Origin: Branchiostoma floridae
Taxonomy: Eukaryota > Chordata > Leptocardii > Amphioxiformes > Branchiostomatidae
Length of the DNA: 64,000 bases
Direction: 5' to 3'
NCBI RefSeq assembly: GCF_000003815.2
Contig: NC_049983.1
Location: 2,840,350-2,904,349, forward strand
Of the stretch, positions 1 through 64,000 are shown one piece after another. The position numbers and the translations under genes were made by a program. Numbering within the stretch: position 1 is the first letter of the stretch; the number at the start of each line of letters is the position of its first letter. A model generated the notes under the pieces. That model was not told the DNA's origin, made no database searches, and saw only the letters and a program-made list of their open reading frames with translations.

Positions 1-8
1 CAGTAGCA

Positions 9-690
9 TTGTTGCACGCTGATAACAAGTATTTTGTTTATGACTCACATGCCAGAAGTCCCATAACAGCATTGCCAGATAGCCATGGCACTTCTACTTT
101 AAGCATGCACAGTTCAAACAGCAATCTAGTTTCATTCTTGCAACAACTTAACTGGAACACAACATGCAATTTTGAGGTTGTCCCAGTAGAAGCAGAAAAT
201 GTTTTCTTATCAGTTGAACCTACTGGTATACACATTATCAATCTGACTAGCAATGTTTCTTCTATGATTGAGTCAGAAAACTGCTTTCAAGTTCAACAAC
301 AACACACATACACCTTGGTTAAACCAGAGTTTGTATCTACGAAAGAGAACCTACAACAACCAAACACAGCATTTCCATTTGCACCACATTGTAACCAAAG
401 TACTGGGAAAAACATTGTGCCATGCACCACAAGCAAACATCCAAGTGCTATGCCAGAGAACAGGAATGAAGGCCTCTTGAATCAATTAGTAATGTCACCA
501 AATGCAGCATCAAATTTAAATGATAAAAAAGTGCAAGGTCTTGCAATCCAAAGCGCAATATGCAAGGACAAACAAGAAAAACAAACCTATCAACAGAAGA
601 CAGAGAGTCTTGCAGAACAAAGAACATCATACAAAGCAAAGAAAGCAAATGAGACCTGTGAGCAGAAGAAAGAACGACAATGCACATCCG
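9..690 (+). pseudogene. Fragment of a large transposon protein (probable Helitron-associated), 5' cut by window edge
   Basis: The frame is open from the window edge. It begins with a motif of the type HADNKYFVYDSHARS, followed by DSHGTSTL and, further on, FEVVPVEAENVFL. I associate this pattern with the OTU/C76-like cysteine-protease region of large metazoan Helitron-type or PIF1-helicase transposon proteins. After a low-complexity linker comes a charged segment rich in Lys, Gln and Glu (about residues 180-220), like the basic repeats that precede the Helitron-like N domain. Past about 690 the frame continues to 851 but the composition changes abruptly, so the homologous part probably stops there. 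No helicase or Rep motifs are present. Family assignment is from pattern memory, not a search. It is a truncated mobile-element gene rather than a cellular gene. Confidence 0.45.
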
Positions 691-858
691 GGACCTCTTC
701 CCGCCTTTGGCTGTGGTCTCGCACCGGAGTTTCTTTTACGATTTTTATATCCGGCACACAGCGCACACAAGGGATACAATTCCGCCCACAAAAGTACGCC
801 GGAAAATCCAATTATACCAGTGAACAAAGGTTTCCAGCCAACTTCCCATAGATTTTAG

Positions 859-2180
859 ATATAAACTTCTAGTTTAATAATGATGCACATTTTACTGGAA
901 CACAACATGAAATTTTGAGGTAGTCCTTCCAAATGCGCCCCGGCCAGCTTTTTTTAAAAGCTTTCTTGTTATTTCACTGGTGTGCTAAAGGGCACTGCTT
1001 ATAATGGAAATTGCCATTGGTGTAAAATGACTTGAGAGGGAGGATGGACTCTAGAGTCTATCACTCTTCCATTTGACCTGTATTCTATTGGCAATTGCGA
1101 AAGTAATTTATGAATAGTCCAAAAGAGTTCGGTTGGACTTGAACCACGTTACTTGGCAACGTCCCAGGGGAGGAGCCGCGAAAGCGGTCCAGCTCATGGA
1201 TACAGGAGGTGTGTTTCTATGCCCCATTATCTTGTGTTTTGCTAACTTTTTGGGGATGTTAGCATGATGTTAGCATGTGGCAGGTACCATGACAGCATAC
1301 CAGAGTCTGTCAGTGCCATTTTCAGCACAAAAGATTAAGAAAGTGGTGTGTGCATTGAGTGAAATTGGCTTTGACCTACTTTTATTAAATGCCCAGCACA
1401 CACCTTCTGAAAGTCCCTACAAAGCCTCTGAAACAACACTTCATGACCAAATTTCAGGTCTCTGTCATTGTAGAGGCAGTCTCTGTGTGTCAGAGTGACT
1501 AGCTTTTGGCATTTCTTGGCCTACATATGCCAGGTTTCTTGAAAACAGCTCTTGGTATATATGCCCTGCCCCCCCCCCCCTTCAGACTCTGATGGCAGCC
1601 ATGATACCTGTAATAAAAGTGAGTCCCAGGGGAGTATAAATCATTGAAATTCTTTCATACTTAGGATAATATGTGACAACCCCTGTCTCCATTGTATGAT
1701 AAAACTTTTTTTGTAAAAATCTGAACTTGGGCTCTGTGAAGGGGATCCGCAGGTCAATCCGCCATGCAAATTGATGGTGGTCGATTATAGTTCAGGGCCT
1801 AAAACTTCAAGATTTTTTTCCTGGTCAAATGGGTAGAAATCCTGGCAGTTTTGAGGTGGGTGTGACAGGGGAGGGTTTCTACTTTGTGATTAGGGCCAAA
1901 AAGCTGAGTTTGTGTGGTTTTCAGGGGGTATAAAGTTGGGACTTTTTTGTCCTAGCACATGGCCTCCTCACTGGGTTGTGGTGCGGTTTTGAGGTCATGG
2001 GTCAATCTTTCAGTTTCCCGGAAGTTCTCACCGTTAGATTCATGCCGAAATGTGGTTTTTCGGATAGCTGAGATGTCGGGCTTTCATATGAGGGTATGTT
2101 TGTGTGCCAGTAACGTCAGATAGTTGAGTTACTAACAGTTGCTTTCTCCTCTTTTTTGTATAGGAACCCATTGTTTAGAG
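859..2180. other. Intergenic, no gene seen
   Basis: Short open frames here have no recognisable motif. It contains a pure C run at about 1569-1580. A 36-base near-copy (about 886-921) of sequence at about 147-182 lies inside the upstream transposon fragment, suggesting a broken duplicate of that element. Confidence 0.5.
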
Positions 2181-3670
2181 GCTGCAAATTGAATCACCTG
2201 CGGATACCCAGGACAAGCAGTTTTCATGTGGTATAGTCTAAATGTTAGCAGCTGGGACAGTGTTGGTGGTGCTGTCATCTCCGTCGACTCATTGCTTTGG
2301 TGTCTTGTCACTCCCACACAGTACCCGGGTTGAGTTGCAGCTCCAGGGTGGGCTGCAAGGGGGCCCAAACTAATACCACTTCCAACTTACGTTGAAAGGT
2401 TTGCGTCGCAAAAAAAATCAAGACCACAGCATGTCCATGGCCAAACACACTAAAACAAAATCGGCCAACTGAGAGTCAAATTTGAAAACCAGGAGGCCCA
2501 AAGTCAAACTTGAGCGTCAGGCAACCACTCTAAACCCATGTATTAAATATCATCGCAATCACACGTTGAGTTCTGGAGATATAGCACCGGAAACATCCCT
2601 TCAACACACAAGAGATGCCTGCATTGTCAAGTTTAAACACAAGAAAGCCCAAATTCAATCATGAGCATGAGGTAACCACCCTCAAACAATGTATCAGTTC
2701 AGTTCAGTATCAAATATCATCGCAATCACACGTTTCTGGTGATATAGCGCCAGAAACGCCCCTTCCACACACTCCAATACTGAAAACATCAAAACAGACA
2801 GCTGTCCGCAATTAAGAGGGTCGTGAGAGGGAAACCATATCACTCCATATCAAGAAAGGGGTGTAAATATATATTTTCTAAACAACCACAAAACTGCCTG
2901 GGTAGCTGGTTTTATTTGCCAAACTATCATTCTGGAAACTGAATTGTTCTATTTTGCCTACTATTTGAATTCTTCGTGTCTTCTCAGGTGACAGCCACTT
3001 TTTAGGGGTTGAAATCCCATCCGTGGCTGTGATATTCTTCAAAGCCATGAACCAATATGAATGTTGTGGTGCATCTGTAGTAAAACATAACAGGGGTTGT
3101 GGATAAACAAAAGGACTAGTGATGTTTTCGATAATTTACTGAATATCAAGTCGTGAAGGCAGGTGCTCAATATCGACCTTCACCTTCCAAATCATCTCAC
3201 CTACCCACCTGCCAAATAAAATCCCAATCCATCCAGCGGATATCGTGATATACTCCAATACGTGATTCGTACCAAAAATAGTACCTGCATTATTTCATGC
3301 AGGCAAAAAAAAACGGTTTTGCCCCGGTACCCACCAAAAAAATGGTTTTGTACTGGTGCCCACTACTAGCCACAATCGTTTCACACAAACACACACACTG
3401 GGCCTATTGTATTGTACCCAATAGATAATTCCACGCTCCATTTAACAATTGTGTGTATGATATTTTTAGTTTTCAGAATGGCTGTTTTTCATACCGCCTT
3501 TGTTGTTGTTGGCATCCATCTGTCTCGGAAGACAATGGTAGGCAGACAGGGTGGGTTTTGCGACCCGTCTGCCTGGCCTGTAAGTGACTTTTTCAGGTGA
3601 ATGATGCGTGTGCATTTCCTTTTTCACCCTTTCGTCTACTGGCGCACGAAGTCCTACACCGTCCATATGG
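2180..3670 (+). repeat. Dispersed element, copy 1 of an inverted pair
   Basis: This stretch is similar, in reverse complement, to about 39260-36615. Shared landmarks are the segment around GCTGGGACAGTGTTGG with the adjacent CGACTCATTGCTT; repeated phrases about ATCGCAATCACACGTT; the line ending GGGGTTGAAATCCCA; a C/A-rich AATGGTTTTGTACTGG stretch; and a terminal module with GGCAGACAGGGTGGG. Internal blocks differ: 3060-3285 has no counterpart in copy 2. No long coding frame is present, so it is probably a non-autonomous element or a mosaic of several. Confidence 0.65.
3500..3660 (+). repeat. Small structured dispersed repeat, copy 1 of 4
   Basis: About 120-150 bp containing GGCAGACAGGGTGGGTT followed by CGACCCGTCTGCC, which can pair as a hairpin. 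A second imperfect stem lies between GGTGAATGATGCG-type sequence and CCTTTTTCACCC. Other copies are at 10585-10700 (+), 36625-36755 (-) and 50835-50955 (-). The stem is kept in all four copies. Confidence 0.6.
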
Positions 3671-4308
3671 TATCATTGATGAGTTTTTCCTTCCCATAGA
3701 CTTCTAATTCATGTTTTACATGGGTGCGTTCAAAATGAAGCTACGTTAAAATTCAGCAGATTTTTCATTCCATGTTGAGCACATTTACCCTATACCGTGT
3801 GGAAAATTGCCAACGTCAACTATACACACGTTATTTTTTATAGCAATTACAAACCACGTGCACGATTAGTCAATCCTCACAAAGGGCACTTTTTCGCTGT
3901 TAGTGTACAACCGCACCACTCATAACCCTGGACTGTGTACCTCCGACCTAGCGAGCGGCTGCAAAACTTTACCTGCTAATTTCTTCAGTTACAAACAAGC
4001 TTTCACCAATCTGAATTTTGAGATCTGTTCGGCTAACTCAAAGGAAATTTCTTACCGCTTAAAACACGCGTCCATGCACCCGTTTATTTTTTTGGCTCGG
4101 ATTTCTTTTAGCAGCCCACTCGGAGTAATACATCAATAGTCCTTATGTTGTGTCATTAAGTTGTCGCCTGCGTTGGATGATAGGAGGACCTCAGTTTTGT
4201 TATGATTCAAGCCGCAAACTACAAGGGCGTGTCGCTTCAAAGCAGACGGCGAAGGCCGTGAACGTTAGTTGCTAGAGAAGGAAAGTGCTTTTATGTACTA
4301 CATTGAAA
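3671..4308 (+). promoter_or_regulatory. Upstream region of the chimeric channel gene
   Basis: This is the presumed promoter and 5' UTR of the gene starting at 4309. I see no convincing TATA box. An in-frame TAG lies 36 bases before the chosen ATG (4273-4275), which supports that start. Location is by context only. Confidence 0.3.
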
Positions 4309-4381
4309 ATGTCAACCAACAAAATTGGCAACTTCATCCTTGTGTACACGTTGTTCCGGCTGCTTGTGACACATACATCAG
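4309..4381 (+). CDS. Exon 1: signal peptide
   Basis: Codes for about 24 residues beginning MSTNKIGNFILVYTLF and ending THTSG, a basic start followed by a hydrophobic core, typical of a signal peptide. The ATG has A at -3 and an in-frame stop 36 bases upstream. The donor is CAG|GTAAGT at 4381/4382 and leaves phase 1, matching the next recognisable exon. Linking it across the 4.9-kb intron is inference from phase, strand and the missing start of the downstream exon. Confidence 0.6.
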
Positions 4382-7300
4382 GTAAGTTTTGTTTTACCTT
4401 TTTCATCTATCGCTATGTTATCCTACGTACGTGCAAATACGTGCTGTCTACATGCCAAAACGTAGGCAATCTTTTGGGATCCGTATATGGTAAGAACCAC
4501 CTCCGTACGAAATCGAAGAGAATTCCAAGGATTTTGGAGCACGCAGACACGCCGTAGAATTTTACGTGCAGGCAAAAATTTGTGTGCCTTCGGGCTAGCT
4601 GCGGATTCGCCCAACACCCACCAACCCCCACCCCATAGTTTGACAGGGAAGTCCAGCTAGCAAGGCTCTCTGACGGATCGAGTCAGATTTCTCTCTTCAT
4701 TGATCTTAAATTCTGTGTTAGGTAGTTTGTGCCTGCCGCCAAAATGACAGGAATATACGTTGCCGTTGACAAATACGACCAGGGCTTCTACACAACAATA
4801 ACTTAATTGCACAATAGTTTCACAAGGTGAAAAAATATGGTATCTACTGGTACACAAATACAGTCCCATAGAGGTAATCTTCTTTAGGTTAACTTGAAGC
4901 TTCCATTTAGTACTAAAAACGTCTAGTCTTTAGGTCGCTTTATATCAGCTACATGTAATACACTCACATGCTGTTTTTTGACGTGCTCAATTGCTAATGC
5001 ACACCAGAAAATAATGACCAAATATCATTGTGACCCTGGTTGTAGACTGCATAGCCGTGGGCAATATAACAGCAACCCAAATCTATAGTTATGCAGTCGG
5101 TAGTCAAGGTTACTCATCTTCATGCCATAGGACAACATAAACGTAGGAATATCATTTTAAGTTGTGTTTTAAACCTTACTTTTGTACTTTACACTCTGGG
5201 CGTGATTGAAAGTTCGGTGACAATCGTACAGAAATAGAATATTTCGTAAAACAGTGTTTTGAATGAAAAAATAATGTCTATAGGACAGCACAAGTAAAAT
5301 AATTCCACAAGGGTACATTGTTGCGCCGACCTAAAAAGATATGTCCAAGCAGGTCCCTAAAACATCTTCCCCCATTATTAAGTACTCTTTTATATCTAAA
5401 CTGTGTTTACCTGGGATACTACAATAGAGATCTCTCAAACACAATGCTTTCCATTGTGAAGGATTTATATGTAATCAGACGTACTGAAAATGGATTGTGG
5501 AAAATGTAAAATGGATTACTAATCCCTTGCTTTCAGTGCTTGCAGCACTTATTTTTTAGGGTCTAATTGCGCTGATATATATAGTAACGTTAGTCATTTT
5601 TTAGAAAGGTTGGAAAGACACACGTGCAGCCGTGCAGAAAGTCTTTATCAACTGCATGAAATATTAATAAGGCACATGGCTGAAAGGACGTATGAATAAG
5701 TATTCTTTACCCGATAACAATAACAATTTCAGGGCTAAAATCGCTATTTTGCACTTTAAACTGAAAACGAACCCAACACGAACGTGCAATTCATTGATCC
5801 GACTTTTTTCTGTAACAAATATCAATAAACTCTCAGCACATGCAGGTATACTAAAATACAGACATACTCATATACGGGTTACATTGGGAAAGGCATGCAG
5901 GGAAAAGGTGGTAACGTTCGTTGTTATCATTTTTTATCATTGTCTTCTCGGCTGGCTTTCAAGGATCGTAGAGCACATTTCGACGTTTATTGCTCAATGA
6001 ATGCAGTGAAAAATGAAACACACTTTATCAGTCAGTGTACCCACTATGAAACCGAAAGAAATACATTATTGCAAACAGTTGTCACAATTTTACCAAGCTT
6101 TTACCACCTAAGAGATCACCAAAAGAATAAATTTTTATTGAAAGCACAAAATCTCACCATCATACCGAACGTGAGACAGTTCATTAACCACCACCTTTAA
6201 AGAGGAAGTCAAACCCGACAATAGTATCAATAGTATCATGTAGTTGATTAGACACGAGTTTTATGTATTACTCTATCTACTTCTCTCTTAGTTCATGAGA
6301 TTGTATATGCAATTAGCCCTCGGGCATGATTTTACAAATAAACATTATTATTGTCTTTTCAGATGGTGCTATCAAACACGGGCATACATTTATCTGTTCA
6401 CTTATCTTTGCTAGTTAAAATCTGCTTCTGTTCGATGGCGGCGCTCAAATAAGTTGTATTTACTTCAGGGCGCAGTCATCCCGTCTGTACTTATTCATTT
6501 GTGTTTGTTTGTTTGTTTGATTAAAAATGTTACCACGGAAGATCCGCGCAATTGCAAGATCGGGTGGTGTCGTGTATAGCGTAACTATTAAAAATGACAG
6601 AAAAAAATAAGACTAATAAATATCCTCAAATTTTGATGCAAATTAGAAAAAAGACACACAAGAAAAGGCCAAATATCATTGTGACCCTGGGATAGGAGTA
6701 GATTGTATGACCCTTTGCAATAAAATAGCAACCCAAAATTACAGTTTGATATAGGTAGTCAGGGGCATTCCTCTTCATGCCATAGGAATACGTATACGTA
6801 GGAATATCATTTTCAGATGTGTTTTAAGTTTTATTTTTGATTATCATAGATGTCAGTCAAATTTCAGTGACAGTCATACAGAAATAGAATCGTTTGCAGA
6901 ACACTGTTTCGAATGAAAATATAATGTGTATAGGACAACATAAGTAAAATAATTCCACAAGGGTACATAATTCCGCCGACCTGACAAGATATGTCCAATC
7001 AGGTCTCTAAAACAGCGTCTCCCAGTATAAAGTATTCCTATATGTCCAAACTGTGCTTACCTGGGATGCTACAATAGAGATCTCTCAAACACAATGCTTT
7101 ACAGTGTGAAGGATTTATATGTAATCAGACGTACTAATGTAAAATGAATTGCTAATCCCTTGCTTTTAAGTGCTTGCAACATTTACAATTCAGAGACTAA
7201 TTGCGCTGATAAAAACGTTAGTTCTTTTTTTAGAAAGGTTGAAAAGACACATGTGCAACCGTGCAGAAAGCCTTTATCAAGTGCATGAAATATTCATAAG

Positions 7301-10300
7301 GCACATGGCTGAAAGGACGTATTAATATGTATTCTTTACCCAATAATAATAACAATTTCGGGGCTAAAATCGAGACATACTTATATACGGGTTACATTGA
7401 GAAAGGCATGCAGGGAATAGGTGGTAACGTTCGTTGTTATCATTTTTTATCATTGTCTTCTCGGCTGGCTTTCAAGGATCGTAGGACACATTTCGACGTT
7501 TATTGCTTAAAAATGAATGCATTGAAAAATGAAACACACTTTATCAGTTAGTGTACCCACTATGAAACCGAAAGAAACACAATATTACAAACAGTCGTCA
7601 CTATTTCACCAAGCTTTTACCACCTAAGAGATCACCAAAAGAATATATTTTACTAAAAGCACAAAATCCCACCATCATACAGAACGTGGAACAGTTCATT
7701 AACCACTGCATTTAAGTAAGAAGTCAAACCCGACAATAGTATCCATAGTATTACGTAGTTGATTAGACACGAGTTTTATGTATTACTCTATTTACTTCTC
7801 TCTTAGTTCATGAGACTGTATATGCAATTAGCCCTCGGGCATGATTTTACAAATGAATATTATTATTGTCTTTTCAGATGGTGCTATCAAACACGGGCAT
7901 ACATTTATCTGTTCACTTTTGCTAGTTGAAATCTGCTTATGTTCAATGGCGGCGCTCAAATAAGTTGTATTTACTTCAGGGCGCAGTCATCCCATATGTA
8001 CTTGTTTATTTGTGTTCGTTTGATAAAAAAATGTTACAACGGAAGATCCGCACAAGATCGGGTGGCGTCGTGTGTGGTGTAACTGGTAGAAATGACAGAA
8101 AAAAATAAGGCTAATAAATATCCTCAGATGTTAATGCAAACTAGAAAAAAGACAGACAAGAAAAGGCCAAATATCATTGTGACCCTGGGATAGGAGTAGA
8201 TTGTATGACCCTTTGCAATAAAATAGCAACCCAAATTTACAGTTTGATATAGGTAGTCAGGGGCATTCCTCTTCATGCCATAGGAATACGTATACATAGG
8301 AATATCATTTTCAGTTGTGTTTTAAGTTTTATTTTTGATTATCATAGATATCAGTCAAATTTCGGTGACAGTCATACAGAAATAGAATAGTTTGCAAAAC
8401 ACTGTTTTGAATGAAAAAATAATGTCCATAGAACAACATAAGTAAAATAATTCCACCAGGGTACATAATTCCGCCAACCTGAAAAGATATGTCCAATCAG
8501 GTCTCTAAAACATCGTCTTCCAGTATAAAGCACTCCTTTATATCTAAACTGTGTTTACCTGGGATACTACAATAGAGATCTCTCAAACACAATGCCTTCC
8601 ATTGTGAAGGATTTATATGTAATCAGGCGTACTGATGTAAAATGGATTGCATGCTAATCCCTTGCTTTCAGATGCTTGCAACATTTACAATTTAGGGACT
8701 AATTGCACTGATAGCAACGTTAGTTCTTTTTTAAAACTTTTTTTAGAAAGGTTGAAAAGACACATGTGCAGCCGTGCAGAAAGTTTTTATCAAGTGCATG
8801 AAATATTCGTAAGGCACATGGCTGAATGGACGCATCGACAAGCATCATTTTTGACGTGCGTAGCTATTGGCCCTCCGGTATGAGTGATGCGGAAATCGTC
8901 GTCTAGAGCCTTAGAGTTATAGTCACCTACTTGCTAAAGTGACCACCCTGAAGCAGACGCCTTATTCCTTGAAAAGCAGAAAACTTTGTCATAAAGAGGC
9001 CTACTCATAAATATGGGACATAAATGTACTTCCAATGAATTCTGATGAAACTTAAGACTCGACAATATTAGTCTCAAGATGCCACTGTTTTGTTGATCTA
9101 GCTACTATTTGCTACTAGAATATGGTAATATTTTGTACTCCTTGAATTACCATATCCTTGCCCAAACTGGCTCCATGACTGGAATTCCAAACATTCTTTT
9201 GGGCCAACATTCCTGTACAATTCCTAGAATTTTTGCTTACTGAACACAATGATTTACCATTTGGCTCGGTCCAGAGGTGTCGTCAAAATTCCATTTTGCA
9301 ATTAACGAACCGATCCTTCCTCACACAGCAATCGGGTACACCAGTCTGGGTTGCTGGGCGGACGACATCTCAGACCGCGCCATTCCCACACTCGAGGGGA
9401 CTGACTCACGCCTAGATGGACACTACTCGTCACGGGAAAACCCCATCGAGAAATGTTACCAGGTAGCACTTTCTCGTGGTTTCCCCGTGTTTGCCGTACA
9501 GAATGGCGGCTGGTGTGCTGGTTCGGCTGATGGGCTCAACACCTACTACAAGTACGGCGCATCACCAGCCTGTGCAGCCGATGGCGGAGGCGGGGATCTT
9601 GCAAATGAAGTCTACGGGATCACTGGTCAGTCTCTAGTAAGGCTTAGGTCACATTTCCAAATCAGGGCCCGGCCGTGCAGCTTTCGGAAGGGAAAAGAAT
9701 GATATAAAAGACATCAAAATACACAAAATGTCTATATAATATCAACGGACATAATTTGGGTATATTTCTCGGTATACATTTTATTTCATTTTTTTCGTCT
9801 CTTTGAATAAACATCCCGGCCGGGCTCTGGATTGGAAATGTGATATACGCCTACATGGGTGTACGGGTGGAAGTTTCAGAAGGGTGTAAATGAGTGTCTA
9901 TTCTACCATTTATGCTCACCTCAGGCTATTTGCTGCATGCTCAATTACCTTAAATCTTCATGATCTTTCATATTGTATCTTTGTTTCCATTGGCAAATTT
10001 ATTTTCACGTTCTTGGCTCTCATTACTTTCCGTACGTACCAAACACCACTTGCGTCAGAGATTACTTTTGCAATGGCCCACTACTACGTACCGTCAGATG
10101 TATGTTTGCCCATCATGTTGGCCAGTCTTAGTCCTTAAACTGCCCAAGACCCTTGCATTACATTTTAATGACAGTAGTCAACCAATTATGTGTACCTTTT
10201 GACACAGTTTCATTTTAACAATTGCTGGCAATATCATTCACAGTGAAATGGGGGTGAAGTTTTTATTAGTTGTCGTGACGTCGCCGGACGATCTNNNNNN

Positions 10301-13300
10301 NNNNNNNNNNNNNNNNNNNNNNNNNNNNNNNNNNNNNNNNNNNNNNNNNNNNNNNNNNNNNNNNNNNNNNNNNNNNNNNNNNNNNNNNNNNNNNGAAATT
10401 CGCCTTACATTCGACAGTTTCATCTCGAGGAAGACTACGACTTTCTCACCATCTACGATGGACCCAGCGATAGTGCTGAGGAGTTACAGAGGTAACGTTC
10501 TGAGCGCGCTAGCGTCGTAAAAGACTACGATAAGCACTAATAGATCCTAATTAAGATTCTGAATGTGAAAAATATTGGCATGCTGTTTTGGAAGACGATG
10601 GTAGGCAGACAGGGTGGGTTAGGCGACCCGTCTGCCTTGCCTGCACGATACATTTTAAGGTGAAGGAGGGGTGTGCACTTCCTTTCCACCCTATCGTCTA
10701 CTGGTGCACTATGCATCACACATGCAAAAATCAAAATTTTGAAATATGATCACGCCCACTTAAGGGGTTATGGATCGGGTCATTTGAGACATACTTTGTA
10801 TAAAAATCGTCGTCTGGCATGAAATAAATCACACCCCACCCAACCCAAAAAACGAATCCGCATTATATGCAAAAGGCCCAGCCATATAATGATTCAGTGA
10901 CATGCTTGGTGACGTATAACTGCTGAACGACGTGTGCTAGGACTACCAAACTTTTTGTACTTTTCCTAAAATTCAGTTGGCAACAATTGTAAACGAATAA
11001 AGTACGATGCCATTATGTTGCTACAACAAATAGACTTGATCACAACTCACTTTCCTTTCTCAGACGTCACGAAGCAAAACAATATTCAACACTACACTTG
11101 GACTCAATCGCACGGTGGCCCGGTAGGATAAGTGATACAAGGTTTCACCAGGCTAGTTCTAACCCTTCCACACAGGCATCCTCTGCCTGGTACCCACTCC
11201 TAGTGTGGGGCCATTTTAAACACATTTCTTGTCTGTTTTGTTTTAGCATAAAAAAATCTTAATATGTGCCTCATGGGGTGGGTACGGAACCACATTTGCT
11301 TACTGGACCGGTCCAGATCCGAACCTGAAAAAAATTCGGTAGACCTGATGTTGGACCTATTGGAAAATGAACAGATTATATAATTGGGCATTCACGTGTT
11401 TGGGGGCTTACCGGACGAGGAAAATAACAAGAGCGAACGTAGAGTACCACGTTTTACAGTCAATAGTACAGAGGCAGGCAGCATTGTGGGATTTTAAACG
11501 CCAGTGGGAGTCGAATAGTCCACAAAACATATTTCTTTGTTGCGAAATAGACCATTGTTTTGAGTATCGTCCAGTCACAAGTTCTCACATACTGAATGAG
11601 GTCCAGGTTCAGGTTCAAACCTGGACCTGATCCTCTTGACCTGAACCGGACCTGGACCGAAATTTGCTGTACAGTTACCAATCCCCAGTGCCTTACGTTC
11701 ACAGTGTATTCGTTGCCTTCTAGGTTAACAGGTGACTTGTCAGTCAGCCCGATCACCAGCACATCTAACACGCTGTTCCTGAGGTTTACATCTGACGTCC
11801 TTTTCGCGGAAGAAGGATTCAAGTTGTTCTATTCAAGTCAAGTCTTGAATACAAGTCAAGTCTTGAATGAAACATCTTACAGTAAGCATGTTTACCTTTG
11901 CTAGAAGGTTATGTGACTCAGAACATTTTAGTTTGCTATATTGGTGGTATGGCTGTGGATGTATTTGAGTATGGTGTAAACATAATAACTCAAGAAACTG
12001 TGAATGGATGTATTTGGTAGGTGGGTATGTGTCTAGAAGACGTATGTGAAGTTTGAGAATTGGCGTCCTGGCGGCTTCCTACGGCTTTGCAACTTGTATT
12101 TTTGTGTGTTTCTATGTGGTAAGCTCGAGATGCCGTGGACGGATCTTTATGCTATTTGTTAGGTAGGTAGGTAGAAGTCTACAAGACGAAGATGTACTTT
12201 GAAAATGGGCCACTTACCAGCTCCCAAGTCACTACAGCAAGAGTTTGAGGTCATTTTTTTTCTGGAAAAAATGTTACAGCAGCAGTACCAACGTCCGAAT
12301 CAGGTATTCGAATTTTCAACCGCTCCGCAGTCAGGGTGGGCAAATGATGTTTGAATTGTTTTATGGAAGCCTGTGTGATAAAACTTCGAAGCCTGTGTGA
12401 TACGGTGTTTTATCACCAGATCCGAAACACCTGTATCGACAGTCATTGCGATACAAGCATGGCACAAAAGATCTAATCACGGTTTTTGAATGTAATCTTT
12501 TCTTACATAAAACAATGGGATGGATGAAGAAATATTACGAAGAAAGATGTCAATATATTGTAACCGTTGATTTATGAAGCACCAATATGATATTTACCAA
12601 CCAGAAATTCACAACCTCGCGATGAAGACGAGTGATGCTGTGTGGTCTGGTACCGCTGATTCATTAAGAGTGGAAATCTTCTCTGATGTTTGTAACGACA
12701 CCTGCGTCAACACGACCGTGCATGCAACCCTGGAGGACGGGTAGGTACAATACACCTATTTCACGCGGCAGCCATGATAGAACAAAACCAAGGCCAATGT
12801 GGCAAACAAAAGACTATCCATCATGATTAACAGTTCAACCAACGATAGCATGGTAATCAGGAAATCAACCAATAAGGGATTGGCTGCATGTTCATCAAAT
12901 ATTTGCACTATCATTCTAATTTGAGCTATAGGATCACTCTACCCTAAATTGCTACCTATCGGTGCATAACACTAGTCATGATATCAATTATTTAATCCTA
13001 AATACTTACTCCTACACTACCATACTTCCCGGTGTCCGTGACAAACTAATACAAATATAGCAACTAAAATAAACAACTACATGTACAATAGGTTAACAGA
13101 AAACTTTAGATGGAGCACAAAATTAGAGTGGGAGTGGTTAGAGGTCGACACACCAATTTTACAACTTAATATTTATGTGGCTCCACACATTTAGTTTTTC
13201 CTTAGATATTTGCATATTCCACCCGGAAATCAGAAAGAATAGAAGCTGTAAACATGTACTCCACGTTTCAAGCTATTTGATTGGCTTAAAGTCTCACTTT

Positions 13301-16300
13301 CTCGGTTTTACGTCAGACGTGAACCTATCAACGCACAGAACACAATCGGCATCGAGTTTATAATAGCCAATCAGAACTCAGAAAAAATGGAAGCTGTAAA
13401 CATGTACTCCGCGTTTCCAGCTTTTTGATTGGAATTAAGTCGCGGACTGTCTCGGGTGTACGCAGATGTGAACCAATTAACGCACAGAACACAAAATGGT
13501 ATTCGGCATGCAGTTTGATAATACTATAGCAGCTGAGGCGACCAAACAGGCGCTCAAGGAAGAAGTTGCCCGCCATGGAATGAACGAGATTGATAAATTT
13601 TCACGCAAAAACATTATCTTCAGAAAATTGGACCTTGGAATCTTGCAAATTCAACGGTGAACGGACGTGTTCAAGCTACGCAATACATTTAGATACCTGT
13701 TAAAACGTGCACCTGTAAAGTGTTGTAGCACTAGCTCAGTGGTATTATTCACGCGTGGTAAACCAACGCTACGGGATCGAATCCGTGGATAGATGATTTC
13801 ATTTTTTTTGCTGCATTTTCGCGAAAATGTTGCCTTTCTTGATGCTTCTTTTCTTGCAATTTTTGCTTTCTTTTCCGCCCACATTCTGCATTTTTTTTAA
13901 AAATGTTGCCTTTCTAGTTAATTTTTACTTTTAATTTGTATCATATGTATTTTACAATGGATGACTGGATCTGATTCTCGCTGCTACTCATAGACGATGT
14001 ATATAGGGGGCGCTGCAGCGAAAATACCGTTCCAAACATGGTTCAGTTTGTATCCCCCTGATTTCTGTTCATGACTGCAGCTAACTTCCTGACCCAGACA
14101 ACCTCTTTTATCCAGCGTGTTCGTCTGTTTTCCTCTCTATCGATGACTGTATACTCCTCACAAAAGTCTATTACACAATTGTTTCTGTTGATATGGTCAG
14201 TGACCGCAGATTTGCTCTTGTTCTGCCGCCTTCTTCTTGGATCTTGTTGATCTTGATCCTTTGCTGTTCTGGGCTTCCTTTCTGTGCTCTCCAAGTCTGG
14301 TGTTGAACGTCCTGCCCGTCTTTCCAAAATACACATTGTCATAGCTTTTATATGGGACTTTATATACACCGTCTGTCTTGGAGTCTTCGAGTCTGTGCTT
14401 AAGGTGTACCGACATGTTTCTAAGAGTAGTCTTGGGCTTAACTGCCGAGGCGATCGATGTTATTTTTTCTGCAAATTCTCTTTAGTGCCTCTGAGATACG
14501 GTATGATGATCATGCAATCCATTCAACGCGATGTGCTTCCCTAACTATATGCCTGATTTACCCCCATGCTCGGCAATGAAGGACGGTCTTTCTTCGAAAC
14601 TTTTCCGCTCCCGATTTTGGTGATCCGACGATGCTCCGAATTACAATTCTAGGTGACGACTATATCCAACTGGACTGGGTAAGTGTACATAAAGATTAAA
14701 GAACTGGCTCATATTTCGAACATGAAGTCTATTCGTGTTTTTTTTTCAACCGTTGGTTCAAACCAGACGTTCATGAGGATTTTCCTCTACAGATCATCGT
14801 GTCCAATGCTTATAATGGGCAGGATTATCGTTTTCGCTGTCCCGCCAACGGATGCAAGCTATCCACTGATCCAAAGGAGGGGAGCGACCAAATCGTCTTA
14901 GATTTTGATGAAAGTTAGTACTGCTAGCCTCCATCTATTCTGCCGTTAGAATTGGTATGCAGTAAAGTTCGATTGATTTTATCGATAATGGTGAATACTA
15001 TATGGTTAGACTGTTATGGGTCATTTCGCCAACGTCATTTCTCCACAAAGTAAGTTGTTTTTGCTCTATATGAGAGACCAGATGTCATTTGTTATTTTTT
15101 GTCAATGTTTACTTAATGCTAAATGATGGTGTCCGATTTTCAGTGGTAGACCTGATGATCATCGAGCGCTCGTCGTGCGACCATGAATCTAAGTGTCAGC
15201 AAATTTAACAGTTATACCTGAGACCTCTGAGGGACCTTAGCGATCGCTGAGCGTTCGTTGAGAGACCAAAAACATGCTACCAGATATGGTCGGCTACAAT
15301 TTCAAAATAAACGATATCTTCCTTCTTCCTAAACAGAAACTCACAGTCTAACAATCAAGACGAGCGCCGCTGCAGCATCTGGCAGTAACGATTCTCTAAC
15401 CATGGAAATCTTCTCTCTTAACAATTGGAACGACACCGTGGTAACGATGGTGTCCGGACTTACAGCTAACGGGTAGGTGCAATGGGATAGATACACAGTT
15501 GCTTTTACTCTGTGACCGGAGGGTAATCTCCGTCGACAGAGTATTGTTGTTGGTGGATGTGATGAGTGTCCGCATCTGTATCTCTTTGTTACATTTGCCG
15601 CATTCGTACATGTATGTAGTTTGGCATGTCGTCAGCACTCTGCACTTTTTTGGCGGTAGCTGTATCTATAATCAATGTGATAATTTAAGAAATCACCCCT
15701 ACGTCAAGTTTGCGTTTTCTTTGCGCGGTAGGCTTTGCGGTTATTGGATATTGCCAAGCAGATGTTGAGTGATGCAGATATGGGGTCATGTGTTCTCTAA
15801 TGTAGAGCCAAAAGTGCCCGTGTCAACTGGACTACGAAACTTGGTGACTTTGGCTAAAATATTGTTGGCAACATATCGGTGAAAAGAATGTAGCATATTT
15901 TACCAAATTTACTAATTTCAGTTTGAATTATGAGATTTCATGGTTTTATTGCTAGACCATATTTGTTTATATATATCATTAACTTCCTGTGTAATTTGAA
16001 TACATTCATGATTGAATATTCATATTGTATGCTAATTCTATGACGTCATCGGTTACAATCCAATATGGCGGACAATGTCATTATCAACGGTAAATTCCTG
16101 TCATTTTTACGCAAATTCCGTAAAAACCTTAATTTTTTCTACAAAACACAATCACTAGAACATTTTTAGTCTACTTCTATTAAGTTTGGGGGTTATATCT
16201 AAAAAAAAAACTTAAACTTCTAAAACCTGTATGTATTTTAGAAAATCCAAGCTCGTCAATCCAAGATGGCGGTCAAATGAAGTCATTTTTCTGACGTCAT

Positions 16301-19300
16301 ATAAGCACTCCAGTAACCATGTGTGCACCTTTCTAACCATTAACCAATTTTTCTTCACGCTCACCATCGCAGGACGATGTTTAATCGAGTATTTACCGCT
16401 TTTGATTTCGGTAATCCAACAAGGCTTCGACTGTCAACGTCAGGTGATGACGAATTGCTGATTGACTGGGTACGTTAACAAAACATAGTATTACGTTTAC
16501 AAAAGAAACTTGTCTATTTGTATTTTGGCAGTTCATGTAGTACTTTCACACCTTGTGCAGTTGCCTTCTTGCGGACACCTTGTATGGACACAGTAACGCC
16601 ATTTAATAATGCATATTGACTGTTCGGCCAGAACATTATGGTCCCAAGCGTGACTGAGGTTGTATCCCTTATACATATAATCCAGAGGTGTTGATGAGCA
16701 AAATACGATAATTTTTTGTGTGTTTGCAGATTATTGTGCAGAATAACTATAGCGGGCAGTATTATCGTTTTACCTGCCTCGATGTTTGTGAATTATCTGC
16801 TGATCCCGCGGAGGGAAGTCAACATCTTTTTGTGGATGTGGATCTCGGTTAGTGTTTCAGTGACAAAGAATCTTGATTTGCTGGCATGCATTGTTTTGTG
16901 AATTAGAGTTTTCTAAAAACAAAGCGCAAGCTACAATACTTTCTTATCAATATACTAATATGGCTTTTGAAACAGGCCCTGTGGTATGTCCTTTGGGTTA
17001 CACCTCGTACAACGATTCCTGTTTCAAAGTGTTCGCCCAACACAAGACCTACAGCGGTGCCAGACAGGTGTGTGCCGACGAGGGAGGGCTTCTGGCCATG
17101 CCGAAAACCAATGACCTCAATGTCTTCTTGTGGGATTTGAAGAATGCCATCGAGCAAGCCCTACGCCCGTGGATCGGCCTGACCGACGAAAATCGTGAGG
17201 GGGAGTGGATGTGGGAAGATGGGACTGTTCTTGATATAACAGTTGATTGGAACAAGTTTAACTACGATGAACCGAAGAATGACAACGGAGGAAAGGATTG
17301 TGTACAGTACATCGAGTGGTGGCAAAGGTGGAACGCCAAGGCTTGTTCCTTTGCTAACACTGCGTTCATCTGCCAGCTGGACAAGGGTGCGTCATGTATT
17401 ATCTTAAGGTACACTCTCGCTGCACTTGCGTCAAGCTTGTGTCACTGTGGGGTTCGGTCACTGCGTCAGTGTTTTGATATTTTATCCGATTTTTATACAA
17501 GAATTTAGATATTGCGTTATACGTAAAATTATGACTTAGAAAATGACAAAATACACAAAAGTAAGAAAATCCGCATGTGCAGTGAGAGTGCACCTTTAGT
17601 ACAAACACTACCGGCGGAATCGCTGTTAATGTCTCTACTGCTTTTTAAGGAATACAATGTTTTTATAAATGATTAATTGAAAATGTAGCACTATTTCAGA
17701 AATACACGTTATACAGACATATTGTTTTTATACATTTTATATAACGTTACTAGTCATAAAGTTTAGACATCCTGTTTGTAAACTGCAATGATGTCAGTGA
17801 CATGACGATAACTTTCAGACATTAGAGAAGCTTAGACTGGTATCATAGTCCGTTAAAAGATGCAAAATAAAAACATAATAATGCAAATATTTGACGGACA
17901 TGCAGCCATTTTTTATCGGTTGCTTTCCTCTTTGGCAGGCTATCATTGGTTGAACGGATTATTATGATTGACACTCTTTTGTTCGCCTCATTGAAGTATA
18001 TCATGGCCGCCGCGTGAGAAAGGTGTATACAGATTTAGCTTCCATGAAGGCAAACTGTCTGCTAATGCGAATACTAACTGTAAACTTTCACAGTGGACAA
18101 CTGCTCTCTCGGATACTTCCGCTGTGGACTCGGATATCAGTGCATCCCGTCCTGGAAGCGTTGTGACGGGACGGCGGACTGTTCGGACCGTACTGATGAG
18201 GAAGGCTGCGGTAAGCCCGTACAGTTTAATGCATTCATTCCCCAGAAGTATACACGTACTCTACAACGTCTCTGACCTGGAACGTCTTCCTCCCCAAGCC
18301 AGTAAGGCGATGATGACTCATCACCCCATACCTATTATCCATACCACCAATAACGACCTGATCTGTCCGACTAGCATCATTTGGGCCAGATGACCTAAAA
18401 ACGTCCCACAGTGGTGAGGTAGACAGCTGGTTGATTGACAGAGGCAAGAGGGTGATGTAGTATTGTTACAGGCAGGCAATAGTTAGAATTTGGTTGATGT
18501 CATGAGATGGTTGTCTGTGGAAGTGGTCGACCGGTCAGGTTTGACCAAGGAGGTTATATCTTTGGTTTGACCGTATATCTTTGACTTGACTACATTGTGT
18601 AACTAGGTTATTGCAAAATAGAAGGAAAAGTTACGGCCCACATTTCTGAAAATAACATATCAAACGTATAGTGAAAATGCTCTTACACATCTTTACATGT
18701 TAGTAGTGATAAGAATTGCGATGCGAAATTCATTTATTTCATTTCTAGTTTGCTCTCCAGTTCCTGAGTTTTTCCCTGTCGGAGATAGACTTGCAGTGTT
18801 GCCGAACCAGCTGGGTCAGACGACTTTTGAAGAGATTCAGAACTCCTCTGTCGCTGAGCTGCTCGACCGTGCTCACACCTCCCGGGAAAACCATCCTGAG
18901 CTTCAGGAGTTTCTGTCTTATGTAATCCTTCCGCATTGCAATGTCTCCGAAGAGGACATGTCTCAATGTTCTTCGCTTTCATCTTCAAGGTCAAACATAA
19001 CGACCTCTTGCATGTAAGTGGGCAATATACATAGTACCCACTGGGTTTGTATTTTCTTTTTTTTTACTCTGTATGTAATACAAACGAACAAACAGCTAAA
19101 CGACTGCCCCGAATGCCTATACCAGACTCTAACTATGTTCACTTGAATGAGCTGTTTGAATGTAATTGAAATAATAAGTGTGCTTGCTTATAGATATATA
19201 TACATGGTAACAAGCACATGATTGTAGAGATGGTACTTCAATCAGATACTTCTCAACCCTGTTGTTTTTCTCAGGGGTACACAACTGTTGCCATGCCGTT

Positions 19301-22300
19301 CGTGGTGTGAAGAGGTGCTCAGTATAGCTGATGACCAAACAAGGGACCTGCTACCTCCATGTCACATGTTTCCAGCACCACAAAGGAGTTGTTGGAACCC
19401 CGAACCGGCTAGGAAAGGCAAGGAAGGTGAGAACGAGAACGACAGTGATCCACAAGGACCTACGCAAGGATCCTCCGCAGAGAAATCCAATGGCGCCAAC
19501 GAACCGCCTCTTGTCTGTACTCTGCTATCTCAATCGTCACCATTAGTTCCTGTGGGCGTAGCCAGAAACAAGCTGTCAGCCAATAAGAGAATAGGCCTTT
19601 CAGTTTTCAAAAGGAATCTCACATATAAGGGTTAACTCATTAATATTTATAAGCAGGGCGGTTAGCAACTGATGGTGACACTTTTAATAACCGAAAGACA
19701 TATTCTCTGATTGGCTGATAACTGGTTTGTGGCGACGCCCACAGGAACTGATGGTGACGGCTGGGATAGCAGAGTACAGAAATGAATCGGTTTGCTGGCG
19801 CTGTTGGATGCCTCTGATGGGAGAATGGCAAGGACAACTCTCTTCATCTACGCGATTCCGTCTGCTATGCAAACCATTTCGTTGCTAACGCAAATTTCTC
19901 CGTGGGTTACGCACAGGATAATTTCTGAGCGCACTGAGCGCTATCGAACCGCAGTGTAGGTGATGTGCTTCTAGAAATTAGAAGTTTGACATCCATTCGA
20001 TATGTACGTAAAGCAGATTTAACTGGTCTCGTGTGTTTGTACAAACCGCTGCTGATAAGTGACAATTGTTCTTCCTTAGTTTGCTACCATGGTATCGGCA
20101 CTAACTACCGCGGAACATTGGATAAGACTACATCCGGCGCAACTTGTCTTCAGTGGTCAGCTGCACAATCTGGTTTCTACATCAGGGAGTACTCCTGGGC
20201 TAACCTGGACAAGAACTACTGCCGTAACCCTACCGGTCTCCAGCGGCCATTTTGTTTGACTGCAGATGGTAGCCTTGAGGAATGTGACGTCATACCTTGT
20301 GGTGAGTTACGCTGCATACTTGCCTTTGGAGTACTAAAATGTTGTGAAATGTTTCAGCTCAATTTCACTGAAAAGATGATTCTTATGGGAAAGTTATGTT
20401 AAGTTTCTTGTTGTTTTCTATTACACAGCTACAGATGTTTGCATCACCATTTAGGCAGCTTTTAGTTAATCAGGTCACAGTGGTACGTGATGCTGTCCTT
20501 AACCTAAGTTTTATCCCCTTTCCTGTCTATTGATGGGTTCATGATATACCGATAGAGGTACCAGCTGAAAGCCACCAAAATGATGGTGAAAACATTTGTC
20601 CTTGTGAAAGGAAGCATTTACAATGTAATGACCTGAAATTTGGTCTGCCCCCAACATATATGCGCACATGGATTCATGATCACTTTTGGCATACATTACA
20701 ACAAAATGCTTAATTTGGCCCTTTTTTTGCCAGTGAATGACTTTTGGCTATTATATCCTGGTTTAACAGTCAAATAACCTGAAATTTCATAGAGGAGTGC
20801 ACTAGATATCTATTTAAATGACCCATGTATAATATTTGGTATGAACCACTTTAAAATGATTTAGTTCGTTGCACCGGCTTAGAGGCGAGAGAAGCCGTTC
20901 GTTCAGCGGTTTGGTTTGCATGGATGCATGGCTGCATGCATGGATCGGTCAATTTAACCAAACTCTTCTTATAGCCCTTCTATACGCACGATTACGCAAT
21001 CAGCTAGCGTGCCCGAGCGGTCTACGCGCTGGGTGGATATAGCGATTTGCTTTTGCAGCCGTGGATCGTGGGTTTGAACCCCACTCTCAGAGGGTTAAGA
21101 CACTTTGAAGACCCCCAGCAAAGTGGGCGTTGGCTCCCCTAGCAACCACCTTTGACCCCAAGTTTCCCAGATTTCCCCCATTGTTCGATAATAGCCCCCT
21201 CCCCGCCTAGTGTGAAAACAACCCGGGAGGGGTGCCACCTGGCCAGGTGAGACATTACCTGGCACCCTGTAGGGTAACTGTCTGGGAAAACAAGCAGGGT
21301 GTGTATTGGGTGTAGTCTTTTTAGTGTGTTATAGATAGTCTGAATGCCACTGTTTGAATTATGCTGTCATCATGAGTACAAATACTTTGAAAATGGATAC
21401 AGTACAGCTGATTTAATACAGTGCCCAGCTTCAGTCGTTCGTATCCCACCAAATGAATTATACTCTGGGACCAGTTTTGACAAGATCTGATTTCGACTGA
21501 CTTAAACAAGAAACTGTTCACAAATAAATGCCCCAATCCCCCCCCCCCCCTCTCAGTCTTACCAGGGCTAAGTAACCCCTTTTTTCCAGAGATTGAGTTC
21601 ACTGTTGTAGGAACATGATATGTATACTTTCAGCTAATGTTCCAGGTCAGATCCAACAGAAGAAGAATTTGTTTCAAATTGAAACCTTTAGAACTTTTCA
21701 ATAAAGTATTACTTCTGTTGTTATCCATAAGACTAATTACAAGATTCCCCGGTGCTACTGTTTCTCTACATTCTTTTAATCTACAATAACTTGATCAAGA
21801 AAACATGCTTAGTCTTTCGATTTCTAAAGTCAAGAAAATACCAAACAACTTGACCATGTTTCCCCCAAAGATTCAGGGAGGTTGATTCTTTCAACCTCAT
21901 TGCTTTTAAGCGAGTAATGTTACAGGAAATATCATATGTATCATGTTTATAGCCAGGCCAGTATGCTCAAGAATTATTGTTAGGTTAGGATAGAATTGTA
22001 CATTGCTGAAATGAGAAGGACATTCAGAATTACTGTAATCTGAAGCTATGTAGTTGAATGATTAACAAATCAGACAAATAGATGGTAGAATATGCACCAG
22101 TAATCTATTTCAATTTTGCTTTTGAATGAAATGTGTATTTACAAATCTATGTTAGTCAAATTTGTTCCCTATTTTATACTGAACCCTTCTCCCACATTCT
22201 TATACATATGTAATTTCAATTGTCCTTAGAACACCTTAAGCCCTGCACAATATGAGCAATCTTTGACAACTATGATAATACATACAAAACATTTGTAGGG

Positions 22301-25300
22301 AGTGAGGAATAAATGCTAGACAGTCACAGTCATTTGATTAAGACCAGATGTGGGTTATCCCCAGGGTCAGTTTCTTCTCAGCCAAGTGCATTGACAGTTA
22401 ATTGGATAGACAGGTGAAATTGTTTCAATCCAATTTTCTTGGAATTCTGCTATATAATTCTGTGTGTAATACTTAAATGCTTGAACGTTTGTTTATCATT
22501 GATCAACAGAACCCAAGCTGGCTGTCTGGCTTGGCAGGTAAAGGTGTGAAAGCTGTGAACTTTCCCATTGTTCTCCTCAGGTAGACTTGTACCCTGCCGT
22601 CAGGTACTAAGTCAACGAATTAATTGGTCATATTGTCACTATCCAAACAGAGAGATCACATTTCATGCTTGGAATGGCCAAAAGTTGCAATTTTGTAATC
22701 TTATTTTTTTGTTAAAGGCACAACCATATGCAATGTTCTTATTTGTCACAAAAGACATTCCGGGTAAGTAGACAAGTTGTACTTTAATGTTCAGGTGGTC
22801 CCATGGTTGTGCATATTACCACTTCCCTGTCAGGCTACCATGAATATTTCACATATGCCATTTTTTTTAAATATTTTGAACATATTAAAGAATATCTCTG
22901 TTATAATCATACTAGTGGGGCTGGGACCACCTGATCATTATAGAGTGCTGCTTGCTGAAAACATACATACCACATTTGTGTAAAAAAATATGTTCTGGGG
23001 TGTGGCGTCGAGGGCCTATAAGGTATAAAATCTAGCTGTGCTTATGATGTTCATATCTTAATATCAGTGAGTCTTTTATGAAATCCATGTGGTCTGAAAG
23101 TATGCTATGGGTTTGTGGCTCCATTTCCTGTTGAAAATTCTGAAAAATACTAGCCCAGTAACTTTCTATAGCAGATCAAAGTTGGTGGATCAGTTAATTA
23201 GGCAGAAGGGCAGAAAGTGTCTTAACTCACTGAGCTTGTAACAATTTTTTTTCTTTTTAGACAAATCTCATGTAATTTTTTTGCTTTAAATAAAAGACAG
23301 ACCGATTCAGTAATTCGATGTTTAAAAACTCTTTTTTCAAGTGATTTTGTTTAACATCCAGGCTTTTTTCAGAAGCTTTCTTGTTTGTCATTTTCTAATG
23401 GCCAGGGCCGTTGTTCCCACTTTACAGGTGCAGGCCTGTCTATGATGTAATTGAATACGCAGCAAATTGACCTACTTCAATCAATATCCTGAGGAGGATT
23501 TGGCAGCCAATCAGCGAGCATGGTTTTATCTGGAAGAGTCCATTCATGCACGGGGACGCTATTTTTTCTAAATTCAAGTTTGGACTAGGTTACTTATACA
23601 AAAGGCTATTTTTTCATGGGAATTATTTCTGGACTTGATTATTTTTCTAATTCTATATGGGATATGCGGGAAGAGTCCATTATTGCACGGAGGGGGACAA
23701 TTCTTTAGAATTCATTTTTGGACTTTGGTGATTATGTCAAAGTCCTTTTTAGTGGAAGTAATTTTGGACTGCTCCACTTAACATGGAAGAGTCAATTCTT
23801 ATATGTAGGCTTTTTTGTAGATTTAGTTTTGGGCGGTGATGATTTAAAATTCAATTCTTTAGCGGAAGTGTTTTGGGACTGGTCTATTTTACCATTTTAC
23901 ATGGAGTGCACTGGAAGAATCCATTCTTGCAGGGGGATTTCTTATTATCCTTTTTTGCCCATAAGTGTGATTAGTATTTGGAACAGGCTTTTGTTGCATG
24001 GGTAGGGAGATGGCTGAAAAATGCTGCATATATGCTCAAGCACATGTCGACCTTTCTAGTGATATAGTAAAATATCAAAACATCTCTGTATCAATATCTA
24101 TTTCTGCCAGTCTATCTTTTTTATTGTAATTTGCATACCTACATACCCTCAACAGTTATTTGCAAACCTATCATCATTAGTAACGTTACATCTTATACTA
24201 ACGGTTAGCCGCATGTTAGCCTCCTGGATAGGAACAGTAATCTTGCTGATCACATGCTACTTTAAAACCAGATGCTGCTGGCTGCTGGGACAGAGGTCCT
24301 CCCGTCAACGGCAAGAGAAGCCCGAGCAAGACGTTCTACCCTGTAGGAGATAGAGTCACGTACACGTGCAACGATGGGTACATACTGGAGTATGGCTACC
24401 CTAGGGAAGTCAGGTGCCTCAAAGGAAACACAACTACACCGGAGAATGAAGGGGGCATCTGGGAACATGAAAAACCCGTGTGTCTAGGTGACTACCGTCT
24501 GTCAGGCATCGCAAAGATAATCCATTCTCCTACACAGAGACGTTCACCGGCGCCAGCAAACGGCCTCTTGTCTGAACTCTGCTATCTCAACAGTCACCAT
24601 TAGTTCCTGACCGCCCTGCTCATGAATATTAATGTACTTACCCTTGTATATGCGAGATTCCTTTTGAAAACTGAATGACCTCTGAACGGCTGACAACGGG
24701 CTTGTGACCCCGCCCACAGGAACTGATGGTGACTGTTAAGATAGCAGAGTACAGACAAGAGGCGGTTTAATGGCGCCGTTGGATGTCTCTCCGTCGGAGA
24801 ATGAGACAATTAGATAATTCTGAACTCGGCACAAGTTTGGAATATCAACTTTGATTCATCTTATTCCGTTCTTTTTGCATCAATTTTGATAAGTTATATA
24901 TCAATAGAAGGCGTGTGTGATTTCCTTTCCTATGATATCCTATTTATTGTGATTGCAAATTCATGAAACAAACAACAAACAAGCTTACGTGACGGGATCA
25001 CAGAAGTAAAGAGTCGAAATTGCCTAACTGAAGTCAAACAATCTATTCGGTTTATTTTCTTCCGTCCGTTTTCTACAAGTGAAGTGAGATAACATCCTTA
25101 ATGTACTTGTAACTAGAAACACGTGACGTTTAAATGCACTCGTCTCATCGTCAATAAAGTCAAAGTCATAGATATGCCTAACATACAGAGAAAAACACTT
25201 GCTACGGTTACATACAGAAGGATGGAAACTGTTTCTGTAACACATATGTTACGCAGTTAAATCAAAATAGCAGCGTAGAAATCATTTATCTATAAAAGTA

Positions 25301-28300
25301 TACAATTTGAAATACCAATGCACAATATTTGACCATCTGTTTTTGGCACGCTCTCTACACCCTGAATAGTAAACTACAAACAAAGACTGCAGGAAGAGCT
25401 GTTTCTGCTGTACAGTGCAACCCTGGCACCGGAGAATGTCACCATCAACTTCACTGGATTTGTGGAGCAAATCGTCTCTTTGGTAAGTACTAGGGTCATC
25501 GTCTGAGGTTTCCTTCTGCATTCATATATCATTTCCATTTTTGAAAAAAAAAACATAAGAAGAGGGCTCCGTTCCGAGCTACCGAATGGTCTATGTTGAC
25601 ATTATTTACCAAAAAATTCCCCAGTTCATGACTAGTGGTCATAGTTTGGGCACATGTTTAAGTTATTTCATGTTTTCAGATATCTCGCAGTTGTGTAAAA
25701 CTATAGAAAATATTCATGATGCGAAATATGGTATCTTTTTATCATTTTAGATAGTGGTAACGGTATTCTCCCCCCATGTGTCAATATCTAAAACTATTTG
25801 TTGAGATAGGAAGCCACTACATAACACATAGTTGTGTCCAATACATGGAAGTATACCTTGGCGAAAAAATAGAATTGTTGCAAGTTTTTGCAGATATTCA
25901 AAATTGAAATGAGTACTGTTGCTCGAGAAAATTGGTATCCAGCAATTTTGAGCCAAAACAAAGATACAGTCACTGCCAGAAAGCTTTCAAGATATCTAGT
26001 CAATAATTCAAGTTGTATTATCTTAGCATAAAAGTTCATCTGTGTTCACTTGGTAAATGACATTATGGATACACTAAACTTTACCTAACCAACACCGATA
26101 CCAAAAAGATTGAGACTTACCCAAATTTTAAGCCGACTCCGTCAGCCTTGTTCACTGAATGGACCCATCTGCTGTAGCTTCCGTACGTTTTATTTTCAGC
26201 TGAATTATCCTTATTCCAACCGTAGTAGTACCTTAGAATGGACTCAAAAGGTGGTATCTCACTGGCCTTTAGGCACCAGTGTGGCACTGCGGGATTCGAT
26301 AGACTAATCAACAAATTTCATGGATAAAGGACGAATTTGCTTACGTTGTGTGTATTTTGTTGTCGTCCAAGTCATACTTTTACGTATTACACAATATAAA
26401 AATTATTTTAAAAAATCGGAGAAAATAACACAACAGTGCCACAGTGTAAGAACTCCGCAGTGCCGCACCGGTGCCGCAAGTGCAGCGAGATACCACTTTA
26501 AGTAAGCAAACAATCTCAGCGCATGTTCTCAACTTTATTTCAGGACGAGAAGACGGAACAGCTGGTCGCTTCTGTTATCATAGAATTTGTAAGTTGATAA
26601 TTTTATTAAGTCTGCAAAATTTTTTATGCCAATTCAAATAAATAAATCTTTCTTGAATTTCGTATCTTTAAATGTTTCAAAAACGTTAACTGTTCAAAAC
26701 ATATTTTACAATGGTTTCAATGTTCCCCGAATTTCCTCTAATGCTAGACATGGCAGGATGGTCGACTGAAATGGATCCCAAAGTACTACAATGGCATAGA
26801 GAGCTTCAGCGTTCCAGGCGGGAGCATTTGGACTCCAACATTGACTCTTAAGAGAAAGTAGGTGGTAATCTTTTAAAACCGACTGTATAAATTATGAGTT
26901 AATGAGTCCCTTCAGTGCCAAAACAACTCCTTTCTAGCGCACGTCGTTCTTTATAAGGCCTTCACACTGAAACAGAATTAGCAGAAATCAAGCAGAACGA
27001 ATTTGCAAAATTCGTGCCACATTCGGGGCCATTCGGGTGGGACTTCCGAATTGACCTTATATCCCCTTCACACGACAAGGAATGAGCCAAAATGCCGTCA
27101 GAATGAAAATTCTTTTCTATTCCTGGAAATTCGTAGTGTATTCTAGAAATTCTTACTGCCTTCCAGATATTCTTTTATTTAATGGCCACATTCCGACATG
27201 ATTCGAAGTGGCTTACCGTTTCGTTTCTCTGTCGTATGAGATAAGAATGTTTCGAATAATGTTGGAATGCCGTAGAATTCGATCAGACTGCATTTAGAAT
27301 ATTAATTAGAATCCACTTCGACTGCCATTTGATATTTCTCCACTTCGAATGCACCTTGACAGTTTTAAACATGTCAAAAACGTTCAGGCCAGCCAAAAGA
27401 ACGGGCACAAATAGCTGGACTGCAGTAAGAATTTCTGAAACACACTACGAGTTGCCAGGAATTGCCAGAAATAGAAAATAATTTTTATTCCGACGGCATT
27501 TCGGCTCATTCTTGCTCTCGTGTGAAGGGGGCTTTAGATGGAAACATACAAGACCCCATAATACAGACAGTTATAAAGACTTTGGAAAATGAGGTGAAAA
27601 GGCAATAGTACTTAGCACAACTGCATATAGTACATATTCTTTTTTTTATAAACAGAGATACGAGCGTATATGAAAAACTATAGATATGAATAAGTCAACA
27701 TGCTGGGTCAAGCGTGCCATTTACACTATCGGTTCTACGGTATAAACATTATTTGACATATATTGCCTACTTGTACACAGTAAGTATTATTGCCAGCTGT
27801 ACTTGAATGTATCTATCGAATGGGAAGTAGCAACGTGAGCAAGTGGAAAGACATGTGAACAGATTTGTGCGTTTATCATTATATCGTCAAAGATTCAAAA
27901 TAAAGTGACATTTATCTTCAATCTCATTTTGCAGAAAAGACAAAACCTCAGGTCACGGGAAATCTTATCATATCTTCCGGCTTCTGTAGGACACAGTCCT
28001 ATTGTTGGTGTAGAGAGAATTCAGAAATAAAATGTTCTTTAGATTTTACAGTGCCGAATCTGGCCAACATGACCTTGGAAACAACCTGCCAGTCCGATTC
28101 ATCAGCGACGGCCGGGTAGAATGGACTGTGGAAACCCTGACACCACCGTGTGTGATGCTGACCCCTTCTACTTTCCGGCAGACACTATGGAATGCCACGT
28201 CTGTTTTGCTTCTGCCATAGCAACGGAGCAAACAATTCGTAAGATTTTGAAAATATATCAATTTCAGCTTCTACTTCGTCCTCGGACGGCCCATCTCTAC

Positions 28301-30813
28301 TGAAACAAGAGTTCGGAGACCTCATATCTCCATGAAATAGTCTCATTATGCAAATGTTTCCACATTTACATAATCTATGCCTGATTATCTACACCTTTAA
28401 GCAACTTTAAGCAACTTGCACCGGTCACAATGTTGATTTTCCAATCATTTACCACACAGAAAAATTAAAGAAATTTTACATTGATTGTGCAAATTAGGGA
28501 TGTATTTGCATAATTGGTATCTGTTTATGTTCCACCAGCCACAAACTATAGACATATATTACAGGTATTTGAGTCCTATATTGGAAAACACTACAAATAT
28601 AGATTTCCCTAGGCAATTTAGGTCCAAGTCTGCATACTTCATGATGTACATCTCTGTCTAAGCATATCAAATATCATCTAAATTTTTAGTCTGTATTCAA
28701 TGACTCGAAGTGAGTGTCTATTCCACTTAGAATGCCAAGGGGGACGCTCTACCACAGGCAAAGAAAACGGCCCATGTGACTCTTTATCTGCTTCACGAAC
28801 GGAAGGAGAATGGTACCGAATGGATCAGATCTTCGCCAAAAACAACAGAGAAGCGTGCTTTGCTTTACAACTGTCGAGGATCCCGCTGTTCCACATCGCC
28901 ACGACTGTTGGGCCCTGCGTCATACTGGTGGTGCTGATGATCATCACCTTCATCATGCCCATGGACAAGGGGGACCGGATCTCCTTCGGAGTCACCATAC
29001 AACTGTCTATGGTCGTGTCTCTTGTATTCGTCACCGAAGTCCTCCCTGTCAAGGGCGCGCTGCCATTTTTCGGTGAGTACATACAGGGATCGAAATAGTT
29101 TTTCTGCATACCTTCACAGGAAATGTTGCCATTTTTCGGTGCGTACAGACAGGGCTCGAAATACTTTGTCCTAAATACCTACACAGAAAATGATGGCATT
29201 TTTCTGTTCATGCTGGGCTCGAAATACTTTTTTCCTACATACCTACACAGAAAATTATAGCATTTTTCTGTTCATACTGGGCTCGAAATACTTTTTTTCC
29301 TACATACCTACACAGGAAATAACCTGCACCAGACACATATTGCCCGCACCACTCAGAATTTAGGAAGCATTGATCATACTAAAATGTATTCAGGACCCAC
29401 TGCTATTATTTCTTTTTATGTTTCATAGGTGGTAACAGTACAATGGGGCCAGTAAAAGTCCAGATTTTGAAACATGTGAACTTTATATCTAAACCATGCA
29501 CCAGTGCAGGTAGGCATCAGGAAGACCTGCAGAGCTTTGATTTTACCTGCACTAACCTGCATACGCAGGTGGTATTTTGAGCCCTGACATAGGAAGAATT
29601 ATATTAGATAGTTTTATCGCCTTTGAAATCAATTTTTTACCCTCTGTAAGCGTAGAGAGCTCTTATCTTACAATGGTAACTGTTATTTCTTACAATTACT
29701 TACAGCAACGCTGATCATCGTGTGCATGGGCTTGATGGGTGTCTTCTTGTTTTTCACCATCGCCATCATTATCATTCACGACAAGCAGGGGAGTCTGTCT
29801 CCGGCGAAAAAGACGTTCTTTCTCCGCTACATGTCTAGGTAAGTTAGCCTGGGTACCATCCGGGTAGTAGCTTGCTCCTGTGTTTGTTCCTGCTACCAAT
29901 CAGCGAGCGCACTCGTCCAAAATTTGGACGGTCAAGTATCCCAGACGGAACAGCAATGAGGTTTCTAGTTACTCCCCAAGCACATAGATCAGATAGAAAA
30001 CAAGTGAGCTCTCATTCCATTTTTCTTCTATCCAACAAATGGTGGTGCTAAGGTCGCTATACTCTATATTGACATGATAGAACTGTTTATGGGCAGCAGA
30101 CAGCATTCTCCTACGCAGAGACATCCAACGGCGCCAGCAAACCGCCTTTTCTCTGCACTCTGCTATCCCAACCGTCACTGACCGCCCTGCTTATGAATAG
30201 TATTCAGCTTACCCTTATACATGCCAGATCCCTTTTGAAATGCTTATTCTCTGATAGGCTGACAGCTGGTTTGTGGCCACGTCCACATGTACAGGAACTG
30301 ATGGTGATGGTTGAGATAGCAGAGTACAGACAAGAGGCGATTTGCTGGCGCCGTTGGATGTCTCTGCATAGGAGAATGGTAGACAGCGGCGTTCGCGTCA
30401 TTTTGTCCCCTTACCTTTGCTGTTTATCAAGGATGCTGCTGTTGGGAGACCTCAGTCACCTCACAGAGAGGGAGTCGAAGGAGACTGGCCCTGTGAAGCA
30501 GGACATCTTCGAGCTGACCAACGATGCATTCAACCCGGATGACGTGACAGCAATCGACGGGGAAGGCTTCGCTCAAATAGAGTTCGGTAATGACAGCAGG
30601 AAGCACCAATCCTCTGGTCTGGAGTCCAACATGTTGTCTTGCCTCTCTAAGCTAATGTCCAGTGTGGATGAGCTGACCAAAGCGCTAAATCATGAGGAGG
30701 AGGAAGTGACCGACTACACGCTGCTGGCCGATGTCCTCGACAGGCTCTGTCTTGTCTTGTACATCGTTAGCATCGCGGCAGCCATTCCTATGACCATGTA
30801 TTTGGGCAAATAA
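4309..30813 (+). CDS. Chimeric Cys-loop ligand-gated ion channel with a long multidomain extracellular region (23 exons assembled)
   Basis: Exons read from splice sites and domain homology: 4309-4381, 9329-9625, (gap)-10491, 11724-11881, 12605-12740, 14582-14678, 14793-14913, 15337-15472, 16373-16469, 16730-16847, 16976-17386, 18094-18210, 18749-19013, 19275-19426, 20080-20301, 24272-24487, 25370-25482, 26544-26588, 26748-26857, 28043-28238, 28731-29072, 29706-29838, 30432-30813. Visible coding is about 4.0 kb, or roughly 1,340 codons, plus what is hidden in the gap. Order: signal peptide, WSC-like, CUB, PLAT-like x2, C-type lectin, LDLa, frizzled CRD, kringle, sushi, then a full nAChR-like channel. 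Junction phases agree throughout; module borders are all phase 1. Inferred product: a plasma-membrane, probably cation-selective pentameric channel whose subunits carry a large adhesive or lectin-like ectodomain. Two one-base frameshifts (near 10420 and 28137) break the frame as assembled. A split into two genes is possible but no second signal peptide or stop is visible before the channel. Confidence 0.8.
5013..6668 (+). repeat. Tandem unit A, LINE-3'-end-bearing, in intron 1
   Basis: First of three head-to-tail copies (A 5013-6668, B 6669-8166, C 8167-8836). Each starts near CCAAATATCATTGTGACCCT. At 5895-6200 a frame contains a Cys/His cluster, with ETHFISQCTHYETER, like the C-terminal CCHC region of APE-type non-LTR retrotransposons; it ends about 150 bases before AATAAACATTATTATTG (near 6339), a retroposon-like 3' end. 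Each unit also holds a phrase like AATTCCACAAGGGTACAT, related to the TIR of the MITE at 39543-39742. Confidence 0.65.
6669..8166 (+). repeat. Tandem unit B, LINE-3'-end-bearing
   Basis: Second copy, closely similar to unit A and very similar to unit C over the shared part. The Cys/His coding piece (7327-7551) is interrupted by a TAG after ETHFIS, where unit A reads on. About 150 bp shorter than A because the stretch after the ACCCAATAATAATAAC region is missing. Confidence 0.65.
8167..8836 (+). repeat. Tandem unit C, truncated
   Basis: Third copy. It aligns with unit B from CCAAATATCATTGTGACC through the GTGCATGAAATATTC/GGCACATGGCTGAA region, then stops before the LINE-derived coding part. 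Confidence 0.6.
9329..9625 (+). CDS. Exon 2: WSC-like cysteine-rich extracellular domain
   Basis: A single exon of 297 bp, phase 1 to phase 1, with acceptor CACACAG|CA and donor ACTG|GTCAGT. It encodes about 99 residues: YTSLGCWADD, then ENPIEKCYQVALSRGF, GGWCAG and a tail with ACAADGGGGDLANEVY. The spacing of Cys and aromatic residues resembles WSC domains (putative carbohydrate-binding, found in polycystin-1-like proteins and Kremen), but the usual CYCG is replaced by GGWCAG, so I call it WSC-like. The phase-1 symmetric exon makes it a shuffling-competent module. Confidence 0.7.
10295..10394. other. Assembly gap (100 N)
   Basis: Exactly 100 N. It hides the start of the CUB domain. Immediately before it, TTTTATTAG| could be an acceptor (exon start about 10270) giving VVVTSPDDL in the right phase; this cannot be confirmed. 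Confidence 0.95.
10395..10491 (+). CDS. Exon 3 (partial): first half of CUB domain, frameshifted
   Basis: Before position 10420 one frame reads EIRLTFDSF; after it another frame reads LEEDYDFLTIYDGPSDSAEE. Together these give the classic CUB core (F-x-LE-x-x-YD-x-L-x-IYDG). A single base is missing at about 10420-10421, between TTC and ATCTCGAG. The donor is CAGAG|GTAACG, phase 2, which fits the next exon exactly. The nearby N gap makes a consensus error plausible. Confidence 0.7.
10585..10700 (+). repeat. Small structured dispersed repeat, copy 2
   Basis: Contains GGCAGACAGGGTGGG...CGACCCGTCTGCC and AAGGTGAAGGAGGGGTG...CTTTCCACCC, as at 3500-3660. It stands alone here without the larger element. 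Confidence 0.6.
11277..11690. repeat. GGTCCAGG-rich dispersed element, copy 1
   Basis: Begins near GGGTACGGAACCACATTTG and contains many GGTCCAG, ACCTGGACC and GGTTCAGG words in both orientations. The right half matches 52925-53073 (phrases CCAGTGGGAGTCG and TTGTTTTGAGTATC). A similar GGTACAGG/ACCTGTACC cluster is at 63800-63895. It ends about 30 bases before the CUB exon acceptor. Confidence 0.5.
11724..11881 (+). CDS. Exon 4: second half of CUB domain
   Basis: Acceptor CCTTCTAG|G, phase 2 in, phase 1 out (ACA|GTAAGC). Encodes RLTGDLSVSPITSTSNTLF followed by LRFTSDVLFAEEGFKLFYSS, the C-terminal CUB strands (S-N-x-L-x-L-x-F-x-SD ... GF). It ends with a small tandem repeat encoding SQVLNTSQVLN (an 18-bp unit AAGTCAAGTCTTGAATAC), a recent slippage expansion in the linker. 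Confidence 0.8.
12605..14913 (+). CDS. Exons 5-7: PLAT-like domain 1
   Basis: Three exons: 12605-12740 (136 bp, phase 1 to 2), 14582-14678 (97 bp, 2 to 0) and 14793-14913 (121 bp, 0 to 1). The first encodes KTSDAVWSGTADSLRVEIFS; the second FSAPDFGDPTMLRI and GDDYIQLDW; the third IIVSNAYNGQDYRFRC. This matches the PLAT/LH2 beta-sandwich pattern (I-x-T ... W-x-L-D-W-I-x-V ... G-x-x-Y-x-F-x-C). PLAT domains mediate lipid or protein contacts at membranes in polycystins and lipoxygenases. The domain is repeated next door with the same exon layout. Confidence 0.7.
13226..13525. repeat. Tandem duplication, about 145-bp unit x2
   Basis: Both halves share GAAGCTGTAAACATGTACTC, TTTGATTGG and CAACGCACAGAACACAA-type phrases: unit 1 about 13226-13370, unit 2 about 13371-13525. 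No coding potential seen. Confidence 0.65.
13725..13793 (+). repeat. tRNA-like sequence (Thr-like), probably SINE or tRNA pseudogene
   Basis: An A-box-like TAGCTCAGTGGT, a central TGGTAAACCA (anticodon GGT in the Thr-type loop) and a B box GGGATCGAATCC are present at tRNA spacing. I cannot build a closed acceptor stem, so a functional tRNA is unlikely. Confidence 0.4.
14043..14544 (-). pseudogene. Penelope-like element remnant with GIY-YIG endonuclease
   Basis: Antisense within the intron between PLAT exons 5 and 6. From high to low coordinates it reads PYLRGTKENLQ, then SKTDGVYKVPYKSYDNVYFG and KTGRTFNTRLGEHRKEAQN in one frame. After a frameshift near 14220 another frame reads TDHINRNNCVIDF, VIDREENRRTRWIKE and AVMNRNQGD. 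This is the GIY-YIG domain (GVY ... YFGKTGR ... R) found at the C-terminus of Penelope-like retroelements. A stop and at least one frameshift make it dead. The reverse transcriptase is missing, so it is a truncated copy. Confidence 0.75.
15337..16847 (+). CDS. Exons 8-10: PLAT-like domain 2
   Basis: Three exons: 15337-15472 (136 bp), 16373-16469 (97 bp) and 16730-16847 (118 bp), with the same phases as domain 1. They encode KTSAAAASGSNDSLTMEIFS, then FTAFDFGNPTRLRL and GDDELLIDW, then IIVQNNYSGQYYRFTC. The identical exon lengths (136 and 97) and phases show that the whole three-exon block was duplicated in tandem. The protein identity is moderate, so the duplication is not recent. Confidence 0.7.
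16976..17386 (+). CDS. Exon 11: C-type lectin-like domain
   Basis: A single exon of 411 bp, phase 1 to 1. It encodes CPLGYTSYNDSCFKVF, a WIGLTDENREGEWMWEDG stretch, YDEPKNDNGGKDCVQY and CSFANTAFICQLDKG. These are the hallmarks of a long-form CTLD (WIGL; six Cys with C-terminal FICQ). The calcium and sugar motif normally EPN or QPD reads EPK, and the usual WND reads WNA, so classical calcium-dependent sugar binding is probably lost or altered. Confidence 0.9.
18094..18210 (+). CDS. Exon 12: LDL receptor class A domain
   Basis: A 117-bp exon, phase 1 to 1. It has six Cys with FRCGLGYQCIPSWKRCDG and ADCSDRTDEEGC, the standard calcium-cage motif (W..CDG..DC.D..DE..C). Calcium-binding acidic residues are intact. 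Confidence 0.93.
18749..19426 (+). CDS. Exons 13-14: frizzled-type cysteine-rich domain
   Basis: Two exons, 18749-19013 (phase 1 to 2) and 19275-19426 (2 to 1). The first carries LPNQLGQTTFEEIQNSSV and LQEFLSYVILPHCN; the second LLPCRSWCEEV, PPCHMFP and RSCWNPEP. These match the FZ CRD (PN-x-LG ... PCRSxCE ... C-x-x-FP). Some of the ten canonical Cys are displaced. In Frizzled, ROR and MuSK this fold binds lipidated Wnt. Here a kringle follows it, as in ROR and MuSK-type receptors. Confidence 0.85.
19461..19828. mobile_element. Foldback MITE (hAT-like), copy 1
   Basis: Long imperfect inverted arms: left TCCAATGGCGCCAACGAACC, right the complement around GGTTTGCTGGCGCTGTTGGA. It contains CTCTGCTATCTCAA and its complement. 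Candidate 8-bp target duplications are CAAGGACC (19453-19460) and CAAGGACA (19829-19836). It sits in the intron between the FZ and kringle exons. Confidence 0.75.
20080..20301 (+). CDS. Exon 15: kringle domain
   Basis: A 222-bp exon, phase 1 to 1 (TTCCTTAG| and TGTG|GTGAGT). It encodes VCYHGIGTNYRGTLDKTTSG, CLQWSA, LDKNYCRNP and a final ECDVIPC. All six Cys and the N-Y-C-R-N-P signature are present. The usual PWCYT is replaced by PFCLT, so lysine-type ligand binding may differ. Confidence 0.92.
21003..21300 (+). repeat. tRNA-derived SINE
   Basis: Starts with tRNA-like sequence: GTGCCCGAGCGGTCTACGCG (A-box region) and GTGGGTTTGAACCCCACT (B box and T arm). A body follows with CACTTTGAAGACCCCCAGC. 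It lies in the intron between kringle and sushi exons. Confidence 0.55.
22791..22934. mobile_element. Short MITE with 13-bp perfect TIRs
   Basis: TCAGGTGGTCCCA at the left and TGGGACCACCTGA at the right enclose 144 bp of AT-rich sequence without coding potential. Confidence 0.7.
23460..24060 (+). repeat. Degenerate tandem repeat with GGAAGAGTCCATT
   Basis: The phrase GGAAGAGTCCATT or a near variant recurs at about 23533, 23669, 23785 and 23911 (spacing 115-135). Short related sequence with the CGACCTTTCTAG-like ending occurs at 52265-52375. Confidence 0.55.
24272..24487 (+). CDS. Exon 16: sushi (CCP) domain
   Basis: A 216-bp exon, phase 1 to 1. It encodes AAGCWDRGPPVNGKR, VGDRVTYTCNDGYIL, VRCLKG and WEHEKPVC. 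Four Cys and the Y-x-C-x-x-GY and W ... PxC motifs define a CCP module. It exits with a lone G, which completes codon GTA of the first channel exon at 25370. Confidence 0.9.
24523..24804. mobile_element. Foldback MITE (hAT-like), copy 2
   Basis: Starts CATTCTCCTACACAGAGACG and ends GTCTCTCCGTCGGAGAATG, with long inverted arms. Same family as 19461-19828 and 30104-30379. It begins 35 bp after the sushi exon donor. Confidence 0.78.
25370..26857 (+). CDS. Exons 17-19: channel ligand-binding domain, N-terminal part
   Basis: 25370-25482 (113 bp, phase 1 to 0) encodes VNYKQRLQEELFLLYSA and ends FVEQIVSL, the N-terminal helix and first strands of a Cys-loop receptor. 26544-26588 is exactly 45 bp, phase 0 to 0, encoding DEKTEQLVASVIIEF. 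26748-26857 is exactly 110 bp, phase 0 to 2, encoding TWQDGRLKWIPKYYNGIESF and IWTPTLTL (W-x-D-x-x-L-x-W-x-P-x-x-Y ... IW-x-P). The 45- and 110-bp exons match the conserved exons 3 and 4 of nicotinic receptor genes. Confidence 0.85.
27063..27530. mobile_element. MITE with about 100-bp TIRs in channel intron
   Basis: Left arm starts CCCCTTCACACGACAAGGAA and continues with GAGCCAAAATGCCGTCAGAAT; the right arm is its imperfect complement ending CTCGTGTGAAGGGG. The middle holds more ATTCGAAGTGG-type short inverted words. No coding frame. Confidence 0.75.
28043..28238 (+). CDS. Exon 20: channel beta strands and Cys-loop, frameshifted
   Basis: Acceptor GTTCTTTAG|A, phase 2 in. It reads SGQHDLGNNLPVRFISDGRV then EWTVET in one frame; from about 28137 the adjacent frame reads TTVCDADPFYFPADTMECHV. 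The Cys-loop is canonical: 13 residues between the two Cys, with FPAD in place of FPFD. The exon is 196 bp, whereas 197 would restore both the frame and the phase-1 exit needed by the next exon, so one base is missing near GAAACCCTGAC (28131-28141). Restoring it also gives the usual spacing of ten from Trp to Cys. Confidence 0.8.
28731..29072 (+). CDS. Exon 21: loop C region, TM1 and TM2 of channel
   Basis: 342 bp, phase 1 to 1. Contains EGEWYRMDQ (GEW motif before loop C), REACFALQLSRIPLFHI, TM1 with the conserved GPCVI proline, linker MDKGDRISF and pore helix TM2 reading GVTIQLSMVVSLVFVTEVLP. Acidic D at -1', L at 9' and E at 20' resemble cation channels; the Pro-Ala-Arg of anion channels is absent. 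Loop C is short and lacks the vicinal Cys pair of nAChR alpha subunits, so ligand identity cannot be assumed. Confidence 0.88.
29085..29586. mobile_element. MITE with AGGGCTCGAAATAC / GTATTTTGAGCCCT ends, with tandemly repeated left end
   Basis: Right end GTATTTTGAGCCCTGA at about 29571-29586. The left end, GGGCTCGAAATAC, is repeated about four times at 62-68 bp spacing between 29085 and 29300, each with CATTTTTC and CTACACAG words. Internal CCTGCAC and GAAGCATTGATCAT are shared with the element at 62324-62688. Confidence 0.6.
29706..29838 (+). CDS. Exon 22: TM3 and start of intracellular loop
   Basis: 133 bp, phase 1 to 2 (CTTACAG| and TCTAG|GTAAGT). Encodes ATLIIVCMGLMGVFLFFTIA followed by IIIIHDKQGS and KKTFFLRYMSR, a hydrophobic TM3 then a basic segment entering the M3-M4 loop. 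Confidence 0.85.
30104..30379. mobile_element. Foldback MITE (hAT-like), copy 3
   Basis: Starts CATTCTCCTACGCAGAGACA and ends CTCTGCATAGGAGAATG, with flanks GCAGACAG and GTAGACAG (8 bp, one mismatch) as likely target duplication. It lies only about 50 bp upstream of the final exon acceptor. Confidence 0.8.
30432..30813 (+). CDS. Exon 23: M3-M4 intracellular loop, TM4 and stop
   Basis: Acceptor TTTATCAAG|G, phase 2 in. Encodes a loop of about 100 residues rich in acidic and polar residues (LTERESKETGPVKQD, NHEEEEVTDY), then ADVLDRLCLVLYIVSIAAAI and PMTMYLGK before TAA at 30811-30813. V-x-DR-x-x-L before a hydrophobic helix is the usual Cys-loop receptor TM4. An AATAAA (30809-30814) overlaps the stop codon; it is too early to be the working poly(A) signal. 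Confidence 0.87.
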
Positions 30814-31143
30814 AGATCGAGATTTGATTTGAATAGTGATGTGGTGTAGTACCTGAGTACCTCGGCACTGAGCTATTCACAGTATTAAATTTCGTTATTT
30901 GAATTTTGGTCTCTAAGACTGAAAGAGAGTATAGAACCATTCATTTGACAGGTAAATTATCGCTGTATTGACATGTTTGCTCCATACTGTGGACATGGTT
31001 GACGTGAGGCGTTGTTGTCAATGAATGCGAATGCACTAACGATTAGAAGCAGTCCCAAATCGTACAGTAATTGATTTGGCACTTGTTTAGTTTGTATTAA
31101 CATGACTATCTATAGCTTTTATATCTTTGTCTGTGTTATTAGT

Positions 31144-31940
31144 GCATTTGATTAAATAGAAACTGGAGAGACCTGCCTTGTTATAGCTACAAGTTACGTG
31201 AGACTGTGTGACTTTTATAATATGTCCATGTTCTAGATATTATCTAGAATTGTAATCTGACAGTCTAAAATATTGCTTTAATCATATACCATGCGTGGAT
31301 ATAACAATTGAATAACTAAATATATCTAGTTATGATTATGTTGTCTGTGTGGTTCCCATAATGAGACGATTAATGCGTGAATTATAAATCATAATCAATT
31401 ATAAATGTCACACTAAGATATTATGTCGATGTAGGTTAGACATCCAGGTAATAAGATACGCCAAAAAGTAGTTACTCAAGCAACTGGGTATGGTTTTGGA
31501 AACGGTCAGGCGTTTCGGATAGAATCCACTATCCTTCGTCAGTGTCACTGACCGTTTCCAAAACCATATCCAGTTGCATGAGTAACTACGTTTTGGCACA
31601 CTAAGATATTATCATTGCCTAAGTGCCTAGGCCAGTGACTGGCCCCTTGCTCCCTCCGTGATATTTCTCCAGACTGCATATTATCATTACATTTGATTAA
31701 ATGGAAACTTGAGACACCTGCCTTGTTATAGCTACAGGTTACGTGAGAGTGTGTGACTTTCATGGTATGTCCATGTTCTAGATATAAGCTTTAACCATAA
31801 ACCGTGTGTGAATATAACAATCAGATAATTAATATATCTAGTTATGATTGATATGTACTCTGTGTGTTTACCATAAGCAGACGATTATTGGATTAATGCA
31901 TAAATAATAAGTTGTTATAGACTACGACAAATCATAAACA
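31144..31940. repeat. Direct duplication in the 3' flank, interrupted by an insertion
   Basis: About 31144-31400 and 31689-31940 are similar: both carry CCTGCCTTGTTATAGCTACA, TATGTCCATGTTCTAGATAT and ATATATCTAGTTATGATT. Between them lies the element at 31425-31596. Confidence 0.65.
31425..31596 (-). mobile_element. Short foldback, Penelope-terminus-like, flanked by 16-bp direct repeats
   Basis: Outer arms TGGTTTTGGAAACGGTCA and their complement enclose a hairpin reading, on the minus strand, CTGACGAAGGATAGTGGATT then CTATCCGAAACG. CACACTAAGATATTAT is present on both sides (31409-31424 and 31597-31612), consistent with a target duplication. The central word resembles the ends of Penelope-like elements; that link is from memory. 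Confidence 0.5.
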
Positions 31941-32997
31941 GTCAGGAATATAAGAAATGATACTTTGTTTGATTTTTTTTAATTTATAGTTGTTTACTGT
32001 TAATATTTGCAATGATCTAAATGCAGCCATTTTGAATTGCACAATGAATTGTACCTTGAATATCGCATGTATACGTCAGTGTAGGATGCTTTATCCCGTC
32101 TATGGTACCAAACATTGGTGTTGATTGTGGAAGAAAGAGTCCGTTCCAAGTCACGGAACGGAATTTTCAATTATATATTAGTATCATTGTTTTTTTATTG
32201 ATTATAAATTGTTATGAAAATACTGGAGTATCATTGCCATGTTTTGAAATTGTTCTGATATTTTACAAACATTTCTGAAGTGACCATGAAACAGGATAAC
32301 TTTTTCAAATAAATTTCAAACATCTTTTGGATTGTTTCAAAAAGTTTGCTTGTAGTACGCGCAGTGAAAATACTTGAAAAGTATGTTATACTTTCATTTA
32401 TTAAAGACGTTTCGACATGATAGGAAAACATGAAATTTATATTACAAATAGTTACAAAGATTTAAGATATATTCTAAACAATGGCAACAAACACGCGATG
32501 ACTTGATTGGAATTGACTTGTTATCTATTCAAAAATTCCGAAAAGAAAACTGAAGTTAAAATAAGTTTACATTTCAATAACATAACAATTATACCTTTCA
32601 ATTATATTCCTATGATTAGTGTGTCGGTGTTTATCTTGGGTGAAGCATTTATATAGCGTTATCGAGATCTCTTCTTTACCACCAGACTCAGAGATAATGC
32701 ATGCTGTTAATAATATATTTTGATGCCTTGTGACAAGCTTAAATAAATGTTGAATAAATTTTCGACATATGATATGTACAGCATTGTTGTGTCCTTGGCC
32801 TCCACGTGATTTGTGGACACTGGTTGTTTTCTTTTAAATCCGTAGCATTATACTAATATAATCAGTCATTCTCTGCCTTACTAGTTTTACAATACAGCCT
32901 CTCCCACCTTCACCTGTATGGTGCTACACTTGCTTACTTATGCTTCCGGACCAAATTTACTCTCATCGTGTTATAGTACTAGGCATTTAACGGTATC

Positions 32998-33426
32998 AGG
33001 ACAGTTCGGCACATGGACACTTCGGCCCGGACATTTCGGCCCCAAGTCCAGGACACTTCGGCCCCAGGCCAAGGACATTTCGGCCCAGGCTGAGAGGACA
33101 CTTCGGCCCCGCTATTTCTTATGTTGCGGGCATGCTGTGCAATGTACAAATTAATCGAGGACGGGATCTTCATGCCCCGGAAACGCAAAAACGCGTAATC
33201 ACTAATGGCGATTTTCTCGAGTAGACAGGAGAACACTATATAATATACTGTACAAGTAAAATCATACGTCCTAAAATTATACGGCAACTCGGGCTACGTG
33301 TTAGATAACTATCGTGGACTGGACCCAGGGCCGAAGTGTCCTCGGCTTGGGGCCGAAGTGTCCTCGGCTTGAGGCCGAAATGTCCTGATTGCCAGGGGGC
33401 CGAAGTGTCCATGTGCCGAAGTGTCC
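32998..33426. mobile_element. Foldback element with arrays of GGACACTTCGGCC
   Basis: Left arm (32998-33112) has about six spaced copies of GGACA[C/T]TTCGGCC. The right arm (33318-33426) has about five in reverse complement, and the outer ends both read GGCACATGGACACTTCGGCC in their own orientation. The spacer is about 200 bp. Confidence 0.7.
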
Positions 33427-33439
33427 CACATTCGCATTT

Positions 33440-35230
33440 AACATACGACTTCATTGCAAGGAATGAAAAGATGGTTTTATGATTTAAAAAATCAATCAGT
33501 AGGTATGCCGAGATATAAACAAGGGTGAATTGTGACCAGACGTGTGTGTCGAGTTCCCCATGCCAACAATTCTTTAAAAACATTTTTAAAATGTTTTCAA
33601 GCGTTCAAGATTTTTTCCTTCTCTTTTACCGTTACTACAAGTGTCGCCTGCAAAGTGACGATCACAATTATTTGAATTTTGGTACACATTATAAAAGACT
33701 ATAATTTATATCTATGCTCCAAAATTTGAGTCGTGCATCTTTCTCTGCTAATGGCCTATATTGTTTGTATATTTCTTTGAACACATTATGTATCAATCAA
33801 ACGACCTTTTCAATGAGCAACAAAATGACAAAAAATGGCGACTCAGTTAATATCTATTGTTAGAATATGATGCAAAGATAAACAATTTAAATGGGAACAT
33901 CTTTATAAACTGGTGCAAATATGAATAATGCACAATATCGCAAAAGTGTTAATCATGCTAAGTTTCGTCTGCTTAATGTACGTGCAGAACTTCCAATTGA
34001 CCTCCTCTGCAAAAGTCCTCGGCTCGTTTGAGACCTTTTCTGACCAGTGGAGGGCTGCTATATAAGTGCAACGTAGTCAGGCGAACATCTTTGGTAAAAA
34101 ATACAATCCTTATCACACTAATGAAAATAAACATAGAATATGTATTCTAAAAATAGAATACATGTACAACAACTATAACCAGAATGTTGTCTGTTTTAAT
34201 AATACTGCTGTTATAGGACAAAGCGCATTCCAGAAATGCTTCTAGGGCTGAGAAAATATAACAACTATGTTGTAACAGAATGAAGGCATCAGGACACAAA
34301 CGATAAATACATGACAGACATCTATTCTTTTCTTTAAAGCAAAGGCCTTGACTATCACTTAACGAAAGGACTCGACTCCTTGACTAACACTTAGCAAAAA
34401 TGACTCATTGTGTTCATCAATAGTATTGTTAGATTTTACAAAAATATCCATATTGTAAAAGGAAATACGGGTATATAAACTAGTGATTCTAATGTCAAGA
34501 ATGTGCATAACCGTGCAATTGGCTTCTTAAGAAAAATTGAGTGCAAAAACAATTTTAATACTAAAATAATACAAAAGATATACATTGAATATGAAGACAT
34601 ATCGGCTGGTGTAATCAACATGAATAAGTGTAAATATCGAATTGGCTTTTTTCTAGGAAAGGTTAAGAAAATAGTCAGACTCTGTACGACACAAGCTCCC
34701 ACTGCCCTGAGTCACTCCTTAATGGACATTACCAGTCATTGAGCAAAACGTAGGTTAACACATAAAGTGACGAACAAAGGCTAACACATAAAGTGATGAA
34801 CAATTAGAAACTTGATTACCCTACAGAAAAAACAAACAAACAAATTGAAAATGAAACTAAAATATACGTTCAATTGTTATACCAGTTTTATAAAGAGTGT
34901 GTCTAACAATTACAACTGTTTGAGTTCAACACATATCAGGCCAGTCATGGGAAGATTACCAGCTTCACAACGACATTAAAAGTTAACGTCCTCCAAGCAC
35001 CATATACAGTGCATATGGCGGTGCCCATCTCTGTTTTTTAGCCCTTGGGCCATATAACTTTGTGGAATGGTTTGCGTAAAAATGAAATGTTTAAAATGTA
35101 CCAAAAGATCTATTCTATTGTGAGGACTTTTGGCAAAAGCCGAATTTAAAACAGAATAGGTAGGTATATACGTACCACAGGGCACTATACTCCCTACTAA
35201 TTGTCTACTGTCTTGTAATTACTGTTGTTC
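33440..35230. other. Intergenic, AT-rich, no gene seen
   Basis: Only short frames without motifs. No splice-linked exons recognised on either strand. Confidence 0.5.
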
Positions 35231-35231
35231 T

Positions 35232-36500
35232 GTTGAATGAATGAATGGTTTATTGAAAAACGACATACTTCGCAGCCAAAGGCTGAATTGCGTATACGGT
35301 ACAAGTGTGGCACAATAACATGTCTCAACTTATCGTACACTTTAAAACTATAAGACAACTTTTCTCTTAATTGGAACATAAAAAACAATCGACTATTTAC
35401 ACTATCGCACAATAACATGTCTCGCCTTATCATACACTTTAAAACTTATAGACAATTGGTCTTATTCTGAACATGATAACACTCGACTATTCACAATATC
35501 AGCATTTGTTCAGGAGGTGGACTAGATATGGCATTGGGGAATTTCGGTATCGGTTTGTTCTGCACTTAACAGTTTTGAGCTTCTTAGAGTTCCTAGTGTT
35601 TCTACCATGGAGTTCCCCTACTGTGGGTGGGAGGAGTTCAGGGCTGAGTTTGCCAGCAAACTTCAGGCATAGGTCCTCTCGTCGGTCCTTCAGTGACTTT
35701 AGACCGGTTAGCTGCAGAGCTGACTCATAGCTAGTGTACTGTCCCTTCAGAATTGTGCGCAGCGCCCTCTTCTGGACCCGTTCCAACCTTGCAACCTGCA
35801 TACTTGTCAGTCCAGGATTCCATACAGGAACACAGTATTCCACCACTGGCCTGATGAATGACGTGTACACCTGAAGTAAGTCCTCGGATGACAGATGGAA
35901 GTTACGTAATCTCCTTAGCAGAAAGAGACGGCCATTTGCTTTTGAAAGCATGTACACCACGTTAGCCTCCCATTTCAAGTCAGCCTGTAGAAGTACTCCC
36001 AGGAGACGCGCAACTGACACAATCTCAAGTTCTTTACCATTGATGGTGAGAACCAGTGGTGGGGGAGGGCGCATCATGAAACAGAAGATCATTACCTTGC
36101 ATTTGTCCGCGTTTAAAAGCATGTGGTTTTGTTCTGACCATTGGTTGAAGTTGTCCATTTCCTGTTGCATGATGGACGGTTGCTGGTAGTGTCTGGATTC
36201 GGCCAATGATAAATCGTCCACAAACTTCCATTCCGACACCTCGGGGGGTATGTCTCTGACCGCATCGTCGAAGACTGCCAGGAAAATGAGTGGTCCTAAC
36301 AGTGTACCTTGCGGAACAGAGCAAGACAGCGTCTCCCATTCGGAAAGTTCCCCGCTGTAACGTACGCGTTGGCGGCGTGCAGACAAGAAGTCACATATCC
36401 ATGGAACGATGCACGGTCTTGTTCCAAGTTTAATCAGCTTACATATGGCAGTGGTATGATCAATGCGATCGAAGGCCTTCGAAAAATACGTTGTTATAGT
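35232..36500 (-). mobile_element. 5'-truncated LINE (CR1-like), C-terminal reverse transcriptase
   Basis: The minus strand reads FSKAFDRIDHTTAICKLIKL from about 36495, then CSVPQGTLLGPLIFLAVFDD, KFVDDLSLAESRHYQ, NADKCKVMIF and a long thumb and C-terminal region to a stop at 35499. These are RT motifs 3 to 7 with FVDD at the active site. The 3' UTR carries a duplicated segment of about 100 bp (35306-35404 and 35405-35500) and ends with a (TTCA)n-like tail near 35232. Typical target-primed 5' truncation; the remaining frame is intact for 295 codons. Confidence 0.85.
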
Positions 36501-36900
36501 TTAAGACAATGGACACCAAGTTAGTAACAAACGCCCCTTATCAATGAGAAAATAGCAAGATATTATGTCAAAGATCAAAATGCCACTTTAAAGTACAAAC
36601 TGTACGACAGGGTGTAACAGTCTTTCTCAAGGTGTAGAAGGAAATGCACACCCATCCTTCACCTTAAAAAGTCACGTGTAGGCCAGGCAGACGGGTCGCA
36701 AACCCCACCCTGTCTGCTTACCATTGTCTTCCGAGACAGATCGATGCCAACAACAACAAAGGCGGTATGAAAAACAGCAATTCTGATAACTAAAAATATC
36801 ATACACCCAAATGTTAAATGGGGCGTAGAATTATCTATTGCGTACAATACAATAGGCCCCGTGTGTGTGTGTGAAACGATTGTGGCTAATGGTGGGTGCC

Positions 36901-38006
36901 GGTGTGACAGCGATCTCGCCCCCCCGCCCCCCCCTGAATTCGCCCCCNNNNNNNNNNNNNNNNNNNNNNNNNNNNNNNNNNNNNNNNNNNNNNNNNNNNN
37001 NNNNNNNNNNNNNNNNNNNNNNNNNNNNNNNNNNNNNNNNNNNNNNNNNNNNNNNNNNNNNNNNNNNNNNNNNNNNNNNNNNNNNNNNNNNNNNNNNNNN
37101 NNNNNNNNNNNNNNNNNNNNNNNNNNNNNNNNNNNNNNNNNNNNNNNNNNNNNNNNNNNNNNNNNNNNNNNNNNNNNNNNNNNNNNNNNNNNNNNNNNNN
37201 NNNNNNNNNNNNNNNNNNNNNNNNNNNNNNNNNNNNNNNNNNNNNNNNNNNNNNNNNNNNNNNNNNNNNNNNNNNNNNNNNNNNNNNNNNNNNNNNNNNN
37301 NNNNNNNNNNNNNNNNNNNNNNNNNNNAATATGAAGTCTCTACCATGAAGTGACCACAAAAGAACTATGTAATGTCTTTATTAATTATGCACATATTAGG
37401 TATTAATTAGAATAACGCACATTTTGGTACATGTATATGCACCTGGCCATCTTCACCTCCAACATGACTATTTTTTCTAGTATTTAGGAACTGATGCATT
37501 TACCCGTGTTTCTTAAGACTGGTACTTTACCAGTGTTTGTGTAGCATTTAGCAACAGCTATATCAACTTGCGCGTAGATAGTGTTTATAATGAGAAACTA
37601 TTATTTACGTACGTGTGTTTTTGTTAGTGCTTTGGAAATGTTTCCAGCACAAGAAAGAAAACACTGTGACAAATTGAAAACATATAGCTGACGTATTCCG
37701 TACCATAGACGGTGTTGATTTATACGTTCGCAGTAGCACTGTTTTTATGCCACCTCAGCTGCAAAAATTGTCTTTTTCATTTCAATGTCATGTTTGCACC
37801 GAACAATATAGTATCGACTTTCGAGGTATGACATCTTTCGGTACGGTAATAAGGTGCCATATAGGTACCAGGTAACACACCATATACGTTACTCCCCAGG
37901 TGCAGTATAGTACCAGGTAGCGCACCTGTAATATGTAGTAACCAGCTGCTCTTTGGGGGGGGGGGGGGGCGAAAACGCTAAAGGGGGGCGAAAACGCTGT
38001 CACACC
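36901..38006. mobile_element. DNA element with GGTGTGACAGCG TIRs inserted in the dispersed repeat; contains gap
   Basis: Left end GGTGTGACAGCG (36901-36912) and right end CGCTGTCACACC (37995-38006), each followed inward by TCGCCCCCC-type sequence. Copy 1 near 3345-3355 runs straight through the site, so it is an empty site. 380 bases of N (36948-37327) lie inside; the visible part holds no coding frame. Confidence 0.75.
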
Positions 38007-38077
38007 GGTACAAAACTTTTTTTTTGGTGGGTACCGATACTAAACCGTTTCTTTTTGCCTGCATGAAAAAATACAGG

Positions 38078-38370
38078 TACTTGACTTGACTTGACTTTAT
38101 TCAAATCCACTTTTAGCTATTACAACATTATGTTGCCAGCTATTCTTCCAGTGGTCTACATAAAATACATAGATACACGCACAACATTACATACATACAA
38201 AACATAATATGTACATTGCAAACTATACAACTGAGAGAAAAACAAGTTTTACTGTTTTACTCTTTTTGATATGAATCACGTTTAGGACTTTAACTAGAGA
38301 CTCTGGTATTGATTTTGAGAATTTAGAGCAAGCTATGTCAGATAGGGGCCTATGGAGTGAAATATGTACT
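38078..38370 (-). mobile_element. LINE 3' end fragment
   Basis: The plus strand starts with (TTGAC)n followed by TTTATTCAAATCCAC. On the minus strand this is an AATAAA followed by a short tandem tail, the same organisation as the 3' end of the LINE at 42526. No coding part remains. Confidence 0.5.
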
Positions 38371-39542
38371 TACTTTGTGCCGACCTCCGGTCGATGATGA
38401 TGATGATGATTCTTGGCTGGGAAGAATATTTTAGCCTCGGGTGGGATTTCAACCCCCTAAAAAATGGCTGTCGCCTGAGAAGCCACGAATAATTCAAATA
38501 GTAGCCAAAAATGGAACAATTCAGTTCCCGGAATGATTGTTCGGCAAATAAAACCAGCTACCCAGGATTTTTGTGGTTGTTTAGAAAATATATATTTACA
38601 CCCCTTTCTAAATACGGAGTGATATGGTCTTCCCTCTCTCAACCTTCTTAATTGCGGACAGCTGTCTGTTTTGATGTTTTCAATATGGGAGTGTGTGGAA
38701 GGGGCGTTTCTGGCGCTATATCTCCAGAACAGAACAGAACGTGTGATTGCGATGATATTTGATACATAGGTTGAGGGTGGTTACCTTATGCTCATGATTG
38801 ATTTTGGGCCTTCTTGTGTTTGAATTTGACAATGCAGGTATCCTTTGGTGCGTTGAAGGGGCGTTTCCGGCGCTATATCTCCAGAGCGAAACATCTGATC
38901 GCAAAGATCTTTCGTACATGGGCTGGTTGGGGCTGCCTAACGCTAAGGCTTGATTTTGGGCCTCGTGGTGTTTGAACTTGACTCTCGTCGGGCCTTTGTA
39001 ATTTACTGTGTTTGGGCATGGACATGCTGTGGTCTTGATTTGTTTTGTTTTGGACGCGTACCTCTCAATGTAAGTCTGAAGTGGTATTAGTTTGTTCCCC
39101 CTTACAGCATACCCTTGGGCTGTAACTCAACCCGGGTACAGTGTGAGACTGTAAAGGCACCGAAGCAATGAGTCGACGGAGACCGCCAACACTATCCCAG
39201 CTGCTAACATTTGGACTAGACCACATAAAAACTGTTTGGTCTATCTTGATAAAGGACCAATGTATCCACAGATTTGTAATACGCATCATGCACAAAATCA
39301 AAGTCAAGTTGATATCAAAAAATAATCGGTGTCATAATACACTTCAGTTCTACTTTTATTAAATTGTACTGTATAACTGCCGTGCACCCCCCCCCCTACC
39401 GACCTTAATTTTTTAAGGGCTGAAACAGGACACAACAGGCCTAAGCTGACTCGCTTCTTGCGAGATTCTCTCTGTTGATCCGCTTGTCGACTTCAATTTA
39501 CATCATTGTAGCATTTTCTTAACAGTATAACATCGACAATCA

Positions 39543-39742
39543 TATTATTCCACCAGGTCTCATAATACCGCCACCTCAAAAACCGTTAGTATAGAGGTCT
39601 TCCCAAGATTGTCTTGAACACCGAATGTTAAATATCCTAAATGTAATACAATTCAGATATTTCGGTGTTGCATCAATCTTGAGAAGGCGTCTATAGCAAC
39701 GTTTTTTGAGAAGGCGGTATAATGGCACCTGGTGGAATTATG
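39543..39742. mobile_element. MITE with about 90-bp TIRs
   Basis: Left TATTATTCCACCAGGT...ATAATACCGCC; right is the complement of CATAATTCCACCAGGTGCCA. Its end phrase recurs inside tandem units A-C at 5300, 6950 and 8450. Confidence 0.78.
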
Positions 39743-39749
39743 AGAATAT

Positions 39750-41050
39750 ATGTTACACCTCCATCTGGATCGGCCATTTTATCACGTCCTGTTGCTCATA
39801 TATATAACTGATGTGACAGAAGGAAGAAAGTGAATTGGTATGGCCAAAGGAGCTTTTCACACAGGAAAGAAGCAGACTCACCTGTCATAACGTTGCTCTT
39901 GGCAACGCATAACAACAGCTCTGAGGTTCTAAAGCACAAAAGCTTCCAGCGTCACAAACAAAAGACACTTGATCCAACATTTTCGGTCTAAAAGCAATGT
40001 TTTGTACAGTTTTCCTGTTATAAGATCAACTGGATAAATGCTAAATTATCGAGAGACTAATAACTTAAGACTTAATCAAAGAAGAAATACAGTTACCAAC
40101 CGGAACCAGGAAAGTGAATCAATAGCTACAAAGAGGAAATGTTTAATGTTTTTCTTTTCTTCTCTGCAATTAGGATTATTTCAATCCAGCAGGTCCACAG
40201 AATAATCAGATAGAAATCACATGGCTTTGTACTGTGATGAAAATCTGTATTGTACCTGGGCAACCATTAATTTGCTTACCTATTTAGGTACATTGTAATG
40301 TCAACATCCGTATGAACTTGACTTTCATCTCTTCAAAACATACACCAGAGTCTGACTAAATTAAACAAGCACGTTTTCAGAGACCTAAATTCAATTTCAT
40401 CCACTTGAGAGAGCAGATTATGCAACTGTGTGAATACACATACACACACGTATATAAATTGGGGTATAGTTGAACAAACTGCGCAGTTGTACAGTTGGCT
40501 ACGCTTGGCACAACAGTCACAACCAAGACTTCCCTGGCTTTTCCAGGACCACCCGTACAATCTACAGGTGTTTGTGACCGAATACAGAGATTTTAGACAC
40601 GGTTTCTTGGTAAGTCTTTATCTTATTTATATTGAACTCTTGTAACTTTAAACAAGAGCCATGAGACTTACATGCTTCTTAGGGATGTGTTAGAGGCAGT
40701 TGCACTCTGCAAGTAAAGGTTACTGTAACCTGGCCGGACTCTCTATATATGGTGGAGATGAGTCTCCAGCTCTCTGTCGCTGGAATAACTGTTCGCATCT
40801 AATAGGATTTTCACCTGGTAGAAGTTTTTCCCAGTCTGTTCGTGGGTAAAACTTTGATCAAACCTGACCTGGGTCTTGTTTGTAAAAAAAGGATCTACAA
40901 AGTATATTTTACCCATTTGACTTGAATTATTTGTATTTTAATATACTTCCTCTTTGTAACATATTGTACATAGCCTAATAGTAACTAAATCATGATTCTG
41001 TAACATTGTGGTTCAAGCGCCTCTAAACCGACCATGCCAACGGGTCTGAA
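39750..41050. other. Intergenic, no gene seen
   Basis: No recognisable exon, RNA gene or repeat boundary beyond short simple sequence. Confidence 0.45.
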
Positions 41051-41054
41051 CCTT

Positions 41055-41288
41055 TCCCATATGGTCTAGTGGTTAGGATTTGGCGTTCTCACAGTCAAGG
41101 CCCGGGTTCGTTTCCCGGTGTAGGAACCAATGCAAGATGGCTCCTGGGATTTGACCCCGCACCGAACCTCGAGCAGCCAGATAACAAACCCAACATGCTA
41201 ACTGCTACGCCAAAAGGGCCAGACCCTTTGGGATGGTCAGTTTGGCCGGCGCTTGGCCCCCTCTGTTACATATCTAGCAATCTGTAAT
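41055..41288 (+). repeat. tRNA-Glu-derived SINE
   Basis: 41055-41126 closely resembles tRNA-Glu: TCCCATATGGTCTAGTGGTT, anticodon CTC in TTCTCAC, and GGCCCGGGTTCG. One acceptor-stem and one anticodon-stem mismatch are present. CCA follows the discriminator at 41127-41129 as if copied from a mature tRNA, then a body of about 160 bp ends in ATCTGTAATAGG. A retroposed SINE is more likely than a working tRNA gene. Confidence 0.6.
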
Positions 41289-41289
41289 A

Positions 41290-42520
41290 GGTGACATAAT
41301 TCTATTGATCATGTAGCCATAGACTAGTGCATTACCCGAGTTTTTCGTGGAAACTACATATACATTTGTAAAATTTAGCTAGAACCCAAGGGATGCCTGT
41401 GGAAATATATGGAATTCATACGTCAAGTTGTACCGAATTCATACAATCCACTACTGATTAAGAAACACACTAATTTTAGATAATTCATAAGACCAATAGT
41501 AAGGATTGTAAGATTCCTTAAGATATCGTCATATTTAAATTCATATTTTAGTAGTGGACCATATGAATTCCTTAAATTTGTATGTTTCTTAGTTGCTGCA
41601 TCTATTTTTTTTCGTTATGACAGCGGTTTTGATTTTGAGGTCACCTGAGTTACCGCCCAATGACAGCCGCCCAGACCCTAGCCATATAGCCCCACCCACT
41701 GTAAGTCATCCCCTGACTGCTGAGAGCGTGTACTCAGCCCATCCAACAATAATTAAGATTATTTCTTACATTGAATTTACACCGTAGTCCACTGTTGTCT
41801 GCTAATTAAGGTTACATGTCTCATTTCCGTGTATACTGGGATCTCTAAGAAATCGACTTTGACATAATTTTAAGTTGTCTTGAACTGAAATAAATGTATG
41901 AATAAATTAATAAGCTGTGAATCTTTTACATTTCAAATTCATTAAATTTGTATGGATTCCGTAAAATTTCTATGAATTTGGTAACATTGAATATTTCCAT
42001 GTATAGGCACCCTGCATCCATAGTCACTGCGTCACAGCTAACACACTTGAACCATTATGCACACAGTTTGATCAGGCAGACCGGAAAGTCCTTGACAGAC
42101 CAACACAACTTGGAAGCTGAACACAGAATCCTTGTTCTACAGAGTACTCAATTGTGAAGAACTAATCAAGGTATGCAAATAATGAATAGCTAGCCCGTTT
42201 TCTAGAATCTTTAGTTACAGTATAGGTTCGCATAAGTTCTTAGAAATCATAAATTGCCCTACGATACCCATCACTATACAAGTAGGAAAATTAATTCTTT
42301 TAGCAATTGTTGTGAGAGAAAAGAAACTGATGAAGGCACTTTATGTATGTCGTCATTGTATCTTTAAGTTATTATTTTTGCTATTGTTTCTATCTGTCAT
42401 TGTAGTCATTTTACTACTTTTTCTCATATTGTTTCTTTTATCATTGTGGTTGTTATATCTTATGTTTGTTACGTTGCTATGGACATATCCTGTCTGAAAG
42501 CAAAGAATAAAGTTCCAAGT
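41290..42520. other. Intergenic, no gene seen
   Basis: AT-rich sequence. A short frame at 42312-42497 is hydrophobic only because the DNA is T-rich and is not called. Confidence 0.45.
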
Positions 42521-42669
42521 ATACAAGTCAAGTCAAGTCAAGTCAAGTTTATTGCACAACGATTGCAACAGGTACAATGTATGGCAAATTACGTATAACT
42601 AACAACTACAAACTACTTACATCAGTATACTAGTCTAGCAAGATAGAAAATATGGCGGCATAGTGTATT

Positions 42670-45600
42670 TCACATTGTTAAAGCACTACTTCTCTTTTGC
42701 ATAGCATTATATATAAATTGGCCTAGGTGCACAGATATGGAGTCAGGACATGATAGAAGTACATCAAATATTTCTCTGCTTGTTTTAGGTAATGTTGTTC
42801 CGTTGTTATACATTGTCAATAACTTTTTCCTTTCTTCATTGTAATAAGGGCATATCATCAGGAAATGATATTCATCTTCAATACTGTCTTTGCAGATGGG
42901 ACACATTCTCTTTTCAGCTGGTATATTTTTGTGACGACCCTTTTCAATTTCCAAAGCATGTGCTCCAATCCTTAGTTTTGTTATGCTATTAGTAAATGAT
43001 CTGTTTTGAATTGATAATAGGTACTTTTCTAGAGCGAAGGTTGTTTTGATTTTCGAATATGTTGCCAGTTTACTAAAGTTTCTTATCTTTTGTCTCCAGT
43101 TCGAAAGAAATGTGTCCTTTAGACGTTCCCGTGTTGGTAAAAAATCTGATACACCATCTACCCGTCCTGTTCTTGTTCGATTTAGGAAGTATACTGATAA
43201 ACTGAATATCATATATCAATCAGACGCCCTTAGAAATCAGAATGTAACACCAGAGCAGCCTATTATTTCCTACGAGATTCCCGATCTAGAACATGTACAT
43301 GGTTCCAAAATATTTGGCATCCGCATTTAGGGTTTAGCCCAACATTTGGTGGAAACATACCTAGTTCGCCCAGTACGGCGGCATTCACAGAACTTCTAGG
43401 AACGCTAAGTAATATTTTACAGTAGTTAAGTAGTACATGTTCTAGATCGGGAATCTCGTAAGAAATAATAGGCTGCTCTGGTGTTACATTCTGATTTCTA
43501 AGGGCGTCTGATTGATATATGATATTCAGTTTATCAGTATACTTCCTAAATCGAACAAGAACAGGACGGGTAGATGGTGTATCAGATTTTTTACCAACAC
43601 GGGTAGCCTTAAGTATATCTATACCTGGTCCAAGTATCGGGGAAATGATGTTTGAGACTGTATCTCTAACACTTTCATTCGGACATTCCTCTATTCCTTT
43701 TAGAATGAGCTCTTTGCCTTGAGCGTTTGTTCCAAGTATTTCCCCACAATAGAGCAAGATCGGCTTGATTAGGCTATTGAATAAATCCAGGGCAAGAGAT
43801 ATTGAGGGATTATGATTTGATGCTAGCAATGATTTAAGTTTAAAGGATGCTCGCATAGCTTTTACTCTGAGTTGTTTATTGGCACGGTGGAATGATCCTG
43901 ATGGTGTGATATCTACTCCTAGGTAAGTGTAAAAGTTTGTGAAATTTATAGTTTGTCCTTGTGATTGAAAGGGGGAGCGTTTATTACAATAAGTTCTTCC
44001 ATTTTTTGAAAATATCATAATTTTAGTTTTTTCTCTATTTATCGACAGTTTCCGAGTGGAACAAAATTTATCTAATCTTTCCAGGCAATTTTGAAGACCC
44101 CTTTCTGTCTGTGAAATGAGCACAAGATCGTCTGCCCAAAGAAGGCTATTTATGGGGATATCTTTTAAGATTACGGGGTCGCATAATTGTGAAGTTAATG
44201 TGGCTGGAAGATCATTGACAAATAAATTAAAGAGGAGTGGACTTAGATTGCATCCCTGTCGCACCACAAGAAGATCTGAAGTAATCTGAAAGGCCGTGAG
44301 ACGTTTTTACACAATACTCTATATTACTGTACATTGATTGTATAATTCTGAAGAAATTGCCACCTATACCTGACGATAAGACTTTGTAGAATAAGCCATT
44401 TCTCCATACAGAGTCAAAGGCTTTTCTGAAGTCTACAAAGCATGTGTATAGTTTTCCTCCAGGTACAGACAACTGTTTATCAATGAGAGATTTTAGCACA
44501 AAGATATTATCACTGGTCCGAAAGTCTTTTCTAAATCCGGATTGAAAGGGGGACAGAATATTGTTGTTTTCTAAGAGTAGTTGTAAGCGGTTGCTGAGTA
44601 CTGATGTGAACAACTTTCCGACACAGCTAGAAATGGCAATACCTCGGTAATTTGAGGGGTTTGACGGATTGCCGCTTTTGTATATGGGGACAAGAATGCT
44701 CTGGCTCCATTCGTGTGGGAAATACCCAGAGCTAAGGACTATATTAAAGAGTTTATGCAATGGCGGTATAAGTTGTGTATCAGCATTTTTCAACATTTCA
44801 TTAATGACGGAGTCTGTTCCACACGCTTTGCTGCATTTTAATTTACGCAGCCCCTGCAAGATTTCTTCATTTGAAATGTCGAAATCTAGCGGTTTTTTTG
44901 TAAGTTTTTCTAGCGTGTGGATAATGTTGTCTGTAATGTTGTCTGCAGGGTCGGTATTGACAGAGTGTGCTTCAGTGCTTTTGTTAGCCGTTTGTTGGAC
45001 AAGTTCAGGCCTCACATTGTAAACATGTTGGTGGAAATCTTTATCGGATTTACTACATTCAATGAGGTCATTTAAGTTTTTAAAGTGGGTTCTCCACTCT
45101 TCGGGGTTAATATTATTATCGATGTCCTGTTGATCACTTTCATCCTGCTTTTGTAGCTTTAATTCTCTCCAGAATTTTTAAGGATTTTCTTTACTGAGTT
45201 TGCTTAGCTTGTGCCATTGTCTTTCGTTGAAAAGCCTTTTTTCTGTTTTAATTTTCTTCTTGTAGACTTTAAGGTTGCAGAAATATGTGTGTCGGATATC
45301 AAGTCTCCACGGACATTTTGAAAACTGGGAAGCTAAGTTATTAATTTTGCGTTTCAGAGAGGCGCATGATGGGGTGTACCATGGCTTACTTTTCTTTTTC
45401 TTTCTTCTTTTGTTCCTGAAAGTAATTTTCCGTAAAGATTTGTCCGCTACACGTGTTATTATGCCGGCAAATTCCTTTACTGCACTGTCTACATTGCAGA
45501 ATGACTTGTTCATAAAATTTTGTATGTCATTCAATGTTGATGGATCACATAGCGTGTCTGAGAATTTCGCTTTTGAGTCATCATCCCAAATGTACTTACT

Positions 45601-46521
45601 TGGCAGGGGATGAGTCGGGAATTGAACCTGTTTTATGTATGGTGAATAATTTGTCGAAATAGAACAAGACAACAAACAATGGTCTGAGAACACAGAAAGG
45701 TCGTTCACTTTCAAATACTGAATTTTGGAGAGAAATTCCGAGCTAACAATGAAGTAATCAACCACACTTGAACCATTGTACTTGTGGCAGGTAAATTTAC
45801 CGGATAGGTCTCCTGCAACCCGGCCATTTAGGATACTAAGATTGGCTGCTGTACAAAGGTCAATTAAATTATTACCATATCTATTAGTTGTTTTGTCGTA
45901 GCTAGCCCTATGAGGCATGTCTTTTATATCTATGAAATCGTGGTTTAGACAATCATCTTCAATTACTGTTTCCTGTAGGGACGCTGTTCTGGCGTTAAAA
46001 TCACCAAGCAGCATGACGTTACCTTGATTTGAGAATTTGCATATGTCATCTTGCACGATATCAAATAGGGAATTGTTTTTCGTTTCTGGGATTGACGAGT
46101 TTTCTGGGGAGAAATACACACAGCCGACAAACAGATCTTGCTCTAGGCCAAAGAATATCTTATCTAACTTACACCAGAGGATATCTTGGTGTTTAGATGG
46201 TAGTTTTGTAAGGCCTTTGGTGAGTTTGTTTTTGAACATTATGACTATCCCGCCTGAATTCCTTTTGGCAGTCTTTTTAACGTCCCTATCACTTCTAAAA
46301 TAATTAAAAGATTCTATTCTACAATGTTCTCCTGGCTTAAGCCAGGTCTCCTGGAGACACACAAAATCATATTCTTCTAGACTAGAAACAAATTCTTCAT
46401 CTTGACATTTCCTCCGAAGACCACCTTGAACGTTCCAAGAACAAAACTTAAGTGCTTCCTTTTGAATAGACATTCTTGGGTCGGAGGTGTCGAATGGGGA
46501 AACTAGAGATATCACAGACAA
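42670..46521 (-). pseudogene. LINE ORF2: AP endonuclease, reverse transcriptase, C-terminal zinc finger (broken)
   Basis: Endonuclease from 46521: FCSWNVQGG, VCLQETWLK, GDFNART and FSDHCLLS are the EEP catalytic motifs. An in-frame TAA at 45178-45180 interrupts it; the same frame resumes with the RT (ACGTDSVINEML, YRGIAISSCVGKLFT, CFVDFRKAFDSVWRNG). A frameshift near 44264 moves to VRQGCNLSPLLFNLFVNDLP and LLWADDLVLISQ (catalytic ADD). Near 43300 the frame runs into an inverted duplicate, then 43130-42670 reads ERLKDTFLSNWRQK and MCPICKDSIEDEYHFLMICP (CCHC motif). At least three lesions, but most sequence is well kept, so the copy is fairly young. Confidence 0.88.
43128..43603. repeat. 171-bp inverted duplication inside the LINE
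   Basis: 43128-43298 is the reverse complement of 43433-43603 with about one difference; a 134-bp spacer separates the arms. The minus-strand arm is the native ORF2 sequence; the other is an inverted extra copy interrupting the C-terminal coding region. Confidence 0.92.
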
Positions 46522-46683
46522 TAGTTAGAGCATGGTTACATGTGAGCGGAGTGCATACATACAATCTTAACGAAATTGTGTACCTGTGTTTCTTGGATGT
46601 GTATATATACTCACAGTCACAGATTGTCCAAAGTATTCCAATCTGTGCATTACTGTTTCACTTTCACTGCTTGAGGAAGTCCG

Positions 46684-48678
46684 TCAGCATATGTAGCAGC
46701 TTCTCCACAGTCTGCTGTTTGTCCCGTGTGTGGTTCCAGTCGGTCCCCTGGCGGCTTGGTGCACGTGCTGGGTTCCTCGGGTACATCTGCGGCGGGTTCC
46801 GTGGAGTGTTCCAGTGGGGTGGGGGTGTTGTCCGGGCTGCATGTAGGGCTGGATGTTTGGCATCCGCTGCGGTCCTCTCGCTGGTTTGGTGCGCTGTCTG
46901 GAGTCCATGGCTTCCTGGTGGTGCCTCAGGGTACGCTTTACATCAGCCACCATCAACTTGACGCCGCCTGCGTCAGGTATGAGGTGGATACCGTCACGTT
47001 TGTAAAGTGAACGGTCCTGAGAGAGAAGTCTGTGCCTGATGTAGATGAGTTTGTTGTCTTCAAGGCAGGACTGTTCGATGGCATTGTTGTAGGTGGCTAT
47101 GTTTTTGTTGAGGGTGGACTGCGTGTTTGATCCTCTTGGCAAGACTTGTGACATGGCGATTTTTGCGTTGGGGTATGATGTCTTAGCACGTTCAATCAGT
47201 TTGGCGGTTTGTTCTACACATATGTTGACGCTGTCGTTCCGGGTTTTGGTGTTATCCATGTCGTTAGACGCAACATGAATGATGACCAGTTCTGTGTTGT
47301 TGTCAGGGAGCATGGCGGCATTTTCCGAAGCTTTGCGAAGTGTGGTTGATTTGGTTATGGTTGCGGTTCTGTCCTTGAACATTATCGTGGGATCTACGTC
47401 ATTCCATAGGGAGTCAGCGAGAACCCTCACCTTCACGTTTCCCGATGTTTGGGGTGCTGGAGTTACCGGGGTCTGTTTGTCGGGAACTACACGTTCCGGA
47501 GTCGGCGGGGTTGCTGGTGCGGGCTGGGTGTCGGTAGTTACCGGTGGCTGGCTGATTGCGGCTGTCGGGGCACGTGGCTGTGTATTGGCGGTTGTTGGGG
47601 CCTCTGAGTCCGAGGGTTTCGGTATTTGCGTGGCGGGGGAAGAATTCGGGTGTTGTACATGTAGGCCAGAAACCACTTCTGCGTAGAGGCGCTGGATTCT
47701 GGAATCGTCCTGTTGGGAGTTTCTGCATACACGACTGGCCGTCGTACCGACAGATTGAGGTTGATTTAGCAGTAGTGTTAGCTGGGCTTGTATAGCTTCC
47801 TGGTCAGCTTTTTGAGAAGAGATCGTTTGGGCCAGGTCTTTGGAGATATTGCGTTGTCGCTCTAACTCAGTGTTCAGATCTTGAATCTGTCGAGCCTGTT
47901 TCTCCACCTCTTTCTTTCTGTTTTGAACATTAGCCGTCAGGTCATTTATACATTTCTGTTGATTGTCCATGGTGACCTTATTGCTAAAGACAAGCGACTT
48001 CAAATCGTTCAGATCATCCACTAGCGACGTGTACAGTGTCTCATGCGTTGAGTTGCATTTTTCACTTGTTGATTTGTCTGGGTGGTCGTCTGTTGGTAGC
48101 GCGCGCCGAGAACGGCTTTCATGTTGTGGCTTTGCCTCTTTGTTCTTTGCGGAGTTGCGAACTTTTGAGAGTGGGGTTAAAATGATGTTTTCGAGGCCTC
48201 CCAACACTCTACGGAGAGTGGGCGATGTGATCGGCGATTTGGGTGTTGTGTTTTCCGACGGGTTTTCTTTCTCTCGAGTCGGGTCTACTGTGAAAGACGA
48301 GGTCTTAGTTGGCTCTGTGCAGGTTTCAGGCGTTGTAATGGCGGGCGCATCATCTTGTGAACTGGCCTCCATTGTTTCAAGGTTGTCGTCTATTGTTTCA
48401 GTCCTCTCGGCTGCCAGATCTTCATTGTCATGTCCGCCATTTTGGGCGTCACAGGATGCGCCAATTTGCTTATTGTTAACAAGTTCTTTCACTTGTGGAA
48501 AGATTTCTCGTGCGTACCAGTTTGATCCATTCCCCTGTATAAGGATTGCGCCGGTGTTGTAGAAGTGGATAGTTAGGATTTTGGCGCTGTCTCCGGTCTC
48601 GGTGGGTTTAGTGACGGATAACTGTGAGCCCTTCCAGGTGAACTTGTAGCCAGTTTGTTTTCTATATGTAAGCTGTTT
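46684..48678 (-). CDS. LINE ORF1 with coiled coil and SGNH-hydrolase-like domain
   Basis: Open for about 664 codons from 48678, but the first 62 codons have no ATG. The N-terminal part includes TIHFYNTGAILIQGNGSNWY, a motif seen in ORF1 proteins of related LINEs. A coiled coil (KVTMDNQQKCINDL to LAQTISSQKADQEA) follows, then Pro/Thr-rich sequence, then an SGNH-like domain: VLADSLWND in place of GDS, IIHVASNDMDNT for the Asn block and YKRDGIHLIPDAGG with the Asp/His pair. The Ser of ADSL aligns with the nucleophile. Likely role: RNA-binding or esterase function in retrotransposition. It ends in a Gly/Arg/His-rich tail. Confidence 0.8.
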   Translation of the reverse strand, partial: KQLTYRKQTGYKFTWKGSQLSVTKPTETGDSAKILTIHFYNTGAILIQGNGSNWYAREIFPQVKELVNNKQIGASCDAQNGGHDNEDLAAERTETIDDNLETMEASSQDDAPAITTPETCTEPTKTSSFTVDPTREKENPSENTTPKSPITSPTLRRVLGGLENIILTPLSKVRNSAKNKEAKPQHESRSRRALPTDDHPDKSTSEKCNSTHETLYTSLVDDLNDLKSLVFSNKVTMDNQQKCINDLTANVQNRKKEVEKQARQIQDLNTELERQRNISKDLAQTISSQKADQEAIQAQLTLLLNQPQSVGTTASRVCRNSQQDDSRIQRLYAEVVSGLHVQHPNSSPATQIPKPSDSEAPTTANTQPRAPTAAISQPPVTTDTQPAPATPPTPERVVPDKQTPVTPAPQTSGNVKVRVLADSLWNDVDPTIMFKDRTATITKSTTLRKASENAAMLPDNNTELVIIHVASNDMDNTKTRNDSVNICVEQTAKLIERAKTSYPNAKIAMSQVLPRGSNTQSTLNKNIATYNNAIEQSCLEDNKLIYIRHRLLSQDRSLYKRDGIHLIPDAGGVKLMVADVKRTLRHHQEAMDSRQRTKPARGPQRMPNIQPYMQPGQHPHPTGTLHGTRRRCTRGTQHVHQAARGPTGTTHGTNSRLWRSCYIC

Positions 48679-49014
48679 TTATTCAGCAATATGCATATCC
48701 GGATTGGCTACTATTATGATGCTGTAGATCAGCAGGATTTATAACTCTAATTCCATTTTTCCTCAATTTTTCTATGTTTGTGATCCTTCGAATTCCTGTA
48801 AGTTTTACAAGCATAGATTAAGGGATAATATATCTTAACCAGTCACTGTTGCAATACCTGTTGTTACCTGAGTCAAAAAAGCAAATGTGTTTCAAACAAG
48901 GTAGCTCTCATCATTGGATTCTGCTAAGAGATTTACGCAATTGTTTGTCAATGCTGTAGGATTTGTGTGAGTCCTGTATTTAACTGTTCATACACTACCA
49001 AAAATGCTTTTTCT

Positions 49015-49110
49015 TGTTATCTTGTTTGGCTTCCTCACAGAAAATTTATCTTCCAGGAAGAAAATTATTCTGTCCCCAAGAAATGTTAGAAAAATGTGCT
49101 TGTCCATGGG
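49015..49110. repeat. Short dispersed repeat shared with 52425-52700
   Basis: ATGCTTTTTCTTGTTATCTT, TTCCTCACAGAAAATTTATC and GTCCATGGGG recur at 52430-52690, where the unit is longer. Confidence 0.55.
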
Positions 49111-49329
49111 GCAAGCAATTTTTATTTTCACTCCGCGTACCGTAGGTACGCTTCGAGTGAAAATATTGTTTTCATGATGTTTCTTCTTTCTTTCTTTCTT
49201 TCTCCTGTCACGACCTTTAAAGTGATTCCTCTCCGTCGTTCTTAGACCGAATGATCTGAAATTTGGCACAAGTGTACATTGGACCAATACCCTCGGACGT
49301 TTTTTTCTGTTTTTTGATAGATTCATTTA

Positions 49330-50100
49330 AAATGATTTTATGGATGTTTTTAGGTGATAATCTGACCAAACTTTGTAATTGTGCCTCCCGTGACCAGGTA
49401 TTAAGTCCTAGGGACCCGAAATTTGGTATGGTAGTGCATGAGATATTTGCTAAAAGGACCCCGTTATCATTTTTGGCTAAAAATCACTTCCAAATGATTT
49501 ATAAGCCAAGTTGGCGGGTTTTTTCATCTGCGTTTTCGTCTTCACCGCCTCTGAGCGTCTCACCATATATGGTAAATGACGTAATTACCTTCCCGCCACC
49601 TGTAGGACCAGGTGGCGGCCGTGCACGTGGTCACCCCTGCTTGCTCTAATTAATATTCATGAACACGCGTCGCAAACGTCGTCCGGCGAATGCGGGTGTT
49701 GTTCGAATATCTTGTGTTATCAAATTCATGAACGACGAATAATGACACGGTGTGAGGNNNNNNNNNNNNNNNNNNNNNNNNNNNNNNNNNNNNNNNNNNN
49801 NNNNNNNNNNNNNNNNNNNNNNNNNNNNNNNNNNNNNNNNNNNNNNNNNNNNNNNNNATGGAATCCGATGTTTTTAGGTTATTTTCTGACCATACTGCAC
49901 ATTCCTGCTCCCGTGCCCAGGTATTAAGTCCAGATGGCCTGAAATTTGGTATGATACTGCGTGAGATACTTATCAAAAGGACCCCGGTATTATTTTTGGC
50001 CAAAAGTCACTTCAATATGATTTAAAAGCCAATTTGGCGGGGTATCTACGTATATTTTCACCGAGGTTCTCCGGATTTGGCGCGTGTCGCCATATATGGT
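49330..50100. repeat. Direct repeat pair spanning a gap
   Basis: About 49330-49600 and 49855-50100 share CCAGGTATTAAGTCC, GAAATTTGGTATG and AAAAGGACCCCG, followed by CATATATGGT. Period about 525 bp. The gap 49758-49857 (100 N) lies between the shared parts. Confidence 0.7.
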
Positions 50101-52260
50101 CACGTTCCCCCCGTGCGTCCGTTGCACCATATATGGTCATTGACGTTCCCGCGCGCGTGACGCAGCTTTGCATCGTGGCTAATTGAATTTAGGAGGGAAC
50201 CAATATGCGCCCGACACTTAGCAGAATCGATGACCTGATTGGTCAGCTCGGATACAGCCAATGAGGAAGGGTCTTTCAACTTAGCGGCTGGGAGTACATA
50301 CATGTATATGTCGCCGGGAAGAAGTCCGTTGAAAGTACGTGAAAATTTGTACTGTTTATAAATTGGCAACAATACACAAACCCAGTAACAAATTTGGGTA
50401 GCTTGTCGTCGATATTGTGTAGTTTTTGTTTGATTTACCCACGTTTAGAGTGTCGGGTTAACCGATACTAGGCGTGCAGAATGCCGCGGTGGGAGAGGAG
50501 CAGGCGCACGCATGGAATATTGTTGCGCTTTGCAGTGACTGAGACAGTACTGTTGTTTATTATCTGTGAAAAGTGTACAGTAGTTCTTTTCCATAGTATA
50601 TAATAGTATATAGCTTCGGCTAGTGGCAGTGACAGGCCATAGGGGCATGTTCGGGCATGACGCACCCGCCATGACACACGAGTCAGGGGTAGGAGGAACC
50701 CCTTACATCCTTGGTCGGAAGTCCTCCTAGGAGACGGAAACTCCAAATAACAAACCTGCATCTGCTGGGGCCGTCTTACACGTTGCAAACAATTGCCCCT
50801 GTAGGACTTAGTGCGCCAGGGGACGAGAGGGTGGTGGAGAAGGAAGTGCACACCCCTCCTTCACCTTAAAAAAAAGTGCAGGCCAGGCAGACGGGTCGCC
50901 TTAAACCCACCCTGTCTGCCTACCATTGTCTTCCGAGACAGACGGATGCCAAAACAAAACAAAAAAAAATAGTACAGATCTTCAGGGGCAAATCTACAAG
51001 TACTAACGTTACACTATGTTGTGAATTGTGCATTGATGTTGGTTTTACAAGAATATATGTAATCAGGTGTGGCTTTTTTTCCTAATCAACAAACAAAAAG
51101 GATCTTCCTTTTACTCTGGGTGGCAGAACATGAAATTACACAAAGGAAATACTAATTATTGTAGTCTACTGGAGGAAGATGAAACACCAACTGTTGTGCA
51201 GACCGGTGAGGTTGTGCCTTGATAGAAGGTGTCAATTTGACAGTGCTAAATTCATTATTGGTCGGGTGCTCGAACTCGACTAATTCCACGAAGTCTGGCC
51301 TGTCAGAGAACACAATAGTCAACTGGCTACAAAGGTGGCACCAACAGACACAAAGGAGAGGATAGCAATTTAAAGTCAAGTGCAAGAAGTGTTCCCACAT
51401 ACATAATGAAACTGACAGAAACAACAGCTTGATGTATGATTAGGTTATTTGAGACACCACACCATGGTATATGCTGTGTAATTTAATAATGTACTATACT
51501 GTACTAAAAACAGTTTATCAGAACAATTAAATAGTCATAAACTGATTAGTTTATGTGGAAAATAAATGGTACTTTAAGGTTATAACAGACGTATAATTAC
51601 TGCAATTGCTGCATGCTTTTTGTCTAAAAAAGGATGCAGCAATGAGATATATAAAACAGATGTCGAGCAAACATACAGTGGCTAATTAGCTTTGTTCATC
51701 AATATTATGTATTAGCTGATTACCTCTAAGTATAAAGATAGAATGTGATCCTTTTGTCTAAATACAATGTACATTAACTTTATATGTATTTGTACTGATA
51801 ATGTCATTGCAGGGCTGCCATATTGCATCATATCCAATTGGATTTTGTTTTAATGCGCTTCGCTAAAAACGGTTAATAAGCATAAAAGTGTAGTACAGTT
51901 TGTTTGGAGAGGTCTGCTTGTATGAAGATTAGTTATGCTTGTGACAACCTTGAATAAGTGCAGTAACTAAGCTGCCCTTGCCTTGTGTAAATAAGCAGGT
52001 AAGCCACGCTATTGTCTGCTGTGGATACGTAATACCAACGTTTAGGGTCGCATAACGTGTTGCATCTGTAGAAAAAAATACAACACAATTTCCGTTTGTG
52101 AAATAAAAACTTTTTTTCTTGAAGTAAAACGGTGCCTTCTTTATTAATGTGTGAAACACTAGCATGTTGTGTGCGTGTTGTGTTCAAGAAATAAAAGTTT
52201 GATTACCATACAGTACTACGTACTAATGGCATAGTAGCATCGTAGTTCCGGGTCATTCTC
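50101..52260. other. Intergenic, no gene seen
   Basis: Holds copy 4 of the small structured repeat (50835-50955, minus orientation). Other short frames lack motifs. Confidence 0.45.
50835..50955 (-). repeat. Small structured dispersed repeat, copy 4
   Basis: Reverse complement of the unit at 10585-10700, including GGCAGACGGGTCG and CACCCTGTCTGCC. Confidence 0.6.
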
Positions 52261-52924
52261 TCATGTTATTTATTTTTTTTCAAATTCAATTTTGGAAGAG
52301 TCCATGTTTGCATAAAGAGGGAGAGCGGAGTGAAAATAGCTGAATTTGCTCCTAAGCAAATACCGGCCTTTCTAGTTTTCTTGTTAAGTTTTTGAGAAAA
52401 TTTGAGATTTGTTTTCTTGTATTTCTCAAAATGCTTTTTCTTGTTTATCTTGTTTTGCTTCCTCACAGAAAATTTATCTTCCTGGAAGAAAAAAATTCTT
52501 GTATTTCTTAAGAGTTGAAAAAAACAAGAATTTCTCGAATTTTTTACTTGCATTGTAAAAAATAAGAAGAAGATTTTGCTTAAATGACTAAAAAAATCTT
52601 GTAGTTTCTCGTTTTGCTTGATTTTTTTCTACATTTTCTTCCTGCACGAATATTTTTCTTCATACAAGAATTGTCCATGGGGTAAGCAAAATTAGAAAAA
52701 TCGTTTTTGATAGTATACTTGTGCAAAACCTTTTTGTTTTTGTCGGACCAGTTAAAAAATTGACATGAAAAAATCAGTGGCCGGGATCTTGGACATATTT
52801 GACAATAAACAGTTTATACGGGCAGGCGTTCACTTCTTGGGGGTTTGCTGAGTTGAACTGCGACCTACCTGTCCAAGAAAAATAAAAACAAGAGAGAATT
52901 AAATCATTACGTTTGCATAAAGAT

Positions 52925-53073
52925 AGAATTTTGAAATGCCAGTGGGAGTCGGGTACTTCACCGGTACCATTGTTTTGAGTATCACCCATTTACAACTTTC
53001 CCTAGACAGTTAGGTCCAGGTTCAGCTACGGACCTGTACCAGAATTTTCTGTACCGATACCCACCCCTAGTCA
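52925..53073. repeat. GGTCCAGG-rich dispersed element, copy 2
   Basis: CCAGTGGGAGTCGGGTA, TTGTTTTGAGTATC, AGGTCCAGGTTCAG and CTGTACCGATACCC match 11490-11690. It ends 25 bases before the LRR-Ig start codon. Confidence 0.55.
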
Positions 53074-53097
53074 CAAGCATTCTCTTCTCTTACAAGG

Positions 53098-54789
53098 ATG
53101 TCCAACAAGTTGAAGAGAGTGCTGGTTCTTCTACTGATCATCCTGAAGGAAGCTGGACCGACCGCAGCCTGCAGCGACAGCTGCTCACCAGAATGCAGAT
53201 GTAGCCTTGAAGGCCTCAGCACTGTTCCTCAGTATCTGCCTTCAGGTGTCACGAAGCTAGACCTAAGCTTCAATAAGATCACAACCATAAGTATATCAGA
53301 TTTCTCAAAATACAGGAGTTTGACAAAACTAGATCTGTCCTACAACCAAATAGCTAATATTCAGCCTGGTACGTTTTCTAGCTTACCACAGCTACAGGAA
53401 TTGCACCTGAACACGAACAACTTAACGAACATCCAGCCAGGTGTATTTTCAAACCTGACACACCTGAAATGGTTGTTCCTGTCTAGAAACAAGATAACAA
53501 ACATTCAGCCAGGTGTATTTTCTATCATACCACAGCTGGAACGGTTGGAACTGTCTTCTAACAAAATAACAAACATTAAGCCAGGTGTATTTTCTAACCT
53601 ACCACAGCTGCAACGGCTGCAACTGTCTTCTAATAAAATAACAAACATTCATCCAGGTACATTTGCTAACCTACCACAGCTACAAACATTGTTCCTGTCC
53701 TTCAACCAAATTACTGAAATCCAGTCTAATACATTCCTAAATCTATTAAATCTACGACATTTATACCTGCAGGTTAACAAGCTAACAATCATCGAGCCCA
53801 GTATATTCCCAGATCTCCCTCAGCTCCAAACGTTGAAGTTGAGCTTCAACAGGATGGTGACACTTCCCTTGACAGCCTATTCCACGCTGTCAGCAATCTC
53901 TACAGTATCTATCAACAACAACCCCTGGCAGTGTGACTGCAGGATGCTTCCTGTTAGGCTAAACATGAGTGGGTCTCATTCATTTGACGATCAGATAATT
54001 TGTCATCAACCAGACAATTTACATGGTCAAATGCTGAAATATATCAGTCCTCACGATCTGACCTGTGAAGAGCCAAGCATTGTAAGCTTTCAGAGGGCTG
54101 ACAATAATACGTTGGCACTGGGGGAGACCCTTCGTTTGAGCTGTCAGGCTTCAGGTATCCCTACACCAGACATCACAGTCACCCTCCCATCTGGACTAAA
54201 TGCTACTGTTGGGTCAGGTAGGGGAGTGACTATGAGAGTGAATGGTGCCATCACCATAACTAATGTCACTGCAGCAGATGCTGGTCAGTATGTCTGTACT
54301 GCAGACAATCCTGCTGGCTCCACATCTGCCACTCTCTTTGTTGATGTCCACTTGAATCTGCTCAATACTACTACAAATGATTCACCTCTCTGTACAGGCA
54401 CCACCAGCACTTCAGACTATCCCACAAACAACAACAACATGATCGCATCTTCTCCTACTCCCTCTGCACCTGTCCTTGTCCATCCTTTACCTTCAGAAGA
54501 ACCTGAATCTAATCCCAATCTCTCCATCTCTGTTCCGATTGCCGCTATCACTGGTGCAGCATCCGGCACTGTCTTCATTGGTTGCCTCATTTTGACAATC
54601 TGTTGGAAGAAGTTGATCAGGAGTCGCTCTGTTGGCCCAGACCCTGGTGTTGTGTTTAACAGCACAGAAACCACGGCTACCATTACAACCAGTACACAGC
54701 CAGATGCACCAGACACCACTGCTACTGTAACAACCAGTACACAACCAGATGCACCAGACACCACTGCTACTGTAACAACTGGTACATGA
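53098..54789 (+). CDS. Single-exon LRR-Ig transmembrane receptor
   Basis: 563 residues. A signal peptide (MSNKLKRVLVLLLIILKEAG), Cys-rich LRRNT, about nine leucine-rich repeats of 24 residues with xLxxLxLSxNKITNIxPGxF, LRRCT (NPWQCDCRML ... C ... C), an I-set-like Ig domain (LRLSCQASG ... DAGQYVCTADNPAG), a Ser/Thr/Pro stalk, one TM helix (AAITGAASGTVFIGCLILTI) and a short Thr-rich tail. Likely a cell-surface recognition or adhesion protein of the LRRIG type expanded in lancelets. TTCTCTTCTCTTACAAG just before the ATG looks like a 3' splice site, so an upstream non-coding exon is possible. The central repeats are very similar at DNA level, suggesting recent internal duplication. The tail is made of minisatellite units. 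Confidence 0.92.
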   Translation: MSNKLKRVLVLLLIILKEAGPTAACSDSCSPECRCSLEGLSTVPQYLPSGVTKLDLSFNKITTISISDFSKYRSLTKLDLSYNQIANIQPGTFSSLPQLQELHLNTNNLTNIQPGVFSNLTHLKWLFLSRNKITNIQPGVFSIIPQLERLELSSNKITNIKPGVFSNLPQLQRLQLSSNKITNIHPGTFANLPQLQTLFLSFNQITEIQSNTFLNLLNLRHLYLQVNKLTIIEPSIFPDLPQLQTLKLSFNRMVTLPLTAYSTLSAISTVSINNNPWQCDCRMLPVRLNMSGSHSFDDQIICHQPDNLHGQMLKYISPHDLTCEEPSIVSFQRADNNTLALGETLRLSCQASGIPTPDITVTLPSGLNATVGSGRGVTMRVNGAITITNVTAADAGQYVCTADNPAGSTSATLFVDVHLNLLNTTTNDSPLCTGTTSTSDYPTNNNNMIASSPTPSAPVLVHPLPSEEPESNPNLSISVPIAAITGAASGTVFIGCLILTICWKKLIRSRSVGPDPGVVFNSTETTATITTSTQPDAPDTTATVTTSTQPDAPDTTATVTTGT

Positions 54790-55440
54790 CCAGATGCACC
54801 AGACACCACAGCTACTGTAACAACCAGTACATGACCAGATGCACCAGACACCATTGCTACTGTAACAACCAGTACATGACCAGATGCACCAGACACCATG
54901 GCTACTGTAACAACCAGTACATAACCAGATGCACCAGACACCATGGCTACTGTAACAACCAGTACATGACCAGATGCACCAGACACCATTGCTACTGTAA
55001 CAACCAGTACATGACCAGATGCACCAGACACCATGGCTACTGTAACAACCAGTACATAACCAGATGCACCAGACACCATGGCTACTGTAACAACCAGTAC
55101 ATAACCAGATGCACCAGACACCATGGCTACTGTAACAACCAGTACATGACCAGATGCACCAGACACCATGGCTACTGTAACAACCAGTACATAACCAGAT
55201 GCACCAGACACCATTGCTACTGTAACAACCAGTACATGACCAGATACACCAGCCACCACGGCTACTGTAACAACAAGTACATGACCAGATACACCAGCCA
55301 CCACGGCTAATATAACAACATGTACATGACCAGATACACCAGACACCGTACATCTACTGTAACAACATGTGCATGGCTAGATGCACCAGGCACCACGCCT
55401 ACTGTAACAACTGGTACTAACCAGATGCACCAGCCACCTA
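54667..55440 (+). repeat. 45-bp minisatellite, about 17 units, overlapping the LRR-Ig 3' end
   Basis: Units of the form CCAGATGCACCAGACACC, CATGGCTACTGTAACAAC and CAGTACA. The period of 45 is a multiple of three, so it is in frame as TQPDAPDTTATVTTS. The first two units have CAG or CAA at one codon; nearly all later units have TGA or TAA there. The last units (from about 55240) are diverged. Confidence 0.95.
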
Positions 55441-56050
55441 TAAGACTCAGACACCAACATGTCTTGATATCTACATGTCCAAAAATACTACAGACTCCAA
55501 AATACCCATGTAAAGTTTTATTATCCAGTTGTTCAGTCATTGCCTGTATATATAATCATACAATGTACAACTACACACGAAAAATTGTTAAGGTACGGCT
55601 ATTAGTAGCTTTTAGGCTGTGATGCTATGGTGTTATTCCCATGTTGGTTGTGCATTATATATAACGTTAGCTACGCAAGCGCAAAACTCTGTAAGTTAAT
55701 CTACACATGTTATAAGAAGAGAGAAGAAGCATGTAATTTATAGTGCATGTATAGCTTTTTTATTACCCCCTTATAAAATTGTAACCGATTTTTATCACTA
55801 CTTTGTATCAGATTAAATGTTACTGCATTTGGCCCCCAAGGGGCGTGAATATGGAATAAACTTCATTGTTATTGTTATTGTCATTGTTTTTATGTATATT
55901 TCAAGTTCCACCCCTGAGCGCTTTTATTTTGTCTTCATGATAAATATTCCAGATTATCAGTCAATCCTCAGGCCTGACTACAACAGCAAAGTTTTTTTTC
56001 TATTTGCTTCGGACAGACGAGGACAATGTGGCACTGCACTCACGTTTTGT
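55440..56050. other. 3' flank of LRR-Ig gene
   Basis: GGAATAAACTTCATTG at about 55853-55868 provides an AATAAA followed by (TTATTG)n. This is either the gene's poly(A) site or the 3' end of a retroposon. Confidence 0.4.
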
Positions 56051-56054
56051 AACT

Positions 56055-57303
56055 TATATGAGGGCCCCAATGGGGGGTCCCGACAACGCTCTACGCTAAA
56101 TTCGGGGGACCGGCTACGTAATACGCTAAATTCAGGAGGCTTCTTTACGCTCTACGCTAAATTACGAATTGCATTATGCAAATCTTAACCGTCTTTTGGC
56201 TGAACTTTTACACCAATGCGATATTTATTTAGCTTCCAATAAGCTCTAATGATACTTGATGCAAAATGTCGAACCAAAACTCCCCATCGCCGACGGCAGA
56301 ACACATGAGGAGATCTAAACAAAACTGACAATTCCATCAACAAGATTCAAACTTTACTAAGATGATATAAAAGCACCCGTCTTTATGGCTAGAGGCTGCA
56401 ACAGCAAATTTCTTATTGACGTAATTTTCAGCACTCGAAGCGCCGAAAGCGGAGGCGCAACAATCCTAGGGGCGTCCGGGGCCGGGGAATGCTCCCCCGG
56501 GAAAATTGTGAAATCTTGACCCTCTAAAAACGCTATATCCTGCATTTTGACAGGCACATTTTGCTGATAGACTAAGCTAATTTGAATAGTGTTTCTATTA
56601 GAAATTCACATATTTTGACTTGAGGGCGACGCCCCCAAACATACTTTTCAAGATTTCGAGCACCGAAAGCATAAGCCATCGTAAGGTTGTCGGGGAAATT
56701 TTGAAATCTGGACCCTTTGAATCGCCATTTCCTGCACTTTGAGGGACAAGTTTGCTGTCATTTCTGTCAGAGAAAAGATTTTTGATGGCAACGAGCGCCG
56801 GAGGCGCAAGCCATCGCAAAGGCTGTCTAGAGAAAAATCGAAATCTTGACTATCTGAAACATCATTTTGCTTGTAAACTAATCTAAGTTCAATAATGAAA
56901 TTTCTAGTTAAAATGATTTCTGGGTGGCGATGCTTCCGCAAGATATTTTCACTATGTCCAGTGCCCAAATGGGCGAGCTATCGCAAGGAAGGTCCGGCGA
57001 AATTTTGAAATCTGGACCCTTTGAAACGCAATTTCCTGCATTTTCACGGGTAAAGTTTGCCGGTTAACTGGTTAGATTGAATGAAATTTTGATTACGCTT
57101 TACGAACAATTCATATGAATTACGTTTTACGGTAAAATCCGGTTAGCTTCTACGTAATACGTTGAATTAAAGAGGCCAATATCGCTCGACGCAAAATGCA
57201 CCGACAACGCTCTACGTTGAATTCGAGCGGTCTCTCTACGTAGTACGTAGAATTAAAACCGCCGATTACGCTCTACGGAAAAGGGCATTGGGGCCCTCTT
57301 ATA
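56055..57303. mobile_element. DNA element with TATATGAGGGCCCCAATG TIRs and internal tandem units
   Basis: 18-bp terminal repeats (56055-56072 and 57286-57303, one mismatch). Subterminal regions at both ends are full of ACGCTCTACGCTAAATTC-type words. The middle has about four units of 150-200 bp with GAAATTTTGAAATCTGGACC and CCTGCATTTT. No coding frame; non-autonomous. Confidence 0.75.
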
Positions 57304-58019
57304 TTAACACTACCACATACACGGTACAGACAGAAGGTAAAGGTTGTCTTTTACCTCCCCGACCGAAGTCAGGTACCCATTTTTACACTGTAAAAATAGA
57401 ATTGGTCAAATTATGGAAAATACCTTCCAGTGTCAAGTGATACTCCAGAAATGAATCTTTCATGAATATCATTGGAAGAACACACACCAAGGAGATTTAG
57501 CAGCTACATTAGGTCAGTACGTTGAAATAGGAAGATATCAGTACTGAATATATCATGACAGAACTAGAGTTCAACGAACCCATCTCTTCGCCAAATAATC
57601 ATGCCTTTATTCAAGACTTTAAGGTCTTATTCATGTATTACTAAATCATGCCTTTATTTAAGACTTTAGGGTCTTATTCATCTATTACTAAATAGTACCT
57701 ACCCCCAAACCCCACAAATGCTACCAAAACAAGACCTGATTGTACAAGATGACCTGATAGCACCCCTGGTCAATCAGAATTTCAAGCTTTTCAGTGTCCA
57801 GCTCACGGCTTGTCAGTGTTTCCTCCAGCAAAAACATCTGTCAAACAGATGTGTCCATAGATATAGGTCAAGTGAGATACATGTATATACAAAACAGTTT
57901 ATTTCTGTTAATTGGCCACTGATTACAATTAAATGCATCTTTCCATGTAGATTATTATTTTAAGTACTCATTCTATCTACATACCAAAAAATCCTGATGA
58001 TCCGTCAACACGTTCTCGA

Positions 58020-58680
58020 GTTATTCTCGTTCAAAGTTTGAAAGGAAATCGGTGCCTGCAGTTCCCAAAAAGCCGCTAGGGGGTCCAAACTCACAGCACT
58101 TACTCTCTGCCCCAAGGGCTATCTACCACTCAAAAATCATGACCACAGCATATCCAAAACACGAAGTGTCAAAAATAAAAGTTTTGCTGCAGTACCTTAG
58201 GCAGTCACTAGGGGGCCCATTATCGAACTTGACCTTCGTTTTCTTGACCCCCACCCACCTACCAAATATCATCAGGATCCATTCAAGGGTTCTCGAGTTA
58301 TCTTGCTTACAGACAAACGCACTTACATACAAATCCCGCTACAGCGCCGTAGGTAAGAGCCAGGTAAACCATTTTCGCACTTGACCTTCCTCTCCAAAAC
58401 CGCTACACACCTACCAAGTTTCTTGAAAATCGCCCAGCTAGATTTTGACTTATGCTGCCCAAAACAAACTGCAAAAAACATACCAAGCTCGCTGCAGTAC
58501 CGTAGGAAAACGCCAGGTAAACCGTTTTCGAACTTGGCATTCCTTTCGACAACCGCTACACACCTACCAAAAATCACAAAGTTCCATCTACAATTTCTCG
58601 AGTTATATGCTGTTGACCTACATACAGACCCAAGTCGACAAAAACATACTCTATCGCCATTGGCGAAGAGAATAACTACA
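58020..58680. repeat. Tandem-like units with CTCGAGTTAT and ACACCTACCAA
   Basis: Four degenerate units of 130-190 bp, each with a phrase like CACCTACCAAA, a TTCTCGAGTTAT and a following CTACAGCGCCGTAGG- or GCAGTACCGTAGG-type stretch. Unknown dispersed family. Confidence 0.5.
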
Positions 58681-59125
58681 TGGGCCTTCTGAGACAAAAA
58701 AAGGTAGCAAAAGTCGTCTCGACAACTTCAAGGTACTGTGGTTCGTTGCATACTTAAGATATCCAAAATAAGTAATGTCCATCCATATCCAACTTACAAA
58801 TTCCAAAAATGGAATGTAAGACTTTTGCATGGTGCACAACCAACACGGTAAAAAGCTCACTTTTCCAACCATGTACCACAGGCGAAAGGGAAAAAATACA
58901 CATTAGGTCTACAAACCCCCATTTCATGCAGGTCTGAGGTCTACGAACTCTTGTTAAACATGTTTGACCACAGCAAATAAATTTTATGAATGACATCTTA
59001 AACAACGAAAAATCGTGACCATAGCATGTTCAGAACACGAGATAGCAAAATCGGAAGTTGCGATGCACAGTACCAAATCTAATCATTTCCAGCTTTCGTC
59101 ACAGCCTACCAACACACCAAGTTTT

Positions 59126-59153
59126 AATAATAATAATGATAATGATAATAATA

Positions 59154-59183
<30 letters not shown>
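59126..59183. repeat. AAT/GAT trinucleotide microsatellite
   Basis: (AAT)n-(GAT)n perfect to near-perfect array. Confidence 0.95.
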
Positions 59184-59184
<1 letters not shown>

Positions 59185-59299
59185 GGTACTAAACAAAGAG
59201 ACAAACAATCATCGTATGGCCACAGCAAGTACGTTTAATGGACGACATCATATGCAGAGTGCGGAAATAATGGGATAGCGCGAAATAAAAAACAAGATG

Positions 59300-60130
59300 G
59301 GTACAAAAAACAAGATGGCTAAATTTTCAAAATAGACACCATAAAATTCGTAACAAAGTTGAAGTGACAAAACGTGGCATCACAACTAACAAGGCATTCA
59401 TTCCTGTATTAAAGAGTTAGTGTAGTAAACGTGATACTAATGTGGTACACTGGTATCACTTGCCAAGCTGGCAACTACATTCATGGCTTCCATATTGGTG
59501 GCCAGTGGGTTGGTGGGACCGCGTGGCGCAGTGGCAGCATTCGTGCTTCGTGACCGAGAGGTTGCGGGTTCAAATCCGTCTGCGTGTCACCGATCTTGTG
59601 CCCTTTGGAAAGGCACTTTACACGGCTTTCCTCACTATACTCAGGTGAAAATGAGTACCTAGCTTCGGATAGGGCCGTCCCTCGGATAGGACGTTAAATG
59701 GAGGTCCCGTGTATGGGGAGAGTCACACCCCATGCACGTTAAAGAACCCCCACACGTGCGATGGTGCGGTGTGAGATGGAGCTAAACCCTTCTGTCTGGA
59801 GTTGGTGATTCACTTCAAATCACCCGGAAGGAGGCCTGGCGAGCCTCCATTCCGTATCAGCCACACGGTGATTTCAATCAGCGAAAGGGTATGTCACCCC
59901 GCGAGGGGCGGCATAACCCCGCCGCGCCGTGAGTAAGCATGTGCGAACATGCACAGGGCTAGCCCTTTGTAATAGCCACTGGCTAGTTGGGCAACCCTGG
60001 CTGTTTGTTAACAGCTGAACAATAAATAAATAAATAAATATTGGTGGCACTTTTACAACAAGTTTCACTTCTGCAACTATAGTCATGGCTACTTCCCTAG
60101 TGTCACCTCTGTATGATTATTAGGCTACAG
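59300..60130 (+). repeat. Dispersed element, copy 1 of inverted pair, split by a SINE
   Basis: 59300-59500 and 60049-60115 together match the reverse complement of 63110-63480, for example GTAGTAAACGTGATACTA, CATGGCTTCCATATTGGT and TTTCACTTCTGCAACTA. The SINE at 59503-60037 interrupts it. Confidence 0.75.
59503..60037 (+). mobile_element. tRNA-derived SINE with 11-bp target duplication
   Basis: A-box region GCGTGGCGCAGTGGCAG and B box GCGGGTTCAAATCCG are followed by a conserved-looking body (GGACGTTAAATGGAGGTCCC, CACGTTAAAGAACCC) and a (AATA)n tail. ATATTGGTGGC occurs immediately before (59492-59502) and after (60038-60048). Confidence 0.88.
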
Positions 60131-60221
60131 CACAACATGTTTGCTTCTAATGGTCTATCTGACCATCCCCGAAGAGGAAAAAATTATTGTTTCTTTTTAC
60201 TAGTAGGGCTTTCTTCCTGAC

Positions 60222-61036
60222 NNNNNNNNNNNNNNNNNNNNNNNNNNNNNNNNNNNNNNNNNNNNNNNNNNNNNNNNNNNNNNNNNNNNNNNNNNNNNNN
60301 NNNNNNNNNNNNNNNNNNNNNNNNNNNNNNNNNNNNNNNNNNNNNNNNNNNNNNNNNNNNNNNNNNNNNNNNNNNNNNNNNNNNNNNNNNNNNNNNNNNN
60401 NNNNNNNNNNNNNNNNNNNNNNNNNNNNNNNNNNNNNNNNNNNNNNNNNNNNNNNNNNNNNNNNNNNNNNNNNNNNNNNNNNNNNNNNNNNNNNNNNNNN
60501 NNNNNNNNNNNNNNNNNNNNNNNNNNNNNNNNNNNNNNNNNNNNNNNNNNNNNNNNNNNNNNNNNNNNNNNNNNNNNNNNNNNNNNNNNNNNNNNNNNNN
60601 NNNNNNNNNNNNNNNNNNNNNNNNNNNNNNNNNNNNNNNNNNNNNNNNNNNNNNNNNNNNNNNNNNNNNNNNNNNNNNNNNNNNNNNNNNNNNNNNNNNN
60701 NNNNNNNNNNNNNNNNNNNNNNNNNNNNNNNNNNNNNNNNNNNNNNNNNNNNNNNNNNNNNNNNNNNNNNNNNNNNNNNNNNNNNNNNNNNNNNNNNNNN
60801 NNNNNNNNNNNNNNNNNNNNNNNNNNNNNNNNNNNNNNNNNNNNNNNNNNNNNNNNNNNNNNNNNNNNNNNNNNNNNNNNNNNNNNNNNNNNNNNNNNNN
60901 NNNNNNNNNNNNNNNNNNNNNNNNNNNNNNNNNNNNNNNNNNNNNNNNNNNNNNNNNNNNNNNNNNNNNNNNNNNNNNNNNNNNNNNNNNNNNNNNNNNN
61001 NNNNNNNNNNNNNNNNNNNNNNNNNNNNNNNNNNNN
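60222..61036. other. Assembly gap (815 N)
   Basis: A run of N; nothing can be said of its content. Confidence 0.95.
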
Positions 61037-61350
61037 TGAAGGAATAGATGCGTGAAGTATTTTAGGTGATATCGTGTAGACTTATCCTAAAAAAAGACGC
61101 GAAACGTGCACGTAGATGATGTCGCCTGACACGCATTTTGGCGCCATATTTATGAAACTTCAGTCGGCTTTGAAGCCATTCAAACTGTACACTTTTCCCA
61201 AAATACGTTATAGTAAGGATTCATCGATCAGTGAAGGTTGATTTGCCCTTCGTACGAGCTAAACTGTGTGTCTGTGGCTTGCTAGCGCTATTGAGATTTG
61301 AAAATGCCGTTGCTTAATTCAAGGAGGTTGAAAGAATATTGATGGGCTCA

Positions 61351-61573
61351 CGTGTACGAGGGTCTGTGTGGGGGTCCTGACAACGATTTACGCGAAATTC
61401 GGGAAGGCAGACTACGCTTTGAGTTAAATTCACGAAGGCTACCAACGTTTTATGCTTCATCCCACTACGAATTGCCTAAAATAAAATAGCTTCCCTACGA
61501 ATTATGGGAAATTAAAAAGGATTGCCTAACGTAACGCCTTACCGGAAAAGAGCATGCAGACCCTCATGCACTA
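61351..61573. mobile_element. MITE related to the 56055-57303 element
   Basis: Ends CGAGGGTCTGTGTG and GCATGCAGACCCTC. Inside are GACAACGATTTACGCGAAAT and CTACGAATT words like those of the larger element. Confidence 0.55.
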
Positions 61574-62323
61574 GACATATTTCTTTTCTTTGACAAATAT
61601 TTTAACACAATCTATGGTGTTGGATAATTTGGTTACCTCATGTCATACAGTCATCTTGAAAACTTTTGCCCAATCTGGAGACATTTTTAGTTAGAAGGAG
61701 CGGGTAGGGTCTAAGCTTTGTTGAGTAAAGCAGTTTAATTAGTTGGTGTACAAGATAATAAGATTTGATTTGTTGTGTGCTACTGGTTGAATCAGGAAGG
61801 AACTGGGGTGAGGTTTCTTCCATAGAGCAAACTTTTCTCTGAGATTGAACTGGTCAACCCCGTTTTTTTTAATGGTAATGTTATAAACTCAGGATCCAAG
61901 TGACATTCTGGTGGAGAAGAATCATTAAGATTGAAATATATGGGTTTACTATTTTTGAAGCCTTCTTTCAGGGTATTTTAGCATGCTTTCCTTTGGACTG
62001 CCCTAACTTTGGTGTCTTCCAGGTATATTCAGAAGAATAGATTCTTTGAAAAAAATTAGATCATTGAATTATGCTGTACATGTAATTTTGCTCTGCATTT
62101 CATGGGCTATACATTTTGAGCAAGTCGCTAATCCCACTATGAATATCATCATATAATGTAGATGCTATTTAAGGTGATCCTTGGCTGAAAAAAAATGTTT
62201 ATTTACAATTTTAAACTTATCTAGCCAATCCCACTAAGTGTGATCTTATATAATAAAGATTATTTCTTTGATTCTCAGATATTGGCCACATTGACTTGAT
62301 TTTATGAATGACATCTGCACCCC

Positions 62324-62688
62324 AGGGCTCAAAATATCACGTGCTTAATATATAATGCAGGTTTAAGTGCAGGTAGTATTGGAGCTGTGCAGGTATTTCT
62401 GGTGTCTACCTGCACCTAACCTGCACTGGTCCATGTACTGGGTTTTAAAACTTTTATCCATAGATGTCCTATGGTGTAGGTCTATGTGGATTGTTATTAG
62501 CTGCATTGACTGTTTCCATCTATTGAATAAATTTAAAGCAAAACTAGCAATCGTTCCTGAACAGATTTTTGTATGATCAATGCTTCCTATAACTTCTGAG
62601 TTGCTTCCTATAACTTCTGAGTGATTTAGGTAAAATTTGTCTGGTGCAATTTCAATGTTATTCAAAGTACATATTTCAAGCCCTCGCA
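62324..62688. mobile_element. MITE with AGGGCTCAAAATAT ends, second copy
   Basis: Ends AGGGCTCAAAATAT and ATATTTCAAGCCCT. It contains CCTGCACCTAACCTGCACTG and GATCAATGCTTCC, shared with 29300-29586. Confidence 0.7.
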
Positions 62689-63109
62689 TGCACATTACTT
62701 TTGCCTGTTGTAAAAAAAAAAAACTTAGAAAAGTTGGTTGAGGCTCCACACAAGTCAAGACCTTGCAGACTTTTATCGCAAATGGCCTGCCCGTGCCATC
62801 TTGTCTTACATGTATGTACTACCGCAAAACTTGCTAATTTTGTCAAACTGCTCTTACGTGTATGAGTATTCTCATCACAGTCATATATCATCCACAGTCC
62901 CTGGAGCCATAATTTAGCATGTCCTCTGCTAGTAATAGCTGCATAATGATGCATATTGATGTTGTTTTTACCGTGGCTTTTTCTATAAGTAAGCCCACAG
63001 CAAGTAAATTTCATGGATGACATTTTTGCCTGATTTCAGAAAAAATGAATTTTTTTCTTCTTCATGGATTTTCAAAATGGGTAAATTGGTTGTGTTGTAA
63101 GTTAATAAT

Positions 63110-63480
63110 TATATGTAGAAGTGACGCTAGAGTGACTCACAGTAGTTGCAGAAGTGAAAATTGCTGGATACTGTAAATGCATTTAAGTTTGCGGTGAAGC
63201 GGCCGCCGCAAAAAAACACGAACATTAAACCATCGCGAACGTTTCTGCATTTTATTTTACAGTAGTTGTAAGAGTGGTACCAATATGGAAGCCATGAGTG
63301 TAGTTGCCAAAATGATAAGTCAGATGCCAGTCTACCACACTAGGGTCACGTTTACTACACTGGTAGTAGTGCACTTCTTGAATGCAAGAATAAGTGACTT
63401 GTTAGCCAGGGTGCCATATTCTGTCACTATAATTATAAATCAACTATAATATTGTTACAACGTTACAACGTTTATTGTGT
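63110..63480 (-). repeat. Dispersed element, copy 2 of inverted pair, carrying a MITE
   Basis: Reverse-complement relative of 59300-60115. It preserves the empty site of the SINE (CCAATATGGAAGCC near 63278-63292). Confidence 0.75.
63167..63266. mobile_element. Mariner-like MITE with TA duplication
   Basis: Ends TACTGTAAATGCATTTAAG and ATTTTATTTTACAGTA, about 100 bp, with a CGCGAAC/GTTTGCG pair inside. The other copy of the host repeat lacks it. Confidence 0.72.
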
Positions 63481-64000
63481 CCACTTTGAAAAATTGGCAA
63501 ATTGTTTTTTTTTTCACCATCTCATCATTTTTACTGTCTACAGAGGATTTCATGCATAAAATTTACTTCCTGTGGCCTAATACAGTATAATATTTAATTA
63601 AGAAAATGCCCACTTTATGATGGAATGTTGGGGTCGGTAGGTAAGGGATTATCTTTTTTTCTTGTGAATTTATTTAGGCAGGCCAAAATTCATGTGAGAC
63701 ATATTACTTACAGTTGAATAAAGTAAACAGAAATGCATGAGGACACTTGTCTTAAGTTCAATGTCAAACTTTTTGATAATGTACATAATAGATTAGGGCT
63801 GCATACCTAAATACCCGTACCTATACCGTACCTGAAAAATTGTTTCGGTACAGGTCCGGACCTAAATATCTGTGTACCTGTACCTGTACCTAAACACACT
63901 AAAGCACTTGTAGACACCACTTTTTAACGCTACAGAATACATATATTCCAAATCAAAGATGACACTTGTGATAATCTTGCTGTTGAAAATTAATAAAACT

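Follow-up and report, generated by a model that had tools for sequence, protein, structure and literature searches.

Predicted Cys-loop channel genes with extracellular module trains in the lancelet Branchiostoma floridae

Closest described systems

Cys-loop receptors are known mainly for small diffusible transmitters and possess a bare ligand-binding domain (LBD). In the ROR and MuSK kinases, which are linked to nicotinic receptor clustering, an Fz-like domain is followed by a kringle. The chemotactile receptors of octopus are described as expanded nicotinic acetylcholine receptor (nAChR) derivatives activated by hydrophobic molecules and not by acetylcholine (PMC11526382). Large expansions have also been described for molluscan nAChRs, with dynamin and GAIN among the domains added to some genes (PMC6896357); kringle, sushi, CUB, LDLa, and CLECT are absent from the main text of that paper. 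The account of lancelet proteomes in PMC4967905 describes novel domain combinations and also false fusions, and includes the B. belcheri protein 269420_PRF0, from a lancelet ortholog pair, as a novel architecture containing Neur_chan_memb; its authors caution that novel architectures may stem from prediction errors. A search of the open-licence PMC literature found no description of a kringle-bearing Cys-loop channel, and kringle, Neur_chan, ion channel, and neurotransmitter are not mentioned in PMC6071037, PMC4284660, or PMC12373286.

This study analyzed a stretch of 64,000 nucleotides from B. floridae (contig NC_049983.1, positions 2,840,350 to 2,904,349, forward strand), hereafter the window. 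An initial annotation had read the region from 4309 to 30813 as one gene in which a train of extracellular modules runs into a Cys-loop ion channel.

Exon map and module identities of the window gene

The window gene begins with an ATG at 4309 and ends with a TAA stop codon at 30811-30813. Its exons, and the evidence for each, are as follows.

4309..4381, plus strand: exon 1, signal peptide MSTNKIGNFILVYTLFRLLVTHTS, phase-1 donor (strong donor and hydrophobic core in the signal-peptide scan)
9329..9625, plus strand: WSC-like module (Pfam WSC 0.00065, under the cut-off)
10208..10491, 5' boundary uncertain, plus strand: CUB, N-terminal part (Pfam CUB jointly with the next exon)
11732..11881, start at 11724 or 11732, plus strand: CUB, C-terminal part (Pfam CUB 0.0026 alone, under the cut-off)
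12605..12740, plus strand: PLAT-like repeat A, exon 1 (repeat alignment, splice phases)
14582..14678, plus strand: PLAT-like repeat A, exon 2 (repeat alignment, splice phases)
14793..14913, plus strand: PLAT-like repeat A, exon 3 (repeat alignment, splice phases; PLAT identity unsupported)
15337..15472, plus strand: PLAT-like repeat B, exon 1 (repeat alignment, splice phases)
16373..16469, plus strand: PLAT-like repeat B, exon 2 (repeat alignment, splice phases)
16730..16847, plus strand: PLAT-like repeat B, exon 3 (repeat alignment, splice phases)
16976..17386, plus strand: C-type lectin domain, CTLD (Pfam Lectin_C 1.3e-17)
18094..18210, plus strand: LDL receptor class A module, LDLa (Pfam 5.7e-10)
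18749..19013, plus strand: Fz-like cysteine-rich domain, exon 1 (Pfam Fz via relatives, not the window copy)
19275..19426, plus strand: Fz-like cysteine-rich domain, exon 2 (paralog comparison)
20080..20301, plus strand: kringle (Pfam 7.9e-18)
24272..24487, plus strand: sushi/CCP module, phase-1 donor (Pfam 7.6e-6)
25370..25482, plus strand: LBD exon 1 (LBD1), phase-1 acceptor (splice phases, paralogs)
26544..26588, plus strand: LBD exon 2 (paralogs, splice phases)
26748..26857, plus strand: LBD exon 3 (paralogs, splice phases)
28052..28238, plus strand: LBD exon 4 with the Cys-loop, one base too short for the flanking phases (paralogs)
28731..29072, plus strand: end of the LBD with TM1 and TM2 (Pfam Neur_chan_memb 2.1e-8)
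29706..29838, plus strand: TM3 exon (paralogs, splice phases)
30432..30813, plus strand: cytoplasmic loop, TM4, and stop codon (paralogs, splice phases)

The SP-G/GTAAG layout of exon 1 is the same in the window gene and in paralog C14, and an alternative start candidate in the signal-peptide scan (3457-3550) has a weaker donor than that of exon 1. The phase continuity on which the initial annotation had relied was found from 12605 to 26857 (AG/GT borders, consistent phases, 785 residues, and no stops) and from 28731 to 30813, where the frame is open as far as the stop, but not in the Cys-loop exon between them, which comprises 187 bases, one fewer than the phases on both sides need. A frameshift in the TM1-TM2 exon was considered and rejected; this exon has two plausible frames, and comparison with the paralogs revealed that the frame entering TM1 codes from the exon start.

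The CTLD, kringle, LDLa, and sushi exons exceeded the curated Pfam cut-offs with the E values listed above, as did the TM1-TM2 exon for Neur_chan_memb. The CUB module was confirmed (Pfam CUB E = 6.9e-12) when its two exons were stitched together, with X for the N gap and the frame carried over the one-base break; the N-terminal exon contains this gap at 10295-10394 and the apparent break near 10430. The WSC reading was borne out in part: the exon has counterparts 71-73% identical at two of ten paralog loci, but its Pfam E value, 0.002, or 0.00065 after trimming, is under the cut-off in both cases. The proposed frizzled cysteine-rich domain likewise found its support in relatives, with Pfam Fz matching eight of nine aligned members at E <= 1 (best 8.6e-8); the exception was the window copy, whose Fz-like exons had no Pfam Fz match. 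Among the PDB profile matches of the Fz-like domain, 12 of the 14 were to Frizzled-7/2 and were weak (E 0.09-0.95). No EPN/WND sugar motif is obvious in the window CTLD. The window LBD exons were absent among the matches listed for the Pfam LBD family and were recognized through the paralogs; 13 residues lie between the Cys-loop cysteines in both the window and the paralog exons.

The initial annotation had also described two PLAT-like modules. Repeats A and B constitute a real duplicated unit, with 53% mutual identity and three exons each, but their identity as PLAT was rejected: neither repeat had a Pfam match at E <= 1, and none of the seven PDB matches (E <= 10) was a PLAT chain. The observation as a whole therefore held for its core (the ATG, the stop, and the Pfam-supported CTLD, LDLa, kringle, sushi, and TM1-TM2) and not for PLAT. 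Exons 73-85% identical to those of repeat B were also observed at G000:C1:24530833-24531364 on the minus strand, and contig C1 has no family TM1-TM2 exon among the matches listed.

The window contains several other features outside this gene.

3-848, plus strand: 282-residue frame that enters across the window edge; judged by eye, it may belong to a mobile element protein
35502-36500 and 42673-48678, minus strand: open frames resembling a LINE-type retroelement, in which motifs of an endonuclease and a reverse transcriptase were recognized by eye
41055-41126, plus strand: tRNA gene (Rfam)
53071-54786, plus strand: open frame of 572 residues; by eye, leucine-rich repeats and a stretch resembling a signal peptide lie close to its start
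54420-55376: long minisatellite-like repetitive stretch with several frames open on both strands

Family size, the sushi-LBD1 junction, and selection

The genome (513 Mb, 431 contigs) was searched with the window membrane region, kringle, and Fz-like domain, each separately. The results revealed at least 42 strong TM1-TM2 matches (E <= 1.8e-29, 66-96% identical, window included) and at least 23 weaker matches. A same-strand kringle was located no more than 30 kb upstream of 40 of the 42 strong matches and of 20 of the 23 weaker ones, a denominator in which two ordinary C13 channel genes (11568861 and 11616763) were retained; in 38 of the strong matches, the kringle was within 10 kb, and the distances were mostly 2 to 10 kb. 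An Fz-like exon was upstream of 41 of the 42 strong matches. In the opposite direction, a TM1-TM2 match was downstream of 48 of the 49 Fz-like matches compared, from 87 listed, and a family TM match was downstream of 64 of the 150 kringle matches listed and of 49 of the best 50. As a control, a kringle within 30 kb upstream was found in 3 of the 150 matches listed for the Pfam LBD family (a picked subset of 45 had given 0). The exceptions were the LBD of a family member (C19:1374612) and two C230 LBDs situated approximately 15 kb past a family kringle, with a family TM match between.

The 60 kringle-linked matches were distributed over contigs C1-C19 (53 matches) and the small contigs C221, C230, and C256 (seven matches), and some near-identical copies may be haplotype duplicates (the C256 and C8 matches score alike). 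As judged from these comparisons, the window gene belongs to a family of about sixty related chimeric channel-subunit gene copies. The initial annotation had overlooked two points: the train forms the variable front end of this family of approximately sixty copies, and the channel is of the nicotinic type.

Several incomplete or isolated relatives were also observed. The kringles at C2:17515841 and C2:9608819 have an LBD 2 to 4 kb downstream and no TM1-TM2 exon among the matches listed. A close relative at G000:C5:4741512-4750850 (plus strand) has PLAT-like, Fz-like, kringle (90% identical), and LBD1 exons, with no TM exon among the matches listed. Two additional copies of the TM4 exon, approximately 75% identical to that of the window, lie about 0.45 Mb away at G000:C5:3323847-3326728 on the minus strand.

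Paralog C14 could be spliced fully from the sequence, yielding 14 exons, 13 of 13 introns with GT-AG borders, and 924 residues without a stop. Its order is signal peptide, F5/8C, LDLa, Fz-like, kringle, sushi, LBD, and membrane region, and the LDLa, kringle, sushi, LBD (Neur_chan_LBD, E = 1.1e-28), and membrane region (Neur_chan_memb, E = 1.1e-19) of the protein exceeded the Pfam cut-offs. The membrane match covers residues 690-912; thus, the four-helix membrane domain is present. In the full protein, the F5/8C module fell just short of its cut-off (26.7 bits; cut-off 28.2 bits), and its exon alone passed the cut-off. Pfam Fz was not reported in the full protein at E <= 0.01, and the Fz piece alone reached 0.0006, under the cut-off.

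We read out ten paralog loci of 20 kb each for module order. The order Fz1-Fz2-kringle-sushi-LBD-TM was observed on one strand in all ten, with single small LBD exons undetected in three loci and TM4 in one, and the distant member L050 keeps the order kringle-sushi-LBD-TM1-TM2. At the point where the modules meet the channel, the donor of the sushi exon is in phase 1, and an acceptor of the same phase precedes LBD1 at a constant position in nine of nine loci, window included; these nine were taken from eleven loci, leaving out C16_2.04 and C10_5.94, where the LBD1 exon was not located. The sushi-LBD1 intron measures 124 bases in C14, 237 in C10, and 882 in the window, with a maximum of 2275. 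The acceptor search across loci listed phase-1-compatible sites only; when acceptors of all phases were listed for C14, three phase-0 AGs with poorer pyrimidine tracts were also present, and the phase-1 acceptor is preferred there because the same position recurs in all nine loci. We also scanned this intron for signal-peptide-like exons, with a loosened threshold (a stricter setting missed even exon 1), and found none in the nine loci by the scan criteria. This agrees with the earlier claim that no second signal peptide precedes the channel; the absence is weak evidence alone because approximately 1.3 such exons would be expected by chance (background 1.2 per 10 kb).

These data bear on whether a gene for a secreted modular protein and an adjoining channel gene have been wrongly merged and were duplicated together. 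False fusions arising from gene prediction are documented in lancelets (PMC4967905), and an upstream kringle alone is no proof of fusion because the two ordinary C230 LBDs likewise have one 15 kb upstream. Nevertheless, introns of only 124 and 237 bases in two paralogs leave little between sushi and LBD1, the phases fit in all nine loci, none of the nine has an intervening signal-peptide-like exon (the weak point just mentioned), and C14 is one 924-aa open frame with its sole signal peptide at the start. We consider a merger of two genes highly improbable. The initial reading that the module train and the Cys-loop channel form a single gene is strongly supported by the order conserved in ten of ten loci, the phase-1 junction, and the complete paralog.

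The front modules differ among the ten paralog loci: WSC occurs in two, LDLa in six, the CTLD in four with a partial fifth, an F5/8C-type exon in four, and a second galactose-binding-like type in two, with one example of each of the last two types Pfam-tested. At least 9 of 65 family matches, window included, have a linked WSC, which is a lower bound because 51 of the 150 listed matches were used, some of them chosen for nearness to family loci. Across the loci compared, the core (Fz-like, kringle, sushi, and channel) is constant and the front modules vary, with same-transcript fronts established in C14 only.

Median dN/dS among 9 to 11 members was 0.29 and 0.20 for the Fz exons, 0.28 for the kringle, 0.25 for the sushi exon, and 0.13 to 0.31 for the channel exons; individual pairs reached values above 1 in three short exons. 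The estimates indicate that purifying selection acts on both halves, modules and channel. Some paralogs look damaged, for example in the Fz exon of C17_15.94. As a separate observation, the median synonymous divergence of the TM1-TM2 exons (window 28795-29072 and paralogs) was 0.43 versus 0.59-1.06 in nine other exons, for which gene conversion or additional constraint is a possible reason.

In the assembly, the window copy has a broken Cys-loop exon, through either assembly error or decay. Among the matches listed, this exon is read through in 41 of 41 other copies; two of those matches contain stops, which in one of the two cases (C4) lie outside the exon proper. That all other listed copies read through the site of the one-base deficit, together with the second apparent break in the CUB exon, would suit a decaying pseudogene within an otherwise functional family. 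However, the CUB break adjoins an N gap, as is typical of assembly errors, the frame is open and the phases agree in all remaining exons between 12605 and the stop, and the window-versus-paralog dN/dS medians are 0.10-0.28 across ten exons. Decay of the window copy is accordingly a reading we hold to be possible but doubtful.

Channel type, putative mechanism, and comparison with known systems

The top PDB matches of the channel part were the nicotinic subunits Torpedo beta and alpha-7, and the alpha-7 match begins at residue 3 of the solved chain. When the C16 paralog was aligned to alpha-7, D was found for E before TM2 (GDR opposite GEK), and the mid-TM2 leucine and the outer glutamate were conserved. 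The acidic residue before TM2 is a determinant of cation selectivity; its retention, with that of the leucine and the glutamate, points to a cation pore, and the protein is probably a cation channel. Opposite the aromatics of loops D, A, and B, the C16 paralog has V, K, and T, and the window copy, placed by eye in the same register, has I, K, and A; in the same alignment, the C16 paralog also lacks the double cysteine of loop C. These aromatics and the double cysteine are acetylcholine-site residues. Because the residues of the acetylcholine pocket are missing and the key pore residues are kept, gating or modulation is probably by something other than acetylcholine. The family therefore represents nicotinic-type Cys-loop channels that probably lack a classical acetylcholine site and are probably not acetylcholine-gated.

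The best explanation, which we favor with moderate confidence, is that of a contact receptor carrying interchangeable recognition modules on a constant stalk and a nicotinic-type channel. Five subunits would together form a cell-surface cation channel from which the stalks and recognition modules project outward. The front modules would bind glycan-, lipid-, or matrix-bearing surfaces, such as those of microbes, food particles, or other cells, and swapping them (WSC, CUB, C-type lectin, F5/8C, and LDLa) would set specificity. The constant Fz-like-kringle-sushi stalk would then transmit a signal to the channel LBD or position it there. A gating role of the modules is putative, and the proposal in the initial annotation that contacts with glycans, lipids, or Wnt are coupled to ion flux is a guess.

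The same architecture would also suit modules that act as anchors and not as sensors, with the stalk placing at given contacts a channel whose gating still depends on a small diffusible ligand. This arrangement resembles that of extracellular modules that cluster receptors at synapses, and the succession of Fz-like domain and kringle is the ROR/MuSK order. By contrast, the aligned paralog does not retain the residues of the nicotinic pocket, and the differences in front modules among paralog loci suit recognition at least equally. Anchoring is, in our judgment, the main alternative to the contact receptor that we favor, though a tentative one.

A bolder extension of the contact receptor, and a rather speculative one, is that a basal chordate possesses a repertoire of approximately sixty lectin- or adhesion-gated channels that turn surface contact with microbes, food, or self into current. 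If true, this would be a receptor class intermediate between innate immune lectins and chemosensory channels. Approximately sixty module-headed copies with core exons under purifying selection would broaden what Cys-loop channels sense, and the family would offer a testable chordate case in which exon shuffling turned a neurotransmitter-type receptor into a possible surface-recognition receptor.

Compared with the nicotinic subunits Torpedo beta and alpha-7, the lancelet family shares the LBD, the 13-residue Cys-loop, the membrane region, and key pore residues; it differs in that at least four extracellular modules precede the LBD and in not conserving the acetylcholine-site aromatics and the loop C double cysteine. 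The ROR and MuSK kinases share with it the Fz-like domain followed by a kringle, but they are kinases, whereas sushi, LBD, and channel follow the kringle in the lancelet family. The initial annotation had likened the module set to that of polycystin-1-like proteins. The long ectodomain of polycystin-1 contains WSC, CTLD, and LDLa, as does that of the window gene; the effector of the window gene is a Cys-loop channel, with a membrane region matching Neur_chan_memb, and PLAT is unconfirmed. Because the PLAT identity fails, the polycystin comparison is looser than originally stated.

The chemotactile receptors of octopus and squid are, like the lancelet genes, lineage-expanded nAChR derivatives, with acetylcholine insensitivity reported for the former and predicted for the latter (PMC11526382). 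This likeness is by description only, and the account in that source mentions no added extracellular modules (PMC11526382). The molluscan nAChRs, as described in PMC6896357, resemble the lancelet family in their big expansion and in the extra domains of some genes. Within lancelets, B. belcheri 269420_PRF0 may be a member of the same family, and one member would thus already have been listed (PMC4967905). If this protein does belong here, the paralogs would supply genome-internal evidence against a gene-prediction artefact of the kind cautioned against in that paper (PMC4967905).
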